Assembly (NCBI GenBank): GCA_944393745.1 | Contig: CALYBD010000006.1 | Location: forward strand, 1 to 64,000 | From: an uncultured Alphaproteobacteria bacterium | GTDB lineage: Bacteria; Pseudomonadota; Alphaproteobacteria; CAAGCB01; CAG-977 | Direction of reading: 5' to 3' | Length of the DNA: 64,000 nucleotides | Shown here: positions 1 to 64,000 of the stretch, piece by piece | How the letters are laid out: every line of letters begins with the position of its first letter | Numbering within the stretch: the stretch's first letter is position 1 | The notes under the pieces: model-generated | What the model saw: only the letters and a program-made list of their open reading frames with translations | Database searches by the model: none | What the model was told of the DNA's origin: nothing | Program-made: the position numbers and the translations under genes

Positions 1-84
1 CTTTTTCTTTGTCTTTTTAAACAAAAAAGCTTTTTTCCCTTTGTTTCTAAAAAATTATATTGTTACACTTTTGTTACAAATATG

Positions 85-100
85 CCCCCCCCCCCCCCCC
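85..100. repeat. Homopolymeric C tract (16 bases)
   Basis: Sixteen consecutive C residues lie 71 bases upstream of the chosen start of the cysteine-rich repeat protein. The tract is flanked by AT-rich sequence, with TTGTTA at 71-76 before it and TATAGA at 108-113 after it. Runs of this length are prone to slipped-strand length change. A role in phase-variable transcription is inference; an assembly or sequencing length error is also possible. Confidence 0.85.
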
Positions 101-171
101 ATGTTTTTATAGATGAAGTCCTCTGTTCGCTGAATAATAGTAACATCTTTATGTCTTATATGGAGGGATCT

Positions 172-2211
172 ATGAAAAAATTTCTTTTGTTTCTCTTATT
201 TTGTTGTTTCGTGCCCCCTACGGCGCACGCAAACGATTCTGTCTTTAATACAAAAGCCGCCTTCTCTTTGGCTAAAGTGGTCAAGTTGGGAAGAGGTTCG
301 TCTTATTCCGTTGGTGGTATCAATGCCATTGATACCGGCGCCACAATTGATAACGATAAAGAATGTGAAATCGGTTGTCAGACCTGTGATACAAAAACGG
401 GAAAATGTTCAAAATGTCAATCCGGATATGGCATGAAAAACGGAACCTGTACGCCGGGAACAAATTATTACAACGCTGATAAATCGGCTTGCTACATTGT
501 TACCAATGACTATGTCGGTTGGTGTGGCGGCGGAGATCATTCCGAAGCATATCTATGTGTGGAAGATGGCAATGTCGCTGGCATGGAAGGCTTTGTAAGA
601 GACGATCCGACAGGATCTGTCATCAAAGTTTCTTTAAGCGATTGTCAAAAATCAGGTGCCAAAATCGTTACCTGCGCTGCCGGATACGGCATGAAAAACG
701 GTTACTGCACACGGGGAACAAATTATTACAATGCTGATAAATCGGCTTGCTACATTGTTACCGATGACTTTATCGCTTGGTGTGGCGGCAGCGATCATTC
801 CGATGCATACTTATGTGTGGAAGAAGGCAATGTAAACAGTATGGAAGACTTCGTGAACGAAGATCCGTCAGGGTCCGTTATTCAGGTAAGTTCCAGTGAT
901 TGCCGGATTATGAACGCCAGAGCTGTTAAATCTCCGAAATGTCAATCCGGATACGGCATGAAAAACGGAACCTGTACGCCGGGAACAAATTATTACAACG
1001 CTGATAAATCGGCTTGCTACATTGTTACCGATGACTTTATCGCTTGGTGTGGCGGCAGCGATCATTCCGATGCATACTTATGTGTGGAAGAAGGCAATGT
1101 AAACAGTATGGAAGACTTCGTGAACGAAGATCCGTCAGGGTCCGTTATTCAGGTAAGTTCCAGTGATTGCCGGATTATGAACGCCAGAGCTGTTAAATCT
1201 CCGAAATGTCAATCCGGATACGGCATGAAAAACGGAACCTGTACGCCGGGAACAAATTATTACAACGCTGACAAATCGGCTTGCTACATTGTTACCGATG
1301 ACTATGTCGGTTGGTGTGGCGGTAGCGATCATTCCGAGGCATATCTATGTGTGGAAGAAGGCAATGTAAACAGTATGGAAGCCTTCGTGAAGGAAGATCC
1401 GACAGGGTCCGTTATTCAGGTAAGTTCCAGTGATTGCCGGATTATGAACGCCAGAGCTGTTAAACCTCCTGCTTGTCCGACAAACTGTTCAACATGCAGT
1501 AACGGTACCTGCACAAAATGCAAATCCGGATATTACCTCAGCGGCGGAAAGTGTATCGTTGAAACTCCGGATTCCTGCGGCACGAATTATTATTGGTCTG
1601 AAACAGAAACTATGCCGGGGTCAGGATCTCATTGTATTGCTTGCGGATATAAATACGGACCGTGTTTACAATGTAACGCCACTCAGTGTACAAAATGCTC
1701 TAATGGCTATCTCATGGTCAATAATAGCTGTCAGCATTATCAGAGCGCCTGTACACAACTGGGATGGACCAGCTATGTCACCGCAACGTCATCAAACGGT
1801 TTAAGCAGCGCCTCAAGCTCTTGGGGAAGTTCAAACAACTGCCGCAGTGGCGTGCAGACTTATATGAGATTTCAGATCAGTGACTCCTTATGGGGAACCT
1901 GCGTTAAATGCGCTCCTTCTTCCAGTACCAGTTCGTGCGGAACGTATCCGAATTGTAACTCTGGTTGTTGGTACGGACCAAGCAAAAACTCTTGCATCAA
2001 ATGTGATGCAAACGCGTCAACGTGTTCCAAAAGCACAATTACGTGTAAACCCGGTTATGTTTTGATGGGCGGTTATGTCTGTGCAAGCTGTGCCAGCGGA
2101 TGTAAAGCATGCACAACTGCCGGCGATCCGTATGCCTGTACCTCCTGTACCAGCGGAAGAGTGCCCAAAGACCACAATGGTAACTACACAAGCAAAGGAA
2201 AATGCAGTTAA
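172..2211 (+). CDS. Secreted cysteine-rich tandem-repeat protein
   Basis: Exported protein of 679 aa, function unknown. The start at 172 is preferred because GGAGG lies at 162-166 and the product opens with a clear signal peptide (MKKFLLFLLFCC, cleavage after AHA). The frame stays open up to an ATG at 82 just before the poly-C tract, but that ATG has no ribosome binding site. The body has four units of 86-89 aa, each carrying CQSGYGMKNGTC then NYYNADKSACYIV, followed by a C-terminal region of CxxC-rich furin/EGF-like modules (for example CSTCSNGTCTKC). The many paired cysteines suggest a disulfide-bonded surface or extracellular protein. Units 2 and 3 are almost identical in DNA, suggesting recent duplication. 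It stands alone and ends in a strong terminator. Adhesin-like or host-facing roles are guesses from architecture only. Confidence 0.85.
   Translation: MKKFLLFLLFCCFVPPTAHANDSVFNTKAAFSLAKVVKLGRGSSYSVGGINAIDTGATIDNDKECEIGCQTCDTKTGKCSKCQSGYGMKNGTCTPGTNYYNADKSACYIVTNDYVGWCGGGDHSEAYLCVEDGNVAGMEGFVRDDPTGSVIKVSLSDCQKSGAKIVTCAAGYGMKNGYCTRGTNYYNADKSACYIVTDDFIAWCGGSDHSDAYLCVEEGNVNSMEDFVNEDPSGSVIQVSSSDCRIMNARAVKSPKCQSGYGMKNGTCTPGTNYYNADKSACYIVTDDFIAWCGGSDHSDAYLCVEEGNVNSMEDFVNEDPSGSVIQVSSSDCRIMNARAVKSPKCQSGYGMKNGTCTPGTNYYNADKSACYIVTDDYVGWCGGSDHSEAYLCVEEGNVNSMEAFVKEDPTGSVIQVSSSDCRIMNARAVKPPACPTNCSTCSNGTCTKCKSGYYLSGGKCIVETPDSCGTNYYWSETETMPGSGSHCIACGYKYGPCLQCNATQCTKCSNGYLMVNNSCQHYQSACTQLGWTSYVTATSSNGLSSASSSWGSSNNCRSGVQTYMRFQISDSLWGTCVKCAPSSSTSSCGTYPNCNSGCWYGPSKNSCIKCDANASTCSKSTITCKPGYVLMGGYVCASCASGCKACTTAGDPYACTSCTSGRVPKDHNGNYTSKGKCS
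412..1470 (+). repeat. Four in-frame tandem repeats of 258-267 bp
   Basis: The shared string acaaattattac recurs at 460, 718, 985 and 1252, giving periods of 258, 267 and 267 bp. The blocks 718-984 and 985-1251 differ at one base (T732 versus C999). Unit 1 is three codons shorter and more diverged; unit 4 diverges in its middle. All periods keep the reading frame. Confidence 0.95.
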
Positions 2212-2226
2212 AAAATATCATCAAAA

Positions 2227-2257
2227 GAGAGCCTTTCTGCAGAAAGGCTCTCTTTTT
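2227..2257 (+). terminator. Rho-independent terminator of the repeat protein gene
   Basis: A perfect 12-bp inverted repeat (GAGAGCCTTTCT / AGAAAGGCTCTC) is followed by five T, starting 15 bases after the stop codon. Confidence 0.9.
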
Positions 2258-2667
2258 GTAATCACAATCGCAAAAAATAAAGGAAACCCTCAGCCGTTAT
2301 TTTTTATTCTTTTATCCGGTCATAGGGCCAATCCGGCCACGGGCACAATTTACGTATATTGTCCGTTTCAATCATCGTGCCGCACCAAAAACGCAGCACG
2401 GCCGCCGGCACAATAAAAAATCCCCCGGAGCCGGAGGATTTTTCTTTGGATATAAAAGAACATTTAAGCCTTTTTTGTTTCTGATGGAGTTCACCCCATT
2501 CTTGTTTTTATTATTTTTACGACACTCAGATCGTTTTGCCAGTACTTAAAAAACGCTCGTTTGAATGTAAACCTTTTCTAAGCTTCTTTCAGAATAAGGA
2601 TAAATTGTGGCAAAATTATGGTCTGAATTATGGCGAATTGTGGCAAAAACAAAAAAATCAAAAAATA
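2258..2667. other. Gene-poor spacer between convergent genes
   Basis: I see no supported gene here. The spacer holds a bidirectional terminator-like hairpin at 2414-2443 and two copies of AATTGTGGCAAAA at 2603-2615 and 2636-2648. A reading frame running from 2075 to 2416 is mostly the shadow of the upstream gene. Confidence 0.6.
2414..2443 (-). terminator. Bidirectional terminator-like hairpin
   Basis: ATCCCCCGG and CCGGAGGAT form a near-perfect stem with one mismatch. A T run follows on each strand (six T on the minus strand). It probably ends the minus-strand phosphohexomutase transcript, although it lies about 225 bases past that stop. Confidence 0.6.
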
Positions 2668-5698
<3,031 letters not shown>

Positions 5699-5735
5699 TT
5701 AAGAATCCATCATAAAAAAACAAATACTTTTAACA

Positions 5736-5763
5736 GGATTACGAATCACGGGCCTTCTGTCAA
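5736..5763 (-). promoter_or_regulatory. Putative promoter of the pgm unit
   Basis: On the minus strand TTGACA (5763-5758) is separated by 16 bases from TAATCC (5741-5736), 53 bases before the pgm start. The -35 is perfect and the -10 weak. Confidence 0.45.
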
Positions 5764-5802
5764 GACAAGCTTGTTTTAAGCTTGTTTTATGCGGGTTTTA
5801 AA

Positions 5803-6615
5803 TCAGCTTTCGAATGAAGTATCTTCGCCGATTGCCTGTAAAATAGAGCGCAGCTCCTGCCTGGCCGCCACATGAGGCATTGACAAAGCCACGCCCGATC
5901 TGACAGATCCGACATCCAGCAAAGTCAGCCCTTTTAAAAACAGCTCGCGAAAGATAATCCTTTCGCCCAAACCGGGCAGAGGCGTAAAATTAACGCGCTT
6001 TCCCAAAGCTTCCAGCAACCTCCAGATCAGCTTTTCATTGCGTGTCGACACGTGCATGACACGATTGCGCAAAACAAACCACCGTGTCTGCGGTTTTTTC
6101 AGCGCCGCGCGTTTCTGCCTGGCCTGCCAGACGGTCTGCGCGTAATGCCCGGGCGATTTTATCGTCAGTGTTTCCGGTTCAACTTTGGCCAAAACGTCCA
6201 AATCAATCAGGCTGTCGTTTAAAGGCGTAATTAAAATATCCGCCGCGACATGGGCCAAACGAAACAAATATCCGTCCGCCCCGGGCGTATCAATAATGAC
6301 AAAGTCATTTTCGGCCTGCAGGCGTTCAAGTTGATCCGTAAAAGCCGCTTCGTCCGTACGGCGTTCTTCTTCAGTCGGGTTTTCCCGCACGGTTACGGTT
6401 AAATGTTCGGGCAATTCCAGATCAATACCGTGCGCGGCAGAATAAGACGCTCTGTTCTGAATGTAATGCGTCAACGTGCCCTGACGCCCGTCCAAATCCA
6501 TTGACGCCACCAGTTTTTTCCGGCGCAAAAACCACATGATCAAATGCATGGCCAGCGTTGATTTACCGGTGCCGCCCTTTTCGTTTCCGATAACAATAAT
6601 TTTTCCTTTTGGCAT
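5803..6615 (-). CDS. mipZ: MipZ, division-plane positioning ATPase
   Basis: ParA/MinD-type ATPase of 270 aa. In Alphaproteobacteria MipZ binds ParB at the chromosome poles and inhibits FtsZ assembly, placing the septum at midcell. The deviant Walker A motif NEKGGTGKST is at residues 11-20. The phrases ENDFVIIDTPGADG (Walker B region), ITPLNDSLIDLDVL and VIFRELFLKGLTLLD-like blocks fit MipZ rather than ParA or Soj. I chose the start at 6615 because GGAG lies just upstream and the ATP-binding strand then begins at residue 4; an in-frame start at 6696 would add 27 unmotivated residues. It is divergent from the hydrogenase genes. Confidence 0.92.
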   Translation of the reverse strand: MPKGKIIVIGNEKGGTGKSTLAMHLIMWFLRRKKLVASMDLDGRQGTLTHYIQNRASYSAAHGIDLELPEHLTVTVRENPTEEERRTDEAAFTDQLERLQAENDFVIIDTPGADGYLFRLAHVAADILITPLNDSLIDLDVLAKVEPETLTIKSPGHYAQTVWQARQKRAALKKPQTRWFVLRNRVMHVSTRNEKLIWRLLEALGKRVNFTPLPGLGERIIFRELFLKGLTLLDVGSVRSGVALSMPHVAARQELRSILQAIGEDTSFES

Positions 6616-6828
6616 GTTTTCTCCACAAATTCTGCCCGGAATCCTAACTGCGGCAAACCGAAAATTCAAGATTTTTAAATTCATACAAAAAATCACGATT
6701 TATTTGTTATTTCCTTCACGATTCACTCTTGCTTTTACATCAACGAACGATTAAAACTGTAAAATATCCAAAGCCGTAAGATGTACAGATCAACCGGCTT
6801 CCCGTCATATATTCTTGGAGAAAACTAT

Positions 6829-7335
6829 ATGAGTGAAACGACAGGGCATGAAGTGTCTGCCTTTGATAAAATAGAAAAAGTCAAGGAAATTCTGGATAAA
6901 AACGGCCGCCAGAGTTCCCGGCTGATCCCCATTTTGCAGGAAGTTCAGGAAGTTTACCGTTACCTGCCCAAAGAAATCATGAACTATGTCGCGCAGGCGC
7001 TGGGTATTCCGGCCGGACGCGTTTACGGCGTTGCAACGTTTTACGCCCATTTTTCTTTGGAACCCAAAGGACGGTATCTGATCCGTTTGTGCGATGGTAC
7101 GGCCTGCCATGTCCGCGGATCCGAACCGATTCTGAATGCTTTACGTGAAAAATTGGGGCTGACCGTTGAAAAACCGACAACAGACGATATGATGTTTACG
7201 ATTGAAACCGTCTCTTGTCTGGGGGCGTGCGGTCTGGCTCCCGTCGTTGTCGTCAACGAAGACGTACACGGCCAGATGACGCCGGATAAAGCAATAAAAA
7301 TGGTTGATGATATCTTGCAGGCGGAGAATTCTTAA
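6829..7335 (+). CDS. hydC: [FeFe] hydrogenase subunit HydC/HndA (NuoE-like)
   Basis: Small 2Fe-2S electron-transfer subunit (168 aa) of a multimeric NAD(P)-linked [FeFe] hydrogenase. The thioredoxin-like domain carries four cluster cysteines in NuoE spacing: Cys88, Cys93, Cys130 and Cys134. The start at 6829 is set by TTGGAG eight bases upstream; an in-frame ATG at 6781 lacks a ribosome binding site. The stop overlaps the next start by one base (TAATG), so translation is coupled. With HydB and HydA it would form a cytoplasmic complex exchanging electrons among NAD(P)H, ferredoxin and H2. Confidence 0.92.
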   Translation: MSETTGHEVSAFDKIEKVKEILDKNGRQSSRLIPILQEVQEVYRYLPKEIMNYVAQALGIPAGRVYGVATFYAHFSLEPKGRYLIRLCDGTACHVRGSEPILNALREKLGLTVEKPTTDDMMFTIETVSCLGACGLAPVVVVNEDVHGQMTPDKAIKMVDDILQAENS

Positions 7336-9236
7336 TGACTGAAAATTTAGAAAAAATTGCTTCCGATTACAAAGAGATGCATGACACCGTCACCCGCCGC
7401 ATGATTATCTGCGCCGGAACGGGTTGCATTGCCAACGGATCACTGAAATTATACGATGCCCTGTTAAAAGAAACAAAACAAGCCGGCATTAATGTCAGCG
7501 TAGAACTGAAAACAGAAGATCATTCGAAAAAATCTCTGCTGTCCAAAAGCGGCTGTCAGGGATTTTGCCAGATGGGACCTTTGCTGTCCATTGAACCCGA
7601 CGGTATTCTGTATTGCCGGGCTCATGCGGCGGACGCGGCCGAAATCGTTGAAAAAACCCTTAAAAACAACGAAGTCATTGACCGCTTGGTTTATAAAAAC
7701 CCGACGGACGGATCGCACTGCCGCGGCACAAACGACATTCCGTTTTACACGCGTCAGCGCCGTACCGTTCTGAAAGCCTGCGGCCACGTCGATCCGGAAG
7801 ATATCCGCGAATACATTTATCATGACGGATACAAAGCCGCGCAAAAAGCGTATACGGAAATGACGGACGAAACGGTCTGCAAAGAAATTTTGGATTCCGG
7901 CCTGCGCGGACGCGGCGGCGGCGGATTCCCGACCGGATTGAAATGGGATTTAACCCGCAAGGTGCAGGGCGATAAGAAATATGTCATCTGCAATGCCGAC
8001 GAAGGCGATCCGGGCGCTTTTATGGATCGTTCCGTTATGGAAGGCAACCCGCATTCCGTTATCGAAGGCATGATGATTGCCGCCCGCGGAATCGGCGCCG
8101 ACGAAGGCTACATTTATGTGCGTGCCGAATATCCTTTGGCGGTCAAGCGCATGCGCAAAGCGATTGATGATGCTGAAAAATTAGGCATTTTAGGCAATAA
8201 TATTTTCGGATCGGGCAAAAACTTTATCCTGCACGTCATGGAAGGCGCAGGCGCTTTTGTCTGCGGCGAAGAAACGGCTTTAATGGCCTCCATCGAAGGT
8301 AATCGCGGTATGCCGCGTCCGAAACCGCCTTTCCCGGCTCAGTCGGGGTTGTGGGGCAAGCCGACGGTCATCAATAACGTTGAAACGTTGGCCAGCGTTC
8401 CGATGATTATTCTGAAAGGCGCCGGAAACTATCGTTCCGTCGGCACGGAAAAATCGCCCGGCACGAAAACGTTCGCCGTTACCGGCCACGTTGCCAACAC
8501 CGGATTGATCGAAGTTCCGTTCGGAACAACGTTGCGCGAAATCATCTTTGACATCGGCGGCGGCGTCTTGAATTCCAAAGGCGAAGTCGATAATGACTGT
8601 TTTAAAGCCGTTCAGATCGGCGGCCCGTCCGGCGGCTGTCTGACAGCCGAACATCTGGATCTGCCGATTGATTTCGATTCGTTGCGTTCGGCGGGCGCCA
8701 TGGTCGGTTCCGGCGGTCTGGTCGTCATGAACAAAAACACCTGTATGGTCAGTGTTGCCCGATTCTTTATGCAGTTTACGCAAAACGAATCCTGCGGCAA
8801 ATGCACGCCGTGCCGCGAAGGCACAAAGCAAATGCTGGCTTTGCTGGACGACATCATGGCCGGCCGCGCAACCGAGGAAACGCTGGATCTGCTGGAAGAA
8901 ACGGCGAAAACCGTTCAAAAAGCGTCTTTGTGCGGCTTGGGCAAAACGGCGCCCAACCCGGTATTGTCAACGCTGCGTTATTTCCGTGACGAATATCTGG
9001 CGCACGTTCGCGACAAAACCTGTCCGACAGGTCAGTGCAAAGCTTTGGCCAAACCGGAAATTGATCCGATTTTGTGCCGCGGCTGTACGGCCTGCGCGCG
9101 CAAATGTCCCGTCGGTGCGATTACGGGAACGGTTAAACAGCCGCACTCCATTGACCCGACGAAATGTATTAAATGCGGTGCTTGTGCCGCAGCGTGCAAG
9201 TTCGGTGCCGTCAAAGGCATCGCTCCCCGTGCTTAA
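7335..9236 (+). CDS. hydB: [FeFe] hydrogenase subunit HydB/HndC (NuoF-like)
   Basis: Flavin and NAD(P)H-binding subunit (633 aa). Domains in order: an N-terminal 2Fe-2S thioredoxin-like domain (residues 20-110, CAGTGC and CQGFCQMG); a NuoF core with the FMN/NADH glycine loop GRGGGGFPTGLKW and EGDPGAFMDRS; a 4Fe-4S site ESCGKCTPCREG; and a C-terminal 2x[4Fe-4S] ferredoxin domain (CRGCTACARKCPVG and CIKCGACAAACKFG). This domain order is that of the electron-bifurcating or confurcating trimeric hydrogenases; bifurcation itself is inference. It is coupled to hydC and precedes hydA by 17 bases. Confidence 0.93.
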   Translation: MTENLEKIASDYKEMHDTVTRRMIICAGTGCIANGSLKLYDALLKETKQAGINVSVELKTEDHSKKSLLSKSGCQGFCQMGPLLSIEPDGILYCRAHAADAAEIVEKTLKNNEVIDRLVYKNPTDGSHCRGTNDIPFYTRQRRTVLKACGHVDPEDIREYIYHDGYKAAQKAYTEMTDETVCKEILDSGLRGRGGGGFPTGLKWDLTRKVQGDKKYVICNADEGDPGAFMDRSVMEGNPHSVIEGMMIAARGIGADEGYIYVRAEYPLAVKRMRKAIDDAEKLGILGNNIFGSGKNFILHVMEGAGAFVCGEETALMASIEGNRGMPRPKPPFPAQSGLWGKPTVINNVETLASVPMIILKGAGNYRSVGTEKSPGTKTFAVTGHVANTGLIEVPFGTTLREIIFDIGGGVLNSKGEVDNDCFKAVQIGGPSGGCLTAEHLDLPIDFDSLRSAGAMVGSGGLVVMNKNTCMVSVARFFMQFTQNESCGKCTPCREGTKQMLALLDDIMAGRATEETLDLLEETAKTVQKASLCGLGKTAPNPVLSTLRYFRDEYLAHVRDKTCPTGQCKALAKPEIDPILCRGCTACARKCPVGAITGTVKQPHSIDPTKCIKCGACAAACKFGAVKGIAPRA

Positions 9237-9253
9237 GTGAAAGGTGAAGCTTT

Positions 9254-11236
9254 ATGACTGAAAAGAAAACTTTGTTCATTGACGGCAAAGAAGTCGAAAT
9301 CGAAAATGAACGCAATATTTTAGAGCTGTGCCGTAAAGCGGGGATCGATATCCCGACGTTTTGCTATCAGCCGGAATTAAGCATTTACGGCGCCTGCCGT
9401 TTGTGTCTGGTCGAAATCGAAGGCAGAGGCATTCTGTCGTCGTGTTCCACGCCGCCGGAAGCCGGGTTGAAAATCAAAACAAACACGGACGAAATCCGCA
9501 AGCTGCGCCGCATGACGATGGAATTGCTGCTGGCTTCGCATCCGCAAGACTGCCTGAAATGCGGTAAAAGCACGCACTGTAAGTTGCAGGAAATCGCACG
9601 CAAAGTCGGCGTCAAGGAAATCCGTTACAAACATTCGGTCAAAGATCTGCCGGTTGACGACAGTTCTTATTCTTTGATCCGCGATCCCGCAAAGTGCATT
9701 TTGTGCGGCAACTGCGTACGTATGTGTGCGGAAGTTCAGGGAATCGGTGCCGTCAACTTTGCCAACCGCGGTTCCAACAGCGTTGTCATTACCGCTTTTG
9801 GCAAAGACATGGCCAAAACCGAATGCGTCAACTGCGGTCAATGTGCCGCCGTTTGTCCGACGGGCGCTTTGCAAATCAAATCGGAAATTGATGAAACAAT
9901 GAAGGACATCAATAACCCCGAAAAGATAACCGTTGTTCAAATGGCTCCGGCCGTCCGTGTCGCCATTGCCGAAGAATTCGGCCTGCCGCCCGGAATCGAT
10001 TCGACCAAAAAAATCGTTGCCGCTTTAAAGAAAATCGGCGTCGATTATGTTTATGACACGAACTTTACCGCAGATATGACGATTGTTGAGGAAGCCACCG
10101 AATTTGTGCATCGTCTGCAAAACGGCGGTACGTTCCCGATGTTTACTTCGTGCTGTCCGGCATGGATCAAGTATGCGGAAACGTATTATCCGTCTTTGTT
10201 GAACAACATCAGTTCCTGCCGTTCGCCACAGGGTATGTTCGGCGCGGTCGTGCGCAAAGCGATGCCCGGCCTGACAGGCAAAGACAACAAGGATATCGTA
10301 TCCATTTCGATTATGCCCTGCACGGCCAAGAAATTCGAAGCCCGCCGCGATCAGTTCATACACGACGGCAAAGCGGAAATCGACCACGTTCTGACGACGC
10401 AAGAGTTGGCTGAAATGTTAAAATCCGCGGGGATTAACCTGGTTGAGATGGACGACGTCGATCTGGATATGCCGTTGGGCATGTACACCGGCGCCGGCGT
10501 TATTTTCGGCGTGACCGGCGGCGTTATGGAAGCCGTTTTGCGTTTTGCCGCGGAAAAGATCGGCGGTATTAAGAACGCCATTGAATTTAAAAACGTCCGC
10601 GGCGAAGAAGGAATCCGTGAAGCCGAAGTCGAATTAAACGGCAGAACGTTCAAACTGGCCGTTGTTCACGGATTGGCCAATGCGGGAAAAGTGGCGCAGG
10701 AAGTTGTTGACGGCACGTGTAAATATGACCTGATCGAAGTCATGGCCTGCCCGATGGGCTGCGTCGGCGGCGCCGGTCAGCCGGTCAGCGAAGGTCTGGT
10801 CAAGAAAAAGCTGCGTGCGCAGGGGCTGTATAACGCTGATGAACACTGCGCTTTGCGTAAATCTCAGGAAAACACGGCCGTTTACGAAGTTTACGAAAAA
10901 TACTTTGAAGGCGGCCCCGCGACACATGCGGCGCATGAAAACCTGCATACGACTTATGTCGCCAGACCGAAAACGGATCTGGAACTTGACATGAACAGAA
11001 CGGCCAAAGATGCCGTGCGCGTCGAGTTAAACCTGTCGGGCGAAAACATGCGTAAAGGCGTTGAAAACCTGATGGGCGACGTGTTTGCCAAAATCCGCGA
11101 AAACGGATTGCAGCAGCAGACGAAAGTCGTTGTGACGTTCGGCCACACCGGCGATGATCCGATGGTAACGGTTGCAGGCAAAACGGTTGAACCGGAAGCC
11201 GACAAAGTTGTCGAAGCGATTAAAGCCGTGAAATAA
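9254..11236 (+). CDS. hydA: [FeFe] hydrogenase catalytic subunit HydA
   Basis: Catalytic subunit (660 aa) reducing protons or oxidising H2 at the H-cluster. The N-terminal 2Fe-2S domain has Cys37, Cys48, Cys51 and Cys64. A His/Cys cluster (HPQDCLKCGKSTHC) and two ferredoxin 4Fe-4S motifs (CILCGNCVRMC, CVNCGQCAAVC) follow. H-cluster motifs are L1 TSCCPAW, L2 MPCTAKKFE and L3 MACPMGCVGGAGQP; L3 has Met and Ala where Gly is usual. After the small-subunit-like domain (LHTTYV) comes an extra C-terminal stretch of about 85 aa without cysteines. Maturases HydE, HydF and HydG are not in the window, so they must lie elsewhere if the enzyme is active. A terminator follows at once. Confidence 0.95.
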   Translation: MTEKKTLFIDGKEVEIENERNILELCRKAGIDIPTFCYQPELSIYGACRLCLVEIEGRGILSSCSTPPEAGLKIKTNTDEIRKLRRMTMELLLASHPQDCLKCGKSTHCKLQEIARKVGVKEIRYKHSVKDLPVDDSSYSLIRDPAKCILCGNCVRMCAEVQGIGAVNFANRGSNSVVITAFGKDMAKTECVNCGQCAAVCPTGALQIKSEIDETMKDINNPEKITVVQMAPAVRVAIAEEFGLPPGIDSTKKIVAALKKIGVDYVYDTNFTADMTIVEEATEFVHRLQNGGTFPMFTSCCPAWIKYAETYYPSLLNNISSCRSPQGMFGAVVRKAMPGLTGKDNKDIVSISIMPCTAKKFEARRDQFIHDGKAEIDHVLTTQELAEMLKSAGINLVEMDDVDLDMPLGMYTGAGVIFGVTGGVMEAVLRFAAEKIGGIKNAIEFKNVRGEEGIREAEVELNGRTFKLAVVHGLANAGKVAQEVVDGTCKYDLIEVMACPMGCVGGAGQPVSEGLVKKKLRAQGLYNADEHCALRKSQENTAVYEVYEKYFEGGPATHAAHENLHTTYVARPKTDLELDMNRTAKDAVRVELNLSGENMRKGVENLMGDVFAKIRENGLQQQTKVVVTFGHTGDDPMVTVAGKTVEPEADKVVEAIKAVK

Positions 11237-11253
11237 AGAAAAATAAAAAGAAC

Positions 11254-11283
11254 ACAGCCTTTGGCAACAAAGGCTGTTTTTTT
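11254..11283 (+). terminator. Terminator of the hydCBA operon
   Basis: A perfect 10-bp stem ACAGCCTTTG / CAAAGGCTGT with a GCAA loop is followed by a seven-T run, 17 bases past the hydA stop. Confidence 0.92.
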
Positions 11284-11340
11284 ATGTCGGAAATTGATAA
11301 CATAACCCGGCAAATGAAAAATTTTAATAAAGGTCTGCTT

Positions 11341-11793
11341 ATGAAAAAATACCTTATATGCCTGATAACGGTTTTTCTTGTTTCCTGCGTTTCCTGTCCC
11401 CGGCCGGATACGGATATGCTGCGCGATCAGTTAAAGGAATATACACTGATTGTTTACAAAGACGACAAGATTAATTTCTACAATGAAAGAGGGTTGCGTC
11501 CTTTGTTAATCCGGTTAAATGACGGTACGTTCAGGGACGCTTTTATTGCAGACCGTATTGTCGGTAAGGCCTCTGCCCTGCTGCACGTTTACGGCCGGGT
11601 AAGGGAAGTATACACACCCGTTATTTCCAAACCCGCCGTCGCTGTTTATGAAAAGTACGGCATAAAGTATCATGCCGACAAAGTTATTGACAATATTCGC
11701 AACCGGACAAATACCGGCTTGTGTCCGATGGAAATGAAAGTTCAAAACATTGACGATCCGGCAGAAGCATATCGCCTGTTCAGCAAGCCATAA
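11341..11793 (+). CDS. Small putative lipoprotein, function unknown
   Basis: Predicted lipoprotein of 150 aa that I do not recognise. The start at 11341 is preferred because MKKYLICLITVFLVSC is a lipoprotein signal peptide with a lipobox (LVSC or VSC) and an AAAGG element lies upstream; an in-frame ATG at 11284 sits directly on the hydA terminator. The mature part looks globular, mixed alpha/beta (TLIVYKDDKINFYNERGL), with no known motif. It stands alone between the hydrogenase operon and the metallopeptidase gene. Confidence 0.7.
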   Translation: MKKYLICLITVFLVSCVSCPRPDTDMLRDQLKEYTLIVYKDDKINFYNERGLRPLLIRLNDGTFRDAFIADRIVGKASALLHVYGRVREVYTPVISKPAVAVYEKYGIKYHADKVIDNIRNRTNTGLCPMEMKVQNIDDPAEAYRLFSKP

Positions 11794-11820
11794 TTTTTTG
11801 TCTAATTCGTCCATATCTCT

Positions 11821-11849
11821 TTGACAACGGCTTTTGTTTTTTTTATACT
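11821..11849 (+). promoter_or_regulatory. Promoter of the putative metallopeptidase gene
   Basis: TTGACA (11821-11826) and TATACT (11844-11849) are spaced by 17 bases, 27 bases before the start codon. Confidence 0.75.
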
Positions 11850-11876
11850 CTTGAAAAAAACAAAGGATTTTCAGAT

Positions 11877-12827
11877 ATGGCAATGCAACAAAATATAAAT
11901 CCGCCGTTAAAATTGGAACGCAATTCCGATCAAGCGATGCTGACCGATTTGATTAACGATGTTGCAACGAGTGCGACCGGAAAAGCTTTGTTGGAACAAG
12001 CTGCCGCTCAGGGATATTCCTTAAGCCTTGAAAGCATTGACTGCTTCGGACTGTGCCACGCAAAAGATAAAAGAATTGTTCTGTCAAACAGATGTTCTTA
12101 TGACAAACTGATTTCTTCTTTGGCTCATGAATCCCGTCATGTCGAACAAATCAGCAAAGGTGCGGAACCTTATTACACGCCGACGGTTTTGCTGAAAGAC
12201 CAGTTAATCGAAAAACGACTGATGGAGGCCGATGCCGTAGCGGTTTCTTTAATGGTTTGTCAGGAACTGAAAGATCAGGGAAAAGAAGCGGCCATGCAAG
12301 CGGCTCTTCCTCATTATGAAAAAGAAACGGCAGCGTTTGAAAAAGGGTTGAAAGTTTCTAAAAAAGAAGCCCTCACCCAAGCTGCCCTGGCTTGGTATGA
12401 CAATGAAAACAGATTATTCAAACACGAATGCCGCGTTGTTGCTCTGCCTGTCAGCGCTGGGGCAAACTTTGAAAACACGACCGGTAAATACAAAGAATTG
12501 ACACCCGAATCCTGTATTGATCGTTTATGTCGTTTTAACAACGAATCTTATTTCACACAAAGTGCAGACGCTTTAAAAACACCGGAACGTGCGGGTATTT
12601 CCCAAAGGTTAAAAGAATGGTTGGACGTTAACACCAATTTGTGCAAAGAAGCCGGCGTTTCTCCGGAACCGTCTGTCAAATCTTTGCCCGTTTACAAAGA
12701 ATCGCCCATGCTGTACGGTCAGGTCAATATGCCGCCGATGTATCCAGATGCTTTTCGTAAAATCGAAGCTTATAAAACGGCACGTGCCGCTTTTCAGGCA
12801 AAAGCAAAAGGAAATGTCGGCAGATAG
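11877..12827 (+). CDS. Putative zinc metallopeptidase (DUF6782-like)
   Basis: Soluble protein of 316 aa with the zincin signature HESRH at residues 84-88 (LAHESRHVEQ) and a downstream LMEADAVAVS helix that could supply the third ligand. I match it from memory to the DUF6782 putative metallopeptidase family; this is moderate certainty. There is no signal peptide, so action in the cytoplasm or delivery by a dedicated export route are both open. The C-terminal third is helical and lysine-rich. It has its own promoter. The substrate is unknown. Confidence 0.7.
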   Translation: MAMQQNINPPLKLERNSDQAMLTDLINDVATSATGKALLEQAAAQGYSLSLESIDCFGLCHAKDKRIVLSNRCSYDKLISSLAHESRHVEQISKGAEPYYTPTVLLKDQLIEKRLMEADAVAVSLMVCQELKDQGKEAAMQAALPHYEKETAAFEKGLKVSKKEALTQAALAWYDNENRLFKHECRVVALPVSAGANFENTTGKYKELTPESCIDRLCRFNNESYFTQSADALKTPERAGISQRLKEWLDVNTNLCKEAGVSPEPSVKSLPVYKESPMLYGQVNMPPMYPDAFRKIEAYKTARAAFQAKAKGNVGR

Positions 12828-12949
12828 CCTGTTATTTGCTTTGTCTTTGTCAGCAGGTATTACAGCGGAAAAATTTTTTGTTTTGCCGTTTATCGGGTTG
12901 ATCGGAACAGATACAGAATAACGTCACTTAAATAAACAAGGATTTGAGA

Positions 12950-13894
12950 ATGACAACAAAACATACTCCCCTTTTGATTTTGGGATCCGGCCCGGCCGGA
13001 TACACGGCGGCTATTTATGCGGCTCGGTCATTAATAACTCCCGTGCTGATTTCCGGAACGCAACCTGGCGGACAACTGACTCAAACCGGAGATATCGAAA
13101 ATTTTCCCGGTTTTCCCGAAAAAATCAGCGGCATGGAACTGATGGATCGTATGCGCCAGCAAGCCGAAAATTTAGGCACTCTTATGATTGACGAAACAGC
13201 GATCACGGCTGATTTATCCCAAAATCCGTTTGTAATCACTTTGGATTCCGGTGACGTTTATACGTGTGATGCATTGATCATCGCCACGGGCGCATCGGCG
13301 AAGTGGCTGAATTTACCGAATGAACAGCCATTGCGCGGTTTTGGTGTTTCCGCTTGTGCGACGTGTGACGGCTTTTTCTACAGAAACAAAAAGGTCGCTG
13401 TTGTCGGCGGGGGCAATACCGCAGTGGAAGAAGCTTTGTATCTGGCTAATCTGGCTTCTGAAGTTTATTTGATTCACCGGCGCGATGAACTGCGTTCCGA
13501 AAAGGTTATGCAGGAAAGAGTAAAAACTCACCCGAAAATCAGGATAATTTGGGATACCGTTGTTGAAGATTATATCGGCGACAAAAACAAAGGCGGATTA
13601 ACCGGATTAAAATTAAAAAACACAAAAACGGCAAAAGAATCCGAATTAGCCGTAGACGGTTGTTTTATCGCGATCGGTTACGCGCCGAACACGGAATTGT
13701 TTCGCGGCCAGCTGGAATTAAACGAAGACGGATTTATTATCACCGACAAAGCAAATCTGCATACTTCCGTCAAAGGCCTTTTTGCTGCCGGAGACGTGCA
13801 GGAACTTTTTTACCGCCAGGCGATTACTGCTGCTGCCGGCGGCTGCCGTGCCGCGTTGGAAGCCGAAAAATACCTCTCGGCTTTGAAAAAATAA
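12950..13894 (+). CDS. trxB: Thioredoxin reductase
   Basis: NADPH-dependent flavoprotein (314 aa) that reduces thioredoxin. It shows the FAD-binding GSGPAGYTAAIYAAR loop, the redox pair Cys136-Ala-Thr-Cys139 in SACATCDGFF, the NADPH-binding GGGNTAVEEA loop and the C-terminal GLFAAGDVQE FAD motif. The start at 12950 is chosen because AAGGA lies at 12938-12942; an upstream TTG at 12944 is in frame but overlaps that spacing. It appears to be a single-gene unit ending at an imperfect terminator. Confidence 0.95.
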   Translation: MTTKHTPLLILGSGPAGYTAAIYAARSLITPVLISGTQPGGQLTQTGDIENFPGFPEKISGMELMDRMRQQAENLGTLMIDETAITADLSQNPFVITLDSGDVYTCDALIIATGASAKWLNLPNEQPLRGFGVSACATCDGFFYRNKKVAVVGGGNTAVEEALYLANLASEVYLIHRRDELRSEKVMQERVKTHPKIRIIWDTVVEDYIGDKNKGGLTGLKLKNTKTAKESELAVDGCFIAIGYAPNTELFRGQLELNEDGFIITDKANLHTSVKGLFAAGDVQELFYRQAITAAAGGCRAALEAEKYLSALKK

Positions 13895-13938
13895 ATCCGT
13901 AAACCGGACAAGACGGTTAAAAAATTTACGAAAAACGC

Positions 13939-13984
13939 AATCCGCCGCTTTTGCAGAAAGTGCCGGATTTTCTTTCTTTTTTTT
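13939..13984 (+). terminator. Terminator of trxB
   Basis: A 13-bp stem with two mismatches (AATCCGCCGCTTT / AAAGTGCCGGATT) is followed by a T-rich run. Confidence 0.7.
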
Positions 13985-14001
13985 AAATATCGTAAAGATG
14001 T

Positions 14002-14030
14002 TTGACAAAAATTAAAAAAAATTGTATGTT
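14002..14030 (+). promoter_or_regulatory. Promoter of the lysine-rich protein gene
   Basis: TTGACA (14002-14007) and TATGTT (14025-14030) are spaced by 17 bases, 26 bases before the start codon. Confidence 0.65.
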
Positions 14031-14056
14031 TTTTTATATATGGCGGGAAGAAATTC

Positions 14057-14755
14057 ATGTCCGAAGTTTTAAAATTAGCATACGAATATAAGGTCAAATA
14101 CGGAAGATCTTTCGATGTAAAATCTTTTTTAGAGGCTGCCCGACAAGGGAATGCGTCTTCTTTAAATCCCAATGATTTTATGAGGAACAAACGGAAAAAA
14201 GAAGATTACAAGAAAAAAGACGATGACGACAAAAAGAAAAAGAAACCGCCAAAACTAAAGCAAAACGGCGGCGGCTTTAATATGAATCTTTCAGACGGGA
14301 ATTGTTCTGCCGATGGTTTTGGAGCCCATAAAGGAAAGAAACTTTTTGCCAAGAATCCCTATGAATTATTTATGCTGATGAATCAGCAGATGAACGCCCT
14401 GTGGGACGCTGAAAAAACACCTCAAGAAAAAAGAATGGCTGAACTGTATGTTCCCCCTCATGCAAAAAACAGAGAAAAAACCATGAAGGATTGTTTTAAG
14501 GCTGCGCTGGACAGCAATATTATTCTGCGGGGCAGTTTGCCGAAAGACAGAGAATTCTATGCACAGATGAAAAAAGAATTTTTCAAAAATCCGAAAAATG
14601 CGGAAAAGGATTGGAAACGCCTGACGCAATTTGTTCCTCCGGCCTACTTGCCTGTCGAAAAAGATCAAAACAAAGATCAGAATAAAGACAACAAAAAACA
14701 GCCCCTTTCTCCGGCGGCATTGGCTGCTTTACAGGCACGCGCGGCAGGACGGTAA
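14057..14755 (+). CDS. Lysine-rich protein of unknown function
   Basis: A 232-aa soluble protein with no signal peptide that I do not recognise. The N-terminal 50 residues look folded (LAYEYKVKYGRSFDVKSFLE). Residues 55-75 form a charged Lys/Asp run. A folded helical middle (90-205) follows, then a Lys/Asn/Asp/Gln linker and an Ala-rich tail. It has a good promoter and terminator of its own, so it is likely a real gene. The architecture fits a regulatory, nucleic-acid-binding or exported effector-like protein equally well; no function is assigned. Confidence 0.65.
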   Translation: MSEVLKLAYEYKVKYGRSFDVKSFLEAARQGNASSLNPNDFMRNKRKKEDYKKKDDDDKKKKKPPKLKQNGGGFNMNLSDGNCSADGFGAHKGKKLFAKNPYELFMLMNQQMNALWDAEKTPQEKRMAELYVPPHAKNREKTMKDCFKAALDSNIILRGSLPKDREFYAQMKKEFFKNPKNAEKDWKRLTQFVPPAYLPVEKDQNKDQNKDNKKQPLSPAALAALQARAAGR

Positions 14756-14785
14756 TTTTATCGCAAAATTTTTAATAAGAAAGCG

Positions 14786-14811
14786 CCCCCGCAAAAAATG
14801 CGGGGGTTTTT
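14786..14811 (+). terminator. Terminator of the lysine-rich protein gene
   Basis: A perfect 8-bp stem CCCCCGCA / TGCGGGGG is followed by five T. Confidence 0.9.
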
Positions 14812-15335
14812 GTATACGGATAAAAATCCGAAAGATTTTGTTCCCGCCCGTTTTTATGACAGACCGATATGAACCGGTCGTTAATATTTCTTTGTAAACG
14901 GATCGGATCGGATTGAATTCAAAATCAACAGCTTTATTGCGACACGGAAATCAGAACTTTCCGAAAGAATGTACCTGTAATTCTTTCCCCGTCAGAGTGC
15001 CGATAATATTCGTATATTCTGTTCAATCACCTTTTTTTGCTTTCCTGCCGCCGGCACGACCTAATCCCCGCCGGGAGGGCATGATCCCCCCTACGGGTAG
15101 TACTGGTCGTACGGACATCAGTTTTTTTATGGTTCTTACCGCAAGCACGACCTAATCCCTGTCTGGAAGACGTTAAGCCTGTGGCGCCGCCACCCCGCCG
15201 GGAGGGGATGATCCCCCTACGGGTAGTAGCCGTACGGACATTAGTTTTTTGGGGTTCTTGCCGCTAGCACGACCTAATCCCCTGTCGGGAGGACGTTGTC
15301 CCCGTACGGGTAGTACCCGTGGCGCTGATCAACCT
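14812..15335. other. Long spacer between convergent genes
   Basis: There is no supported gene in these 524 bases. The first 240 bases are unremarkable, while 15054-15330 is a cluster of GC-rich degenerate repeats with palindromic cores, described separately. Short open frames here are shadows. Confidence 0.7.
15054..15330. repeat. Cluster of three degenerate GC-rich palindromic repeats
   Basis: Three direct copies begin with GCACGACCTAATCCC at 15054, 15145 and 15267. Each holds a core TACGGGTAGTA (at 15092, 15218 and 15305). The first two also share CGTACGGACAT followed by AGTTTTTT and GGTTCTT. The third core extends to the odd palindrome ACGGGTAGTACCCGT at 15306-15320. Unit B is about 30 bases longer than unit A, and unit C is cut at the end of the J-domain gene. 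The composition differs from neighbouring DNA. It resembles an extragenic palindromic repeat family. Confidence 0.85.
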
Positions 15336-15923
15336 TTATTTTTTAACATTTAAAACACTGATAATCAGGCGATAGGCTTCTGTAATATCCTTAAATTTTT
15401 CTTCCAGTTCTTTATTTCCGCCGTTTGAATCGGGGTGATATTGTTTGGCCAATCTTTTATAATTCAGGCGCACATTTTTTATTTCCAACGGAAACGCCAG
15501 TTCCAAAATTCTGGCAGCAGCGGCAATGGCCGGATCAACGTGCGTTTGATCCGAACGAGCAAAAGGATCATCGTAAGAAGAACCGAAAGCTTCTTTTTTA
15601 ATCCCCAGAGGATCGGCAAACATTGACGGATCCGCGCCGCGTTCCCCTAATTTCCACGTCGGGCGCTGCCAGCAGACGTCTTGTTTTAACTGTTCTTCTA
15701 TTTCCAGGGGGGTCATGCCCTGATAATAATCCCATTGAGCATTGTATTCCTGAACGTGTTCCAGGCAAAACCAATAGTAATCCGTCAAAGTTCTGTCTTT
15801 GGGCGCGCGATATTCCGCGGCTTTGCCACAGCCTTCCTTATCGCAGATATGTTCCGGCGCCGCCGGCGGACGACCGGTTAAATCATTAAAAGAAAAAGCG
15901 TACTTTGCGCGCCGGCCCATCAC
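15336..15923 (-). CDS. J-domain protein with N-terminal Cys-rich region
   Basis: A 195-aa protein whose C-terminal third is a J domain with the HPD motif (LAKQYHPDSNGG) that would stimulate DnaK. The N-terminal part has CDKEGC and FCLEH elements that may bind zinc. The J domain sits at the C-terminus, unlike DnaJ itself, and there is no G/F or Cys-repeat region, so it is a specialised co-chaperone. Its ATG overlaps the DUF2889 stop by four bases, and it is the last gene of the aroK-aroB unit. The client is unknown. Confidence 0.85.
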   Translation of the reverse strand: MMGRRAKYAFSFNDLTGRPPAAPEHICDKEGCGKAAEYRAPKDRTLTDYYWFCLEHVQEYNAQWDYYQGMTPLEIEEQLKQDVCWQRPTWKLGERGADPSMFADPLGIKKEAFGSSYDDPFARSDQTHVDPAIAAAARILELAFPLEIKNVRLNYKRLAKQYHPDSNGGNKELEEKFKDITEAYRLIISVLNVKK

Positions 15924-16480
15924 TGTTCGTCCGATTCTTTGGCTTTATAAAAATCCGGCCATTCCCGCTTGACCATTTCGCCGGAACTGTCCCAAGCCAA
16001 ACAGGTATCCAAAGGATCCGGCGTTACGCCGCGACAGTATTTCATCATGCGCACCTGCGCCACCGTTTGAAACGCCGCCCCTGCCGCACCGATCAGCAAA
16101 GAAAACAAATGCGTGCACCCCAGCTTTGCGGGAATACGGCGACGCAGCTCTTTTGAAAAGCCGGGACCGATTTTTAACCCCTCGGCATTTTTAAAAACCG
16201 CCGCTGCACAAGGGCATTGTTTATACGGATATTTATCTATTTTTACCGCCAACCCACGGATTACCATATCGTCGTCAATCGTCAGAGTTAAAAACATTTC
16301 ATGAAACGTTTCTCCCGCACGAATAACGCCGCCACGATCAATACACGTGCAATCAACGGTTCGCCGGTCGCGAAAATGACCTTCGATATCCCAGAAAGAA
16401 TCCGTCCGACGATACCCCGTATAGTCGATATGGCGGAAATAAATTTCTTCCCGATCCGGATCAGTAATAGGAAACGGCAT
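15920..16480 (-). CDS. DUF2889 family protein
   Basis: A 186-aa protein matching my memory of the DUF2889 family (FRHIDYTGYRRTDSFWDIEG at the start, GCTHLFSLL and AAFQTVAQ later). Conserved Cys and His residues are visible, but no catalytic function is established. The start at 16480 (MPFPITDPDRE) is chosen because AAAGGA precedes it. It overlaps the end of aroB by 20 bases and the J-domain gene by four, so the four genes form one translationally coupled unit. Confidence 0.85.
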   Translation of the reverse strand: MPFPITDPDREEIYFRHIDYTGYRRTDSFWDIEGHFRDRRTVDCTCIDRGGVIRAGETFHEMFLTLTIDDDMVIRGLAVKIDKYPYKQCPCAAAVFKNAEGLKIGPGFSKELRRRIPAKLGCTHLFSLLIGAAGAAFQTVAQVRMMKYCRGVTPDPLDTCLAWDSSGEMVKREWPDFYKAKESDEQ

Positions 16481-17591
16481 TACGTTTTCGTCCTTTCTCG
16501 TACAAAACTTTTTCGACATCGGACGGATTAATATTATGCACCAGCACGCCGCTGCCGATATCTTCCAGCAAAACAAAATTCAACTGCATTCCCATCGTTT
16601 TTTTGTCCTTTTTCATATAGGAAAGCAATTCGGAGATTTTCAAAGCGTCAAATTGCGTCGGCAGCCCCCATTTTTCGTATTGTTCTTTGATTTTTTTCGG
16701 CACGTCTGCGGCACATAACTGCATATCGGCAGACAACCAGGCGGCCAAAACGGATCCGATGGCAATGGCTTCACCGTGCAGAATATTTCCGCGCATACCG
16801 GAAACGGCTTCGATCGCATGACCGAACGTATGCCCGTAATTCAACAAAGAACGCAGTCCGGTTTGTTCGAATTCGTCTTCGGCGACCACGGCCGCTTTAA
16901 TCCGGCAACTTTGTTCAACGGCATAGATACAGGCGGTTTCGTCCAAAGCCAACACCTGTTCCCCGCTGTCAACCAGCCAATTCCAAAAATCAATATTCAA
17001 AGCCAGGCCGTATTTGACAACTTCGGCAAAGCCGGCCGTTACCTGCTGCGGATCAAGCGTTTTTAAAGTATGTACGTCAATAAAAACGGCTTTCGGCTGA
17101 TGAAACGTGCCGATCAGATTTTTCCCGGCTTCGGTATTAACGGCCGTTTTTCCGCCGACAGAGCTGTCGGTCTGCGCCAAAAGCGTCGTCGGGATTTGAA
17201 TAAAATCAATACCGCGCAACAAAACAGATGCGCAAAAACCGGCCAGGTCTCCGACAACACCGCCGCCCAAAGAAACAATCGTACTGTGCCGGTCACAACC
17301 GATTTTTAAAATACGTTCCATCAGCTTTCCGGCCTGTTCCAATGTTTTGCTTCTTTCCCCCTGCGGTACCGGCAAAGCGTAAACTTCAAATTCTGCTTTT
17401 TCCAGGCTTTCTTTTACCATCGGCAAATACAACATGGACACCAGATCGTCCGTAATAATAAACAGCTTTTTTGAACGCACGAACGGTTCTATCAGATCGC
17501 CGATATATGTTAAGTAATCCGAACCGATAAAAACCGGGTACTGACATTCTTTGACTTCAACATCAACTTTTACCAACTCTTCAAGCTTCAT
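16461..17591 (-). CDS. aroB: 3-dehydroquinate synthase
   Basis: Second step of the shikimate pathway: it converts DAHP to 3-dehydroquinate using NAD and a divalent metal. The 376-aa length is typical. The signature block GGGVVGDLAGFCASVL, the IPTTLLAQTDSSVGGKT motif, and metal ligands in the LNYGHTFGHAIE and LHGEAIAIG segments are all present. Its start overlaps the aroK stop by four bases, the classic aroK-aroB arrangement of Proteobacteria. Confidence 0.96.
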   Translation of the reverse strand: MKLEELVKVDVEVKECQYPVFIGSDYLTYIGDLIEPFVRSKKLFIITDDLVSMLYLPMVKESLEKAEFEVYALPVPQGERSKTLEQAGKLMERILKIGCDRHSTIVSLGGGVVGDLAGFCASVLLRGIDFIQIPTTLLAQTDSSVGGKTAVNTEAGKNLIGTFHQPKAVFIDVHTLKTLDPQQVTAGFAEVVKYGLALNIDFWNWLVDSGEQVLALDETACIYAVEQSCRIKAAVVAEDEFEQTGLRSLLNYGHTFGHAIEAVSGMRGNILHGEAIAIGSVLAAWLSADMQLCAADVPKKIKEQYEKWGLPTQFDALKISELLSYMKKDKKTMGMQLNFVLLEDIGSGVLVHNINPSDVEKVLYEKGRKRNAVSYY

Positions 17592-18157
17592 CTTTCCCCT
17601 CCTGCAGCAAAGCGGTTGATCCGCGCGACCAATATCCGCAGTAATTGCCCCATTGTTTCTTCTTTATATTCGACACGGATATCCGCCTGTTCATAAAAAG
17701 GCCGCCGTTTATTTAACAATGTCTGAATAACTTCCCTCGGATTATCTACGTTCAACAGCGGCCGATGCGTTCTGCCCGCCGTATTGCGCACAATCGTATC
17801 AACATGGGCATCCAAAAAAACGCTGACGGCTTTTTGTGAAGCAATCTGCCGGGTCTGCGCCGACATAAAAGCCCCCCCGCCGGAAGCCAAAATACACTTC
17901 TTTGCGTTCAGCAAACGATCCATGATGCGTTCTTCTACCCGGCGAAAATCCTGTTCGCCGTAGCGCTGAAACAAATAACAAATATCCCCTCCGCCGGCCT
18001 TTTCGATTTCCTTGTCCGCATCGACAAACGGCATGGAATAAATACGCGCCAACCGGCGTCCGATACTGCTTTTGCCGCTGCCCATCATGCCGACCAGAAA
18101 CAACGTCCTGTCCAGCGGATACGGAAAATGCAGTAATGTTTCTTTTTTCCCGGGCAT
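17588..18157 (-). CDS. aroK: Shikimate kinase
   Basis: ATP-dependent phosphorylation of shikimate (189 aa). The P-loop GMMGSGKSSIGRRLA lies near residues 23-37, the DADKEIEK shikimate-binding segment follows, then LASGGGAFM and the lid arginine in RTHRPLL. It is the first gene of the aroK-aroB-DUF2889-J-domain unit and is divergent from the xerD cluster. Confidence 0.95.
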   Translation of the reverse strand: MPGKKETLLHFPYPLDRTLFLVGMMGSGKSSIGRRLARIYSMPFVDADKEIEKAGGGDICYLFQRYGEQDFRRVEERIMDRLLNAKKCILASGGGAFMSAQTRQIASQKAVSVFLDAHVDTIVRNTAGRTHRPLLNVDNPREVIQTLLNKRRPFYEQADIRVEYKEETMGQLLRILVARINRFAAGGER

Positions 18158-18266
18158 TTTTTTCTGTTATCCGAAGAATTGTTTTGATAAAAAATTCTAA
18201 CGTTATTTTAACTTGATTGTGGCATAAGAAAAGAAGTTTTTAACGTTTTAAACGAAAGGATCCAAA

Positions 18267-18407
18267 ATGCGCCGAAATTCGCGTTGGTATGTTTATCCGA
18301 TTTTGTTTGTCATTATCGGATTGGGCGTCTTTATCGCCGTTTACGACATTCAGGTTCCCAAAACAACCGTTGAAAAAGAAATCAGTTATGACAGGTTGCA
18401 AAAATAG
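18267..18407 (+). CDS. Small single-pass membrane protein (46 aa)
   Basis: A 46-codon frame (MRRNSRWYVYPILFVIIGLG at its start) with AAAGGA at 18256-18260, a hydrophobic segment at residues 9-25 and a polar tail containing Val-Pro-Lys. Its last 20 bases overlap the start of the next gene in another frame, which suggests translational coupling and supports it being real. I do not recognise it. A small subunit or anchor working with the exported neighbour is possible. Confidence 0.7.
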   Translation: MRRNSRWYVYPILFVIIGLGVFIAVYDIQVPKTTVEKEISYDRLQK

Positions 18408-20037
18408 TTTTTTTCTGACGGTTTTATTGTTTTTTGTTTCTTTTGCCGTTTCGGCGCAGGAAAGAATCTATCTGGTGCCGCCGGTACAGCTGTTGCCGTT
18501 AAAAAAGATGGAAACAAATGCTTACGGATTACTTTTTGGCAAAAAGAACGATGTTTTAAACGAAAATCTGTGGCAAAAAACGACATATCCCGTCATTGCG
18601 GGAAAGTTTGCAAAAACCCGCGACAAACTGCCGGCCGCCGCGGAAAAGCTGCGGCTTAACCTGTTACTGACGGCCGGTGAACCGCCGGCAGGAACAACGG
18701 GACAGGCTTTTATTACTTTAAAACTGCGCCATTTATTTGACCACGGATACTTTAACGAAGTTTTTCGACTTATTCAAAAAATACCGGAAAAGCTGCGTTC
18801 CGCGGAACAAAACAAACTTTATGCAAATGTCTTGCTGCTGCAGGACATACAAACGGCGTGTTTCCTGACGGATAAAGAAACCGATGACGTTTTCTGGCAG
18901 CGTCTGTCGGCTGTCTGCGCGGCCTTTAACCAAGAAGACGACAAGGCTTTTCTGGCTTTGGATCTGTTAAAAGAACAAAACAGCGAAGATCCCATGATCA
19001 TCAATGCCGTTGATCATTTTTTAAACGGAGCTCCTTTAACGGAAATGCCGCAAAAAATAACCCCGTTGCGCGTTGCCGTCTGGCGCAAGGCCGGACGAAG
19101 CCTAGCAGAGCTTAACGACAAAACAGATGCCGTCTGGTTTAAAAAATTATTGGTGCAGGACGAAACGATACCTGCCGAACAGCGCCTGGATGAAGCGGAA
19201 AAACTGGTTCAATTCGGGTTATTGGAACCTTTAAAACTGCGTACTTACTATCAACAGGCCGTATTTGACGAATCAACCGATGAAAAAAATCTGACTGGCG
19301 CAATACAACGGGCTTTTTGGTTGCAAAAAGCTGCCGCATTGGGCAGCACGGTTGAAGACAACCTGCAAAAACAGTTGTTTCTGCGCCGGGGACTGGAATC
19401 GGCAAAACAAGATCATCTGAGCTATGCCTTTTCTTCGGCGGCCAAAGACGTTTTGGAAACCGTCAGACCCGATATTGACACTTTGCCCGAATCCGGCCGT
19501 CTGATCGAAGCTTTTGCCCTGGCCGGGCTGAATGAAAAAGCCGATGAATGGCAGACAAAAGCCGAAATGCTTTTTCCCGTTTCGCAGACAACGGCCGAAG
19601 GCTGGTATTTTGCCGAGCTGGCCAGAAAAGACCCCGAAGGACATTTCTTTATTCCCGCGTTGGAATCCATGATGGCGTTTGCCGAACAAAATCAAAAAAC
19701 AAACGAAAACTTTCTTCAAAAAATTGATCGGCTGATGCTGATGTTTAAAACGCTGGACATGATTCAGCCCGATGAAACATGGCATTACACGTCGTTTCCT
19801 GAAGGATCCGAAGAATCCTTCGTTGCCGCACGGCAGACCAATACGGGCAAAGCTCAAATCAATGCGGAGGCAGCCGGCAGTCTTGTTCTGGACGCGCTGA
19901 ATGATCTGGACGGCAGCTATACCGGATTATTAAGAGCCTTGTCTTTGTTAAAAGCTCTCGGACTGGATCGGGAAGCCGCGCAAACGGCTCTGCAATCCAT
20001 GGACATCGTTTTAACTCCGGAATCCTTCGATGAATAA
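18388..20037 (+). CDS. Exported helical-repeat-like protein of unknown function
   Basis: A 549-aa protein beginning with a signal peptide (cleavage after VSAQ or FAVSA). The start at 18388 overlaps the 46-aa gene; an open frame extends upstream to 18289 without a ribosome binding site. The mature part is almost wholly helical with repeated Leu/Ala/Glu patterns, suggesting TPR/Sel1-like solenoid folding, but no clear motif is seen. Its stop overlaps xerD by eight bases. Such long exported unknowns beside xerD may act in envelope biogenesis; this is inference. Confidence 0.8.
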   Translation: MTGCKNSFFLTVLLFFVSFAVSAQERIYLVPPVQLLPLKKMETNAYGLLFGKKNDVLNENLWQKTTYPVIAGKFAKTRDKLPAAAEKLRLNLLLTAGEPPAGTTGQAFITLKLRHLFDHGYFNEVFRLIQKIPEKLRSAEQNKLYANVLLLQDIQTACFLTDKETDDVFWQRLSAVCAAFNQEDDKAFLALDLLKEQNSEDPMIINAVDHFLNGAPLTEMPQKITPLRVAVWRKAGRSLAELNDKTDAVWFKKLLVQDETIPAEQRLDEAEKLVQFGLLEPLKLRTYYQQAVFDESTDEKNLTGAIQRAFWLQKAAALGSTVEDNLQKQLFLRRGLESAKQDHLSYAFSSAAKDVLETVRPDIDTLPESGRLIEAFALAGLNEKADEWQTKAEMLFPVSQTTAEGWYFAELARKDPEGHFFIPALESMMAFAEQNQKTNENFLQKIDRLMLMFKTLDMIQPDETWHYTSFPEGSEESFVAARQTNTGKAQINAEAAGSLVLDALNDLDGSYTGLLRALSLLKALGLDREAAQTALQSMDIVLTPESFDE

Positions 20038-20959
20038 GAATTTGATCGCCGCTTTTCTGGAAACAATTACCGCCGAACGCGGCGCCGCGGCCAACACCGT
20101 TGCGGCGTATACCCGCGATTTGGAAAGCTGCGGTGAATTTTTGGATTCCCGGAAACGAACGTTTGAAAATGCTCAGATATCGGATCTGCGGGCTTATTTG
20201 GCTTTTTTGGTCAAAAACGGCATGTCCGTTAAAACACAGGCGCGCCGGTTATCCGCTTTGCGCGAATTTTATAAGTATCTCTATACCGAAAAAATCCGAA
20301 AAGACAATCCGACAGATGCTCTGGATTCGCCGAAAACGGGGCGGCCTTTGCCGAAATACCTTTCCGAAGACGAAGTCAACCGCCTGTTTGATGCCGTCAC
20401 GCGGCTGCCTGCCGACAAAGTCATCAGAATGAAAGCGCTGCTGGAAATTCTATACGCGTCCGGACTGCGCGTTTCCGAATTGGTTTCTTTGCCGGCTTCA
20501 ACGGCGAACGTCAAAGAAAACTTTCTGATCGTCCGCGGCAAAGGCAGCAAAGACAGAATGGTTCCGCTGACCGATGCGGCGAAACAGGCACTGCGCGACT
20601 GGATCCCCGAACGCGAAAGAACTCTTCCGAAAGGTCGCGAATCCCGCTGGCTGTTCCCGTCAAAAGGAAAAACAGGGCATTTAACGCGGGAAGGCTTTTT
20701 CGAAGAATTAAAAAAACTTGCCATTATTGCCGGCATTTCGCCGCAACGGGTGTCACCCCACGTAATCAGACATTCCTTTGCCAGCCATCTGATCGCGCAT
20801 GACGCAGATCTCAGAACCGTTCAGCAAATGCTGGGACACGCCAATATCGCAACAACGCAAATCTATACGCATATCTTGGATAACCGGTTAAAAAACGCCG
20901 TGGAAAAAAATCACCCGCTGGCCGGACTTGATTTTTTTTCACAAACTTTAAAAATATGA
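20030..20959 (+). CDS. xerD: Tyrosine recombinase XerD-type
   Basis: Site-specific recombinase (309 aa) that resolves chromosome dimers at dif. It has an N-terminal SAM-like DNA-binding domain (residues 1-95) and a catalytic domain with Arg near 147 (ASGLRVSEL), Lys in GKGSKDRMVPL, HVIRHSFASHL and LGHANIATTQIYTH with the tyrosine nucleophile near 279. XerC and XerD are hard to separate by eye; the length and context favour XerD. It is coupled to the exported protein upstream and followed 36 bases later by lptF. Confidence 0.92.
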   Translation: MNKNLIAAFLETITAERGAAANTVAAYTRDLESCGEFLDSRKRTFENAQISDLRAYLAFLVKNGMSVKTQARRLSALREFYKYLYTEKIRKDNPTDALDSPKTGRPLPKYLSEDEVNRLFDAVTRLPADKVIRMKALLEILYASGLRVSELVSLPASTANVKENFLIVRGKGSKDRMVPLTDAAKQALRDWIPERERTLPKGRESRWLFPSKGKTGHLTREGFFEELKKLAIIAGISPQRVSPHVIRHSFASHLIAHDADLRTVQQMLGHANIATTQIYTHILDNRLKNAVEKNHPLAGLDFFSQTLKI

Positions 20960-20981
20960 AGACGAAAGGCCTTCTTAACGC

Positions 20982-20987
20982 TATAAT
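20982..20987 (+). promoter_or_regulatory. Possible -10 element for leaderless lptF
   Basis: A consensus TATAAT ends nine bases before the lptF ATG at 20996, with no Shine-Dalgarno between. A transcript from here would start at or next to the ATG. No good -35 is seen. Confidence 0.35.
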
Positions 20988-20995
20988 TCCGCCCC

Positions 20996-22168
20996 ATGAG
21001 AATAGTTACGAAATATATTTTAAAGCAAATGCTGTTCGGGTTCGTGCTGATCACCTCGGGTCTGTTGATGATCGTGTGGTTGTCGCAGTCTTTACGCCTG
21101 TTCGATATGCTTTTAAATTCAAAGGTTTCTATCTGGCTGTTCGTCCGTTTGACCATGATGCTGATCCCGGGGTATCTGGCCATTATTTCCCCGATTGCCT
21201 TGTTTGCCGTTGCTCTGTTTACATATAACCGCCTGATTACCGACCGTGAACTGATCATTCTGCGCGCCGCCGGCATGAGCCCGATGCAACTGGCAAAACC
21301 TGTTTTCACAATCGGCGTGTTGTTTACAATCCTGGGATTTTACATTTCACTGGTTCTGGTGCCTCATGCCGTTGCCGATTTCCGCGAACTGCGCTGGAAA
21401 GTACAGCATGATGTGTCCCATCTGTTAATTCAGGAAGGGGAATTTAACGATATTTCCGACGGCATTACCGTTTATATCCGCGATAAAAACACTGACGGAT
21501 CCTTGGAAGGTATTATTTTGCACGATCAGCATTCCGAAGACAGCCGGGTAACGCTGTTGGCAGAAAAAGGAAGCATTATTTACCATGACGGTGTGCCGCA
21601 AATTTCCATGAAAAACGGATCGCGCCAGGAAGTATCCAACAAAACCGGCCGGTTTTCCATTTTATATTTTGATTATTACAATTTGGACTTTTTTTCGAAT
21701 AAAAACAAATCAAACAGTCGTTTTAAAAATCCCGCAGAACGCAGTTTAAAAGAATTATTCACGACACCGCGCGACAAACTGCCCAACGACAAGACTTATC
21801 ACCGATTCAGAATGGAAGGATTTAAACGCCTGGCCATGCCGTTTTACAATCTGTCTTTCATGCTGATTGCGGCGGCAGGCTTACTGACCGGAAATTTCAA
21901 CCGGCGCGGACACAACAAACGCATCATCGTCACCGTTTTGATCATGGCCGGTGTACAAATTGCCGCTTTGGGCGTTGAAAATTTATGCATGCGCAATTTA
22001 TACTTTGTGCCGTTGATTTATATTCTGGCCATTGCGCCGATTTTTGTTTGCCTTTATGTCCTGAAACATTCCGGTGAATTTAAATTTACCCGCCTTAAAA
22101 ATTTCCAAGCAGCCTGCAAGGCTTTTTTACAAAAGTTGCTGCAAAAAAAGAAAGCTTCAAAAGCATGA
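20996..22168 (+). CDS. lptF: LPS export permease LptF
   Basis: Inner-membrane permease (390 aa) of the LptBFGC complex that extracts lipopolysaccharide for transport to the outer membrane. It has three N-terminal membrane helices, a periplasmic beta-jellyroll domain (about residues 120-260) and three C-terminal helices. The TDRELIILRAAGMSP coupling helix that contacts LptB is present. It overlaps lptD by four bases. LptG, normally the next gene in Alphaproteobacteria, is absent here. LptF rather than LptG is my choice from order and sequence feel. Confidence 0.88.
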   Translation: MRIVTKYILKQMLFGFVLITSGLLMIVWLSQSLRLFDMLLNSKVSIWLFVRLTMMLIPGYLAIISPIALFAVALFTYNRLITDRELIILRAAGMSPMQLAKPVFTIGVLFTILGFYISLVLVPHAVADFRELRWKVQHDVSHLLIQEGEFNDISDGITVYIRDKNTDGSLEGIILHDQHSEDSRVTLLAEKGSIIYHDGVPQISMKNGSRQEVSNKTGRFSILYFDYYNLDFFSNKNKSNSRFKNPAERSLKELFTTPRDKLPNDKTYHRFRMEGFKRLAMPFYNLSFMLIAAAGLLTGNFNRRGHNKRIIVTVLIMAGVQIAALGVENLCMRNLYFVPLIYILAIAPIFVCLYVLKHSGEFKFTRLKNFQAACKAFLQKLLQKKKASKA

Positions 22169-24273
22169 GGTTTTTCGGCATTATTTTCACGGCTGTTCTC
22201 TTTCTGTCGCACGCTGCCGCCGGCGCAGATAAAGATCTGCCCGTCGATTTTTCCGCCGATGAATTGACTTATGACCGCGAACTGAACTTAATCATTGCCC
22301 GCGGAAACGTCACCTTTACCCAGGGAAAATCGTCCCTGCGCGCGGATCATATCAACTATGACACGGTTGACGGCGTTGTCATTGCGTCCGGGAATGTTGA
22401 AATTTATACTCCCGACGGCGGATTAATGCGGGGCAATTACGCAAAAGTATCCGGCGATTTAAAAGACGGACTGATCAGAAAAATCCGCTATACGCTGGCC
22501 GATCAATCCGTTCTGACGGCACAAAAAGCCGAACATATTCAAGGCAATTACACCGAATTTGAAGATGTTGCTTACTCTTCGTGCGATTTTTGCGAAGACG
22601 GATCCCGATTCTGGGAAGTCAAAGCAAAAAAAATGATCCATGACAAAGCCGGGCAAACCATGACCGCGCAAAACGCCACCATGACGGTTGCCGATGTGCC
22701 TGTCATGTATATTCCTTATTTTTCCTATCCGGATCCGACGGTAAAGCGCAAATCCGGTTTTTTAATGCCCGGTATAAAATCCAATCGGGCGATGAGCGCG
22801 GGGGTTACAATTCCGTATTATCTGGAAATCAGTCCGTATACGGATTTTTTGTTTTCGCCCTGGATCGCAGCCAAAGGAATATTATGGGGCGGCAATTTGC
22901 GGCATAATTTTACCGAAGGAACGATGGACGTCAACGGAACGTTTATCCGTCAGGACGGGCAAAACAGATATAATATCGTTGCCAATGCCGACTGGCATAT
23001 GACCGATATCTGGCGCGCCCGGTTGAATGTTGATCATGCTTCGGACGATACGTATCTGCGCCGTTACGATATTCGCAGCGATGATACTTATGATCCGTGG
23101 TTAAAATCAAACCTGACCGTAGAAGCTCTGACGGAAAACAGTTATTTTTCCTTTGGCGGCACACATTATCAAAATATGCGTTCGGACGTTGATGATGATA
23201 CTATTCCCGAAGTCGTCCCCTTAATGCAGTTTTCGTATTCCGGCGAACCGCAGGACAACGGCGGGTATTGGAGCTTTGATGTTTCTTCGGCCACGCTGAC
23301 CCGAAAAACCGGTGATGACAGCAGCCGTTTATCCTTTGAAACGGGTTGGCATTTGCCGGGCATTACCGACTGGGGGGCCGTATACAGTTTTGATGTGTCC
23401 GCTTTGCTCAGCGGATATCGCGTGGAAGATTACATGATTCCTGAAAAAAAAGAACTGTTTTCGGGAAATGTCGCGGCCTTTAATCCGCAGGCTTCTTTAA
23501 AAGTCAGCTATCCTTTTGTAAAAGTCGGCGAAAAATATAATCAGATTTTGGAACCGATTGTTATGGGGATCGTTGCTCCGAATTCCCGAAACTCGGATAA
23601 AATACCGAATGAAGACAGCAGCGATCTGGATTTTGACGACACAAACCTGTTCAGTGAAAAACGCTTTGTCGGTTTTGATATGTTTGAACCCGGGTCTCGT
23701 CTGAATTACGGATTAAAATGGAGTATGTACGGCCATAAAAAAGGTTATATTTCCGCCTTGATCGGGCAAAGTTACCGTTTTTCGCATTCCGGCATTTTTC
23801 CTCCGGATTCGGGATTGGTTGATCAGGCATCGGATATTGTCGGTCGCATCAGCATCGAACCTAATTCTTTTATCAGTCTGAACTATGCTTTTCGTCTGGA
23901 TCGCAAATCTTTGGAATTAAACCGCAGTGATATTTCTTTATCTGCCGGGAATGCCCTCTTGCGCGTTTCGGCCAGTTATATTAACCTGAAAAGCACGGTT
24001 TCGGAATATTCCGCGTATAACAGCCGCGAAGAATTGATTTACTATCTTGAATCCCGGCTGACCAGATATTGGATGTTAAAATTCAATCAGCGCATTAATT
24101 TGTCCGATGGCGGCGGTGTTCTGGAAACGGGCGGTTACCTGCGTTATGAAGACGAATGTTTTGCATTGGAAACGGGCATTAAAAAAGATTATACGTATGA
24201 CCGCGATTACGAAAGCGGCGTCACATTCCAGCTGGGAGTGGAATTTAAGCCGTTCGGCGTTTTCAATATGTAA
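22165..24273 (+). CDS. lptD: LPS assembly outer-membrane protein LptD
   Basis: Outer-membrane translocon (702 aa) that inserts lipopolysaccharide in the outer leaflet. A signal peptide (to about residue 21) is followed by an OstA/LptA-like N-domain (VDFSADELTYD, IARGNVTFTQG) and a large beta-barrel ending in aromatic-alternating strands (VEFKPFGVFNM). A pair of nearby cysteines (YSSCDFCEDG) may take part in disulfides. It is followed 16 bases later by surA, the periplasmic chaperone needed for LptD folding. Confidence 0.94.
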   Translation: MRFFGIIFTAVLFLSHAAAGADKDLPVDFSADELTYDRELNLIIARGNVTFTQGKSSLRADHINYDTVDGVVIASGNVEIYTPDGGLMRGNYAKVSGDLKDGLIRKIRYTLADQSVLTAQKAEHIQGNYTEFEDVAYSSCDFCEDGSRFWEVKAKKMIHDKAGQTMTAQNATMTVADVPVMYIPYFSYPDPTVKRKSGFLMPGIKSNRAMSAGVTIPYYLEISPYTDFLFSPWIAAKGILWGGNLRHNFTEGTMDVNGTFIRQDGQNRYNIVANADWHMTDIWRARLNVDHASDDTYLRRYDIRSDDTYDPWLKSNLTVEALTENSYFSFGGTHYQNMRSDVDDDTIPEVVPLMQFSYSGEPQDNGGYWSFDVSSATLTRKTGDDSSRLSFETGWHLPGITDWGAVYSFDVSALLSGYRVEDYMIPEKKELFSGNVAAFNPQASLKVSYPFVKVGEKYNQILEPIVMGIVAPNSRNSDKIPNEDSSDLDFDDTNLFSEKRFVGFDMFEPGSRLNYGLKWSMYGHKKGYISALIGQSYRFSHSGIFPPDSGLVDQASDIVGRISIEPNSFISLNYAFRLDRKSLELNRSDISLSAGNALLRVSASYINLKSTVSEYSAYNSREELIYYLESRLTRYWMLKFNQRINLSDGGGVLETGGYLRYEDECFALETGIKKDYTYDRDYESGVTFQLGVEFKPFGVFNM

Positions 24274-24289
24274 TAACAAAGGGAAAATA

Positions 24290-25513
24290 ATGCGTCTGTT
24301 CTCATTGTTTTTTTGCTTCACTCTTTTGATGAATCAAGCCGCTTTGGCACAGACAAAGATTATCGCGCAGGTAAATGACGACATTATTTCCGAACGTGAT
24401 CTGCAACAGCGTCTGGCTTTTATTCGTCTGACCGGGCAGGCCGACACAACGCGTACGGACATTCAGGACAGATTGTTAAAACAATTAATCGATGAAAAAT
24501 TAAAACAGCAGGAAGCCCGCGCTGCCGACATCACCGTTTCCGATGAAGAAGTACAACAGGCCGTTAAAATTACCTTGCGTCAAAACGGGCTTAAATACGA
24601 CGAGGTCATGCGTATTTTAAAACAAAACGATCTGCCTGCTTCCGTGATCGAAGATCAAATCAAAAGCGATCTGCTGTATATCCGTGCAATCAAAAAAACA
24701 GCCGGTCCGCGTGCCGATGCTTCTGACAGAGAAGTCGAAGCAAAACTAAACGAAATCAAAGACAAAACCGGCCAAAAGCAATATCTGCTTTCAGAAATTC
24801 TGCTGCCGGTGGAAACACCTGAAAAAGACGCGGAAACTTACGGCCTGGCCATGCAGCTGGTCATTCGTATGCGCGACGGCGAATCGTTTGAACAAATCGC
24901 CCGGGAATATTCAAAAGCCCCCAGTGCCGATAAAGGCGGCATGGTCGGTTGGATCGGACAAGACATGATGACCCCCGCCGTCGAGGAAGAATTATCCGTT
25001 ATGCAGCCCGGCCAACTGAGCACGCCCGTTAAAACGCCGGAAGGATACCGGTTGATTGTCCTGCATGCCGTACGTGATCCTTCCGACAACAATGCCGCGG
25101 AACAAGACGTTATTCATTTAATGCAGATATTTCTGCCCCAAACATTTACACCGCGCCAGCGGCAGTCCGTCCTGCGCGATTTAAATATGACCAAAGGATC
25201 CTGTGATCAGTTCAAATCCGTCGGCGAACAGTTAAAAACAACGCCGCGCATTGATCTGGGCAAAGTACCGATCAGCGAATTGCCGGCACCGATTTTAAGT
25301 GTTATCAAGCGCACACATCTGATGGAACCCAGTACGCCGCTGCCGATCGAAGGCGGGGAATTGGTTCTTATGCCATGCGCCAAAGAAAAAATTTCCCTTT
25401 TGCCGGGTAAAGACATAATTAAAATGCAGTTAGAATCTCAACGTCTGGAAAACATTGCGCAAAGACGCCTGCGTGAACTGCGCAGAAATGCCGTTATGGA
25501 AATCCGCCGATGA
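24290..25513 (+). CDS. surA: Periplasmic chaperone/peptidyl-prolyl isomerase SurA
   Basis: A 407-aa periplasmic folding factor for outer-membrane proteins. The start at 24290 gives a signal peptide ending ALAQ and has AAAGGG just upstream. The SurA N-terminal helical domain is followed by a parvulin (PpiC) domain at about 165-265 (EYSKAPSADKGGMVGWI) and a second, less conserved domain. Its stop overlaps the rsmA start by four bases. Confidence 0.92.
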   Translation: MRLFSLFFCFTLLMNQAALAQTKIIAQVNDDIISERDLQQRLAFIRLTGQADTTRTDIQDRLLKQLIDEKLKQQEARAADITVSDEEVQQAVKITLRQNGLKYDEVMRILKQNDLPASVIEDQIKSDLLYIRAIKKTAGPRADASDREVEAKLNEIKDKTGQKQYLLSEILLPVETPEKDAETYGLAMQLVIRMRDGESFEQIAREYSKAPSADKGGMVGWIGQDMMTPAVEEELSVMQPGQLSTPVKTPEGYRLIVLHAVRDPSDNNAAEQDVIHLMQIFLPQTFTPRQRQSVLRDLNMTKGSCDQFKSVGEQLKTTPRIDLGKVPISELPAPILSVIKRTHLMEPSTPLPIEGGELVLMPCAKEKISLLPGKDIIKMQLESQRLENIAQRRLRELRRNAVMEIRR

Positions 25514-26349
25514 ATGCCGGTCTGCCTGCTTTAAAAGACGTCATTGCGCGTCACGGTCTGTCGGCCAAAAAAGCGCTGGGACAGAATTTCATTCTGGACA
25601 CAAACCTGTTGGATAAAATTGTCCGCAGCTCAAAACAACGCGATCCCGAACCGTTTGAAAAAGGCACCGTTATCGAAATCGGCCCCGGCCCGGGCGGCGT
25701 AACGCGCGCCATATTGGAAAACGGAGCAAAACATCTGTGCGTTATCGAAAAAGACGAACGTTGCCTGAATTTATTGCAGGAAATTCAGGCGGCTTATCCG
25801 GGGCGTTTATCCGTTTTAAATGCCGATGCTTTAAACATTGATGCGGATCAGACGGGATTTATGCCGCGTTCGATCATTGCCAATCTGCCATATAATGTCG
25901 CAACGGCGTTGTTGACAAAATGGTTAAAGCGGATTGAGGCTTTTTCGTCTTTGACACTGATGTTTCAAAAAGAAGTCGCCCTGCGCCTGACCGCCCGGCC
26001 GAAAACCTCCGATTACGGGCGATTATCTATTCTGACCCAATGGTTATGCGAAGCGGAAATCTTGTTTTACGTGCCGCCGTCATGTTTTGTGCCGCCGCCG
26101 AAAGTGACTTCGGCCGTTGTTTTTCTTAAGCCCCGCAAACAGCCTTTGGCCCCGGCACGGGCGGATCTGCTGGAAAAAGTCACGGCGGCGGCTTTTAATC
26201 AGCGCAGAAAAATGCTGCGTTCTTCATTAAAATCCGTCGGCTGTCCGGAAGAACTGTGTGCAGCGGCAAAAATTCCTGTTACACTGCGTGCAGAAGAAGT
26301 CGATATTGAAGCTTTTTGCGCAATGGCGCGTTCGTTGGAGAAAAAATAA
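25510..26349 (+). CDS. rsmA: 16S rRNA dimethyladenosine transferase
   Basis: RsmA/KsgA (279 aa) dimethylates the two adjacent adenines in the 3' hairpin of 16S rRNA. N-terminal KKALGQNFILD, SAM-binding EIGPGPGGVTRAIL, and the catalytic ANLPYNVATALL motif are all present. The pdxA gene often found between surA and rsmA is missing. Its stop shares a base with the following YggT gene. Confidence 0.95.
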   Translation: MNAGLPALKDVIARHGLSAKKALGQNFILDTNLLDKIVRSSKQRDPEPFEKGTVIEIGPGPGGVTRAILENGAKHLCVIEKDERCLNLLQEIQAAYPGRLSVLNADALNIDADQTGFMPRSIIANLPYNVATALLTKWLKRIEAFSSLTLMFQKEVALRLTARPKTSDYGRLSILTQWLCEAEILFYVPPSCFVPPPKVTSAVVFLKPRKQPLAPARADLLEKVTAAAFNQRRKMLRSSLKSVGCPEELCAAAKIPVTLRAEEVDIEAFCAMARSLEKK

Positions 26350-26669
26350 TGTCCGTTTTATCCGTTTTTTTTCAGGCTCTGATCTATCCGTCTTATGTAC
26401 TGATCCGCCTTTATACTTACGTTATCCTTGCCGCCGTTATTCTGTCGTGGCTGGAAGCCTTTAATATCTTAAACACCTATAACGCCACCGTCCGCATGAT
26501 CTGTGATACGATCCGAAAATTAACAGAGCCGTACTTTAATTTATTCCGAAAATTCATTCCGCCCGTCGGCATGGTGGATTTATCGGCTTTATTCGGACTG
26601 ATCGTGTTGTTCTTTTTGCAAACGTTTATTCCCAGCCTCTTTGCGCGCCTTGCGCAGGTGACCGCCTGA
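26349..26669 (+). CDS. YggT family membrane protein
   Basis: A 106-aa integral membrane protein with two hydrophobic pairs (residues 5-35 and 70-100) and the central TEPYFNLFRKFIPPVGMVD segment typical of YggT. The function is unclear; family members are linked to osmotic tolerance and cell division site components. The start at 26349 uses the TAATG overlap with rsmA. It shares its last base with the DUF167 gene, a pairing common in bacteria. Confidence 0.9.
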   Translation: MSVLSVFFQALIYPSYVLIRLYTYVILAAVILSWLEAFNILNTYNATVRMICDTIRKLTEPYFNLFRKFIPPVGMVDLSALFGLIVLFFLQTFIPSLFARLAQVTA

Positions 26670-26971
26670 TGTTCTTGGAAAAGCAATCAAACGGTATCAA
26701 ATTGTTTGTCAGACTTTCCCCCAAATCCAAACGGGAAGGAATTGAAGGCATTTACACGGATCCCGACGGATTTGAACGTTTGAAAATCGCCGTTTCGGCA
26801 CCGCCGGTTGACGGCAAAGCCAACGATGCCCTGATTAAATGGCTGGCCAAATACCTGCATGTCGCCAAAAGCAGCATTACTTTAACAGCTGGAACGACCG
26901 ATCGGACAAAAACTTTGGTTATTCAAGGCGACCCGGCGGAATTAATAAAAAAACTGGAGATTTCAAAATGA
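26669..26971 (+). CDS. DUF167/YggU family protein
   Basis: A 100-aa cytoplasmic protein with the family hallmarks [32 protein letters not shown] and [14 protein letters not shown]. No biochemical function is established. It is translationally coupled on both sides (one-base overlap with yggT-like, four-base overlap with folD). Confidence 0.92.
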
Positions 26972-27813
26972 CTTTGTTGTTAAACGGATTTGAGCTGGCC
27001 GGGCAATGCCGTGCCTCTTTGGCAGAAAAAATAAAAACGCTGCCCCGCGCACCAAAGCTGGCTGTTGTTCTGGTCGGCAGCGATCCCGCCAGCGCCGTTT
27101 ACGTTAAAAACAAAGAAAAAGCCGCCGGCGAAGTCGGCATAGAATCCGCCGTTTATCGTTTTGAAACGATTACGCAAACGGAATTACTGTCTCTGATCGC
27201 CCGGCTGAACGCCGATAACGAGATTGACGGTATTCTTGTACAGCTGCCTTTACCCGACGGAATAAATGAAAAAGAAATTTTACAGGCAATTGATCCGGCT
27301 AAAGACGTTGACGGCTTTCACCCGTTGAATCTGGGAAAACTGATGATCGGCGAACCGGCACCGATCGCCTGTACGCCCAAAGGCTGCCTGAAGTTAATTC
27401 ATCAGGCCAAACAAGACCTGAGCGGATTAAACGCCGTTGTTATCGGACGATCCGTCATTGTCGGCAAACCGATGGCGCAATTGTTGTTAAAAGAAAACTG
27501 TACGGTAACCATGGCGCATTCAAAAACACAAAACCTGCCGGAATTGTGCCGCAGCGCCGATATTTTAGTGGCTGCCGTCGGAAAACCGAAGACTGTTAAA
27601 GCCGACTGGATCAAAAAAGGCGCCATTGTCATTGACGTCGGCATCAATCGCCTGGAAAACGGCAAACTGTGCGGCGATGTGGATTTTGAAAACTGCTTTG
27701 ATAAATGTTCGGCAATTACGCCGGTGCCCCGCGGCGTCGGCCCGATGACCATTGCCATGTTGCTGGAAAACACGGCGGAAGCGTTTTGCAGGCACACCGG
27801 CATTGATTTTTAG
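26968..27813 (+). CDS. folD: Bifunctional methylenetetrahydrofolate dehydrogenase/cyclohydrolase
   Basis: FolD (281 aa) interconverts 5,10-methylene-, methenyl- and 10-formyl-tetrahydrofolate. It shows the catalytic lysine region [17 protein letters not shown], the signature [39 protein letters not shown] for NADP binding and the final [16 protein letters not shown]. It ends the coupled gene run; its stop overlaps by four bases the stop of the convergent MATE gene. Confidence 0.96.
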
Positions 27814-29258
27814 CGTTCAAAGCCCTCTTTTTCATAATGTCGGCAAATCAGAACAAACCGGACGATCAGAAATACGGCCGCGCAGGCACAGGCTACGATC
27901 ATGGCATACGTCATGCCCATAACGCCGTGATCCCATTGAAACGACAGCAGCCAGATCAAAGGCAACATGATAAAAACAAACGCGGCTCCCTGACAAACCG
28001 TCGGGACCAGAATATCCACCGCACCGCGCAAAACATTTACCATGACCTGCTGTGTACCGTCAAAAACACACAACAAAGAACAAATCATAATTAACGGAAC
28101 CGTCATTTCGGCCAAAGCGGGATCTTTCGTATAAACGGAAGCAATAAAATGCGGACAAAGCAGGAATATAGCGGAACAAATCAGCATCAGAACCAAATTA
28201 AACGCCAAAGCCGTATAACCGACAATACGCATTTCCAAAACGGATTTTTTGCCTTTGGCAATCCCCATTAAAACAGATGAGGCTGTTCCGACCCCGCTGG
28301 CCAACACAAACACGTTCGTTGAAACGTTCAGCATAATCGTATAGGCACCCAAAGCCATTGCCCCCAACCAGCCGGCCATAATGTTCACGGCGGAATAAGA
28401 CCCTTCTTCAACGCCGATCGTTGCGGCCGCACCGTATCCGACTGCCCGGATCCGTTTGTTTTCTTCTTTATCTTTTTCCGGTTTGACCCACACACCGTAT
28501 AAATCGTTTTCATCAATACAGAAAACAATAATAAACATACCGACCGCCAGAATAACTCGAATTAAAGTCGTTGCCACGGCGGAACCGACAGATCCCATTT
28601 CCGGAAAACCGAAATGCCCGTAAACAAAAGCATAATTGGCAAAAACGTTAATGACGTTCGCCAGCAAAATCATAATCATGCCGGGCAACGGCCGTTTTGT
28701 GCCTTCCAAAAAAGAAGACATCACAAAAAACAACAGGGCAAACGGCATTCCCAAAGCATACACCGATAACACTTTTGCGCTGCCCTGCGCTACATCAGGC
28801 TGCTGGCCCAACAAATTCATGACAAATTCGGACGGCAGACACATCAGCATCAATAAAATTCCAATGATCAAAGCATACGGAATAGATCGGCGCAAAACCA
28901 AACCGCATTCACGATATTTTCCCTGCCCGAACGCATTTGCCGTCAAAACGATCGTTCCTTGCAGCAACCCCATGGCCACGGACAACAACAACGTATGAAT
29001 TGTTCCGGCAATACTTTGATATGCCAGATCCTGCGTACTGAACCTGCCCACAAAAATCGTATCAACCAACGTCATGCCGATTGCCCCTAACCGGGCAATG
29101 ACAACAGGCACGGCCAATTTCCATGTTTCCCGGAAACAGCGCAAAACTTTCAGTTTAAAAACACGGGTTTCCCTTTCTTCCTTCTGACTGAGGGAAGAAT
29201 CTTTTTTATCACTCAGAATTAATTTATGATAAAGTTCACTTCGCAAAATACCCTGCAA
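27810..29258 (-). CDS. MATE family efflux transporter
   Basis: Multidrug/cation antiporter of 482 aa with about twelve membrane helices in two homologous halves. The first half carries [19 protein letters not shown] and [18 protein letters not shown]; the second starts near [13 protein letters not shown]. The start is uncertain: the frame opens with TTG at 29258 inside the end of atpC, and another TTG at 29246 has AGGG upstream. It follows atpC on the same strand without a terminator, so it may be co-transcribed with the ATP synthase genes. The substrate is not predictable. Confidence 0.88.
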
Positions 29259-29642
29259 TCATTTCAAGAAAAGCAGTCTTTTTTTGATCAATCATGTCTA
29301 AATGCGATTCCTTGTTTTCTTTTTCCTTGTATTCGGCCAGACTTTTTTTGATTTCATCAATTTTAATGTCTTCAACGCTTAAAATATTATGCGTCAATAT
29401 CGTGCAGGCGTTATCACGAATTTTAGCAACCCCTGCGGAAATAAAATATTTTTCAGTCTTTGTCTGATCGGCGTTGATAATCGTGACAACGCCGTCCTTT
29501 AACAGCTTCATTGCCGGCGCACGGCGGGGCAGAACCAAATACGGCCCGTCCACTGCCGGGATTTCAACGCTCAGCACTTCTTTTACGGAAAAAGGCTTTT
29601 GCGGAATCAGCATTTTAACAAAAATTGAATCCTGTTCCCCCA

Positions 29643-29643
<1 letters not shown>
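29236..29643 (-). CDS. atpC: ATP synthase F1 epsilon subunit
   Basis: A 135-aa subunit of the central stalk that regulates ATP hydrolysis. The N-terminal beta-sandwich (VEIPAVDGPYLVLPRRAPAM) is present and the C-terminal helices are short. It shares one base with the end of atpD and overlaps the MATE frame. Confidence 0.88.
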
Positions 29644-31115
<1,472 letters not shown>

Positions 31116-31125
31116 TCAATCTTGT

Positions 31126-32262
31126 CTAAAGTGCTTCGGCACCCGAAATAATTTCCGTTAATTCTCTTGTAATCATTGTCTGGCGCGTACGATTGTATAT
31201 CAGCGTCAGATCGTCAATAATGTCCGCCGCATTATTTGTTGCATTGTCCATTGCCGTCATTCGCGCCCCGTTTTCGGAAGCTGCAGATTCCAACGAAGCG
31301 CGGAAAATCAATGCCGTCAGCATTTCCGGCAACAATACATTCAACAATTCCAGCGGATTTTCAGGTTCGTAATCGTATTCCAGCGGATCTATGTCCAACA
31401 AAGGCTGGTCACTGATTTTATCAATGCCCAAAATCCGACGTTCTTGTGTTGTTTTATATTGACTCTGTTTGGCTCTGACACCGCCGGAAATTCCGCGAAC
31501 AATCCCCTTCCCTTTGCCCAAAGAGCCGCTTTTGGCCCGTGACGGACGTTGCAGCTGAAAAGTGCTGCCTTCACTGCCGTCAACCAAAAATCCCCACGGG
31601 TTTTCGCCGGTAAACGGCTGCAAAATACGCGCTGCCTGCATCGGAACAATCGGGCGAATCCGCACTTCCTGCGAAATGGCGGAATGAAAATGATTATAAA
31701 CAACGGAACACGCGTCTATGGTTCCTTTTTCAAACATACTGATCAAATGCATGGCCATATTTTCGGCGTCTGCCAGCTGATCCGACGCACTGATCCGACT
31801 GTTAAAAGTCGCCACAATCTGCTTGCCGAACTGATCGCGTAAAAGATCCGTCGCCTTTGATCCCACGCAAATCAAACGTACGATCCGCCCCTGAGACTGC
31901 AAATGTTCTATAAACTGCGCGGCCTTTTTTACAATATTTAAATTAAAACCGCTGCACAAACCGCGCGACGAGGCAAAAACAATCACCAAATGCCGCTGGT
32001 CTTCGCCGTCACCCGTAATCAAACGCGGCATTTCATAACGCGGCGGCAAACCGTTTGCAATATCTTGCGCACGCAAAAAAGAAACCGTCTTGCCCAAACG
32101 CAACACAATCCGCCCCAAAGAAGCTGTAAAATATCCCGAATCCGCAATCGCCTGCTGCGACTGGCGCAAACGAGAAGCGGCAACCATCTTCATGGCCGAA
32201 GTAATCTTGCGCGTCGACTTAATGGAAGCAATACGGTTTCGCAGTTCTCTTAAATTTGCCAT
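31126..32262 (-). CDS. atpG: ATP synthase F1 gamma subunit with internal insertion
   Basis: Central rotor shaft. Both conserved ends are present: N-terminal RIASIKSTRKITSAMKMVAA and C-terminal ARMTAMDNATNNAADII through TRELTEIISGAEAL. At 378 aa it is about 80-90 residues longer than usual. The extra stretch lies at about residues 212-290, between the central globular domain and the C-terminal helix; it is basic and Gly/Ser-rich (SGSLGKGKGIVRGISGG) and ends acidic. A smaller extra loop lies at 62-90. The frame is continuous, so this is an insertion and not a frameshift. Confidence 0.93.
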   Translation of the reverse strand: MANLRELRNRIASIKSTRKITSAMKMVAASRLRQSQQAIADSGYFTASLGRIVLRLGKTVSFLRAQDIANGLPPRYEMPRLITGDGEDQRHLVIVFASSRGLCSGFNLNIVKKAAQFIEHLQSQGRIVRLICVGSKATDLLRDQFGKQIVATFNSRISASDQLADAENMAMHLISMFEKGTIDACSVVYNHFHSAISQEVRIRPIVPMQAARILQPFTGENPWGFLVDGSEGSTFQLQRPSRAKSGSLGKGKGIVRGISGGVRAKQSQYKTTQERRILGIDKISDQPLLDIDPLEYDYEPENPLELLNVLLPEMLTALIFRASLESAASENGARMTAMDNATNNAADIIDDLTLIYNRTRQTMITRELTEIISGAEAL

Positions 32263-32280
32263 CGGTGTATCCCTACAACA

Positions 32281-33813
32281 TTAAGAAAACTTTTTGATAA
32301 AATCGTCTAAAAAGAACCGCAGATCTTCTTCGGTTTCCGGCGTCAACACTTTTTCATCGCGAATCGATTCCAAAACCGAAGGAACCGTCGCCTTTAACTG
32401 TGTCAGCATTTCCGTTTCAAAACGTGAAATCTTTTCAACGGGTAAATCGTCCAGATAACCGCGGATCCCCGTAAAAATAGAAACAACCTCTTCTTCCGCG
32501 GACATCGGGTGATATTGTTTTTGTTTCAACAGTTCGGTTAAACGGGAACCGCGATTTAACAATTTCTGCGTTGCCGGATCCAAATCCGAAGCAAACTGAG
32601 AAAATGCCGCCATTTCGCGATACTGCGCCAGTTCCAGTTTAATTGAACCGGCGACTTGCTTCATCGCTTTGATCTGCGCGGCAGATCCCACACGAGAAAC
32701 GGAAATACCGACGTTGACCGCCGGTCGAATGCCCTGATAAAACAAAGCGCTTTCCAAAAAGATCTGTCCGTCCGTAATGGAAATGACGTTTGTCGGAATG
32801 TACGCGGAAACGTCACCGGCCTGTGTTTCAATCACAGGCAGAGCCGTTAATGAACCGGCCCCCAATTCGTCATTCATCTTTGCCGCGCGTTCCAACAAAC
32901 GGGAATGCAAATAAAACACGTCACCGGGATACGCTTCACGACCTGGCGGACGGCGTAACAGCAAAGACATCTGACGATAAGCGACCGCGTGCTTTGACAA
33001 ATCGTCATAAAAAACAACCGCATGCATTCCGTTATCACGGAAATATTCGCCCATTGCGCACCCCGTGTACGGCGCAATAAACTGTAAAGGCGCCGATTCG
33101 GAAGCCGTTGCCGCCACGATAATCGTATAATCCAGTGCACCGTATTGTTCCAGAATGTGCATCACTTGGGCAACCGTTGATCGTTTCTGTCCGACGGCCA
33201 CATAAATGCAAAACATTTTTTCTTTGTCGTTTTTCGCCTGATCATTCATAGTTTTCTGGTTAATAATCGTATCCAGAATGATCGCCGTTTTTCCCGTCTG
33301 ACGATCACCGATGATCAGTTCACGCTGTCCGCGCCCGATCGGAATCAAGGAATCGATAGCCTTCAATCCCGTCTGCAACGGTTCATGCACACTGCGGCGC
33401 GTAATAATTCCCGGCGCCTTAACGTCAACGGCTCGATATTCCGCCGCTTCGATTTCGCCTTTACCGTCAATCGGATTGCCCAAAGCATCAACAACGCGTC
33501 CCAGCAAATTCATTCCTACAGGAGCATTAACGATTTCGCCCGTACGTTTAACGGTTTCGCCTTCATGAATATCGGAGTCCTGACCAAAGACAACGGCGCC
33601 GACACTGTCGGTTTCCAAATTCAAAGCCATGCCCTTTAAGCCGCCTTCAAATTCCACCAATTCGCCGGCCTGCACTCTGTCCAAGCCATAAATACGCGCA
33701 ATCCCATCACCGACCGAAAGCACTTGCCCGACTTCGGACATATCCGGTTCGGCACCGAAATTTTCAATTCGTTCTTTTAATAAAGATGAAATTTCCGTTG
33801 CTTGGAGATTCAT
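32281..33813 (-). CDS. atpA: ATP synthase F1 alpha subunit
   Basis: Regulatory nucleotide-binding subunit (510 aa), with Walker [14 protein letters not shown] near residue 170, the arginine-finger segment [20 protein letters not shown] and the conserved [11 protein letters not shown] start of the beta barrel. It overlaps atpH by four bases and precedes atpG by 18. Confidence 0.97.
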
Positions 33814-34370
33814 ATCGCGACACCTTTCATAACAAGATTAAGTTTCTGCAACTTCGTTTTTACGGAAGCATCGGCCATAAACGACCCGACCTGTACGGTC
33901 AGCCCGCCGATCAAAGCGGGATTTACCGTTATGTTCAGATGAATGTCCTTATTAAAAGTTTTTTTAAGCACTTCGGCCAGATGCTGACGCGCCGCATTAT
34001 TTAATGTTTGCGCAGAAACAACAAAAACCGGCAGAATTCCCTTATATTCTTCATACCGTTGCATAAAAACCGGTTCAATTTCAGGAAAAAGGGATAAACG
34101 GCCGTTTTCAATCAAAACGCCCAGAAAATGACGCATCGAATCGGACAAAGCAAGCTGATCGGCAACCAAATCAACTCCCCGGCTGCGAACCCGGCCGTTT
34201 AACAAACGAGACATGATTAATCGTTTAAACTCAGGACTGTCCGACATAAGTTGAACAAGGTCCCGTATTTCACCGGCGACAGCATCGGCCTGATTATGAG
34301 CCACAGCTTCGTCAAACAGAGCTGACGCATATTTTTTCGCCAGTTCCGCTTTGTTGATTTTCTTCGCCAT
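33810..34370 (-). CDS. atpH: ATP synthase F1 delta subunit
   Basis: A 186-aa peripheral-stalk subunit (OSCP). The N-terminal helical domain ([15 protein letters not shown]) and the C-terminal [20 protein letters not shown] signature are present. It is first in the F1 gene cluster; a small TTGCC/GGCAA hairpin lies in the upstream leader near 34391-34405. Confidence 0.94.
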
Positions 34371-34482
34371 ATTTCCTTCCGTTTAAAAATTTTTGCCCTT
34401 ATGGCAATATCTTTTTATAAACACTCCTTTATAGCAACAAACTTTTTCCTTTTCAAACAGAATAATCAAAACATTCGGCGAC

Positions 34483-34519
34483 ACAAAGAAAAGCCTTCCA
34501 TTAAAAATGAAAGGCTTTT
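34483..34519 (-). terminator. Terminator of the exported-protein operon
   Basis: AAAAGCCTTCCAT (34489-34501) pairs with ATGAAAGGCTTTT (34507-34519), one mismatch, with a T-rich run on the minus strand. It lies 19 bases past the stop of the 636-aa gene. Confidence 0.8.
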
Positions 34520-34537
34520 CCTCACTTTTCCGATTGA

Positions 34538-36448
34538 TTACAGAACCGGACAACCTACCGGCGGGATCGGTGCCAGATCTTCCATATCGCCTTCCAGATT
34601 TTCCTTATATGTCTGGTTGGCCGTTGCATCGGCGGCCGCCGTTAACAGCAGAGAATTAATTTCTGCCGCGTTATCGCGCGTTACACCGACCAGGAATTCC
34701 GTATCCTTCTGCAAAGCGTCCATTGTAACCGTTTCTTCGTCCAAAATCTGAGAAACGGACGGCAACAGCTTTCCGCCGAACGAAGCACGCAGGCTGTTCA
34801 TCTTTGCCTTGGCAGAACTGATTTTTGCGTCCTGCAGCTCTTTCATCTTCTGAACGGCCATGTTGTAATCGGCTTCATTAGCCAGGTCAAACGTTGCCGG
34901 ATTGGGAATCGTATACCCTGCCTTTTCCAAAGTGGCAATGACGTTTTCATTCATTTCTTTGATTGACGCTTCAGCACGTTCTTTGACCGGTTGCTGTTCC
35001 TCTTTGGCAGAAACAAGCATCAGATAAGAACTGATTCTGTTCGTCATCAAAGGCAACGGCATTCTGGGCGTTCCGTCAGAATTGTTTTTGATTTCTCCGG
35101 TTTCGGCATTATAGTCTTCCGGCCGATAACGAACGGTATTTCCGTGCCGTTCAACCAAATTCGACAATTCACCGTCAGCCGCGAAATTATTAATCGACTG
35201 CGTTACCTTAAACCACGGATCCGGCAGTTCCGATGCCATTTCGGGAATCTGTTTTTCAACATTCATGATATACACAGATTCACGCCAGGGCGGCAAAGGC
35301 TTCTGCGGCAGATACGGCGCATCCATCTTCGGTGTGGAATAACCGCTTCTCAGGTTATACGACTGTAATGCCGAAACATAAGCCAGATGTTTTTGATAAA
35401 ATGGTCCTTTATTAATACGGGCACATACATTCTTTTTACCGTCTGTCGCGCCGCACCATTTATCATCGGCTGTTGCCGCCGCATCATTGTAACTGACAGA
35501 AGAAACCGTAATTTCGGGAACTTCGCCGTTATAGTAGTCTTCCGGCAGATAAGAATCCGATGCGCTCATTTTCGGACGCGCCGGGAAAGCACGTGTCCGC
35601 GCAACCCGATTTCCTTCACCGTCCGTGACATAATAAACCGTGGTGTAATGTTTTTCCAATTCCGCATAGAAGTTATCCAAATACACATCATAAACGTGTT
35701 TTTGGTCAACCCACGGTGAAAAGGCTTTTTTCAGATTACCCCATTTTTTCGGATAAGCATAAACATCTTTCAACACGGTATATCCGACATCCCAGCGGAC
35801 TTTTCCGTACGCCGAAGCTTCGTCCATATCCATATCCGTTGTTGCCGTTTCGGCTTCGGCCGTACCGGCTTCCACCATTTTCATGGCTTCTTCTTCGGAT
35901 GTATTTTCGTCAATGGACGCATACGGCGAATCGGAATCCGTTGTCTGCGTCGTTGAGGCATCTTCAGAAGAATCACCCGCGTTAATTTTTGCCTCTAACG
36001 CGCTGAGCTGAGAGGAAGATTCTTCATCGCTTAGCGAATCGGACGCTTCGGCCAAAAGTGTGGAAGCACTGTCTTCTGCCCAAGCGGAAACTTTTTTCCA
36101 TACGGCCGCACCGTCAGAAAAATGCTCGTTAAGCTGAGAGATGTTGCATTCTATGTTCTGAGCCAAACGGCGTTCGATTTCATTATATTTTTCAATACTT
36201 TCCTTGTATTCTTCCAGCTGTTGTTTTTCCGACAGCAGCGAAGTCGCCGTCTGATGCAGATCAAGAGCCGTATTCACATCATCTCTGACTTCTCCTAATT
36301 TCGGATATTGCTGAAAACTGGTATTGGCAACCGTTTCTTTAATTTCCGGCTTTTTATAATCGGCCTTGGCCAAGCTGGAGGAAAAAACAAAGAATCCGGT
36401 GGACAGTATCGTTACTGTCATAAGCGTGTTTTTCAAAGAAGGTTTCAT
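34538..36448 (-). CDS. Large exported coiled-coil protein of the T4SS-like locus
   Basis: Protein of 636 aa with a signal peptide (cleavage after AKA). A helical region at 60-125 (LLSEKQQLEEYKESIEKYNE) is followed by an acidic Ser/Thr/Glu-rich linker (about 150-205), a large central domain with few motifs and a helical C-terminal part ending near a lone cysteine (VGCPVL). It is the last of five exported proteins downstream of the VirB2/B3/B4 genes and has its own terminator. I do not recognise the family. By context it could be a pilus-associated or surface component. Confidence 0.8.
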   Translation of the reverse strand: MKPSLKNTLMTVTILSTGFFVFSSSLAKADYKKPEIKETVANTSFQQYPKLGEVRDDVNTALDLHQTATSLLSEKQQLEEYKESIEKYNEIERRLAQNIECNISQLNEHFSDGAAVWKKVSAWAEDSASTLLAEASDSLSDEESSSQLSALEAKINAGDSSEDASTTQTTDSDSPYASIDENTSEEEAMKMVEAGTAEAETATTDMDMDEASAYGKVRWDVGYTVLKDVYAYPKKWGNLKKAFSPWVDQKHVYDVYLDNFYAELEKHYTTVYYVTDGEGNRVARTRAFPARPKMSASDSYLPEDYYNGEVPEITVSSVSYNDAAATADDKWCGATDGKKNVCARINKGPFYQKHLAYVSALQSYNLRSGYSTPKMDAPYLPQKPLPPWRESVYIMNVEKQIPEMASELPDPWFKVTQSINNFAADGELSNLVERHGNTVRYRPEDYNAETGEIKNNSDGTPRMPLPLMTNRISSYLMLVSAKEEQQPVKERAEASIKEMNENVIATLEKAGYTIPNPATFDLANEADYNMAVQKMKELQDAKISSAKAKMNSLRASFGGKLLPSVSQILDEETVTMDALQKDTEFLVGVTRDNAAEINSLLLTAAADATANQTYKENLEGDMEDLAPIPPVGCPVL

Positions 36449-36477
36449 TTTTTTTCTCCTGTCTTTCTAAAAATTGG

Positions 36478-37254
36478 CTACATGTTGCCGAAAATAGGCT
36501 GATCCAAAATAATACTGTCATTACCCAGCTTCATTGCTGATTCAAGCTGTAATTCCGCAGCCAGCAACTGATTATAAACGATCATCAGCTGATATTCCAT
36601 CAAGTGAGCCGCATAATTTGCCCGCTGCGCCTTATTCAGATCATCGGCACTTTCAATTTGTTTTTGAATATCTTCAGCTGCCGTCATCAGTTCCTCCAGG
36701 CGATTTTGCATAAAGGCTGTATAACCGGCAATTTCCACCGCATTGTTATATTTAAACTGCCCTTGATAATACTTCATCAACAGTTTGTCGTATTGTGTCA
36801 TTTCGGAACCTTCTTGATCCCAACCCGGCCGCAGGAAAATAACTTCAATGGCTTTTGCTATTTCCAACGGGTCCTCGGAATCCATCTGCGGGAATGCCTC
36901 CAAAGAGGTAAATTCTTCGTTCTGAGCCGGCGTTGAACCTTCAAAACTGGGCATATCCAATTTAATGTCAGCCATTGACGGCAGCTCGCCGGAACGAATT
37001 TTTTCCAAAGCATTATCGGCAATTTCTTTTAATTTTGCCTGCCCTTCTTTTAACAAAGCCGCCGGAACATGCGGAATAATCGCCGGAACCGAAGTGAAGT
37101 CAAAAACGGGCATTCCCGGAGTTGCTTTCAAAATCATTTTGAACAGACAAATCGGATTGATCGGCATACACCCCGCCTGCGCCGGTGAAGAAGAAAAAGC
37201 CAGCGCCAAACCGACGGCCAAGAACATTTTTTTCATTTTATTCAAAGTCAACAT
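36478..37254 (-). CDS. Exported VirB5/TrbJ-like helical protein (paralogue 4)
   Basis: A 258-aa exported protein with signal peptide ending PAQA. The C-terminal helices (YNNAVEIAGYTAFMQNRLEE, then YAAHLMEYQLMIVYNQLL) resemble the long helical core of VirB5/TrbJ minor pilins. The start at 37254 is chosen for AAAGGA eight bases upstream; ATGs at 37263 and 37236 are also in frame. It overlaps the end of the next gene upstream, suggesting coupling. VirB5 assignment is by architecture and context, not by a strong sequence match. Confidence 0.7.
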   Translation of the reverse strand: MLTLNKMKKMFLAVGLALAFSSSPAQAGCMPINPICLFKMILKATPGMPVFDFTSVPAIIPHVPAALLKEGQAKLKEIADNALEKIRSGELPSMADIKLDMPSFEGSTPAQNEEFTSLEAFPQMDSEDPLEIAKAIEVIFLRPGWDQEGSEMTQYDKLLMKYYQGQFKYNNAVEIAGYTAFMQNRLEELMTAAEDIQKQIESADDLNKAQRANYAAHLMEYQLMIVYNQLLAAELQLESAMKLGNDSIILDQPIFGNM

Positions 37255-38020
37255 CGATTTCATCCTTTTCTTTCACAGAGTATTCGCCTTCCCCTAATTT
37301 CATATCCTTTGCCGGATCCGGTTTTTTATAACCACTGACGGGCAAGGTATTTAAATGTTCGGCCGTTGTTTGTTTCAAATCAACCAGCAACAATGCAATT
37401 TGATTTAAACGTTCATAATTACCGTTCATAATCATCATTGTATTGGCATTAACGGCATCTTGCAGTGTCTCGGCCGTTTTCATCGCTTCGTCTGCTTTCT
37501 TAAAGCGTTCTTCCGACTGCTGTGCCGAATTGACCACCATATAAAAAGATGTTGCCAATGTTTCCGCTTTTGCAGCTTTCAGCATTTCTGCTCTGGTATC
37601 GTCAATTTCGGTTCTTTCACTCATCGAAATTTCTTTATCTTTAGGCGCAAACATTGTGTCCTGAATTTTACTGGAAGCATCTTTTGCCCCGTTTGCCCCT
37701 TCTGCCGCATCGGAAACAGCAGACTTTTTGCCGCCGGTAAAAGCCCCGGACTGCAATGCGCCTGCCGCAGCCTGACCGATCGCCTTTAAATCCCCCGAAA
37801 CAACGGCCTGACCGACAGCCTGAATCTGTGACATGGTCGTTTTAACCTGATTCACACGGCTTAACACCTGCGGGATCGGCTGAAAACGACCGACCAGATT
37901 TGTAATCAAAGAAGCCAGCTTGGCTACGTCAAATGTCGGCCAACCCTGAGCCTTTGCCTCCGATACAGGCATCAGAAGGGATATTGTCAGCATACTTGTC
38001 AAAATAATCTGCTTTTTCAT
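37238..38020 (-). CDS. Exported VirB5-like helical protein (paralogue 3)
   Basis: A 260-aa exported protein (signal peptide ending EAKA or AKAQ). A first helical part (TNLVGRFQPIPQVLSRVNQV) is followed by an Ala/Gly-rich segment, a Lys/Glu middle and a helical C-terminal region (NANTMMIMNGNYERLNQIAL) that fits the VirB5/TrbJ pattern. No cysteines appear in the mature protein. It lies nine bases downstream of paralogue 2. Confidence 0.7.
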   Translation of the reverse strand: MKKQIILTSMLTISLLMPVSEAKAQGWPTFDVAKLASLITNLVGRFQPIPQVLSRVNQVKTTMSQIQAVGQAVVSGDLKAIGQAAAGALQSGAFTGGKKSAVSDAAEGANGAKDASSKIQDTMFAPKDKEISMSERTEIDDTRAEMLKAAKAETLATSFYMVVNSAQQSEERFKKADEAMKTAETLQDAVNANTMMIMNGNYERLNQIALLLVDLKQTTAEHLNTLPVSGYKKPDPAKDMKLGEGEYSVKEKDEIDVDFE

Positions 38021-38029
38021 ATTCTCCTC

Positions 38030-38713
38030 CTAATTACTTTCCAGCGTTGGTTCCGCCGCCAATAAGTTAGCCGCACCGTCAATATGTGATCTTGTAGACG
38101 TGATCAGCTGTTGATAATTGGCCTGTTCCAGTTTCAACAAAGCAATTTTGTTGATTTCATTTTGCAAATCCGTTTCTGCTTCTTTGCTTTCCGCGTCCTG
38201 GCGCAATTTTTCAATTGTAGCAATATCCTTATCCAATTGTTTGCGTGTCGCGATCGCTTTGCCATATCCGGAAGCCGCCGCCGTATATTGGAACTCTATT
38301 CTTTTTTTGGTTATCTCATCGACTTCGGAGATAGAAGCGTTTTCTTTTTGCAAATAAAGGTTTTTCTGCATCCAGTCGATTGCCGCATCAGGATCGTCAG
38401 CTTTACTGTCAAGACCTTCCGGCAACAACAATAAAGCCTGTTTTGTGCCGCCCTTTTCCGCATTTTTATCAAAAATGCCGCCGGCAGCATTTTTTAACAT
38501 GGCTTTCCAGTCCCCGGATCCGCCCAGATTTTGCAGCATGGTCTCAATATTCATGCTGGACTGAACCTGCTTTAACCCGGAACGAATTTCAGAAAGCTGA
38601 TCCAGAATAGCCTGAATTTTCATGGCAACATCCATTGTCGTCTGGGCTTTGGCCGTTGACGGCGCCCCCAATACAGCTAAGACGGAAACAATAAGAGCGT
38701 ATTTACGTAACAT
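38030..38713 (-). CDS. Exported VirB5-like helical protein (paralogue 2)
   Basis: A 227-aa exported protein with signal peptide ending STAKA. The mature chain starts with an amphipathic helix (MDVAMKIQAILDQLSEIRSG) and ends with long helices (LQNEINKIALLKLEQANYQQ), as in VirB5/TrbJ proteins. Same size class and organisation as its neighbours, with low sequence identity by eye. Confidence 0.7.
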   Translation of the reverse strand: MLRKYALIVSVLAVLGAPSTAKAQTTMDVAMKIQAILDQLSEIRSGLKQVQSSMNIETMLQNLGGSGDWKAMLKNAAGGIFDKNAEKGGTKQALLLLPEGLDSKADDPDAAIDWMQKNLYLQKENASISEVDEITKKRIEFQYTAAASGYGKAIATRKQLDKDIATIEKLRQDAESKEAETDLQNEINKIALLKLEQANYQQLITSTRSHIDGAANLLAAEPTLESN

Positions 38714-38743
38714 TTTTTTTCTCCATCTTAATCAAAGGGCAAA

Positions 38744-39421
38744 TTAATCGCACATTGTATCAATAGCCGATGAGGCGACACTGTTGGCTTCCATCAATGT
38801 TGAAGCCGCAAGCTGTTGATACATCACTTTCAACGTTGCCGTGTTTGCACCGATCAACTGCATCTGGTCATCAGAAGCACTTGATGCTTCCTGCGCCTTT
38901 TTCATATCTTCTCCGCTGGCCAGATTCTGTTGCAAAGCAAAAGAGTTCGCCAATCCTGACATTGCCAGTTCTTTTTTCATACTGTCGCGGGCTTCCCAAC
39001 AGACGTTTCGTTGATCCATATCAACCTCTCCTTCAGAACGCCCCATTTCTTTTGCTTTTTCAATAGCGTCCGTCACTTTTTCCGGATCTTTCATAACATC
39101 TTCGGAAAATCCGGCCTTTGACATTTCCTGAGGAACTTCCATCGCTTTCATGCCACCGCTCAAAGCCGACTTCAGCTGTCCGGAAGCAAAATTTTTCAAA
39201 GCATCCATACTCAGCTTGTCGCCCATAGCCTTGGCCTGTTCGATACCGTTCGTAATCTGATCTTTTACTTTCTTTAATTCATCGATATGCTTCGTTAATT
39301 GATCGATCTGTGTTGCCAGTTCCGCACCGATTGTCGGAATCGGAATCGCCTGCGCTTCATTGCGGAAGAAAAAAGAAACCGCCACCAAACCGAAAATTGC
39401 CGTTTTCTTAAAATAGGTCAT
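38744..39421 (-). CDS. Exported VirB5-like helical protein (paralogue 1)
   Basis: A 225-aa exported protein with signal peptide ending EAQA. The mature chain begins IPTIGAELATQIDQLTKHID, is almost wholly helical and ends in a helical NTATLKVMYQQLAASTLMEA block, the pattern of VirB5/TrbJ minor pilins. It holds two cysteines, one at the very C-terminus. It is the first gene after a clear promoter, 50 bases from its -10. Confidence 0.72.
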   Translation of the reverse strand: MTYFKKTAIFGLVAVSFFFRNEAQAIPIPTIGAELATQIDQLTKHIDELKKVKDQITNGIEQAKAMGDKLSMDALKNFASGQLKSALSGGMKAMEVPQEMSKAGFSEDVMKDPEKVTDAIEKAKEMGRSEGEVDMDQRNVCWEARDSMKKELAMSGLANSFALQQNLASGEDMKKAQEASSASDDQMQLIGANTATLKVMYQQLAASTLMEANSVASSAIDTMCD

Positions 39422-39470
39422 AGAAGCCTCCTTTTTATATTTACAGCTTTGTGCACAGCTTTGCTTACTA

Positions 39471-39499
39471 ATTATAGTTTAACCATACAATTGTGGCAA
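39471..39499 (-). promoter_or_regulatory. Promoter of the VirB5-like operon
   Basis: On the minus strand TTGCCA (39499-39494) and TATAAT (39476-39471) are spaced by 17 bases. The -35 overlaps an AATTGTGGCAAAA motif (39489-39501) that also occurs twice near 2.6 kb. This gives the five exported genes a promoter separate from VirB2-B4. Confidence 0.75.
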
Positions 39500-39529
39500 A
39501 ACAATGGTTTTTATTAAGGCAATTATGAC

Positions 39530-39563
39530 AAAAAAAAGACAAAACCGGATCAAAGTCCGGTTT
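39530..39563 (-). terminator. Terminator of the VirB2-B4 operon
   Basis: AAACCGGA (39542-39549) pairs with TCCGGTTT (39556-39563), followed on the minus strand by a T-rich run (eight T). It starts just six bases past the VirB4 stop. Confidence 0.88.
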
Positions 39564-39568
39564 CATCA

Positions 39569-41992
39569 CTATGCTACTTCAAGATATTTTTCGACAAATC
39601 CTTCCGGACCGTACTCTTTCATCAGCTGTTCCGCCAGCAAAACGTGTTTTCGCCCGGAAGAATAAAGTTTCAAAAACGGTCCCAATCCGCTTAAATTCAC
39701 ATCAAGTATAACAGATTCGCCGACGGCCGGTCGCGCAACCAAAATAGCGTATTTTAATTCTTTAAACGCACGGCCGAAAACAAAATCGCGTTCATGCGGT
39801 GTCAAACGCCAGTTTTCATAATCTTCTTCCATGCCTTGCGGGTTACGGAAAAAAATCACCGTCTGACACTGACCGCGAATCACTTCGCCCATTCCCAGCG
39901 AATCCACAATATTCGGTTGTTGGAACGCGCACAAATAAGCCTGACGTTTCTTACGACCTTCCTGCAAACCGATCACAAACTGATCGCGGAACATCGGGTG
40001 TTTCAACATCGGCGCGGTTTCATCGATCATAATCAAACTGGGATCGCCCGTATCGCCGGAAACACTGTGAATACGCTGCATAATATAACTGATAACCGCC
40101 GGAGCCAAAATTTCATCTTCAAAAATATGCGTAAAGTCAAATGCAATAAAACGTGCCGTCATGTCCAGAGTATCATTCGGCGAATTAAAGATCAGCCCGT
40201 ATTGCTGATCATTGACCCAACGGAACAATTCGCGGCGCATGGCTCCTGTCGGTGAAAAACAGCTTTTATGCAGATTTTTCAACGTCCTTTCTTCGGGACG
40301 CAGATAATCAAATGCCGTTGTAACCGCGCGGGCAATTTCTTTTTCGGAAACGGCATCGTCAACCATTGTGATCGCCTTTAACCAACGACGCAAAAAGGCT
40401 CTGTTTTCAGGTGTGTCGCGACAGGAAAAAGGATTCATGGACGTTGAATCTTTATCACCGTCAAAATTAACGTAAGCCCCCTGAATCGCCCGGCAGAAAA
40501 CTTCCACACCTCTGTGACGGTCAAAAAAGTAAACGCGCAGATCACTGTGACGCATGGCCTGACCGGCCAGAAAAGCCAGTAATGTCGTTTTACCTTGACC
40601 GGTCGACCCCAGCAAAATACAGTGAGCCACGGCATTTGCGGCAGCCGTTACGTGGAACTGCCAACGATATGCCGTTCCGCTGATTGTTTTGAAAATCGTA
40701 ATCGGCCCGGGGCCCCAGTCGCTGCTGGCGTTGCCTTCCGGCGCTTTTTCCAGGTTGATTGCCGTCGCAACGGCACGCGACAGATATGTATATGTTCGGG
40801 GATAAATATCATATGTCGGGAACTGAGCAAAGAAAGACGCCTGCGCAATCCAACCTTCACGCACGGGCGTAACACCATATAAACGGCACAACCGTTCCAC
40901 TTCCATCTGTCCGAATTCAATTTCATCTTTTGTCATGCCGAAAATAAACAACGTCATGGAATAATGGCACAGTGTCTGCGTATCGCTGTCTGCCGAATCG
41001 ATTAATTCAATGGCTTCATCATACTGATCAAGCGTTGAACCTGAAAAACTGGTCACTCTGGTCATGCGTTTTTGCTGCATTAAAAGAGCCAACGCCTGAA
41101 GTTTCGGAATCGGCGTTACCGTATGCAGCATTGTGACTTCGACATTGATGGACAAAAGATCCGAAACCATCTGTTCGTCCATATAATCACCGGAGCTGCG
41201 AATCCCCATGACGATCCCGAACATTTCATAATCCCCTTTAAAAAAGCGGATCAGTCCTTCATCACCGGTAAAGTGGATATAATCTGCCGTCAGCATAGAT
41301 TTTAATTCGGCGCCTTCCAAAGAACCGATTCGGGGACGCGGCATGGTCACCGGGCTGCACAAGCGGGCAAAAAAAGTAAACGGGCTTTGATCCAGGTCGC
41401 TTTCCTTTGTTTCAAACAGCTGCACCGGTTCATACATATCTAAAATCGATGTCAACGCCTGCGCTGCCTGCGTTAAATCACGGTCATGATTTTTACGTTC
41501 TTTAACGGATAAAACGACATAATGTTTATTTCTGAAAACACGGCTCAGATTTTCTGTCCATTGTTCGGCAATTGCCGCCAGAATAGGATTTTCATGGCGC
41601 ACTTCCTCTCCTAACGGAATCATTTCCCGAATGGTTAAAACGCGAACAGTTACATTCAAATCGCCCATAGCGTCAATGAAGCTTTTACGGGCTTCCAGCA
41701 TATTTGCACGCAATTCGGGCTGGATCATGGCGACATCAGCGCCCCTGACGGAAAAAACACGCACCAAAGAACCGTCATGACATTCAATGGTCGTTCCGTC
41801 ATCTTTTAAACGTTCAAACGGCAAAAAATCACTGACCTGAGTTTCCTGCGGTTTGGGCAGAATTAATTCCCCCAATTTCGTTGCCAACAGCCCCGCGAAA
41901 GCAGCCGCGGAAACGATTCCCAGGATACTGACCAGAACTTCACCTGTTCCCAGGCTTTGAATAAAAATGGAAAAAATACTTTCAGGGGGCAA
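39569..41992 (-). CDS. virB4: VirB4-family T4SS/conjugation ATPase
   Basis: Large pilus-assembly ATPase (807 aa). In type IV secretion VirB4 extracts VirB2 pilin from the inner membrane and powers substrate transfer. It has an N-terminal hydrophobic segment (residues 16-36), the CagE/TrbE-type middle region, Walker A GSTGQGKTTLL near residue 462 and Walker B SLIMIDETAPML near 650. I chose the TTG start at 41992 because AAAGGA lies seven bases upstream and it overlaps the VirB3 stop by 11 bases; the frame's earlier ATG at 42088 would lie deep inside virB3. Distinguishing VirB4 from TraC-type is not attempted. Confidence 0.92.
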   Translation of the reverse strand: MPPESIFSIFIQSLGTGEVLVSILGIVSAAAFAGLLATKLGELILPKPQETQVSDFLPFERLKDDGTTIECHDGSLVRVFSVRGADVAMIQPELRANMLEARKSFIDAMGDLNVTVRVLTIREMIPLGEEVRHENPILAAIAEQWTENLSRVFRNKHYVVLSVKERKNHDRDLTQAAQALTSILDMYEPVQLFETKESDLDQSPFTFFARLCSPVTMPRPRIGSLEGAELKSMLTADYIHFTGDEGLIRFFKGDYEMFGIVMGIRSSGDYMDEQMVSDLLSINVEVTMLHTVTPIPKLQALALLMQQKRMTRVTSFSGSTLDQYDEAIELIDSADSDTQTLCHYSMTLFIFGMTKDEIEFGQMEVERLCRLYGVTPVREGWIAQASFFAQFPTYDIYPRTYTYLSRAVATAINLEKAPEGNASSDWGPGPITIFKTISGTAYRWQFHVTAAANAVAHCILLGSTGQGKTTLLAFLAGQAMRHSDLRVYFFDRHRGVEVFCRAIQGAYVNFDGDKDSTSMNPFSCRDTPENRAFLRRWLKAITMVDDAVSEKEIARAVTTAFDYLRPEERTLKNLHKSCFSPTGAMRRELFRWVNDQQYGLIFNSPNDTLDMTARFIAFDFTHIFEDEILAPAVISYIMQRIHSVSGDTGDPSLIMIDETAPMLKHPMFRDQFVIGLQEGRKKRQAYLCAFQQPNIVDSLGMGEVIRGQCQTVIFFRNPQGMEEDYENWRLTPHERDFVFGRAFKELKYAILVARPAVGESVILDVNLSGLGPFLKLYSSGRKHVLLAEQLMKEYGPEGFVEKYLEVA

Positions 41993-42272
41993 GTTTAGTT
42001 CCTTTACTTTTATAAATATTTTTAGAACCGCCGGACATCGGCCCGAAAGCCCGTACCATCGCAGATAAGTGCGGTTCACGGGAACCATAAATAATCAAAA
42101 TGATATGAGCAATGACAATCGGAATAACAGATACCAAAGGATTCATATCGTATACGCCCATTCCTATAAACATAAAAGGAAACTGTATCATCAGATTTAC
42201 CAATGCCGGCAGAAACGGTGCCCAAAAAATTCTGGGCGGCATAGCTACTGCTTTTAAAATCGGTTCCCGCAT
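41982..42272 (-). CDS. virB3: VirB3-like inner-membrane protein
   Basis: A 96-aa membrane protein with an N-terminal polar segment, two closely spaced hydrophobic helices (IFWAPFLPALVNLMIQFPFM, then VSVIPIVIAHIILIIYG) and a basic tail, the typical VirB3/TrbD topology. Its position directly before VirB4 and after a VirB2-like pilin is the canonical order. Assignment rests on size, topology and context. Confidence 0.85.
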   Translation of the reverse strand: MREPILKAVAMPPRIFWAPFLPALVNLMIQFPFMFIGMGVYDMNPLVSVIPIVIAHIILIIYGSREPHLSAMVRAFGPMSGGSKNIYKSKGTKLAP

Positions 42273-42376
42273 TTTTCTTTCCTTGTTTTCATTGAGCAGA
42301 GTAACAAAAAAAAATAAACAAACTCTTTCTATATATGATTATATGGATTGGAAAAACAAAAATAAAGAGTTCTCAA

Positions 42377-42409
42377 CAAAAAAATTGCCGCAGCGTACTG
42401 CGGCAATTT
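42377..42409 (-). terminator. Attenuator/terminator between virB2 and virB3
   Basis: A perfect 12-bp stem (AAATTGCCGCAG / CTGCGGCAATTT, loop of four) is followed on the minus strand by seven T, 22 bases past the virB2 stop. It would end most virB2 transcripts and lower virB3-virB4 expression. Confidence 0.88.
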
Positions 42410-42431
42410 GTTTTTTTTATATAAACAACTC

Positions 42432-42737
42432 TTAGAAAGAATCGTTGTAGCCTGCGTCCGAGGTGTTCGTGAAGTACGTAACAATCTTAGCTGCAATTGC
42501 CAGAATGAACAAACCAAAGGCCAAAGCACCACACCATTTCCAGTTTACTTTACCGAAAACAGCACCGACAGCCATACCGACCAGACCGAAACCGCCTAAA
42601 ACGAAAACAACCGTTTTAACGTTATTAAACAGTTCCACACCCTTTGAGGTAACGGTTCCGAATGCATCACCTCCGGCTGCTGAAGCTTCCGGACAAACGG
42701 CGAATAACATAGCTAATGCTAAATATAACAGTTTCAT
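42432..42737 (-). CDS. virB2: VirB2/TrbC-like pilin
   Basis: A 101-aa precursor: signal peptide to about residue 20 (EASAA), short loop, then two hydrophobic helices (VVFVLGGFGLVGMAVGAVFG and WCGALAFGLFILAIAAKIVT) joined by a short polar loop KVNWK, as in VirB2 major pilins. AAGGAG precedes the start. It is first in the VirB2-B3-B4 unit and followed by a terminator, typical of a pilin made in excess. No type IV prepilin motif is present. Confidence 0.88.
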   Translation of the reverse strand: MKLLYLALAMLFAVCPEASAAGGDAFGTVTSKGVELFNNVKTVVFVLGGFGLVGMAVGAVFGKVNWKWCGALAFGLFILAIAAKIVTYFTNTSDAGYNDSF

Positions 42738-43046
42738 TTCAGTTCTCCTTGTTTTAAGGTTAAATGTCCTTCATACCCTCAGAATATGAAAAACCGCCGA
42801 CGATGTCTACAACAAAAAAAAACTTCCAAAAAACGCGTAACCCATTGATATATATATTATATTTCAAAAAATTACACTCAGGTCAAAAAATTGTCACGAA
42901 TTTGAAATATTTAGAACCACTGCCCCTTGCAAAGATTTTTTTACTAATATATCGGAAAATCAACAGAAATTTACTGATAGTTAACAACTTTGCAGATAAA
43001 CTTTGAAAAATATATTTGTATTCTGTCAATCCGATAAAGTAAAAAA
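42738..43046. other. AT-rich divergent intergenic region
   Basis: This 309-base AT-rich spacer separates the minus-strand virB2 unit from the plus-strand OmpA-like gene. It holds the virB2 promoter at 42781-42809. Toward the plus-strand gene I see only AT-rich stretches (TATATATATTATAT near 42848) and no confident promoter or ribosome binding site. Confidence 0.6.
42781..42809 (-). promoter_or_regulatory. Putative virB2 promoter
   Basis: On the minus strand TAGACA (42809-42804) and TATTCT (42786-42781) are spaced by 17 bases, 44 bases before the virB2 start. Confidence 0.5.
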
Positions 43047-45446
43047 ATGCCTGTTTCTCAGAAAAATTTAAAACACCAGGAAGAAAAACAAGATACCGTT
43101 TTGAAAAAAAATTATCCGGTATCCGTCGGTACTGTCGTTTTCTTGGTGTTCAGCTTTCTCTTAATCGTCGGATTTTGTAAATTTTCATTTTATGTGTTGA
43201 AAAATCATCGCAGTGCCGTTGACCGTGATGTTTTGGTAAAAACATACGTTGATGTCCAACCTTATTCCGGCCGCAGAACTGAAAAATCATCTTATATTGT
43301 ATTAAGGAATCAGGATAAAACCGCGCCGGCACCTTTTTTCGTCAGGCCGAAACTGCCGGAAGACAACAAAAAAACAAAAACGGATTCTTCGCTTTTTGAA
43401 CCGGCACCGCAACCTGTTTTGGCTGCCGCAGCCCAAAAACCGGCCGTTTTAACCCCGACAGCAAAAACCGTCAAGCGGCCGCCCGTTATCCGAACAGCTG
43501 CCGCCGTTATTCCCGACGCTTCGAAACAAAATAAAGAAAAAGAATCAGCCGTGGCAAACGCCTTGACCGAAGATGTTCCTTTGGATCACCTGATGACTTC
43601 CGGATTGACACTTTTGGCCAAATCCGATGAATCGATCATGGCTTCTGAATTTTTGTTGCAGGAAGATCCGGAAGAAGCGCCGAAAACCGAAAAGCCGGAA
43701 CAACAACGAAAACCCCTGACAACGGCCGTTATTGATCAAGGCAAATCCAAATCTGTCACCGTACGACAAAAACCGAAATCCGAAGAAAAGAAAAAGCTAC
43801 CGGCGAAAAAAGCAGAAAAAAAGAAACAATCGCTACCTCAAACGCGCTGGGTTGACATTGCGCAGTTACGCCGTCAGCTGTCCGTACAGACAGAAATAAA
43901 AAAGAATGATATAAAAAAAGATGACATTCGGAAAAAGAATGCAGCCCTTTTGGAAATGAACGATTCCCGACAAACGGCTTCTTTAAACACGCAAATCACT
44001 TCAGACGTAGCGCCGCAAACCGCGCCAAGCGCCGTTTTACAGAAGGAAAACGATAAAAAAACCGAAAAACAAAAAGCACCGGAATCACAGCCCATTTCCC
44101 AAAAAGCGGATTCTTTGCAACAAAACGCCGTTCAGACAGCCGTTGTACAGGATATTCCGTTTGCCGGAACGGCAGAAACGCCGCAGACGGCAAAATCCGT
44201 AAAAGAGACTTCATTCCTGGCCGGTGATTCTCCCAGCCTGTGGAAAATTGCCAAAGCCCGGGGAAAACCCAAAAACACCCTTGCCCCCAAACACGAGGAA
44301 ACAGAAACAAAAGAAGCGACTGGAGAAACGGCCGGCGAAAAAACAGAAAAAGTTTCTGAAACGGCCTCTGTCAACAACAAGCCCATGATCATATACCGCG
44401 ACGGAGAGGTATCGGCCGTTATTCAAAATGAGCCTCAAAAATCGCTGAACTGGTTGGATCGTCAGCAAGCCGCCGTATGGACAAGCATGTCGCAATCCGA
44501 TACGCCGTCCGTATGGTCACCGGCCGCAGATGCGACAGGGGCCGCAGATCGGGCCAAAGCATTCCGAGTTGCAGAAGAACAAACAACAACACCGCAAAAG
44601 ACAGAAAACGCGCCGGCTTCTACGCCAACAGGAGAAGCCCCGCAGGACAATGTCATTAATTCACAGCCGGTGCGTATTGTCGGAGAAGAACAAAAACCAC
44701 AGGCAAAGACAGATCCTCTTTTGTTGCCTTTAGGAGCTCCGGCACCGTCGACAACCTCACCGGCAACGCCGGCGGCAGCTCCCGTCATTGCGGCGGGACC
44801 GCCTCCCAAAGTCAACCCGGGCGGTTTATCCGCGGCCCTGTCTTCGCCGACAAAAACAGAAACCGAAGAAAAGAAAGATAATGACAACGGATTGGTAGAT
44901 AAGTTGTTTTCTTTCTTTGGAAAAGCGGAAACGGATTCTTTGCCCAATATCGGTTCCGGAACGCCTGCGGATTCATCAGAAAAAGATAAAAATAAAGATA
45001 AAAAGAACGCCTCAAAAATCGGAAAACAAAAAACTGACGGCACAACGGCCTTGCGTCCCTCGGAAAGACCGGCGACACAACAGACTGACAGACAAATCGT
45101 ACCGACAGAGCTGCGTTTGACCTTTAAACCGGGCAGTTCCGAAATGTCGGCTCAATCCGTTAAATGGGTCAAAGCTTTCGGTCAACGGGCCAAAAAAGAC
45201 ATTCAAAATGCCGTTGAAGTCCGTATGAGCAATATTGATCCGGATCTGCAGGAAGAACGTTTTGCGCTGATTCACAGCACGTTAACCGGTGTCGGTATGG
45301 AAGACGTGCAGGTCATTCCCGTTTTAACAGACCGCACGCCGCATACCATTGTTTTAAGAATGATTGTCCTGCCCGAAGAAGGATATACGGAATACACCAC
45401 GGAAGCCGGCGGAATAAAAGAACGCTTGTACTACAAGAAATGGTGA
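43047..45446 (+). CDS. Membrane-anchored protein with long disordered linker and OmpA-like C-terminus
   Basis: A 799-aa protein: N-terminal cytoplasmic segment, one membrane helix at about 26-48 (VGTVVFLVFSFLLIVGFCKF), then about 630 residues rich in Lys, Ala, Pro, Thr, Glu and Gln, likely disordered, and a C-terminal domain (about 690-785). That domain reads LRLTFKPGSSEMSAQSVKWV through PHTIVLRMIVLP and follows the OmpA/MotB peptidoglycan-binding fold pattern, though the usual NxxLSxxRA motif is degraded. It could bridge the inner membrane and the cell wall. It is divergent from virB2 and upstream of the pil-type genes. No family is assigned. Confidence 0.75.
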   Translation: MPVSQKNLKHQEEKQDTVLKKNYPVSVGTVVFLVFSFLLIVGFCKFSFYVLKNHRSAVDRDVLVKTYVDVQPYSGRRTEKSSYIVLRNQDKTAPAPFFVRPKLPEDNKKTKTDSSLFEPAPQPVLAAAAQKPAVLTPTAKTVKRPPVIRTAAAVIPDASKQNKEKESAVANALTEDVPLDHLMTSGLTLLAKSDESIMASEFLLQEDPEEAPKTEKPEQQRKPLTTAVIDQGKSKSVTVRQKPKSEEKKKLPAKKAEKKKQSLPQTRWVDIAQLRRQLSVQTEIKKNDIKKDDIRKKNAALLEMNDSRQTASLNTQITSDVAPQTAPSAVLQKENDKKTEKQKAPESQPISQKADSLQQNAVQTAVVQDIPFAGTAETPQTAKSVKETSFLAGDSPSLWKIAKARGKPKNTLAPKHEETETKEATGETAGEKTEKVSETASVNNKPMIIYRDGEVSAVIQNEPQKSLNWLDRQQAAVWTSMSQSDTPSVWSPAADATGAADRAKAFRVAEEQTTTPQKTENAPASTPTGEAPQDNVINSQPVRIVGEEQKPQAKTDPLLLPLGAPAPSTTSPATPAAAPVIAAGPPPKVNPGGLSAALSSPTKTETEEKKDNDNGLVDKLFSFFGKAETDSLPNIGSGTPADSSEKDKNKDKKNASKIGKQKTDGTTALRPSERPATQQTDRQIVPTELRLTFKPGSSEMSAQSVKWVKAFGQRAKKDIQNAVEVRMSNIDPDLQEERFALIHSTLTGVGMEDVQVIPVLTDRTPHTIVLRMIVLPEEGYTEYTTEAGGIKERLYYKKW

Positions 45447-45613
45447 TTTTCCGCCCGGATTGAAAAATCCGCAAAAAGCTGCTATTTTTTATACGGGTCA
45501 CGAAAAAACAAACACTGTATACGGTTTTTGTTTTTATAAAGGATTTTTTAAATAATTTAATGCTTTAATTATAATCCTAAAGAAGCGTTTTGATTCAATT
45601 TTTGGAGATTGTT

Positions 45614-46303
45614 ATGGCGTATCCATATAAAAAAATCAGTATATTCAGCCTGTTAACGACTGTTTTTTTACTGAACGGGTGCACTCAGCTGATTGAAAGT
45701 GATCCGGCGTGGCCCGGTGTTTCCGCCGGCACTGTTTCTTCGGCTCCTGATTTTACGGCACCAGTCGGCGGCGGACAGTTCGGACAAAGAACGCCCCCCG
45801 ATGTTTTGCAAAACACCTATGGATATCGCGGTGAAGATTTGGCCGCAACAGCGCCGAGTGCCGTCGGCACAAACGGTTTATACAGCTATGACAGCTCAAA
45901 AGAAACAACCTTAAACGCCGACACGTTAAACAATGCTCAAAAAAGTACTGCGGAAACGCAGGAAAGCAACGCTTCATCTTCCGCTGCCGACAATTCGGGT
46001 CAGACCGGCAGTGAAGAATTATATGATCCGGCAGATCCGGTTGAAGACTGGTTGGCGACAGAAGGGTCTTCCGTTCGTTCTTTGTTAACAGAATGGGGGG
46101 ATAAAGCCGGCTGGCGTGTTGTATGGAGCACCGACCGCGAATATATCCTGGAAGCAGGTGCCATGTTCCGCGGACGGTTCATGGACGTTGCTTCGGCTTT
46201 GATTCGTTCGTTTGCCCGTGCAAGACCGGCGCCGTGGGCCACGTTTTATAAAGGAAACCGCGTATTGGTAGTGACGACTCAGGAGGACGAAAATGCGGAC
46301 TAA
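45614..46303 (+). CDS. PilL/TcpQ-like lipoprotein
   Basis: A 229-aa lipoprotein with lipobox LNGC. The middle is Ser/Thr/Ala-rich. The C-terminal 85 residues (VEDWLATEGSSVRSLLTEWG, then WRVVWSTDREY and FRGRFMDVASALIRSF) match the TcpQ C-terminal domain that docks type IVb pilus secretins and is found in R64 PilL. The start at 45614 has GGAG six bases upstream. It overlaps the secretin gene by 11 bases. It would sit in the outer membrane as the secretin pilotin or partner. Confidence 0.85.
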   Translation: MAYPYKKISIFSLLTTVFLLNGCTQLIESDPAWPGVSAGTVSSAPDFTAPVGGGQFGQRTPPDVLQNTYGYRGEDLAATAPSAVGTNGLYSYDSSKETTLNADTLNNAQKSTAETQESNASSSAADNSGQTGSEELYDPADPVEDWLATEGSSVRSLLTEWGDKAGWRVVWSTDREYILEAGAMFRGRFMDVASALIRSFARARPAPWATFYKGNRVLVVTTQEDENAD

Positions 46304-47876
46304 ACAGTTATTCTTTATTTTCAGCGCCTGCCTGATCGGGCTGACTTCCTGTTCGCTCTATCGTTCCACGTTAAAAGAAACCGATCGATTGATTGATAAA
46401 ATCGAAGGAACGCTGGAACGTCCTTTCACCCCGACCGACCAATATAAATTAGATACAATCGCCGTCAAAGACGATATCTGGCTGGGCAATCAAAGCGTTC
46501 GCGTCAACGAAGGCGATCCGTTGCCGGCACGTTTTGAAACAGATGACGGCATTACTTTGGTTTCCACAACCCCTGTTTCTTTGTTGCAGATTTCCGAACA
46601 AATTACTTCACTGACGGGAATTACCGTCCGCGTTGACGATATGATTTTAAATGAAGTTCGGGACGCCACACAGGCAGAAGCAAGCGATGTTCAAATCGGC
46701 GGTATTTCCAATAATACCAGTACAGAATTGTTTATGCCGGCTTATTCGGGGAAATTAAGCGGATTGCTGGATCAGATCGTTTCCCGTTTCGCCCTGTGGT
46801 GGAGGTATAAAAACGGCGTTATTACTTTCTATAAGATGGAAACGCGCGTTTTCACGATTTACGCCTTACCCGTTACTTCGTCCATGAATGCGAATATCGC
46901 CGGAACGTCATCGGGTGAAAGCGGCGGTTCGACGTCGGCGTCCATGGATTCTTCCATTGAACTGGATTTCTGGACTCAGTTGGAAGAAGCCGTTTCCGCC
47001 ATGCTGCCCGAAGGTGCCACGCTGAATATTATTCCGACAAACGGAACAATGACTGTCACCGCGCCGCCGTTTACATTGCAGCGTATTTCTCAGTACGTCA
47101 ACAGCATGAATGAAAAACTGGCGCGTCAGGTGGCGATTTCCGTTAAAGTGCTGAACGTTACGCTGAGCAACAGCCAGCAAATGACGTTAAACGTAAAATC
47201 GGTTTTGAATTTCTTGAATGAAAAACTGAAATTTAACCTGAATTCCAGCTCTCCGACGGTTGAAAATGTCAGCAGTGACCTGAGCATGACGTTAATTCCC
47301 GGGGATAAACACATCGGACAGACCGACTTGATTATTCAGGCCTTAAACGCCCAAGGAACAACGTCTTTGATGACCAGCGCATCCATTACGACCATGAACA
47401 ACAGAATCGCGCCGATTCAGGTTTCAACGGACGAATCTTACGTCGAAAAAATTGAAACAACCATGAACACCGACACGACGTCTACGTCCATTACACCGGC
47501 AAAAATCAACTATGGTTTCACCATGGAGGTTCTGCCGCGTATTTTGGATCACGGCCGGTTATTGATGATGTTTACAATGACTTTAACCGAACTGGAAGAA
47601 ATGGGTGTGGCAACCGGCGGCGGAGAAGATTCTCAGACTCAAGTACAACTGCCGAAAATCAGAACACGCGGCTTTGTTCAGGAAGTCGCCATGATGTCGG
47701 GATCGACCCTGATGTTGACGGGATTTGAACAGGTTCAGACGTCAACAGGAAACGACAAACAGCTTTTTTCCGTAAACAACAATGCAGACAAAAACCGCAA
47801 CATCATGGTTATTCTGCTGACGCCGGAAGTTTTGATTTCTCCGCTTTCACCGGAGACAAGAATGCTGAACGTATAA
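46293..47876 (+). CDS. pilN: Type IVb pilus secretin PilN family
   Basis: Outer-membrane secretin lipoprotein (527 aa; lipobox LTSC), equal in size to R64 PilN/TcpC-type proteins. N-domains (ISEQITSLTGITVRVDDMIL, then a STN-like LSGLLDQIVSRFALWWRYK) are followed by the C-terminal secretin domain from about residue 255, with the PKIRTRGFVQEVAMMSGSTL strand region and MVILLTPEV at the end. It would form the gated outer-membrane channel of the pilus-like machine. Confidence 0.93.
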   Translation: MRTKQLFFIFSACLIGLTSCSLYRSTLKETDRLIDKIEGTLERPFTPTDQYKLDTIAVKDDIWLGNQSVRVNEGDPLPARFETDDGITLVSTTPVSLLQISEQITSLTGITVRVDDMILNEVRDATQAEASDVQIGGISNNTSTELFMPAYSGKLSGLLDQIVSRFALWWRYKNGVITFYKMETRVFTIYALPVTSSMNANIAGTSSGESGGSTSASMDSSIELDFWTQLEEAVSAMLPEGATLNIIPTNGTMTVTAPPFTLQRISQYVNSMNEKLARQVAISVKVLNVTLSNSQQMTLNVKSVLNFLNEKLKFNLNSSSPTVENVSSDLSMTLIPGDKHIGQTDLIIQALNAQGTTSLMTSASITTMNNRIAPIQVSTDESYVEKIETTMNTDTTSTSITPAKINYGFTMEVLPRILDHGRLLMMFTMTLTELEEMGVATGGGEDSQTQVQLPKIRTRGFVQEVAMMSGSTLMLTGFEQVQTSTGNDKQLFSVNNNADKNRNIMVILLTPEVLISPLSPETRMLNV

Positions 47877-47890
47877 CGGGATAATTGACA

Positions 47891-49273
47891 ATGGCCGCAG
47901 ATGATGAAGAACTGACCCTGGACGATCTGGAGGAAGATACCGACAGTGAAGTCACCTTTGAAGAAGGGGGCGAAGAGGAAGAAAATGCCGAACCGTCCTG
48001 GGGTCCGACGATTGTCGTAAACGACACGACATATGCCGTCACGCTGTTTTGGCAGCCATTGCAGGACACAAACGATCCTTATCCGGAAGTCCAGGAAACC
48101 GTTGACAACTTTATGGAAGGCGCCGATCTGTTCTGCCTGCGTCAGGGGACATCGCCGCAATACGGTATCGGCAATTCGACCGAAGGACATAAAGCAGGCA
48201 TGCCGTCTGCGGCAGCGGCCATTGCCGAAGTATTTCAGGACAAACCGTCTTCCGTTGCCGTCTTTGAAGTAGATGAAGGCTGGTGGTTTATTGCCATCAG
48301 AAACGACCTGATTCTGTCTGAAGAAGATATGCTGTATTTAAACGAAGAAGACGCCAAAAGAGCTTTTTACGCCATGATGGCCGTTCCGGACTGGGGACGG
48401 AAAATCGCGCCGGCTTCTTGGGAAATAGAAGGTACGGAAGAAGTTGATCTGTGGGATATCTTAAAAGAACCCGGCGGATCAAAACTGATGCACATCAATA
48501 AAAATCAGCGTCAAAAAATGAAGCTGATTACAATCGGTGCGGGCGTTGTTCTTTTGTTTATTGTTTATAAACTGCTTTCCGGCCTGTTTTCTTCCGACGA
48601 AAAACCCATAATCCGACCATTGGCACCGATGAAGCCTTTATTTGAGGAAGAAGCCCCCAAACAAAAAGCTGTCGTTGTCCACCCCTGGGAAAAACTGGTC
48701 GTTACCGAAGATCTGTTGAATCGCTGTCAGGCGGCGGCATGGCAGATAAAAACCATGGTTATTCCGGGCTGGAGTCTGGGGACTATTTCCTGTTCGGCTT
48801 CGGGACTATCCACAACATGGTCAATGCAGTGGGGACATTTAGGGTGGCTGAAACGCGCTTTTGAAGAATACAATACGCGCGGATTGGATTTTCTGATTGA
48901 TAATTCCGGAAGAACCGCCATCGTCAGTCTGTCGATCGGCGATGTTGCGATTCATTCTCAGACACCTAAAATGATGATTTTCGAATCGCGCGAAGAATTA
49001 AATAATATTTTCCAAGCGATTAATCAGACCATCACCATGTCAGAGGTAAGACCGCAAATAACAACGCAGACATCTGCAGACGGATTGGGACTGGACGTAA
49101 AACAAACGTTCGTTTATCCGCGTTTGAATTTTTCTTTTTCTTCTGATTTGCCGATGGAAGAATGGATAACTTTGTTTAATAAATTTCCGGCCTTGGAAAT
49201 AATGCGGTTGAATTACGATCCGAACAGCAACATCTGGACTTATGAGGGACAAATCTATGAACCAATTCCTTAA
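47891..49273 (+). CDS. pilO: Type IVb pilus protein PilO family
   Basis: Inner-membrane assembly protein (460 aa). An acidic N-terminal tail and a cytoplasmic actin-like/PilM-like region (LFWQPLQDTNDPYPEVQETV) precede a single membrane helix at about 209-232 (LITIGAGVVLLFIVYKLL) and a periplasmic domain, the layout of R64 PilO. The start at 47891 gives MAADDEELT; an upstream TTG at 47885 is in frame. It overlaps pilP by 17 bases. Confidence 0.87.
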   Translation: MAADDEELTLDDLEEDTDSEVTFEEGGEEEENAEPSWGPTIVVNDTTYAVTLFWQPLQDTNDPYPEVQETVDNFMEGADLFCLRQGTSPQYGIGNSTEGHKAGMPSAAAAIAEVFQDKPSSVAVFEVDEGWWFIAIRNDLILSEEDMLYLNEEDAKRAFYAMMAVPDWGRKIAPASWEIEGTEEVDLWDILKEPGGSKLMHINKNQRQKMKLITIGAGVVLLFIVYKLLSGLFSSDEKPIIRPLAPMKPLFEEEAPKQKAVVVHPWEKLVVTEDLLNRCQAAAWQIKTMVIPGWSLGTISCSASGLSTTWSMQWGHLGWLKRAFEEYNTRGLDFLIDNSGRTAIVSLSIGDVAIHSQTPKMMIFESREELNNIFQAINQTITMSEVRPQITTQTSADGLGLDVKQTFVYPRLNFSFSSDLPMEEWITLFNKFPALEIMRLNYDPNSNIWTYEGQIYEPIP

Positions 49274-50777
49274 AAAATATTTTTGGCTGGCAGCAATGGT
49301 TATTTCCGTTTCTGTCCCGGCAGCAAACGCAGATGATTTGTTTGACGATTCCTTTTTTGCGGATCCGGCTCCTGTTGATGCGGTAAAACCGGCCGATGAT
49401 CCGAAGGCGCAAACGCCGGAACCGGCAGCAGAACCGGCAGCAGAACCGGCAGCTCCGGCGGAAACGGCTGCGGAAACACCCGCACCGGCTCCCGCTCCGG
49501 CAGAAATTCCGGCGCCCGACTCGGCGGCACCGGCAGAAACGCCGGATCCTGTTCCGACGCCGGCTGAAACACCGGCCCCCGTCCCGGAACCGACACCTGC
49601 GCCGTCTCTTGCCGAACCGCAGTTATCTTTGGATATACCGACTGTTCCGGCGCCGTCCTCGGATACAAATGTCCCCCCGCCGCCCAGTACGTCTGCTCCC
49701 TCAGCACCGGCCGGCCTTAATTTCGGCACAACCGGCGCCGGCGCCATGAATTTGTCAACGCCGCCCAGCGAACAGATTTTAGGAAAAGTTTCCAGCGACA
49801 TTTTCCGTGAAATGGCGGAAATGGAACGTGAAAACAGCACGCTGATGCTGGAATTAAAACGCGAACAGTTGCGTTCCGAAATTGATGCCCTGAAAACCTC
49901 TAACCGTCAGATGTTATTTGATGAAATCGAACGGCGTGAAAAAATGACTCAGGCGCGTTTGGAATGGGAACTGGCTCAGGATTTAAAACGTCAGGAAGCT
50001 TTGGAAAGAAGACAACGGGCAGAAATTCGTCAAAAACAAATTGAAGCTGCTCTGAAACGCGAAGAAGACAGACGTATTCAGAAAATGAAAGATGAAGAAG
50101 CCGCCCGTATTCAGAAAGAAAAAGAAGAAAAAGAAAGAATCTTGCAAAAAAGAGCCGAATTAAAGAAAAAATATGATGCTGCTTCTTTGGTTCGTCTGAA
50201 CAATCTGAAGCCCATTTTGATGGCGGCCACGCGTCCGGCAAAAATCAAACGATCGGCTTCTTCACGTATTCCAAAGGCCTTGACGACAACAGGAGAAGAT
50301 CTGCTGACAAAGAAAAAAGCCGGTGAGGCTTTGACCGTAGAAGTCCCGGCCGAAGGAGAAAATAAAGAAGAAAAAGCCCGTGAACCGGCTTCGGCATTGT
50401 ATGCCGTTTCGGAAATTCGCGGTACGGCAGGAGCCTTGATTGCAAAACTGATTTCCAAAAAAGACAAAACGACCTTTTTTGCCAAAAAAAGCACTATTCT
50501 GCCGACAGGGCACACAGTGATCGGTATTGAAAAAGATTTCGTTCTGGTTCAAATCGGCAAGGATAAAGAAATGATCGGCTTCCCGTCTGCCGGATTGCTT
50601 TCCGATACGCCGAACACCGCAACGGAACAAAACAATAATGACGATGAAAATGCCCGCAGAGAAAGGGCAGAACGCCGTCGGGCAGAACGGGAAGAACGCC
50701 GCCGCAGAGCCGCCCCGCAAGTTTCGGCAACAGCCGGAGTGGGACCAAGCTTTTCGGGCGCAAGCCTGGCCAGATAA
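49257..50777 (+). CDS. pilP: Type IVb pilus PilP-like protein, greatly extended
   Basis: A 506-aa exported protein (signal peptide ending ANA). It has a Pro/Ala/Glu-rich region (about 30-165), a long coiled coil (about 180-310, RREKMTQARLEWELAQDLKR) and a C-terminal PilP domain at about 383-450 (VSEIRGTAGALIAKLI through VLVQIGKDKEMIGF), ending in an Arg/Glu-rich tail. R64 PilP is about 150 aa, so two thirds here are added. The start at 49257 has AGGGA upstream. It would link the inner-membrane platform to the secretin across the periplasm. Confidence 0.85.
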   Translation: MNQFLKKYFWLAAMVISVSVPAANADDLFDDSFFADPAPVDAVKPADDPKAQTPEPAAEPAAEPAAPAETAAETPAPAPAPAEIPAPDSAAPAETPDPVPTPAETPAPVPEPTPAPSLAEPQLSLDIPTVPAPSSDTNVPPPPSTSAPSAPAGLNFGTTGAGAMNLSTPPSEQILGKVSSDIFREMAEMERENSTLMLELKREQLRSEIDALKTSNRQMLFDEIERREKMTQARLEWELAQDLKRQEALERRQRAEIRQKQIEAALKREEDRRIQKMKDEEAARIQKEKEEKERILQKRAELKKKYDAASLVRLNNLKPILMAATRPAKIKRSASSRIPKALTTTGEDLLTKKKAGEALTVEVPAEGENKEEKAREPASALYAVSEIRGTAGALIAKLISKKDKTTFFAKKSTILPTGHTVIGIEKDFVLVQIGKDKEMIGFPSAGLLSDTPNTATEQNNNDDENARRERAERRRAEREERRRRAAPQVSATAGVGPSFSGASLAR

Positions 50778-50854
50778 ACACAAAATCGACAGGGAGGGTT
50801 TTCTCCCTGTCGGCTTTTAAAAGGCGTTGATGCATGAAAGAAGGTTGAAAAACA

Positions 50855-52534
50855 ATGCCGTTACCAGTCAAACCAAAAACAGGAACCGCTTCGCCGGCTG
50901 CGCAAAGCGGTTCTGGCGCGCCTGCGCAACAGGCCAAAGCAGCACCGAAAAAGACTTCGGAAGTTTTAAATGAACTTTTTGCCAACGGAAAATGCATTAC
51001 GGCGCCTTCCGGGTCTTTTCCCGTTAAAGACGACACGCGCAATCTGTTGGCTTTGTTCGACAACGGACGGTTTCTGGTCAGTTCGGAACACAAATTTGAC
51101 GGCCGTGTTTTAAGCTTTGAAGTGTTGGCCAGAAAAAAGAAACTGCAGGTCAACAAAGCCGAATATGTCCCGTCTACCCTGATCAAGGCAATTTACGAAC
51201 GCGCCGAAAAAGAAGCGCCGGAAGAAGTCCCCGAAGAAACCGGCAGTGCCGCGGATCTTGAACAGCTGCAAATGCAAAAAGACTATGTGGCTGTTCTAAG
51301 CAAAGCTGCAGCCGTTAAAGTTTCCGACGTGCACGTTGTGGTCGGCACGCATAAAACAGAAGTCTTTTTCCGTCAAAACGGCATGATGCAGGTTGTCATG
51401 GAAAACACCAAAGACTGGGGCGAAGCTTTTGTGCGCGCTGCTTTTGCGTCTTCTGACATTTCAGATGCAAACTACGCGCAAAACGAATATCAGGCTGCCC
51501 AAAAAATCGGGGACGCCCCGCTGCGCGGTTCCAACGGTAAGCTGCGTCTGCCGAAATTGGTGTTAGGGGTACGTCTGCAATTTAACCCGATTGCTTTCGG
51601 AACACGATATCTGGTTATGCGTCTGCTGTATGCCGATGAAGATCCCGATAACGCCGGCGATCTGATGGCTTTGGGATACACGCAACGCGAAGCCGATATG
51701 TTTTACCGTCTGCGCGCCGTGCCGATCGGCATTATCATTGTGGCGGGACCGACGGGATCGGGAAAATCAACGACGCTGCAGCGCAATATGATTTCTTTGC
51801 TGCAGGAACGCAATTACGAACTTAATCTGATCACCGTGGAAGACCCGCCCGAATACCCGATTCCCGGCGCCCGTCAGATGCCGGTGACAAACGCGAACAC
51901 GGAAGCTTTAAAAGAACAGGAATTCACAAAAGCTCTGGCCGCTTCGCTTCGTTCCGACCCGGATATGCTGATGATCGGAGAAATCCGTACGTTATCTTCG
52001 GCTCAGTTGGCTTTTAAAGGCGCGCTGTCGGGGCACGGCGTGTGGTCAACACTGCATGCGAACTCATCACCGGCAGTGGTTATGCGTTTCCGTGACATGG
52101 GCGTTGAAACGTTTAAGCTGATCGATCCTGAAATTATGAAAGGCATGGTGTCCCAGCGTCTGTTCCGCCGCGTATGCCCGAACTGCCGGATTCCCGTTTC
52201 GCAAAAACCGGATCACCCGACCGTTCAACGTTTACGCAAAGCATACGGTGATTTCGGAATGGAACAGGCTTTTTTGCGCGGCGAAGGGTGTCCGGAATGC
52301 AACGGAAACGGTTGTAAAGGTCGCTGCGTTGTCGGGGAAATTCTGCTGCCCGACGCAACCTTTTTAAATTTGCTGGTCAACGGCGAAACAAAAAAAGCAA
52401 TTGACTACTGGACGGGAGACCTTGGCGGGCGTACAATGAAAGACTGCGCGATAGAACGAATGTTAAACGGACTGATCGATGCCGAAGAAGTCGAACGCTG
52501 GTGCGGTCTGTTAGATGAAAGACCGATTTATTAA
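50855..52534 (+). CDS. pilQ: Type IVb pilus assembly ATPase PilQ (GspE/PilB family)
   Basis: Cytoplasmic secretion ATPase (559 aa). Walker A AGPTGSGKSTTL is near residue 300, the Asp box ITVEDPPEYPI follows, Walker B DPDMLMIGEIRT is near 368 and the His box is GVWSTLHANSS. A tetracysteine zinc site, CPNC near 441 and CPECNGNGC near 480, is present. The N-terminal 100 residues are an unusual linker-plus-domain. It is the only motor of this type here, with no retraction PilT. Confidence 0.93.
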   Translation: MPLPVKPKTGTASPAAQSGSGAPAQQAKAAPKKTSEVLNELFANGKCITAPSGSFPVKDDTRNLLALFDNGRFLVSSEHKFDGRVLSFEVLARKKKLQVNKAEYVPSTLIKAIYERAEKEAPEEVPEETGSAADLEQLQMQKDYVAVLSKAAAVKVSDVHVVVGTHKTEVFFRQNGMMQVVMENTKDWGEAFVRAAFASSDISDANYAQNEYQAAQKIGDAPLRGSNGKLRLPKLVLGVRLQFNPIAFGTRYLVMRLLYADEDPDNAGDLMALGYTQREADMFYRLRAVPIGIIIVAGPTGSGKSTTLQRNMISLLQERNYELNLITVEDPPEYPIPGARQMPVTNANTEALKEQEFTKALAASLRSDPDMLMIGEIRTLSSAQLAFKGALSGHGVWSTLHANSSPAVVMRFRDMGVETFKLIDPEIMKGMVSQRLFRRVCPNCRIPVSQKPDHPTVQRLRKAYGDFGMEQAFLRGEGCPECNGNGCKGRCVVGEILLPDATFLNLLVNGETKKAIDYWTGDLGGRTMKDCAIERMLNGLIDAEEVERWCGLLDERPIY

Positions 52535-52549
52535 CAAAAGAGGATACAA

Positions 52550-53638
52550 ATGGCCAAAAGTAAGTTTAATCTGGCGGACATTAACCGTTATTATGCGATG
52601 ATTATCTGCAGAATGAGCAACGGCGCACGGTTAAAAATTTACCGTAAGCTGATTTCTCTTTTGCGCAACCGGTTTTCTTTGATGGACGCTTTGGATCGTA
52701 TCAGAGCAATTATTACAAATGACGGAAAAAATCCCGATGAACCTTTGGCTTTGGCGATTTTGTACTGGTCCCGTTCATTACAAAACGGTAATCCGTTTTC
52801 CGTTGCTTTGGAAGGCTGGGCGCCGGCCAGCGAACGCCTGATGCTGTCGGTCGGTGACGTTTCCCATCTGGAAGGTGCGCTTGAAAACCTGATCAAAGTG
52901 ACCGAAGGAACGACAAAAATGAAACAACCGCTGGTCAGCGCGATCAGTTACCCGATGTTTTTGTCCATGATGACCGTGCTGATTATTTACGCAATCGGCG
53001 TGTACATGGTTCCGCCGATGATGAATGCGGCACCGAACACCCGCTGGACCGGCACTGCCCGCGATCTGGTACAGCTGTCCGTATGGATTCAGAAAAACTG
53101 GCTGATTGCTTTTGCTTTCCTGCCGACAGTCTTCTTTCTGATTTATCTGACATTGGGCCGCTGGAAAGGTAAAACGCGTTCCTGGTTTGATAATGTGCCG
53201 CCTTGGTCTTTGTATCGTATTTTCGTCGGTGTCACCTGGATGCTGGCAATGGCCGCCTTGGTGCGCGCCGGAACGCCCGTTTCTCAGGCACTGCGTTCTC
53301 TGCGTCATGATGCCAGCCCGTACTTGCTCTACCGAATTGACAGCGCTTTGGTCTTTATTAACAACGGTGATAACTTGGGCGAAGCGTTGAACAAATCCGG
53401 ACTGGGCTTTCCGGACAAAGAAATTATCGGCGATCTGCGTATTTATTCCGAAATGGACAACTTCCAAGGCGCTTTGGATCAAATGGCAAACGAGTGGCTG
53501 GAAAACAGCGTGACCGGTATTTCAGAAAAAGCTGCCGTTTTGAACATGGTGGCAACCCTGTTCGTTTCCGGCGCAATTGCCTGGGCGGTTATGGGAACGT
53601 TTTCCATGCAGGACCAAATTACAAAAGCAATGGGATAA
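52550..53638 (+). CDS. pilR: Type IVb pilus inner-membrane platform protein PilR (GspF family)
   Basis: Polytopic membrane protein (362 aa) with two T2SSF repeats and hydrophobic helices at about 140-160, 185-205 and near the C-terminus. It recruits the ATPase and forms the base of pilus assembly. It carries LMLSVGDVSHLEGALENLIK in the first repeat and the matching FPDKEIIGDLRIYSEMDNFQ in the second. It starts 16 bases after pilQ and is followed by a terminator, so it ends the operon. Confidence 0.92.
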   Translation: MAKSKFNLADINRYYAMIICRMSNGARLKIYRKLISLLRNRFSLMDALDRIRAIITNDGKNPDEPLALAILYWSRSLQNGNPFSVALEGWAPASERLMLSVGDVSHLEGALENLIKVTEGTTKMKQPLVSAISYPMFLSMMTVLIIYAIGVYMVPPMMNAAPNTRWTGTARDLVQLSVWIQKNWLIAFAFLPTVFFLIYLTLGRWKGKTRSWFDNVPPWSLYRIFVGVTWMLAMAALVRAGTPVSQALRSLRHDASPYLLYRIDSALVFINNGDNLGEALNKSGLGFPDKEIIGDLRIYSEMDNFQGALDQMANEWLENSVTGISEKAAVLNMVATLFVSGAIAWAVMGTFSMQDQITKAMG

Positions 53639-53672
53639 TTTTAAATCTCTCTTTTGCTTTAAACTTAAAAAG

Positions 53673-53696
53673 CCCCCGCAAAAAACGGGGGTTTTT
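53673..53696 (+). terminator. Terminator of the pil-type operon
   Basis: CCCCCG and CGGGGG flank a seven-base loop and are followed by five T. The minus strand also ends in a T run, so it may serve the convergent pepF gene too. Confidence 0.85.
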
Positions 53697-53875
53697 ATTT
53701 CGGAGATACTTTTATGTCTGTACCTGCATCGTTATATTTTGTCTGTTGTGGCAGGTTTTTTCGGGTCCCAAAAAACAACTCGAATCTTTTTATTTTATTG
53801 TTTTTCCGAATCAATCCCGAAACAACCACCCTCCCTTTTCAAAGAGGCTTTTTTGACAGAACATATTTCCGTAAA

Positions 53876-55753
53876 CTAACGGCTCTGAGCCGTTTTGGCC
53901 ATAGCCGCGGCCGTCACGGGCGAAACCGCTTTTGATGTCGTTTCGGTTTTTCCGGCCTGCTTGTTTTTATTCATTCCCAGTTGATCCGTTAAAACTTCCA
54001 GTTCATCAACAAAGCCCTTGACAACACTCAGCCCTTTTTTCCAAAAATCGGGTTTGGACGCGTCCAGACCGAACGGTTTTAACATCTGCTGATGACGTTC
54101 CGAACCGCCTTTAGCCAACATTTCCATGTATTTTTTCGGGAAATCTGCGACTTTTCCCTCTTCATACACTTTATACAGCGAATTAACCAAGCAGTCGCCG
54201 AAAGCATATCCGTAAACATAAAACGGCGTATGAATCAAATGCGGAATTGTTGACCACATCGCGTTCGATTTGTCATCGTTTGTCACCGAAGGCCCTAACG
54301 CTTCGTTCTGCGTCTTTGTCCAAATTCCGTTTAAACGATCGGGTGACAATTCGCCTTCCGCACGGCGCGCGGTATGCACTTCGGTTTCAAAACGGTGGAA
54401 CGCGATCTGACGCACCGAAGAATTAATCATGGATCCTGTTTTTTCTGCCAGCATTGCAAAGCGCTGTTTAGGATCCTGTTCATGTTTCAACATATATTTG
54501 AACGTCATCATTTCACCGAAAATCGACGCTGTTTCCGCCAGCGTAATCGGCGTATTGGATTTCAGCATGCCCTGTCCGCGCGCCAGATATTGATGCACGC
54601 CGTGCCCCAGTTCGTGCGCCAGCGTCATAACGTCGTTCGTCGTCCCCATAAAGTTTAGCATTAAATACGGATGCGCCGACGGAACGGCCGGGTGGGCATA
54701 TGCGCCGCCTTCTTTGCCCTCTTTCGGGGCAACGTCAATCCAGTTATTGTCAAAAAACTTTTTGCCGACAGCTGCCATTTCCGGCGAAAATTCGTTATAA
54801 GCCGCCAAAACGATCTTTTTAGCTTCTTCCCAGGAATACTTTTTTTCGGGCAGATCGGGAATCGGTGCATTGCGGTCGGAATAATCCAACTTGTCAACGC
54901 CCAACCAGTCTGCTTTCATTTTATAATACCGGTGAGAAATATCCGCATGGCTGTCAACAACCGAATCAACCAGAGCATCAACGACTTCGTCTTCCACCTG
55001 ATTTTCAATGTTGCGCGCAGAAATCGGACGTTTATAGCCCCGCCATTCGTCTTCGATCTGTTTATCCTTTGCCAAAGTATTTGTAATCAAAGCAAAGGTC
55101 GGCATGTTTTCTTTCATGACGCGGTTTATTTCGGCGCAGGCTTCATGGCGTGTCGCCATATCGGGATCGGACATTTTGGCCATCGCTTCGGGTTCGGTCA
55201 GTTCTTTGCCGCCGATTTTAAAACGCAAACCCGCCATTGTTTCGTCAAACAGACGATTCCAGGCCGTTGCGGCGCTCATGGATTTATCGTGTAACAACTT
55301 TTCCATATTTTCGGGCAGCATATGATCCCGCGCGGCACGGACGTTTTTAATCCACGGTTCGTACTTCCGGGCAACCGGCGAAGACATTTTTTCGGCCAGC
55401 TGATCGTCCGTCAAAGAATTTAACTCCAGTTCGAAAAACAACATTTTCCCGGAGACGTCATTTGATTTTTCCTGCACGTTTTGATAGAACTTTGAAATTT
55501 CAGGGTCATTCATATTTGTTGAATGCATCATGTACGAATACGCGTCCAACCGTCCCAGCGTTTCGTTTAATTTTTCATATTCTTCAACGGATTTTCCGAA
55601 TTCATCGGGTGTAGAAGCCGCCAGTTTTCCTTTATAATGCGTTTCAAAGCGCAGAGCCCCCGCAGAAACGGCAGCCATATCTTTTTTTAATTCAGGCGAA
55701 TCCATTGAAGGATAAAGGTCGCTGAGATCCCATTTAGGCAGTTGTTCGGCCAT
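53876..55753 (-). CDS. pepF: Oligoendopeptidase F (M3 metallopeptidase)
   Basis: Cytoplasmic zinc peptidase (625 aa) degrading short peptides. The active site HELGH lies in TLAHELGHGVHQYLARG, with the third zinc ligand in the following ITLAETASIFGEMM helix. The start at 55753 has AAAGGAG six bases upstream; an in-frame ATG at 55771 lies within that signal. The C-terminal tail after residue 590 is Lys/Thr/Ala-rich. It stands alone, convergent with the pil operon. Confidence 0.95.
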   Translation of the reverse strand: MAEQLPKWDLSDLYPSMDSPELKKDMAAVSAGALRFETHYKGKLAASTPDEFGKSVEEYEKLNETLGRLDAYSYMMHSTNMNDPEISKFYQNVQEKSNDVSGKMLFFELELNSLTDDQLAEKMSSPVARKYEPWIKNVRAARDHMLPENMEKLLHDKSMSAATAWNRLFDETMAGLRFKIGGKELTEPEAMAKMSDPDMATRHEACAEINRVMKENMPTFALITNTLAKDKQIEDEWRGYKRPISARNIENQVEDEVVDALVDSVVDSHADISHRYYKMKADWLGVDKLDYSDRNAPIPDLPEKKYSWEEAKKIVLAAYNEFSPEMAAVGKKFFDNNWIDVAPKEGKEGGAYAHPAVPSAHPYLMLNFMGTTNDVMTLAHELGHGVHQYLARGQGMLKSNTPITLAETASIFGEMMTFKYMLKHEQDPKQRFAMLAEKTGSMINSSVRQIAFHRFETEVHTARRAEGELSPDRLNGIWTKTQNEALGPSVTNDDKSNAMWSTIPHLIHTPFYVYGYAFGDCLVNSLYKVYEEGKVADFPKKYMEMLAKGGSERHQQMLKPFGLDASKPDFWKKGLSVVKGFVDELEVLTDQLGMNKNKQAGKTETTSKAVSPVTAAAMAKTAQSR

Positions 55754-55849
55754 GACAGTCTCCTTTTTCAAAATCTTTTTAATTTTTGTCCAAAAAATCA
55801 GAAAAAGTCAACCGTTTTTAACAAAAAAAGCAAATTATTCAAGCTGTTC

Positions 55850-57031
55850 TTAGCGGTAGGCTGCCTTAAAAATTTCAATATTTTCCTTTAACGACAGCGT
55901 ATAGCGATCCATGGCGAACAGGTTGCTCATCGTCTTGTGCGCATTTCTGGCTAATTTTTCCATTTCATCGGCTTGAATACCGTAATCAGACATTTTCAAT
56001 TGATCCACGCCGCATTCCTTTTTCAGTTTTTGCAAAGCATGAACAAACGTATACGGTTTTTCTTCTTCGGGCAGGCCGTCGGTTGTTTCGCCCATCATAT
56101 GTGCCATTTTGATAAAACGGTCGGGCACATATTTGGCAAAAAACGAAAAATAAGCCTCTGAAATCATCAAAAGCCCCGCGCCGTGCGGCAATTCGGGGTG
56201 AAAAGCCGTCATAGCGTGTTCCATGGAATGTTCAGACGTACAGCTGGACGTTGATTGCACCATACCCGACAACAGGCTTGCCAATGCGATATTTGTCCGC
56301 GCTTCAATATCGGAACCGTCGTGAACGGCTTTCGGCAAATTTTTGAAAATCAAGCGAATCACCTGCAAAGAAAAAGCTTCGCTGATCGGCGTGGCGATTT
56401 CGGCAATAAAGCCTTCCGCCGCATGGAAAAAAGCGTCAAAGCCCTGAATAGCCGTTAAAAACGGCGGGACACTGAGCGTTAATTCTGGATCAACGACAGA
56501 CAGACACGGGAATGTCGAAGGCACGCCAAACCCTATTTTTTCCTGCAAATCCCGATCGGTAATCACCATCCACGGATCGGCTTCGGTGCCCGTACCGGCC
56601 GTTGTCATCACGGCGACAATCGGCAAAGCGGCATTTTTCACCGGCTTGCCTTTTCCGGATCCGGTCACGATATAATCCCACAAATCCCCCGGATTCCGGG
56701 CCATCAAAGCAATTGCTTTGGCGGCATCAATCGTGCTGGCACCGCCGACGCCGATAACAAATTCGCAAAAATTATCGCGTGCGAACTGAGCCGCTTCCAT
56801 CACATGTGCTTTGGAAGGATTCGGACGGATTTTATCAAAAATCAAATATTCAATGCCCTGATGTTTCAAGGCCGTCAATACCCTGTCCAGGTATCCGTTC
56901 CGTTTCATTGTTTCCCCGGCGGAAACAACGACCAGAGCCAGCTTTCCGGGTAGTTTTTCGCGTTTTAATTCATCAAGTCGACCAACGCCGAACAAAACTT
57001 TTGTCGGAATTGAAAAATCGAAATCAAGCAT
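55850..57031 (-). CDS. Iron-containing alcohol dehydrogenase
   Basis: NAD(P)H-dependent group III dehydrogenase (393 aa), likely reducing a fermentation aldehyde to alcohol. The GGGS-type nucleotide loop appears as VGVGGASTIDAAKAIA. The metal ligands fit: DAFFH (Asp and His), then SMEHAMTAFHPELPHG with two further His. The MTTAGTGTEADPWMVI segment is typical. The substrate (acetaldehyde, butyraldehyde, lactaldehyde or other) cannot be set by sequence. It fits the anaerobic metabolism inferred from hydCBA. Confidence 0.9.
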   Translation of the reverse strand: MLDFDFSIPTKVLFGVGRLDELKREKLPGKLALVVVSAGETMKRNGYLDRVLTALKHQGIEYLIFDKIRPNPSKAHVMEAAQFARDNFCEFVIGVGGASTIDAAKAIALMARNPGDLWDYIVTGSGKGKPVKNAALPIVAVMTTAGTGTEADPWMVITDRDLQEKIGFGVPSTFPCLSVVDPELTLSVPPFLTAIQGFDAFFHAAEGFIAEIATPISEAFSLQVIRLIFKNLPKAVHDGSDIEARTNIALASLLSGMVQSTSSCTSEHSMEHAMTAFHPELPHGAGLLMISEAYFSFFAKYVPDRFIKMAHMMGETTDGLPEEEKPYTFVHALQKLKKECGVDQLKMSDYGIQADEMEKLARNAHKTMSNLFAMDRYTLSLKENIEIFKAAYR

Positions 57032-57096
57032 TGCCGCCTCCCTTTGTTTCAGGACGCTTTATTTATACGTTTTTTCAGATAAAAAGAAAGCAAAAA

Positions 57097-58122
57097 TCAA
57101 CGCGTCGGGCGTAAAAATCCGAAAGGAGACGCCGATTCAAAGCCTTCCCGTTGTTCCGGGCGAAACGGCTGCGACGGCAACGACGGTGAAGCGGGTTGTT
57201 CCGGCGGATCCTGATATTCCGGCATCAAAGAAGACGGTTCAAAAGCTTCCGGGTCATATCGGGGAATTTCATAATCCGGCGGCAATTCGGATATTTCGGA
57301 TTCTTCTTGGCGTGTTTGTTCTTCCGGTGTTTCGGCAAACGGCTCCGTTTGTTCCTGTGATTGCACAAAAGCCGCCTGTTGGCTTTCTATTTCCCGGCAA
57401 GCCTCGACAAAACGCAGATAAACCCGCCCCAAAGATCCTTCTTCAAAAATTTTGGTCAGATAATGTTCGATATCATGGCGTTCCAGCATCGTAAACATCT
57501 GTTCGAAACGATAACAAAACGTCCGGACCGCATTTGATAAAATCTCGTCCCGTTTTAGCTGGTTTTGCAAATCGTCTTTAAATTTCGGCGAATTATCCGC
57601 ATTTTGCAGCAATACCTTGCAAAAAGCCCACCGATTGCCGTCGCCGACCCGTTGCCAGATCAGTTCCGTATGCGCCGGCTGAACCAGCCCCAGGCGAACA
57701 ATAATATCCGACAACAAATCATTTAATTCATTAATAAATAAATCCGCATTATGCAACACAAGTGCGCTGCGGGTCTGTACTTGTGTTTCCATCATTGTGC
57801 GCACCATTGCTTCGGCGTGATCGGCCGACCGGCGGGTTTGTGCCAGCAAAAGATTAATCGTATGGCCCTGTTTGTGCAGCGTCATGGCATTATAAAGCAG
57901 TCCGACGACCAGCCATAAAAAAATCACCGGCAAAAAAGCCGTTGCCGCAATCAACACGACATCGGGCATCGGCAGGCCGAACAACTGCGGAAAACCGATT
58001 TTTGCATAGATATAAAACAAAACGCCGCTGAGCCACAACAAAGAAGCCGCAACGGAAAAGCTGAATAAAACAATCAAACCGACCACGTTTTTATCCCTTT
58101 CAGCAGAAAAGCGAATAAACAA
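57097..58122 (-). CDS. Two-helix membrane protein with Pro-rich tail, function unknown
   Basis: A 341-aa protein with membrane helices at about 13-40 (VGLIVLFSFSVAASLLWLSG) and 53-78 (VVLIAATAFLPVIFLWLVVG), a helical cytoplasmic region (about 80-240) and a Glu/Pro/Gln-rich C-terminal tail from about 255. I recall similar two-helix proteins in Alphaproteobacteria with no assigned role, but cannot name the family. It is divergent from accA, 125 bases apart. Confidence 0.8.
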   Translation of the reverse strand: MFIRFSAERDKNVVGLIVLFSFSVAASLLWLSGVLFYIYAKIGFPQLFGLPMPDVVLIAATAFLPVIFLWLVVGLLYNAMTLHKQGHTINLLLAQTRRSADHAEAMVRTMMETQVQTRSALVLHNADLFINELNDLLSDIIVRLGLVQPAHTELIWQRVGDGNRWAFCKVLLQNADNSPKFKDDLQNQLKRDEILSNAVRTFCYRFEQMFTMLERHDIEHYLTKIFEEGSLGRVYLRFVEACREIESQQAAFVQSQEQTEPFAETPEEQTRQEESEISELPPDYEIPRYDPEAFEPSSLMPEYQDPPEQPASPSLPSQPFRPEQREGFESASPFGFLRPTR

Positions 58123-58247
58123 ATTAAGAAAATTATACGGTACGTTTATAAATTTTCTCTAAATACGGGGGAATATTTTTATTCTCTTATGCCGACAAAA
58201 GTGATAATAAGAAATAAGCTTTAAGAATTTTAATAAACAGAGGCACC

Positions 58248-59207
58248 ATGGAACAGGAACAATATCTGGAATTTGAAAAACCCATCGCCGAACTGGAAAG
58301 CAAAATCGAAGGCCTGCGACATTTAAGCAGCGCGGACAACGGCGTCAGCATTGCCGAAGAAATCAGCCGTCTGCAAAAAAAAGTCGAAAAACAGGTTAAT
58401 CAGCTGTATGCCAAGCTTACACCGTGGCAGAAAACCTTGGTTGCACGCCACCCCGACCGGCCGCATTGTTTGGATTATATCAACGGCCTGATTACGGATT
58501 TTACGGCTTTGGCCGGCGACCGTCTGTTTGCGGAAGACGCCGCCATTGTCGGCGGATTGGGTCGTTTTCAGGGACATTCCGTTATGGTCATCGGGCAAGA
58601 AAAAGGCCACGACATCGAAACCCGTTTAAAACACAGCTTCGGCATGGCAAAACCCGAAGGATACCGCAAGGTGATTCGTTTAATGAAATTGGCTGACAGA
58701 TTTGGGTTGCCGATTATTACGTTTGTCGATACGGCCGGCGCTTTCCCCGGATTGGAAGGCGAAGAACGCGGCCAGGCCGAAGCAATTGCTTCCTGCATTG
58801 ACCAAAGCTTTGCCGTTCGCGTCCCGCTGATCTGTTGTGTCATCGGCGAAGGCGGATCCGGCGGTGCAATTGCTTTGGCAACGGCCAACCGTTTATTGAT
58901 GCTGTCCAATTCTATTTATTCCGTTATCTCGCCGGAAGGCTGCGCGTCAATTTTGTGGCGTGACGGAACGCAGGCGCAAAAAGCGGCCGAAGCCTTGCAC
59001 TTAACGGCCGAAGATTTAAAAGCTTTGGGCGTCATTGACGAAATAATCCCAGAACCGACGGGCGGTGCGCATCGCGCCAAAGAAGCCACCGTTGCCGCAG
59101 TCGGAGACGCCATTGCCAAACATTTAAAGGAATTGTTGAAAATGGACCGCGACAAAATCCGCCGCGACAGAGAAGAAAAATTCCTTAAAATGACCCGCCT
59201 GCAATAG
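58248..59207 (+). CDS. accA: Acetyl-CoA carboxylase carboxyltransferase subunit alpha
   Basis: Alpha subunit (319 aa) that, with AccD, transfers carboxyl from biotin to acetyl-CoA for fatty acid synthesis. It shows LTPWQKTLVARHPDRP, GHDIETRLKHSFGMAKPEGY, TFVDTAGAFPGLEGEERGQ, the oxyanion GEGGSGGAIALA loop and ISPEGCASILWRD. It is a single gene ending in a terminator. Confidence 0.96.
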   Translation: MEQEQYLEFEKPIAELESKIEGLRHLSSADNGVSIAEEISRLQKKVEKQVNQLYAKLTPWQKTLVARHPDRPHCLDYINGLITDFTALAGDRLFAEDAAIVGGLGRFQGHSVMVIGQEKGHDIETRLKHSFGMAKPEGYRKVIRLMKLADRFGLPIITFVDTAGAFPGLEGEERGQAEAIASCIDQSFAVRVPLICCVIGEGGSGGAIALATANRLLMLSNSIYSVISPEGCASILWRDGTQAQKAAEALHLTAEDLKALGVIDEIIPEPTGGAHRAKEATVAAVGDAIAKHLKELLKMDRDKIRRDREEKFLKMTRLQ

Positions 59208-59221
59208 GAAAAACTAAAATT

Positions 59222-59248
59222 AAAGCCGGAATTTCCGGCTTTTTTTTC
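59222..59248 (+). terminator. Terminator of accA
   Basis: AAAGCCGG-AATT-CCGGCTTT stem followed by a T run, 15 bases past the stop. Confidence 0.85.
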
Positions 59249-59256
59249 AGGCAAAG

Positions 59257-59280
59257 AAAAAGCGCCCGACGGCGCTTTTT
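59257..59280 (-). terminator. Terminator of the rubrerythrin gene
   Basis: Perfect 10-bp stem AAAAAGCGCC / GGCGCTTTTT with a CGAC loop, 15 bases past the minus-strand stop; the A run gives the T tract on the minus strand. Confidence 0.85.
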
Positions 59281-59294
59281 CCCGATATAAAGAA

Positions 59295-59828
59295 TTAATA
59301 ATTTTCGGCGCGAACTTCGAAAAAGCTTTGCGGATGAGCGCAAACCGGGCAAACTTCCGGTGCTTTTTTGCCCATCACCAAATGACCGCAGTTGCGGCAT
59401 TCCCACATGGTTTCGCCGGCTTTTTCGAAAACGGCCTGCATTTCAACGTTTTTCAGCAAAGCACGATATCTTTCTTCATGCGCTTTTTCAATCGCGGCGA
59501 CAGCCCGGAACTGAGCCGCCAACTGAACAAAACCTTCTTCTTCGGCTTCTTTGGCAAAGGTGGCATACATATCCGTCCATTCGTAATTTTCGCCTTCGGC
59601 CGCATGAAGCAGATTCTGCGCCGTATCGCCTAATTCGCCCAAAGCTTTGAACCACAACTTTGCGTGTTCTTTTTCATTTTCAGCAGTTTTTGTAAACAAA
59701 GCCGCAATCTGTTCATAGCCTTCTTTTTTGGCAACGCTGGCAAAATACGTGTATTTGTTGCGCGCCTGGGATTCACCGGCAAAAGCCGTCATCAAATTCT
59801 TTTCCGTTTTTGATCCTTTTAATTCCAT
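59295..59828 (-). CDS. Rubrerythrin
   Basis: Di-iron peroxidase (177 aa) that removes hydrogen peroxide in anaerobes using reduced rubredoxin or NADH systems. The ferritin-like domain has the two Glu/ExxH sets ([38 protein letters not shown]), and the C-terminal rubredoxin domain has ECRNCGHL and CPVCAHP. It stands alone with its own terminator and a good ribosome binding site (AGGAG). Confidence 0.96.
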
Positions 59829-59904
59829 TTTTTTCTCCTATTAAAAAAGCATCAAGCAAAATTAGAGTGATTTTAAACTATATCTTTATAAATGCAATTC
59901 TTTT

Positions 59905-60684
59905 TTACAAAGTCCCTTTTCGCGGTATACAACAGCGGATTTTATCGTCATACAGGCTTTCGATCCGCACGTTGACGCCGTACAATGTTTGAATCAGCTC
60001 GGCGGTTATTGTTTCTTTGGGCAGACCGTCTGCCAGCATTTTCCGATCCGACAAAGCCAGAACGCGATCGGCGTATAAAAAAACGTGATCGGGAGAATGC
60101 GTTGAAAACAAAATCGTATATCCCTGATCCGCCAAAGCACGCATCTGCGCCAAAACGCGCAGACTGTTGCCGTAATCCAGATTGGCCGTCGGTTCGTCCA
60201 TAATCAAAACGTTTGTTTTTTGCGCCAAAGCACGCGCAATTAAAACCAGCTGTCGTTCTCCGCCGCTGATATGTCTGTATTCTCTGTCCTTTAAAAAAGA
60301 GATTCCCAATCGTTCCAAAGCCTGCAACGTAATTTCCGTTTGTTCTTTTGAAGGAAGCCGGAATCCTTTCAATCTTGCCGTCGTTCCCATCAGAACCATA
60401 TCAAACACGCCAAAATTAAAAGCGGTGTCATGAGATTGCGGAATATATGCCGCCAGCGACGCCAGTTGTTGCGCCGGCAAATGTTTTGTTTCCGTTGCGT
60501 TAATCGTTACTTTGCCGTCATAGTCGGTCAACAACCCCAAAATACATTTAAACAAAGTGCTTTTGCCGACACCGTTCGCCCCTAAAACAGCCGTCAAAGA
60601 CCCCGCGGGCAGATCAAATGAAATATCGTCCAGAATCCCGCGGCTGCCATAAGAAAAAGACAGATGATTCACGTTCAGTGTCAT
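59905..60684 (-). CDS. Iron-chelate type ABC transporter ATP-binding protein
   Basis: A 259-aa FecE/FepC-family ATPase. Walker A GANGVGKST, Q-loop YIPQSHDTAF, signature HISGGERQLV and Walker B VLIMDEPTANLD are present. It overlaps the permease gene by four bases. The usual substrates of this family are iron siderophores, haem or cobalamin; none can be chosen because no binding protein is encoded beside it. Confidence 0.93.
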   Translation of the reverse strand: MTLNVNHLSFSYGSRGILDDISFDLPAGSLTAVLGANGVGKSTLFKCILGLLTDYDGKVTINATETKHLPAQQLASLAAYIPQSHDTAFNFGVFDMVLMGTTARLKGFRLPSKEQTEITLQALERLGISFLKDREYRHISGGERQLVLIARALAQKTNVLIMDEPTANLDYGNSLRVLAQMRALADQGYTILFSTHSPDHVFLYADRVLALSDRKMLADGLPKETITAELIQTLYGVNVRIESLYDDKIRCCIPRKGTL

Positions 60685-61703
60685 GCGCTGCCCCCTTTTG
60701 CCGTAATCAGGTATAGAAAAAACGGCGCGCCGATAAACGCCGTCAAAATACCGATCGGAATTTCCGAAGACAGCATATTTCTGGCAACATCATCAACCAC
60801 GGGCAAAAAAGCAGCCCCCATCAGCATGGAAGCGGGCATCAGGTATCTGTAGTTGTTTCCGACCAATCGTCTGGCCATATGCGGGACAACCAACCCCACC
60901 CAACCGATAATGCCGCTGATTGCAACGGCCGCAGCCGTGATCAAAGAAGCGCAGAAGACAATGATCAAACGCATTTTTTTTGCATTGACGCCCAAAGCCC
61001 ATGCTTCTTCGTCCCCCAAAGTCAGCACATTGATTTTCCAGCGCAGCAAAAACAGCGGAATCAGTCCGACGGCCATAATGCCGGCAGAAAACAGCAGCGT
61101 TACCTGCCCTGATCCGGCCAGACTGCCCATCAACCAGTACGTAATTGCCGGCAGCTGATCGGTCGGATCGGCGACCAGCTTGATTAAAGACGTTGAGGCC
61201 GTAAACAAAGAACCGACGACAATTCCCGACAAGATCAATCCCAATATCTGGCGTCCCTGCGTTCTTTGACTGATCAGCCAGGCGGCACCGGTACACAGCA
61301 GACTGAAAAAGAAAGCGGCCCCGATAACGACAGAACCGTCCGCGCCGAACAATAAAGCTAAAGCAGCCCCGAAAGCAGCCCCGGCAGAAGCGCCCAAAAT
61401 ATCCGGGGAAGCCATCGGGTTTTGAAATACGCCCTGATAAGCGGCGCCGGCAGCCGACAAAGCGCATCCGACCAAACACCCTGTCAGTACGCGCGGCGCC
61501 CGTACATTCATAAATACCGTTTGCGCCTGTTCCGTCCAGAACGGCTCAACGGAAAGTATTTTTGACGTTAAAATGCCGAAAATTTCTTTTAACGAAAGCG
61601 GATAACGTCCGATTAAAAAAGAACCGACAATCACCATAAGCGCCAAAACGGCCAGAAAAAATATTTTCCGACGGGGATTATCTTCTTTTTTTAAGAATTT
61701 CAT
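60681..61703 (-). CDS. Iron-chelate type ABC transporter permease (FecCD family)
   Basis: A 340-aa inner-membrane permease with about ten helices. The family blocks AAGAAYQGVFQNPMASPDIL (vitamin B12/iron type), GASAGAAFGA and ISGIIGWVGLVVPHMARRL are clear. The N-terminus is short and basic. It is the first gene of a two-gene unit; no periplasmic binding protein or TonB receptor lies next to it. Confidence 0.93.
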   Translation of the reverse strand: MKFLKKEDNPRRKIFFLAVLALMVIVGSFLIGRYPLSLKEIFGILTSKILSVEPFWTEQAQTVFMNVRAPRVLTGCLVGCALSAAGAAYQGVFQNPMASPDILGASAGAAFGAALALLFGADGSVVIGAAFFFSLLCTGAAWLISQRTQGRQILGLILSGIVVGSLFTASTSLIKLVADPTDQLPAITYWLMGSLAGSGQVTLLFSAGIMAVGLIPLFLLRWKINVLTLGDEEAWALGVNAKKMRLIIVFCASLITAAAVAISGIIGWVGLVVPHMARRLVGNNYRYLMPASMLMGAAFLPVVDDVARNMLSSEIPIGILTAFIGAPFFLYLITAKGGSA

Positions 61704-61839
61704 CTGTGTTTTTCCGAATAATGTCTTTGTAAGACTTTATACATTTAAGCCTTAAAAAATCAAGACTGCCGATCAACAAAGATTGAACGAAAACATCAAA
61801 AAGATTATATTGCCTCCATCAATGATCGAAAGGAAAAAC

Positions 61840-62247
61840 ATGACAGACCGAATCGAAAAAGCAGTCGAACTGCGCAACACCAAAGGATACAACTGCGCTC
61901 AGGCCGTTTTGTGCGCGTATGCCGATTTATACGGACTTGATGAAAAAACGGCCCGCAAAATCGCGGAAGGATTCGGTTCCGGCATGGGCGGTATGGGGGA
62001 AACCTGCGGTGCCGTTACGGCCGCTTTTATGTTGATCGGATTAAAAAACGGTTCCGAACTGCCCGGAGATAAATCCTCCAGACCCGCCACCTATAAACAA
62101 ATCCGGGAAATTGCAGATGCTTTTAAAGAAAAAGCAGGTTCCGTTCTTTGCCGGGAGTTAAAAGGAAACGGCGGACGCCCCGTCTGTTCTTGCCCCGATT
62201 GTATCAGAACGGCGGCGGAATTGATTGAAAAAAACGCCGGGTTATAA
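61840..62247 (+). CDS. C_GCAxxG_C_C family protein
   Basis: A 135-aa probable redox protein with the pattern Cys (YNCAQAVL), GSGMGGMGETCGAVTAA and paired C-terminal cysteines (PVCSCPDC). The family is linked to iron-sulfur or redox roles in anaerobes, with no fixed function. The start at 61840 has GAAAGGA upstream; an in-frame ATG at 61783 lacks one. It is divergent from the iron-type ABC genes, which hints at shared metal physiology. Confidence 0.88.
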   Translation: MTDRIEKAVELRNTKGYNCAQAVLCAYADLYGLDEKTARKIAEGFGSGMGGMGETCGAVTAAFMLIGLKNGSELPGDKSSRPATYKQIREIADAFKEKAGSVLCRELKGNGGRPVCSCPDCIRTAAELIEKNAGL

Positions 62248-62274
62248 GTAAATCCGCCCCCTTTGACAAAAAAA

Positions 62275-62315
62275 TCAATCGTTCGATTGACTTTGAAAAA
62301 AAACATCTGTATAGT
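62275..62315 (+). promoter_or_regulatory. Promoter with palindromic operator of the TetR gene
   Basis: TTGACT (62287-62292) and TATAGT (62310-62315) are spaced by 17 bases. A perfect palindrome TCAATCGTTCGATTGA (62275-62290) overlaps the -35, and a further TTGACA lies at 62263. This layout predicts autorepression by the TetR protein encoded 33 bases downstream. Confidence 0.75.
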
Positions 62316-62348
62316 CATTCGATCATATTCGGACGGGGGTATATTCAG

Positions 62349-62999
62349 ATGATCAAAAATTCAAAAAAACGCTTGTTTGAAACGGCGCGTCATCTGTTCG
62401 CCCTGAAAGGATACCAGGAAACTTCAACGCGCGACATCGCGCAAAAGGCAAAGGTCAACATTTCGGCAATTACGTATTATTTCGGTGGCAAACTGGGATT
62501 ATACAGGGCCGTTTTGTCGGATATCGCCTGTCGGGTCAGAACAGAATTAAGCGAAAAAACGGAACATGCTTTAACTTTGCTGGCAAACGAAGAGGCTCCG
62601 TCACAAGAAGCGGAAACGCTTTTGCTTGAATTAATTTCCGATTTATGTTCTTTGCTGTGTTCCAAACGCCTGCCGAATGAAGACGCCGTTATTTTCCTGC
62701 GCGAATATTCCGCACCGGGAGAAGCGTTCGACACCTTGTACCGGGAATTGATCTCGCCCGTTTACAAATTGTTTTCCGATCTGATTGTTTCGGCCACCGG
62801 CAACGTTTTAAATAACGAAGACGCCGCGTTGTACACTTTTCAACTGTTCGCGCAAATGTTCGTTTTCCAGTCGCGCAAACAAACGATTTTAGAACATCTG
62901 GGCTGGCAGGAATATACGGAAAGAGAGATCAAAAAAATCACGGATATGATTTCGGATCATACCCGCGCCATTTTGGCTTTGTATAAAAACAAATACTAA
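62349..62999 (+). CDS. TetR/AcrR family transcriptional regulator (CecR-like)
   Basis: A 216-aa repressor. The helix-turn-helix is in the N-terminus (TSTRDIAQKAKVNISAITYY, FGGKLGLYRAVL), as in TetR proteins with a CecR/DUF1956-type C-terminal domain. GGGGGT precedes the start. The ligand is unknown. It is followed 15 bases later by the FadL-type gene, a likely regulated target together with itself. Confidence 0.9.
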   Translation: MIKNSKKRLFETARHLFALKGYQETSTRDIAQKAKVNISAITYYFGGKLGLYRAVLSDIACRVRTELSEKTEHALTLLANEEAPSQEAETLLLELISDLCSLLCSKRLPNEDAVIFLREYSAPGEAFDTLYRELISPVYKLFSDLIVSATGNVLNNEDAALYTFQLFAQMFVFQSRKQTILEHLGWQEYTEREIKKITDMISDHTRAILALYKNKY

Positions 63000-63014
63000 A
63001 AAATAGGATCACGA

Positions 63015-64000
63015 ATGAACTTTTCAACATCACATTCCGGGCGTCTTTTTGCACTTGTTTTTTCTGCAGGCGCTTTTTTAACCGGCCAGGCAAACGCCGC
63101 CGGCTTTCAGTTAACCGATTTTTCCATGACCGGTCTGGGGCGTTCTTACGCTGGGGCGGGCATTGTCGGCGACGATTATTCCGCCATCGCTTTCAACCCC
63201 GCCGGAATGGCTCTGAAAGGATCTGGCGCACAGGCCGGAGCCGCTTTGATCTGGCAACACGGCGATGTCAAAGGACACGCTGACAAAGCAGGTGTGAGCG
63301 CTTCCGGCAAAGAAGACGTCAGTATTCCTGTCGGTGTCCCTAATTTGTTTGCGCAATACAAAGTTTCCGATTCCGTTAATTTCGGATTGGGGGTTTATGC
63401 GCCGTTCGGTCTGGAAACAAAATATGACGGCGATTGGTTCGGATCGGACTTGGGGGTGCATTCGGCTCTGGAAGTTATTGATATCGCTCCGTCCCTTTCT
63501 TATCGCATCAACAATCAGTGGAGCGTCGGCGCGTCTTTGATCGCCCGCTATGGTCATGTCAAAATGACAAATACCTCTGCTATGGGATTCAGCGATTTTG
63601 ATATTGACGGATGGGGTTGGTACGGCCGTTTCGGCGTGATGTACGAAGCGTCCGAAAATACTCGTTTTGGCGTTGCTTATCAAACGCAGTCAACCGAAGT
63701 CGAACATACTCTGAAAGGGGATCATACAATTTTAGGCAGAGATTGGATCGGTGGTACCGTGACGGGATTGCCCGAACATTGGTTGTTATCAGGGTATCAT
63801 AAACACGGGAAGTTCGGTTATTCCGCTTCGGTTCGTTATAATCGCTGGGAACACTTTAACGATTTTACGTTAACGTCTTCCAGTCCTTTGGGATATCATA
63901 CCTCTAAATACAACTGGCAAAACACGTGGACTGTCGCTTTAGGCGTTGATTGGTATTACAACGATGTCTGGACGTTCCGCGCCGGTGTCGCTTTCGACGA
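63015..64000 (+). CDS. FadL/OmpP1-type outer-membrane transporter (cut by window end)
   Basis: Partial gene, 328 codons visible and open to the last base. A signal peptide (cleavage near QANA) is followed by GFQLTDFSMTGLGRSYAGAG and DDYSAIAFNPAGMAL, the N-terminal hatch motif with the conserved NPA of FadL proteins, and then alternating beta-barrel strands. FadL proteins import long-chain fatty acids or other hydrophobic compounds. AGGA precedes the start. It probably forms an operon with the TetR gene. Confidence 0.92.
   Translation, partial: MNFSTSHSGRLFALVFSAGAFLTGQANAAGFQLTDFSMTGLGRSYAGAGIVGDDYSAIAFNPAGMALKGSGAQAGAALIWQHGDVKGHADKAGVSASGKEDVSIPVGVPNLFAQYKVSDSVNFGLGVYAPFGLETKYDGDWFGSDLGVHSALEVIDIAPSLSYRINNQWSVGASLIARYGHVKMTNTSAMGFSDFDIDGWGWYGRFGVMYEASENTRFGVAYQTQSTEVEHTLKGDHTILGRDWIGGTVTGLPEHWLLSGYHKHGKFGYSASVRYNRWEHFNDFTLTSSSPLGYHTSKYNWQNTWTVALGVDWYYNDVWTFRAGVAFD

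Follow-up and report, generated by a model that had tools for sequence, protein, structure and literature searches.

Organization of the locus

The window, i.e. the whole stretch of 64,000 nucleotides that was analyzed, runs from the first base of contig C6 in a 2.25-Mb genome of 60 contigs (hereafter G000), which leaves 84 bp on the 5' side of an uninterrupted run of cytosines. Behind this tract lies a one-gene unit (Table 1), whose product contains four cysteine-containing repeats of 89 aa, corresponding to four DNA repeats of 267 bp (positions 412-1469, 88% matches). A Pfam search with this protein recovered 0 families past the cut-off; the weak sub-threshold matches were to the Giardia VSP and laminin-EGF models and are probably an effect of cysteine spacing. 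Paralogs of its N-terminal region were found in G000 itself and in the genomes G001 and G004, the alignments being limited to the first ~94 residues.

Table 1. Features at the 5' end of the window
Feature	Position	Strand	Remarks
Conserved upstream element TTGTTACACTTTTGTTACAAATATG, 25 nt	60..84	+	Candidate binding site of an activator or of the alpha subunit of RNA polymerase
C16 homopolymer tract	85-100	+	Putative variable-length spacer; read from the window sequence
ATGTTTTT block, consensus ATRTTTTT	101..108	+	Cross-species identity 81% versus 53% shuffled
-35-like hexamer TAGATG	110..115	+	Best fixed-offset pair and conserved block
-10-like hexamer AATAAT	133..138	+	Footprint and fixed-offset scan
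Shine-Dalgarno sequence GGAGGG	162-167	+	Read from the sequence
Secreted Cys-rich repeat protein, 679 aa	172..2211	+	Signal peptide MKKFLLFLLFCCFVPPTAHA; N-terminal family motif AFSLAKVVKLGR
Terminator-like hairpin GAGAGCCTTTCTGCAGAAAGGCTCTC with T run	2227..2257	+	Ends the one-gene unit; read from the sequence

The tract is real and its length far exceeds what chance would produce, as is typical of simple-sequence contingency loci with a homopolymer in a regulatory region. Under the third-order statistics of the window (P(C|CCC)=0.228), C runs of at least 16 are expected 4e-6 times per 64 kb. Across G000 there are 22 C runs of at least 12, against 0.06 expected, and 26 of at least 9, against about 4.8 expected; these lengths, as assembled from metagenomes, may be inaccurate, above all at contig ends. 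Loss of mismatch repair was considered as a cause of the long tracts and rejected, both mutS and mutL being intact in G000.

The 84-bp arm with which contig C6 starts is 98.8% identical to an arm of contig C51 and only 94% identical to the end arm of contig C32, so bases 1-84 of the window may represent an ambiguous or chimeric assembly. The mutL gene of G000 lies on contig C32, which terminates in a secreted-protein gene and a cassette with a 16-base tract, and in G004 mutL adjoins the phosphomannomutase gene, the counterpart of the window locus. The gene order at the window locus is therefore likely to be mutL, secreted-protein gene, cassette, window gene and phosphomannomutase. In the flanks of the phosphomannomutase locus of the congeners we found no adjoining cassette-type gene, so tract length (n) offers no comparison at one and the same site.

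A dispersed module upstream of secreted proteins

The window tract is one instance of a module with the architecture TTGTTACACTTTTGTTACAAATATG - C(n) - ATGTTTTTATAGA..., which is present in 14 copies in G000 upstream of secreted Cys-rich proteins. A search with the pattern (T/A)TGTTACACTTTTGTTACAAATATG for the upstream element returned 14 matches in this genome and 0 with the reversed pattern as control. Thirteen of these exact or near-exact copies are joined to a C run of at least 9, and the remaining one, on contig C46, to a run of 7 at the contig end; run lengths at the 14 cassettes span 7-21, with the values at contig ends being unreliable. Two further tracts, on contigs C48 and C59, precede genes of the same kind and have unreadable upstream ends. 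None of the 14 copies is more than 1 kb from a contig end, indicating that the assembly breaks at copies of the module. On contigs C10, C31, C39, C46 and C48 the ends carry low-complexity or divergent sequence within 40-80 bases past the poly-C, which is probably noise of sequencing or assembly that follows the homopolymer. We also observed a GC-rich intergenic repeat of ~122 bp (GTACTGGCCGTACGGGCATCAGTTTTTT...), with tandem copies at positions 15066-15297 of the window, which is often found immediately 5' of poly-C cassettes (L026, L029, L031, L037, L045) and also elsewhere in the genome.

The upstream element is built of two TGTTACA units (61-67 and 72-78) set 11 bp apart. TTGTTA occurs twice, at 71-76, where the original prediction had placed a -35 element, and again 11 bp further 5' at 60-65, a copy that it had not mentioned. 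A search of the rest of G000 for this tandem repeat, aimed at identifying a regulator, recovered matches with at most one mismatch at the cassettes only, and no regulator was found by this route.

Wherever the contig continues beyond a cassette, a Shine-Dalgarno sequence and a start codon are seen about 70-86 nt past the tract, and the Shine-Dalgarno sequences of the other cassettes resemble that of the window. The genes so placed code nearly without exception for secreted, Cys-rich proteins, many of which share the N-terminal motif FxxAKAxKLGR. The genes on the 5' side of the cassettes are mostly unrelated housekeeping genes, suggesting that the module and its gene are dispersed as a unit. 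Two family members that are devoid of poly-C (L153 on contig C11 and L155 on contig C12) each occupy the second position of a two-gene unit after another secreted protein; their upstream regions are alike, and unlike the cassette.

Phyletic distribution and variation in tract length

Tracts of at least 12 are unevenly represented among the seven genomes of the genus: 22 in G000, 9 in G001, 16 in G003 and 10 in G004, versus 0-1 in G002, G005 and G006. The same module is present in three congeneric species (G001, G003 and G004). Scanning GTDB r220 with the exact pattern of the window's version of the module gave 0 matches; a degenerate upstream element followed by six cytosines, a selective pattern that more distant versions of the module could escape, retrieved three MAGs only (BRZ_E__bin160, RGIG5000 from roe deer rumen, and BRZ_DM__bin96), all of them congeners. 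A search of viral contigs for the module gave 0 matches. Given that the module was recovered in assemblies of at least two different projects, it is unlikely to be an assembly artefact.

In four species, the 30 tracts with a gene attached range from 9 to 18 in length, with a narrow spread of 13-15 in G003. Within G000, cassettes sharing 93-100% identity in their promoter flanks have n of 12, 13, 14, 16 and 16, and two genes that are 98% identical over 702 bp (L035 on contig C30 and L039 on contig C42) are preceded by tracts of 12 and 14, respectively. Such differences between near-identical copies are what slippage predicts, as variation among copies rather than among cells; the differing lengths expected of a contingency locus are thus observed between paralogous copies in one genome and not between alleles of one locus.

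Several other tracts belong to a different context. In a sister genus (g3), a secreted relative (L169; G008:C36, tract at 282, - strand) with the motif SFQVADAVKLGL has 12 cytosines inside the coding sequence just after the signal peptide; with n=12 its frame meets a stop after 32 aa, and with n=14 it would be open to the contig end. Judging from these frames, that genus appears to use frameshifts for switching a protein of the cassette type. Three loci in the congeners (L107 and L108 in G003, and L079, an acyltransferase-like membrane protein, in G004) contain C/G tracts of 13-14 within long reading frames, all out of frame as assembled, and by their frames look like ordinary coding contingency loci. 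At L111 (G003:C40:11186) a 16-base C tract lies at or just 5' of the start of a frame of more than 600 aa with the look of a restriction-modification or helicase-type protein.

Predicted position of the core promoter

We aligned the cassettes on the 3' boundary of their tracts, with +1 denoting the first base past the tract, and obtained a consensus of ATRTTTTT at +1..+8, TxGA at +10..+13 and AANAAT at +33..+38. For a phylogenetic footprint, identity in 237 between-species cassette pairs drawn from four species was set against a letter-shuffled control. Fixed blocks emerged on both sides of the tract, namely the upstream element (79% versus 34% shuffled), the +1..+8 block, the -35 block at +9..+15 (54% versus 33%) and the -10 block (66% versus 49%). 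Outside them, the 30 nt on the 5' side of the upstream element were at the chance level (30% versus 30%), the intervals +16..+25 and +26..+32 gave 36% versus 31% and 43% versus 29%, and two segments beyond the -10 block gave 31% versus 30% and 34% versus 35%. Conservation does not extend to the leader, to the sequence ahead of the element or to the greater part of the 17-nt spacer.

A scan of 12 divergent cassettes for sigma70-type pairs at fixed offsets placed the best pair at +10/+33, with a spacer of 17 bp and a score of 1.63 versus -2.03 for the next unrelated pair. This score was reached by 0 of 2000 register-shifted controls and by 42 of 3000 column-permuted matrices (about 1.4%), which we consider good, though not overwhelming, support. 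The -35-like hexamer of G000 is a poor match, and its counterparts are TTGAGA in G003, TGGAAC in G001 and TAGAAG or TGGACT in G004; those of the -10-like hexamer are AAGAAT, AAAAAT and AATAAT or AAAAAT, in the same order. The best-supported assignment for the window is thus a core promoter formed by the two hexamers of Table 1, lying entirely 3' of the tract, with a transcription start predicted near position 145.

A model for the module and its alternatives

Judging from the arrangement and conservation of these elements, we consider it rather probable that the tract serves as a variable-length spacer in a phase-variable promoter module dispersed over the genome, with slippage tuning both distance and helical phase. 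The tandem TGTTACA element would be bound by a protein, or by the C-terminal domain of the RNA polymerase alpha subunit, and the bound factor would contact RNA polymerase at the weak sigma70-type core promoter. Tandem sites with an 11-bp period have the geometry typical of OmpR/PhoB-type regulators, and given this period a protein of that type is a possible factor on the TGTTACA repeat. Each cytosine would add 1 bp to the distance between element and core promoter and rotate one relative to the other by about 34 degrees, with n being altered by slipped-strand mispairing during replication. The tract would thereby act, probably, as an unstable spacer that tunes each secreted surface-type protein up or down at random, such that every cell in a population might express some of the secreted Cys-rich proteins strongly and others weakly, in a combination of its own. 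A more far-reaching version, in which ~14 secreted-protein genes are independently tuned by helical phasing, the homopolymer of each lying between a regulatory element and a core promoter common to all, and in which the shared cassettes also serve as crossover points for gene exchange, is speculative and we regard it as doubtful; if true, it would mean that a rumen-type bacterium couples antigenic variation with combinatorial phase variation.

The main rival is a promoter of the Bordetella fim kind, lacking a functional -35, in which TRTTTT at +2..+7 (102-107) is the -10 and an activator at the tandem element reaches over the C tract to the polymerase, the tract standing in for the -35 and spacer region. 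This arrangement draws on +2 being the top single fixed -10 offset among the 12 representatives (0.53 versus 0.20 for +33), on the block at +1..+8 being the most conserved one 3' of the tract, on the presence of TATTTT or TATCTT in G001 and G003, and on a range of n similar to the 11-16 cytosines of fim3 (PMC10172299). However, G004 and the window's own species have TGTTTT as this hexamer, without the nearly essential A at -11, and the arrangement offers no reason for the conservation of +10..+15 and +33..+38 at a distance of 17 bp. We therefore judge it unlikely, while taking it more seriously than any of the readings below.

The cassette could also be a recombination junction, where shared sequence enables exchange of genes behind different flanks and tract length is a by-product. 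The 98%-identical genes on contigs C30 and C42 lie behind different upstream flanks, with homology stopping near the tract, and copies on one contig of G001 have a common promoter and N-terminus and diverge beyond it. Yet the conserved blocks are in promoter geometry and are short between species (25 plus about 38 nt), and chimeras assembled at repeats could mimic such a mosaic, given the position of all 14 copies near contig ends; the pattern of the C30 and C42 pair may reflect either gene exchange at the cassette or an assembly chimera. As an account of the module, a junction of this kind is improbable.

Two further readings are less probable still. Translational switching, which the original prediction had offered as a second option, would have an ATG before the tract opening an alternative frame that goes on or off with n. 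The window does have such an ATG (82-84), which at n=16 opens a frame of 709 aa continuous with the gene (82..2211), as had been predicted, and a poly-C tract does lie within the coding sequence of the sister-genus relative L169. But the window ATG has no Shine-Dalgarno sequence, every cassette gene has its own ribosome-binding site and start ~70 nt past the tract, the tract is preceded by ATA in 10 of 10 copies of G003 and by TAT or other triplets, never ATG, in G004, and an in-frame stop between tract and start closes 16 of the 30 cassettes, including three ATG-bearing copies in G000; as a general option for the module, switching of this kind is thus very improbable. An equally slim chance is left to the view that the lineage just tolerates poly-C and that expression is unaffected by it. 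Several tracts of at least 10 do occur outside cassettes in all genomes, but three congeners have 0-1 tracts of at least 12, the position of the tract between two conserved blocks varies by hardly a base, both mismatch repair genes are intact, and some of the other tracts sit inside genes at typical contingency positions.

Hardly tenable is the arrangement of the original prediction, with the tract as spacer between a -35 TTGTTA and a -10 TATAGA (108-113): both hexamers and the 31 bases between them are present, but a 17-bp spacer needs n of ~2 against the observed 9-18, and TATAGA is replaced by GATGGA, ACTGGA or TCTTTA in the sister species and ranks only 9th among the fixed -10 offsets, so that this assignment is probably wrong. 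What stands of it is the homopolymer itself, which lies in the regulatory DNA of a secreted repeat protein and is very probably a phase-variation tract prone to slippage.

Implications and comparison with known systems

Homopolymer-controlled promoters have so far been described for a handful of genes in well-studied pathogens. The 14 loci, together with three sister species, provide many natural length variants of one promoter for comparison, and the spacing model proposed above predicts that expression should be periodic in n, with a period of about 10-11 bp. The module may also explain why assemblies of this genome break at these genes, and surface variation of the bacterium is consequently likely to be under-recorded in metagenome data. 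The kind of mechanism is already known; what is new, as far as our limited literature search extends, is a single poly-C module at 14 loci of an uncultured gut alphaproteobacterium, shared within its genus, with the tract 5' of the core promoter.

In Neisseria porA and opc the tract is the spacer between -35 and -10. These genes share with the module a homopolymer-controlled promoter of a surface protein, and differ in that the geometry here disallows the tract as such a spacer. Another likeness is to fim2, fim3 and fimX of Bordetella pertussis, where poly-C tracts of 10-18 lie in the promoters of several dispersed surface-antigen genes beside a conserved upstream box; there the length of the C-stretch sets the spacing between activator and polymerase, and gain or loss of one C can stop transcription (PMC10172299, PMC1891110). 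The fim tract lies between BvgA-bound DNA and the -10, whereas here a predicted -35/-10 pair with a 17-bp spacer follows the tract; a -10 at +2 without a -35 is possible in G001 and G003 and poor in G000 and G004. The module also differs in its tandem TGTTACA element, its 14 copies versus a few, and its unrelated lineage and proteins, with secreted Cys-rich repeat proteins that gave no Pfam fimbrial match in place of a downstream fimbrial subunit.

In overall layout the module resembles nadA of Neisseria meningitidis and sabA of Helicobacter pylori, in that the footprint and fixed-offset scan place both -35 and -10 on the 3' side of the tract, ahead of a predicted start, with the conserved 25-nt element on its other side. 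At nadA a repeat tract likewise lies 5' of the core promoter, between it and distal control sites, and expression varies quasi-periodically with the number of TAAA repeats (PMC2791445); that system involves a tetranucleotide, the repressor NadR with IHF, and a single gene, whereas the steps here are of 1 bp. At sabA the length of a T tract close to the -35 alters how UP-like elements line up axially with the core promoter (PMC4081817). The module resembles it in having a homopolymer just 5' of the predicted -35, which would shift the alignment of upstream elements to the core promoter in a rheostat-like manner at several genes, and differs in that its tract is of C and its upstream element a conserved tandem repeat, as against the T tract and A-box UP-like elements of sabA.

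Follow-up and report, generated by a model that had tools for sequence, protein, structure and literature searches.

In the excerpts of the literature drawn on here, a type IVb pilus and a type IV secretion system (T4SS) are described as encoded together on plasmids or a mobile island, the secretion set being Dot/Icm-like or minimal (PMC9045228, PMC12857230). An IncI2 plasmid needs its type IV pilus for transfer in broth, where the pilus of TP114 stabilises mating pairs (PMC9045228), and the IncI secretion system is Dot/Icm-like (PMC12857230); also in print is a plasmid that carries a T4SS in addition to a type IV pilus (PMC6232867). For PAPI-1 of Pseudomonas aeruginosa, which carries type IV pilus genes together with VirB4 and VirD4, and of which the excerpt describes only two clear T4SS homologues, a chimera has been proposed (PMC12857230). 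The rvh system of the Rickettsiales is of P-type and dispersed over the genome, carrying VirB8 in duplicate and several VirB6-like genes (PMC2653234, PMC11077975). A role of a T4SS in predation has been proposed for the predator Vampirovibrio (PMC4451040), and rumen ciliates and their associated bacteria are covered elsewhere (PMC6079354); a pilus-secretion linkage is absent from the excerpts of both papers. Among the literature matches listed, no title or abstract opening describes the pairing in the bacteria considered here.

The window, a 64,000-nucleotide stretch from the genome of an uncultured alphaproteobacterium (contig C6), holds, head to head, genes for part of a type IVb pilus and for part of a VirB/D4 secretion system of P-type (Table 1). 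All ORFs named by the first-pass annotation at 34538-53638 are confirmed by the ORF list, and the gene content it described holds, with the 799-aa protein as an addition: VirB2, VirB3, VirB4 and five exported-looking proteins (x1 to x5) on the minus strand and, on the plus strand and divergent from virB2, a 799-aa protein followed by TcpQ (PilL-like), PilN, PilO, PilP, PilQ and PilR. The window ORFs are full-length. The contig places the block beside an ATP synthase operon, and the block is present in most genomes of the family.

Table 1. The head-to-head block, in window positions. The labels "exported-looking" and "lipoprotein" were given from the appearance of the N-terminus alone.
Feature	Position	Strand	Description
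x5	34538..36448	-	636 aa; exported-looking; no family over cut-off
x4	36478..37263	-	261 aa; exported-looking; no family
x3	37238..38020	-	260 aa; exported-looking; no family
x2	38030..38713	-	227 aa; exported-looking; VirB5-position candidate; no family
x1	38744..39421	-	225 aa; exported-looking; VirB5-position candidate; no family
VirB4 ATPase	39569..42088	-	PF03135 E 1.3e-13, over cut-off
VirB3-like protein	41982..42272	-	Named from size, position, two hydrophobic segments and retention in relatives
VirB2/TrbC pilin	42432..42737	-	PF04956 TrbC E 1.4e-7, over cut-off
Divergent intergenic region	42738..43046	.	309 bp; blocks conserved within family
799-aa protein	43047..45446	+	Between VirB2 and TcpQ; conserved in relatives
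TcpQ-domain protein (PilL-like)	45590..46303	+	PF10671 E 2.8e-16; lipoprotein by appearance
PilN-type secretin	46293..47876	+	PF00263 E 1.4e-11; TIGR02520 PilN E 3.5e-77
PilO pilin accessory protein	47885..49273	+	PF06864 E 6.3e-18
PilP-like protein	49242..50777	+	TIGR03021 E 0.011, below cut-off (weak); named mainly from position
PilQ assembly ATPase	50855..52534	+	PF00437 T2SSE E 1.7e-64
PilR platform protein	52550..53638	+	PF00482 T2SSF E 3.3e-23

On the secretion side, VirB4 reaches E 1.9e-107 with TIGR00929, below that model's cut-off, and has TrwK/VirB4 as its nearest solved structure (E 8.5e-38); its true start probably lies about 32 codons inside the longest ORF, several relatives having 807 aa. 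The VirB3-like protein has no convincing Pfam or NCBIfam match, and a profile built from its relatives also picks up, in the two other T4SSs of the genome, the genes at the VirB3 position (E 5e-10 and 8e-10). Giant VirB2-like proteins occur in relatives, with domain positions that are unsure because a 1073-aa member was among the training sequences of the VirB2 profile. None of x1 to x5 matches a Pfam or NCBIfam family over cut-off, and x1 to x4, which stand at the place of VirB5, have no Pfam VirB5 match; in hhalign profile comparisons with plasmid VirB5, x2 reaches 17% probability and x1 41% over 34 columns only, and x2 reaches 8% against the first gene after VirB4 of a Microvirga plasmid. 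The structural model of x1 is too poor for use (mean pLDDT 44); that of x5 is largely helical (mean pLDDT 65) and matches no PDB fold at E<=0.001, and the position of x5 is occupied in relatives by larger, very divergent counterparts. On the pilus side, the 799-aa protein has a single hydrophobic segment at its N-terminus and a middle rich in Pro and Lys, and the secretin, whose nearest solved structure is BfpB (E 1.5e-54), scores 260 bits with the PilN model TIGR02520, under its 288-bit cut-off. The type IVb pilus set of TcpQ/PilL, PilN secretin, PilO, PilQ and PilR is present in the window, within which no pilin gene was found.

The first-pass annotation had argued for a hybrid machine on the grounds that each half lacks its usual partners. 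Such partners are present on other contigs of the same genome, so the premise of that argument falls and a hybrid deduced from missing partners is rejected. Contig C5 carries two VirB8 (E 2.7e-14 and 8e-22), a VirB9 (E 1.2e-13) and a giant VirB10, a 2348-aa repeat protein (TrbI E 1.8e-30), all over cut-off, as well as a VirB11 (TIGR02788 E 1.4e-42, 146 bits, below the 250-bit cut-off). Contig C9 carries a VirD4 (PF02534 E 1.6e-56) and three tandem VirB6-like membrane proteins, one of which matches TrbL just above cut-off (27.1 bits) and two of which are without family match; no relaxase was found among the 11 ORFs scanned there. The genome has three VirB4 genes (C6, C8 and C59) and three each of VirB10 and VirB11 (C5, C8 and C59). 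Since C8 and C59 each have their own B3, B4, B8, B9, B10 and D4, the C5 set remains as partner of the window VirB4. The C9 VirD4 is close to the VirD4 of the vir clusters of two relatives, G021 and G030 (E 2e-186 and 4e-191), and reaches only E 2e-33 and 2e-34 with those of C8 and C59. Taken together, the genes of C6, C5 and C9 would form one secretion system.

For the pilus half, three homologues of the pilin of a relative, G049, lie on contigs C20, C14 and C24, one of them exceeding the N_methyl cut-off; they are called type IVb because such genes follow PilR immediately in G049 and G032, a label given by gene position and not by a type IVb pilin family model. One prepilin peptidase (Peptidase_A24, E 3.1e-14) is found on C51, and a PilT-like ATPase on another contig.

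The linkage of the two blocks extends across families, and its gene order recurs in dozens of genomes and is therefore not due to chance. Among relatives with enough upstream sequence, pil and vir genes are head to head in 49 of 59 loci, co-directional in 2 and unlinked in 8, the 59 being drawn from the best 80 of 397 confirmed loci after 21 with too little upstream sequence were left out; at least 11 of the 80 match contigs of the gene-order comparison in length, and the counts of the two sets overlap. The first-pass annotation was thus correct on conserved co-occurrence and order. What it had named as speaking against a hybrid, partner genes elsewhere in the genome and relatives with unlinked blocks, was largely found as well. 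A single block joining pil, virB2-3-4 and virB8-9 occurs in 33/51, and VirB4 is clustered with VirB8 and VirB9 in 43/61 loci with 9 kb downstream; all three lie within one cluster in G032 and G021, whose VirB4 is 72% and 40% identical to that of the window. As co-directional loci exist (L165, and L118, where linkage was judged from the end of PilR and a pilin gene only), linkage outlasts a change of orientation.

In a class-wide sample of 385 genomes, VirB4 at >=52% identity is present in 22, 20 of which have PilN, and all nine families with such a VirB4 have PilN too; VirB4 only is found in 11 genomes and PilN only in 19. The association has a Fisher p of 1.2e-17, a value that ignores shared ancestry and uses thresholds chosen after the tables had been seen. 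Identity to the window copy co-varies among VirB4, VirB9 and PilN over relatives (Spearman 0.95-0.97), which is not counted as support because shared ancestry alone would produce such covariation. Both blocks are present and unlinked in G025 and in G079, G198 and G368; in the last three they share a contig at a distance of about 120-130 kb. In distant relatives the blocks are unlinked or one occurs alone. Besides VirB4 and PilN, G049 shows no match to the C5 VirB9; its genome is listed as 100% complete, although part of it reads as N. G010 has VirB9 and neither VirB4 nor PilN.

The back-to-back arrangement, kept over many species, suggests cooperation of the two machines, and we consider it rather probable, though well short of certain, that the conserved linkage reflects joint use of pilus and secretion system. 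The type IVb pilus would find, pull in or hold a neighbouring cell, to which the VirB/D4 system would next deliver DNA or protein. Gene content, partner genes in the genome and linkage across families are observed; expression and assembly of both machines, their action at a shared contact, and what is delivered into which kind of cell are inferred. IncI plasmids offer a precedent, in which a pilus serves alongside a different secretion system.

Two independent machines, whose genes are adjacent solely through an inherited ancestral order, would account for the clustering of linkage on a quick VirB4 tree (five changes over 61 rows), for the four genomes with both blocks unlinked and for the lineages with one block only. 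Against this reading, which we regard as unlikely without dismissing it, stands the fact that in the family of the window the secretion genes are spread over three loci and the pilins lie apart, yet virB2-3-4 still stand beside pil; the persistence of linkage through the change of orientation in L165 and L118 also argues against it. As to a shared regulatory site, three blocks conserved within the family in the divergent intergenic region, sought in ten other stretches of the same genome with 3, 3 and 6 mismatches allowed, gave 1, 6 and 3 matches, all at the mismatch limits, as against 2, 7 and 0 per 192 kb in the shuffled window. In the ten stretches no match immediately precedes a gene of the vir or pilin kind, and the search gives no evidence of a common regulator.

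The same persistence of virB2-3-4 next to the pil operon, even where the remaining secretion genes are located apart from it, could be read as a sign of one physical hybrid, in which VirB4 and VirB2 share an envelope channel with PilQ, PilR and PilN, akin to the VirB4/VirD4-plus-pilus chimera proposed for PAPI-1 (PMC12857230). In G030, moreover, an MshL-like secretin gene directly follows VirB9, followed by PilB- and PilC-like genes, and a fragment of G043 places an MshL-like secretin after VirB9 as well. Each half nevertheless has its own partners (VirB8-11 and D4; pilins and peptidase), unlinked relatives exist, and VirB8, VirB9 and VirB10 are present, unlike in the description of PAPI-1; nothing observed shows a shared secretin or motor or calls for a hybrid, and we hold the hybrid to be improbable. 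Its stronger form, one joined envelope machine with VirB4 and PilQ/PilR on a common secretin-ended channel, the same joining having occurred twice (again in G030 and G043, with the MshL-type secretin), would be improbable to much the same degree. A domesticated or decaying conjugative element, once equipped with a mating channel and mating pilus and now functionless, might be suspected from the nearest plasmid relatives, virB2-3-4-x-8-9-10-11-virD4 sets with a MobA/MobL relaxase gene nearby. We give this next to no credence: the window ORFs are full-length, VirB4 is 86-94% identical in 8/10 other family members having it, no pil gene is annotated at the two plasmid loci (many of whose genes are hypothetical), and a relaxase is missing from the ORFs scanned at C9. 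One stop codon is crossed by 5/10 family VirB4 alignments, but in these genomes the frame stays open for 807-826 aa, and the stop therefore precedes the likely true start.

The nearest plasmid VirB4 proteins, of Microvirga sp. VF16 pMVF16-3 (39%) and an Erythrobacter aureus plasmid (36%), belong to sets annotated in the order virB2-3-4-x-8-9-10-11-virD4, which differ from the system here in a nearby relaxase gene, a VirB10 of ordinary length and a stretch without annotated pil genes. The nearest plasmid PilO is that of Bosea sp. RAC05 pBSY19_1 (28%), where TcpQ, secretin, PilO2, ATPase and platform are ordered as here, but PilV is in the cluster and no T4SS gene is annotated in the 25 kb shown. 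The bundle-forming pilus and TCP resemble the pilus here in the TcpQ domain and in the secretin, closest to BfpB among solved structures; here, in contrast, the pilin homologues are on other contigs. Like rvh, the secretion system is an alphaproteobacterial P-type system, dispersed, with two VirB8 and several VirB6-like genes. It differs in that the C5 set lacks a second VirB9, VirB4 is single within the system, VirB10 is the 2348-aa repeat protein and there is a tie to a type IVb pilus operon; membership of rvh fails on the one VirB9 of C5 and on the other VirB4s belonging to the separate C8 and C59 sets.

R64 and TP114 of IncI likewise encode a pilus of type IVb kind with a type IV secretion system. 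An IncI-type (Dot/Icm-like) identity is rejected, since the secretion genes here match VirB/TrbC/CagX/TrbI/T4SS-DNA_transf families, and the present system is VirB/D4 with a VirB2-type pilin beside the ATP synthase operon and in most genomes of the family, without a relaxase in the scanned ORFs. Compared with PAPI-1, this genome also carries VirB2, B3, B8, B9, B10 and B11, and membership of a PAPI-1-like chimera fails on the presence of VirB8-B11 on C5. Here the pairing is of VirB/D4 with a type IVb pilus and is a trait kept over families of uncultured Alphaproteobacteria, many of which come from the guts of animals; if the pair acts jointly, it would amount to a widespread apparatus for contact and delivery. 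It would also be a natural test site for part-sharing between pilus motors and VirB machines, the question raised for PAPI-1.

Within a genome of 2.25 Mb (60 contigs, 99% complete), the window carries vir and pil genes that diverge from each other, as the first-pass annotation had observed, in a block at 34538-53638 whose minus-strand vir part adjoins the ATP synthase operon. PilP is assigned by position more than by sequence. The 799-aa protein, whose N-terminus has a single hydrophobic segment and whose long middle part is rich in Pro and Lys, might span the periplasm; in each of the 49 head-to-head loci its profile matches in the interval from TcpQ to the vir genes, with composition bias possible. 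Blocks of the divergent intergenic region, GTTAACTATCNGTAAAT among them, are kept throughout the family, and close matches to them were absent from the other loci searched in this genome.

Coordinates of features in the window and in fetched loci (L)
Feature	Position	Strand	Remark
VirB2	42432-42737	minus	
VirB3-like	41982-42272	minus	position more than sequence
VirB4	39569-42088	minus	
Five exported-looking proteins	downstream of VirB4, to 34538	minus	
Divergent intergenic region	42738-43046		
799-aa membrane-anchored protein	43047-45446	plus	
then TcpQ, PilN, PilO, PilP, PilQ, PilR	in order, to 53638	plus	
VirB9, contig C5	L016:4341-5870		
VirB10, contig C5	L016:5846-12892		2348 aa
Tandem VirB2 loci	L117:4485-9614; L118:3885-9575; L143:4165-9570; L061:2454-5675; and others		
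MshL-like secretin region, relative G030	L082:2012-8651		
Start of G030-like secretin, relative G043	L083:2763-3371		

The pil/vir linkage is real and old, and its conservation, predicted in the first-pass annotation, is borne out among relatives. Upstream of VirB4, 59 of the 80 named loci (the best 80 of 397) have 8 kb or more of sequence, and 49 of these are head-to-head, two co-directional (L165, and L118, seen by its PilR end and a pilin gene) and eight devoid of pil genes within that stretch; pil, virB2-3-4 and VirB8/9 form a single block in 33 of the 51 loci with both flanks. On a quick VirB4 tree of 61 rows the linked state changes five times, and five of the eight unlinked loci fall within one small clade. 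Nearly all named relatives are titled uncultured Alphaproteobacteria, Rhodospirillales or proteobacteria and come from assembled genomes, and the 18 loci (of 80) with a named body site all derive from rumen, other gut parts or faeces. One record titled Lactobacillaceae (L126) has the same head-to-head cluster as the Alphaproteobacteria, and its title is probably wrong.

A set of 61 genomes, which includes the window's own and shares at least 11 assemblies with the named loci, contains 16 with both PilN (E <1e-70) and VirB4 (>=55% identity). The two blocks are head-to-head on a single contig in 11 of these (in G004, PilL beside VirB2 only) and spread over separate contigs in four (G006, G013, G042 and G058, the pieces in G013 appearing unlinked), while the pil contig of G049 ends in a VirB2 fragment. 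Across a class-wide draw of 385 genomes, VirB4 (>=39% identity) was found in 34 and PilN (E 1e-20 or better) in 42, with 23 having both, 11 VirB4 only and 19 PilN only (Fisher p 1.2e-17, a value that ignores shared ancestry and uses thresholds chosen after seeing the tables). At VirB4 identities of at least 52%, PilN is present in 20 of 22 genomes (exceptions G100 and G260), and each of the nine families represented has at least one PilN-bearing genome. Relatives with unlinked blocks, named in the first-pass annotation as evidence against its proposal of one hybrid envelope machine, also exist: both blocks lie ~120-130 kb apart in G079, G198 and G368 (VirB4 41-42%) and far apart in G025 (30%), and ~20 kb apart on the same strand in G378 (55%).

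That proposal had as its premise that each half lacks its usual partners, which proved incorrect, as both have partner genes on other contigs of the same genome. For the vir half, contig C5 carries two VirB8 genes, VirB9, VirB10 and VirB11, with VirB4 absent. On C9 are VirD4 and a tandem row of three membrane proteins, of which the first is VirB6 by Pfam, barely above cut-off. VirB4 genes number three (C6, the window's contig, C8 and C59), as do VirB10 genes (C5, C8 and C59); VirB11 genes lie on these same contigs as VirB10. Because VirB4 clusters with VirB8 and VirB9 in relatives (G032, VirB4 identity 72%, and G021, 40%; VirB8 or VirB9 downstream of VirB4 in 43 of 61 fetched loci having at least 9 kb downstream) and the C9 VirD4 is akin to those of G021 and G030 (E 2e-186 and 4e-191, versus 2e-33 and 2e-34 for those of C8 and C59), we infer that the genes on C6, C5 and C9 form one secretion system. 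Two genomes fit this grouping poorly: G010 has VirB9, with neither VirB4 nor PilN found, and in G049, given as 100% complete with part of its sequence as N, a C5 VirB9 match was not found. The VirB/D4 sets of C8 and C59 (L014 and L015 being their fetched loci), similar by eye, each have their own VirB3, B4, B8, B9, B10 and VirD4, and sets of this kind are perhaps mobile, since their lower-identity VirB4 occurs in five of the ten other family members with the window-type VirB4 (G001, partial, G002, G004, G006 and G009).

For the pil half, three type IV pilin genes lie immediately 3' of PilR in G049. A search with one of these retrieved three homologues in the window's genome (C20, C14 and C24), called putative type IVb pilins by this association. 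The genome also has one prepilin peptidase (C51) and a PilT-like ATPase (C3, under the family cut-off). Pilin homologues occur in 18 of the 61 genomes, including 16 of the 17 with PilN at E <1e-70.

The C5 VirB10 holds a beta-flower repeat array (Pfam Bflower_2, 13 stretches, E 2.9e-138) flanked by an N-terminal hydrophobic segment and a TrbI domain, and large genes also occupy this position in G010 (2332 aa) and G032 (>2500 aa read). Helicobacter pylori CagY is another giant VirB10, whose repeats are described as alpha-helical (PMC2581425). The VirB9 of C5 has a C-terminal SPOR domain (PF05036, E 3.8e-05, above cut-off). In L117, L118, L143, L061 and other fetched loci, tandem VirB2 genes lie 5' of VirB3, the final copy often huge (up to 1896 aa). 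Of 175 VirB2-like proteins, 38 are longer than 300 aa, as found with a profile trained in part on one such protein, and all three tested proteins of >1000 aa contain Pfam TrbC matches, all under cut-off.

In a second lineage, too, a secretin stands beside vir genes. The VirB8 and VirB9 genes of G030 have 3' of them an MshL-like secretin (TIGR02519, E 3e-33, under cut-off), followed by a small protein, an MshEN-domain ATPase resembling PilB/GspE, a PilC/GspF-like protein and two genes without assignment, then by VirD4 and VirB11, convergent on the opposite strand. A similar secretin starts after VirB9 in G043, where the contig ends, and a lipoprotein-like protein of no family holds this place in G021. 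As the G030 secretin is closer to MshL than to PilN, this association is taken as separate from the pil/vir linkage.

The best-supported reading is that two machines are used together: the type IVb pilus would make or keep contact with another cell, and the VirB/D4 system would then transfer DNA or protein. A physical hybrid of secretion system and pilus is possible, at low probability; a VirB4/VirD4-pilus chimera has been proposed for PAPI-1 (PMC12857230), and the missing partners on which the hybrid was premised are present here. For joint use, IncI plasmids offer a precedent, their pilus being paired, as reported, with a Dot/Icm-like system (PMC12857230) rather than VirB/D4; in TP114 (IncI), deletion of pilS or pilV is reported to abolish transfer in broth, and transfer on solid support was not significantly impeded (PMC9045228). 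The closest plasmid VirB4s are 39% and 36% identical to that of the window, and each plasmid has a VirB/D4 set with a MobA/MobL relaxase gene nearby, annotated pil genes being absent from that stretch. Basal Rickettsiales are reported to have a P-type system (PMC9352585) and type 4 pilus components (PMC10847448), in passages that make no mention of linkage. The pairing of a pilus with a secretion system is already known; what is new is the VirB/D4 partner and the spread across whole families.
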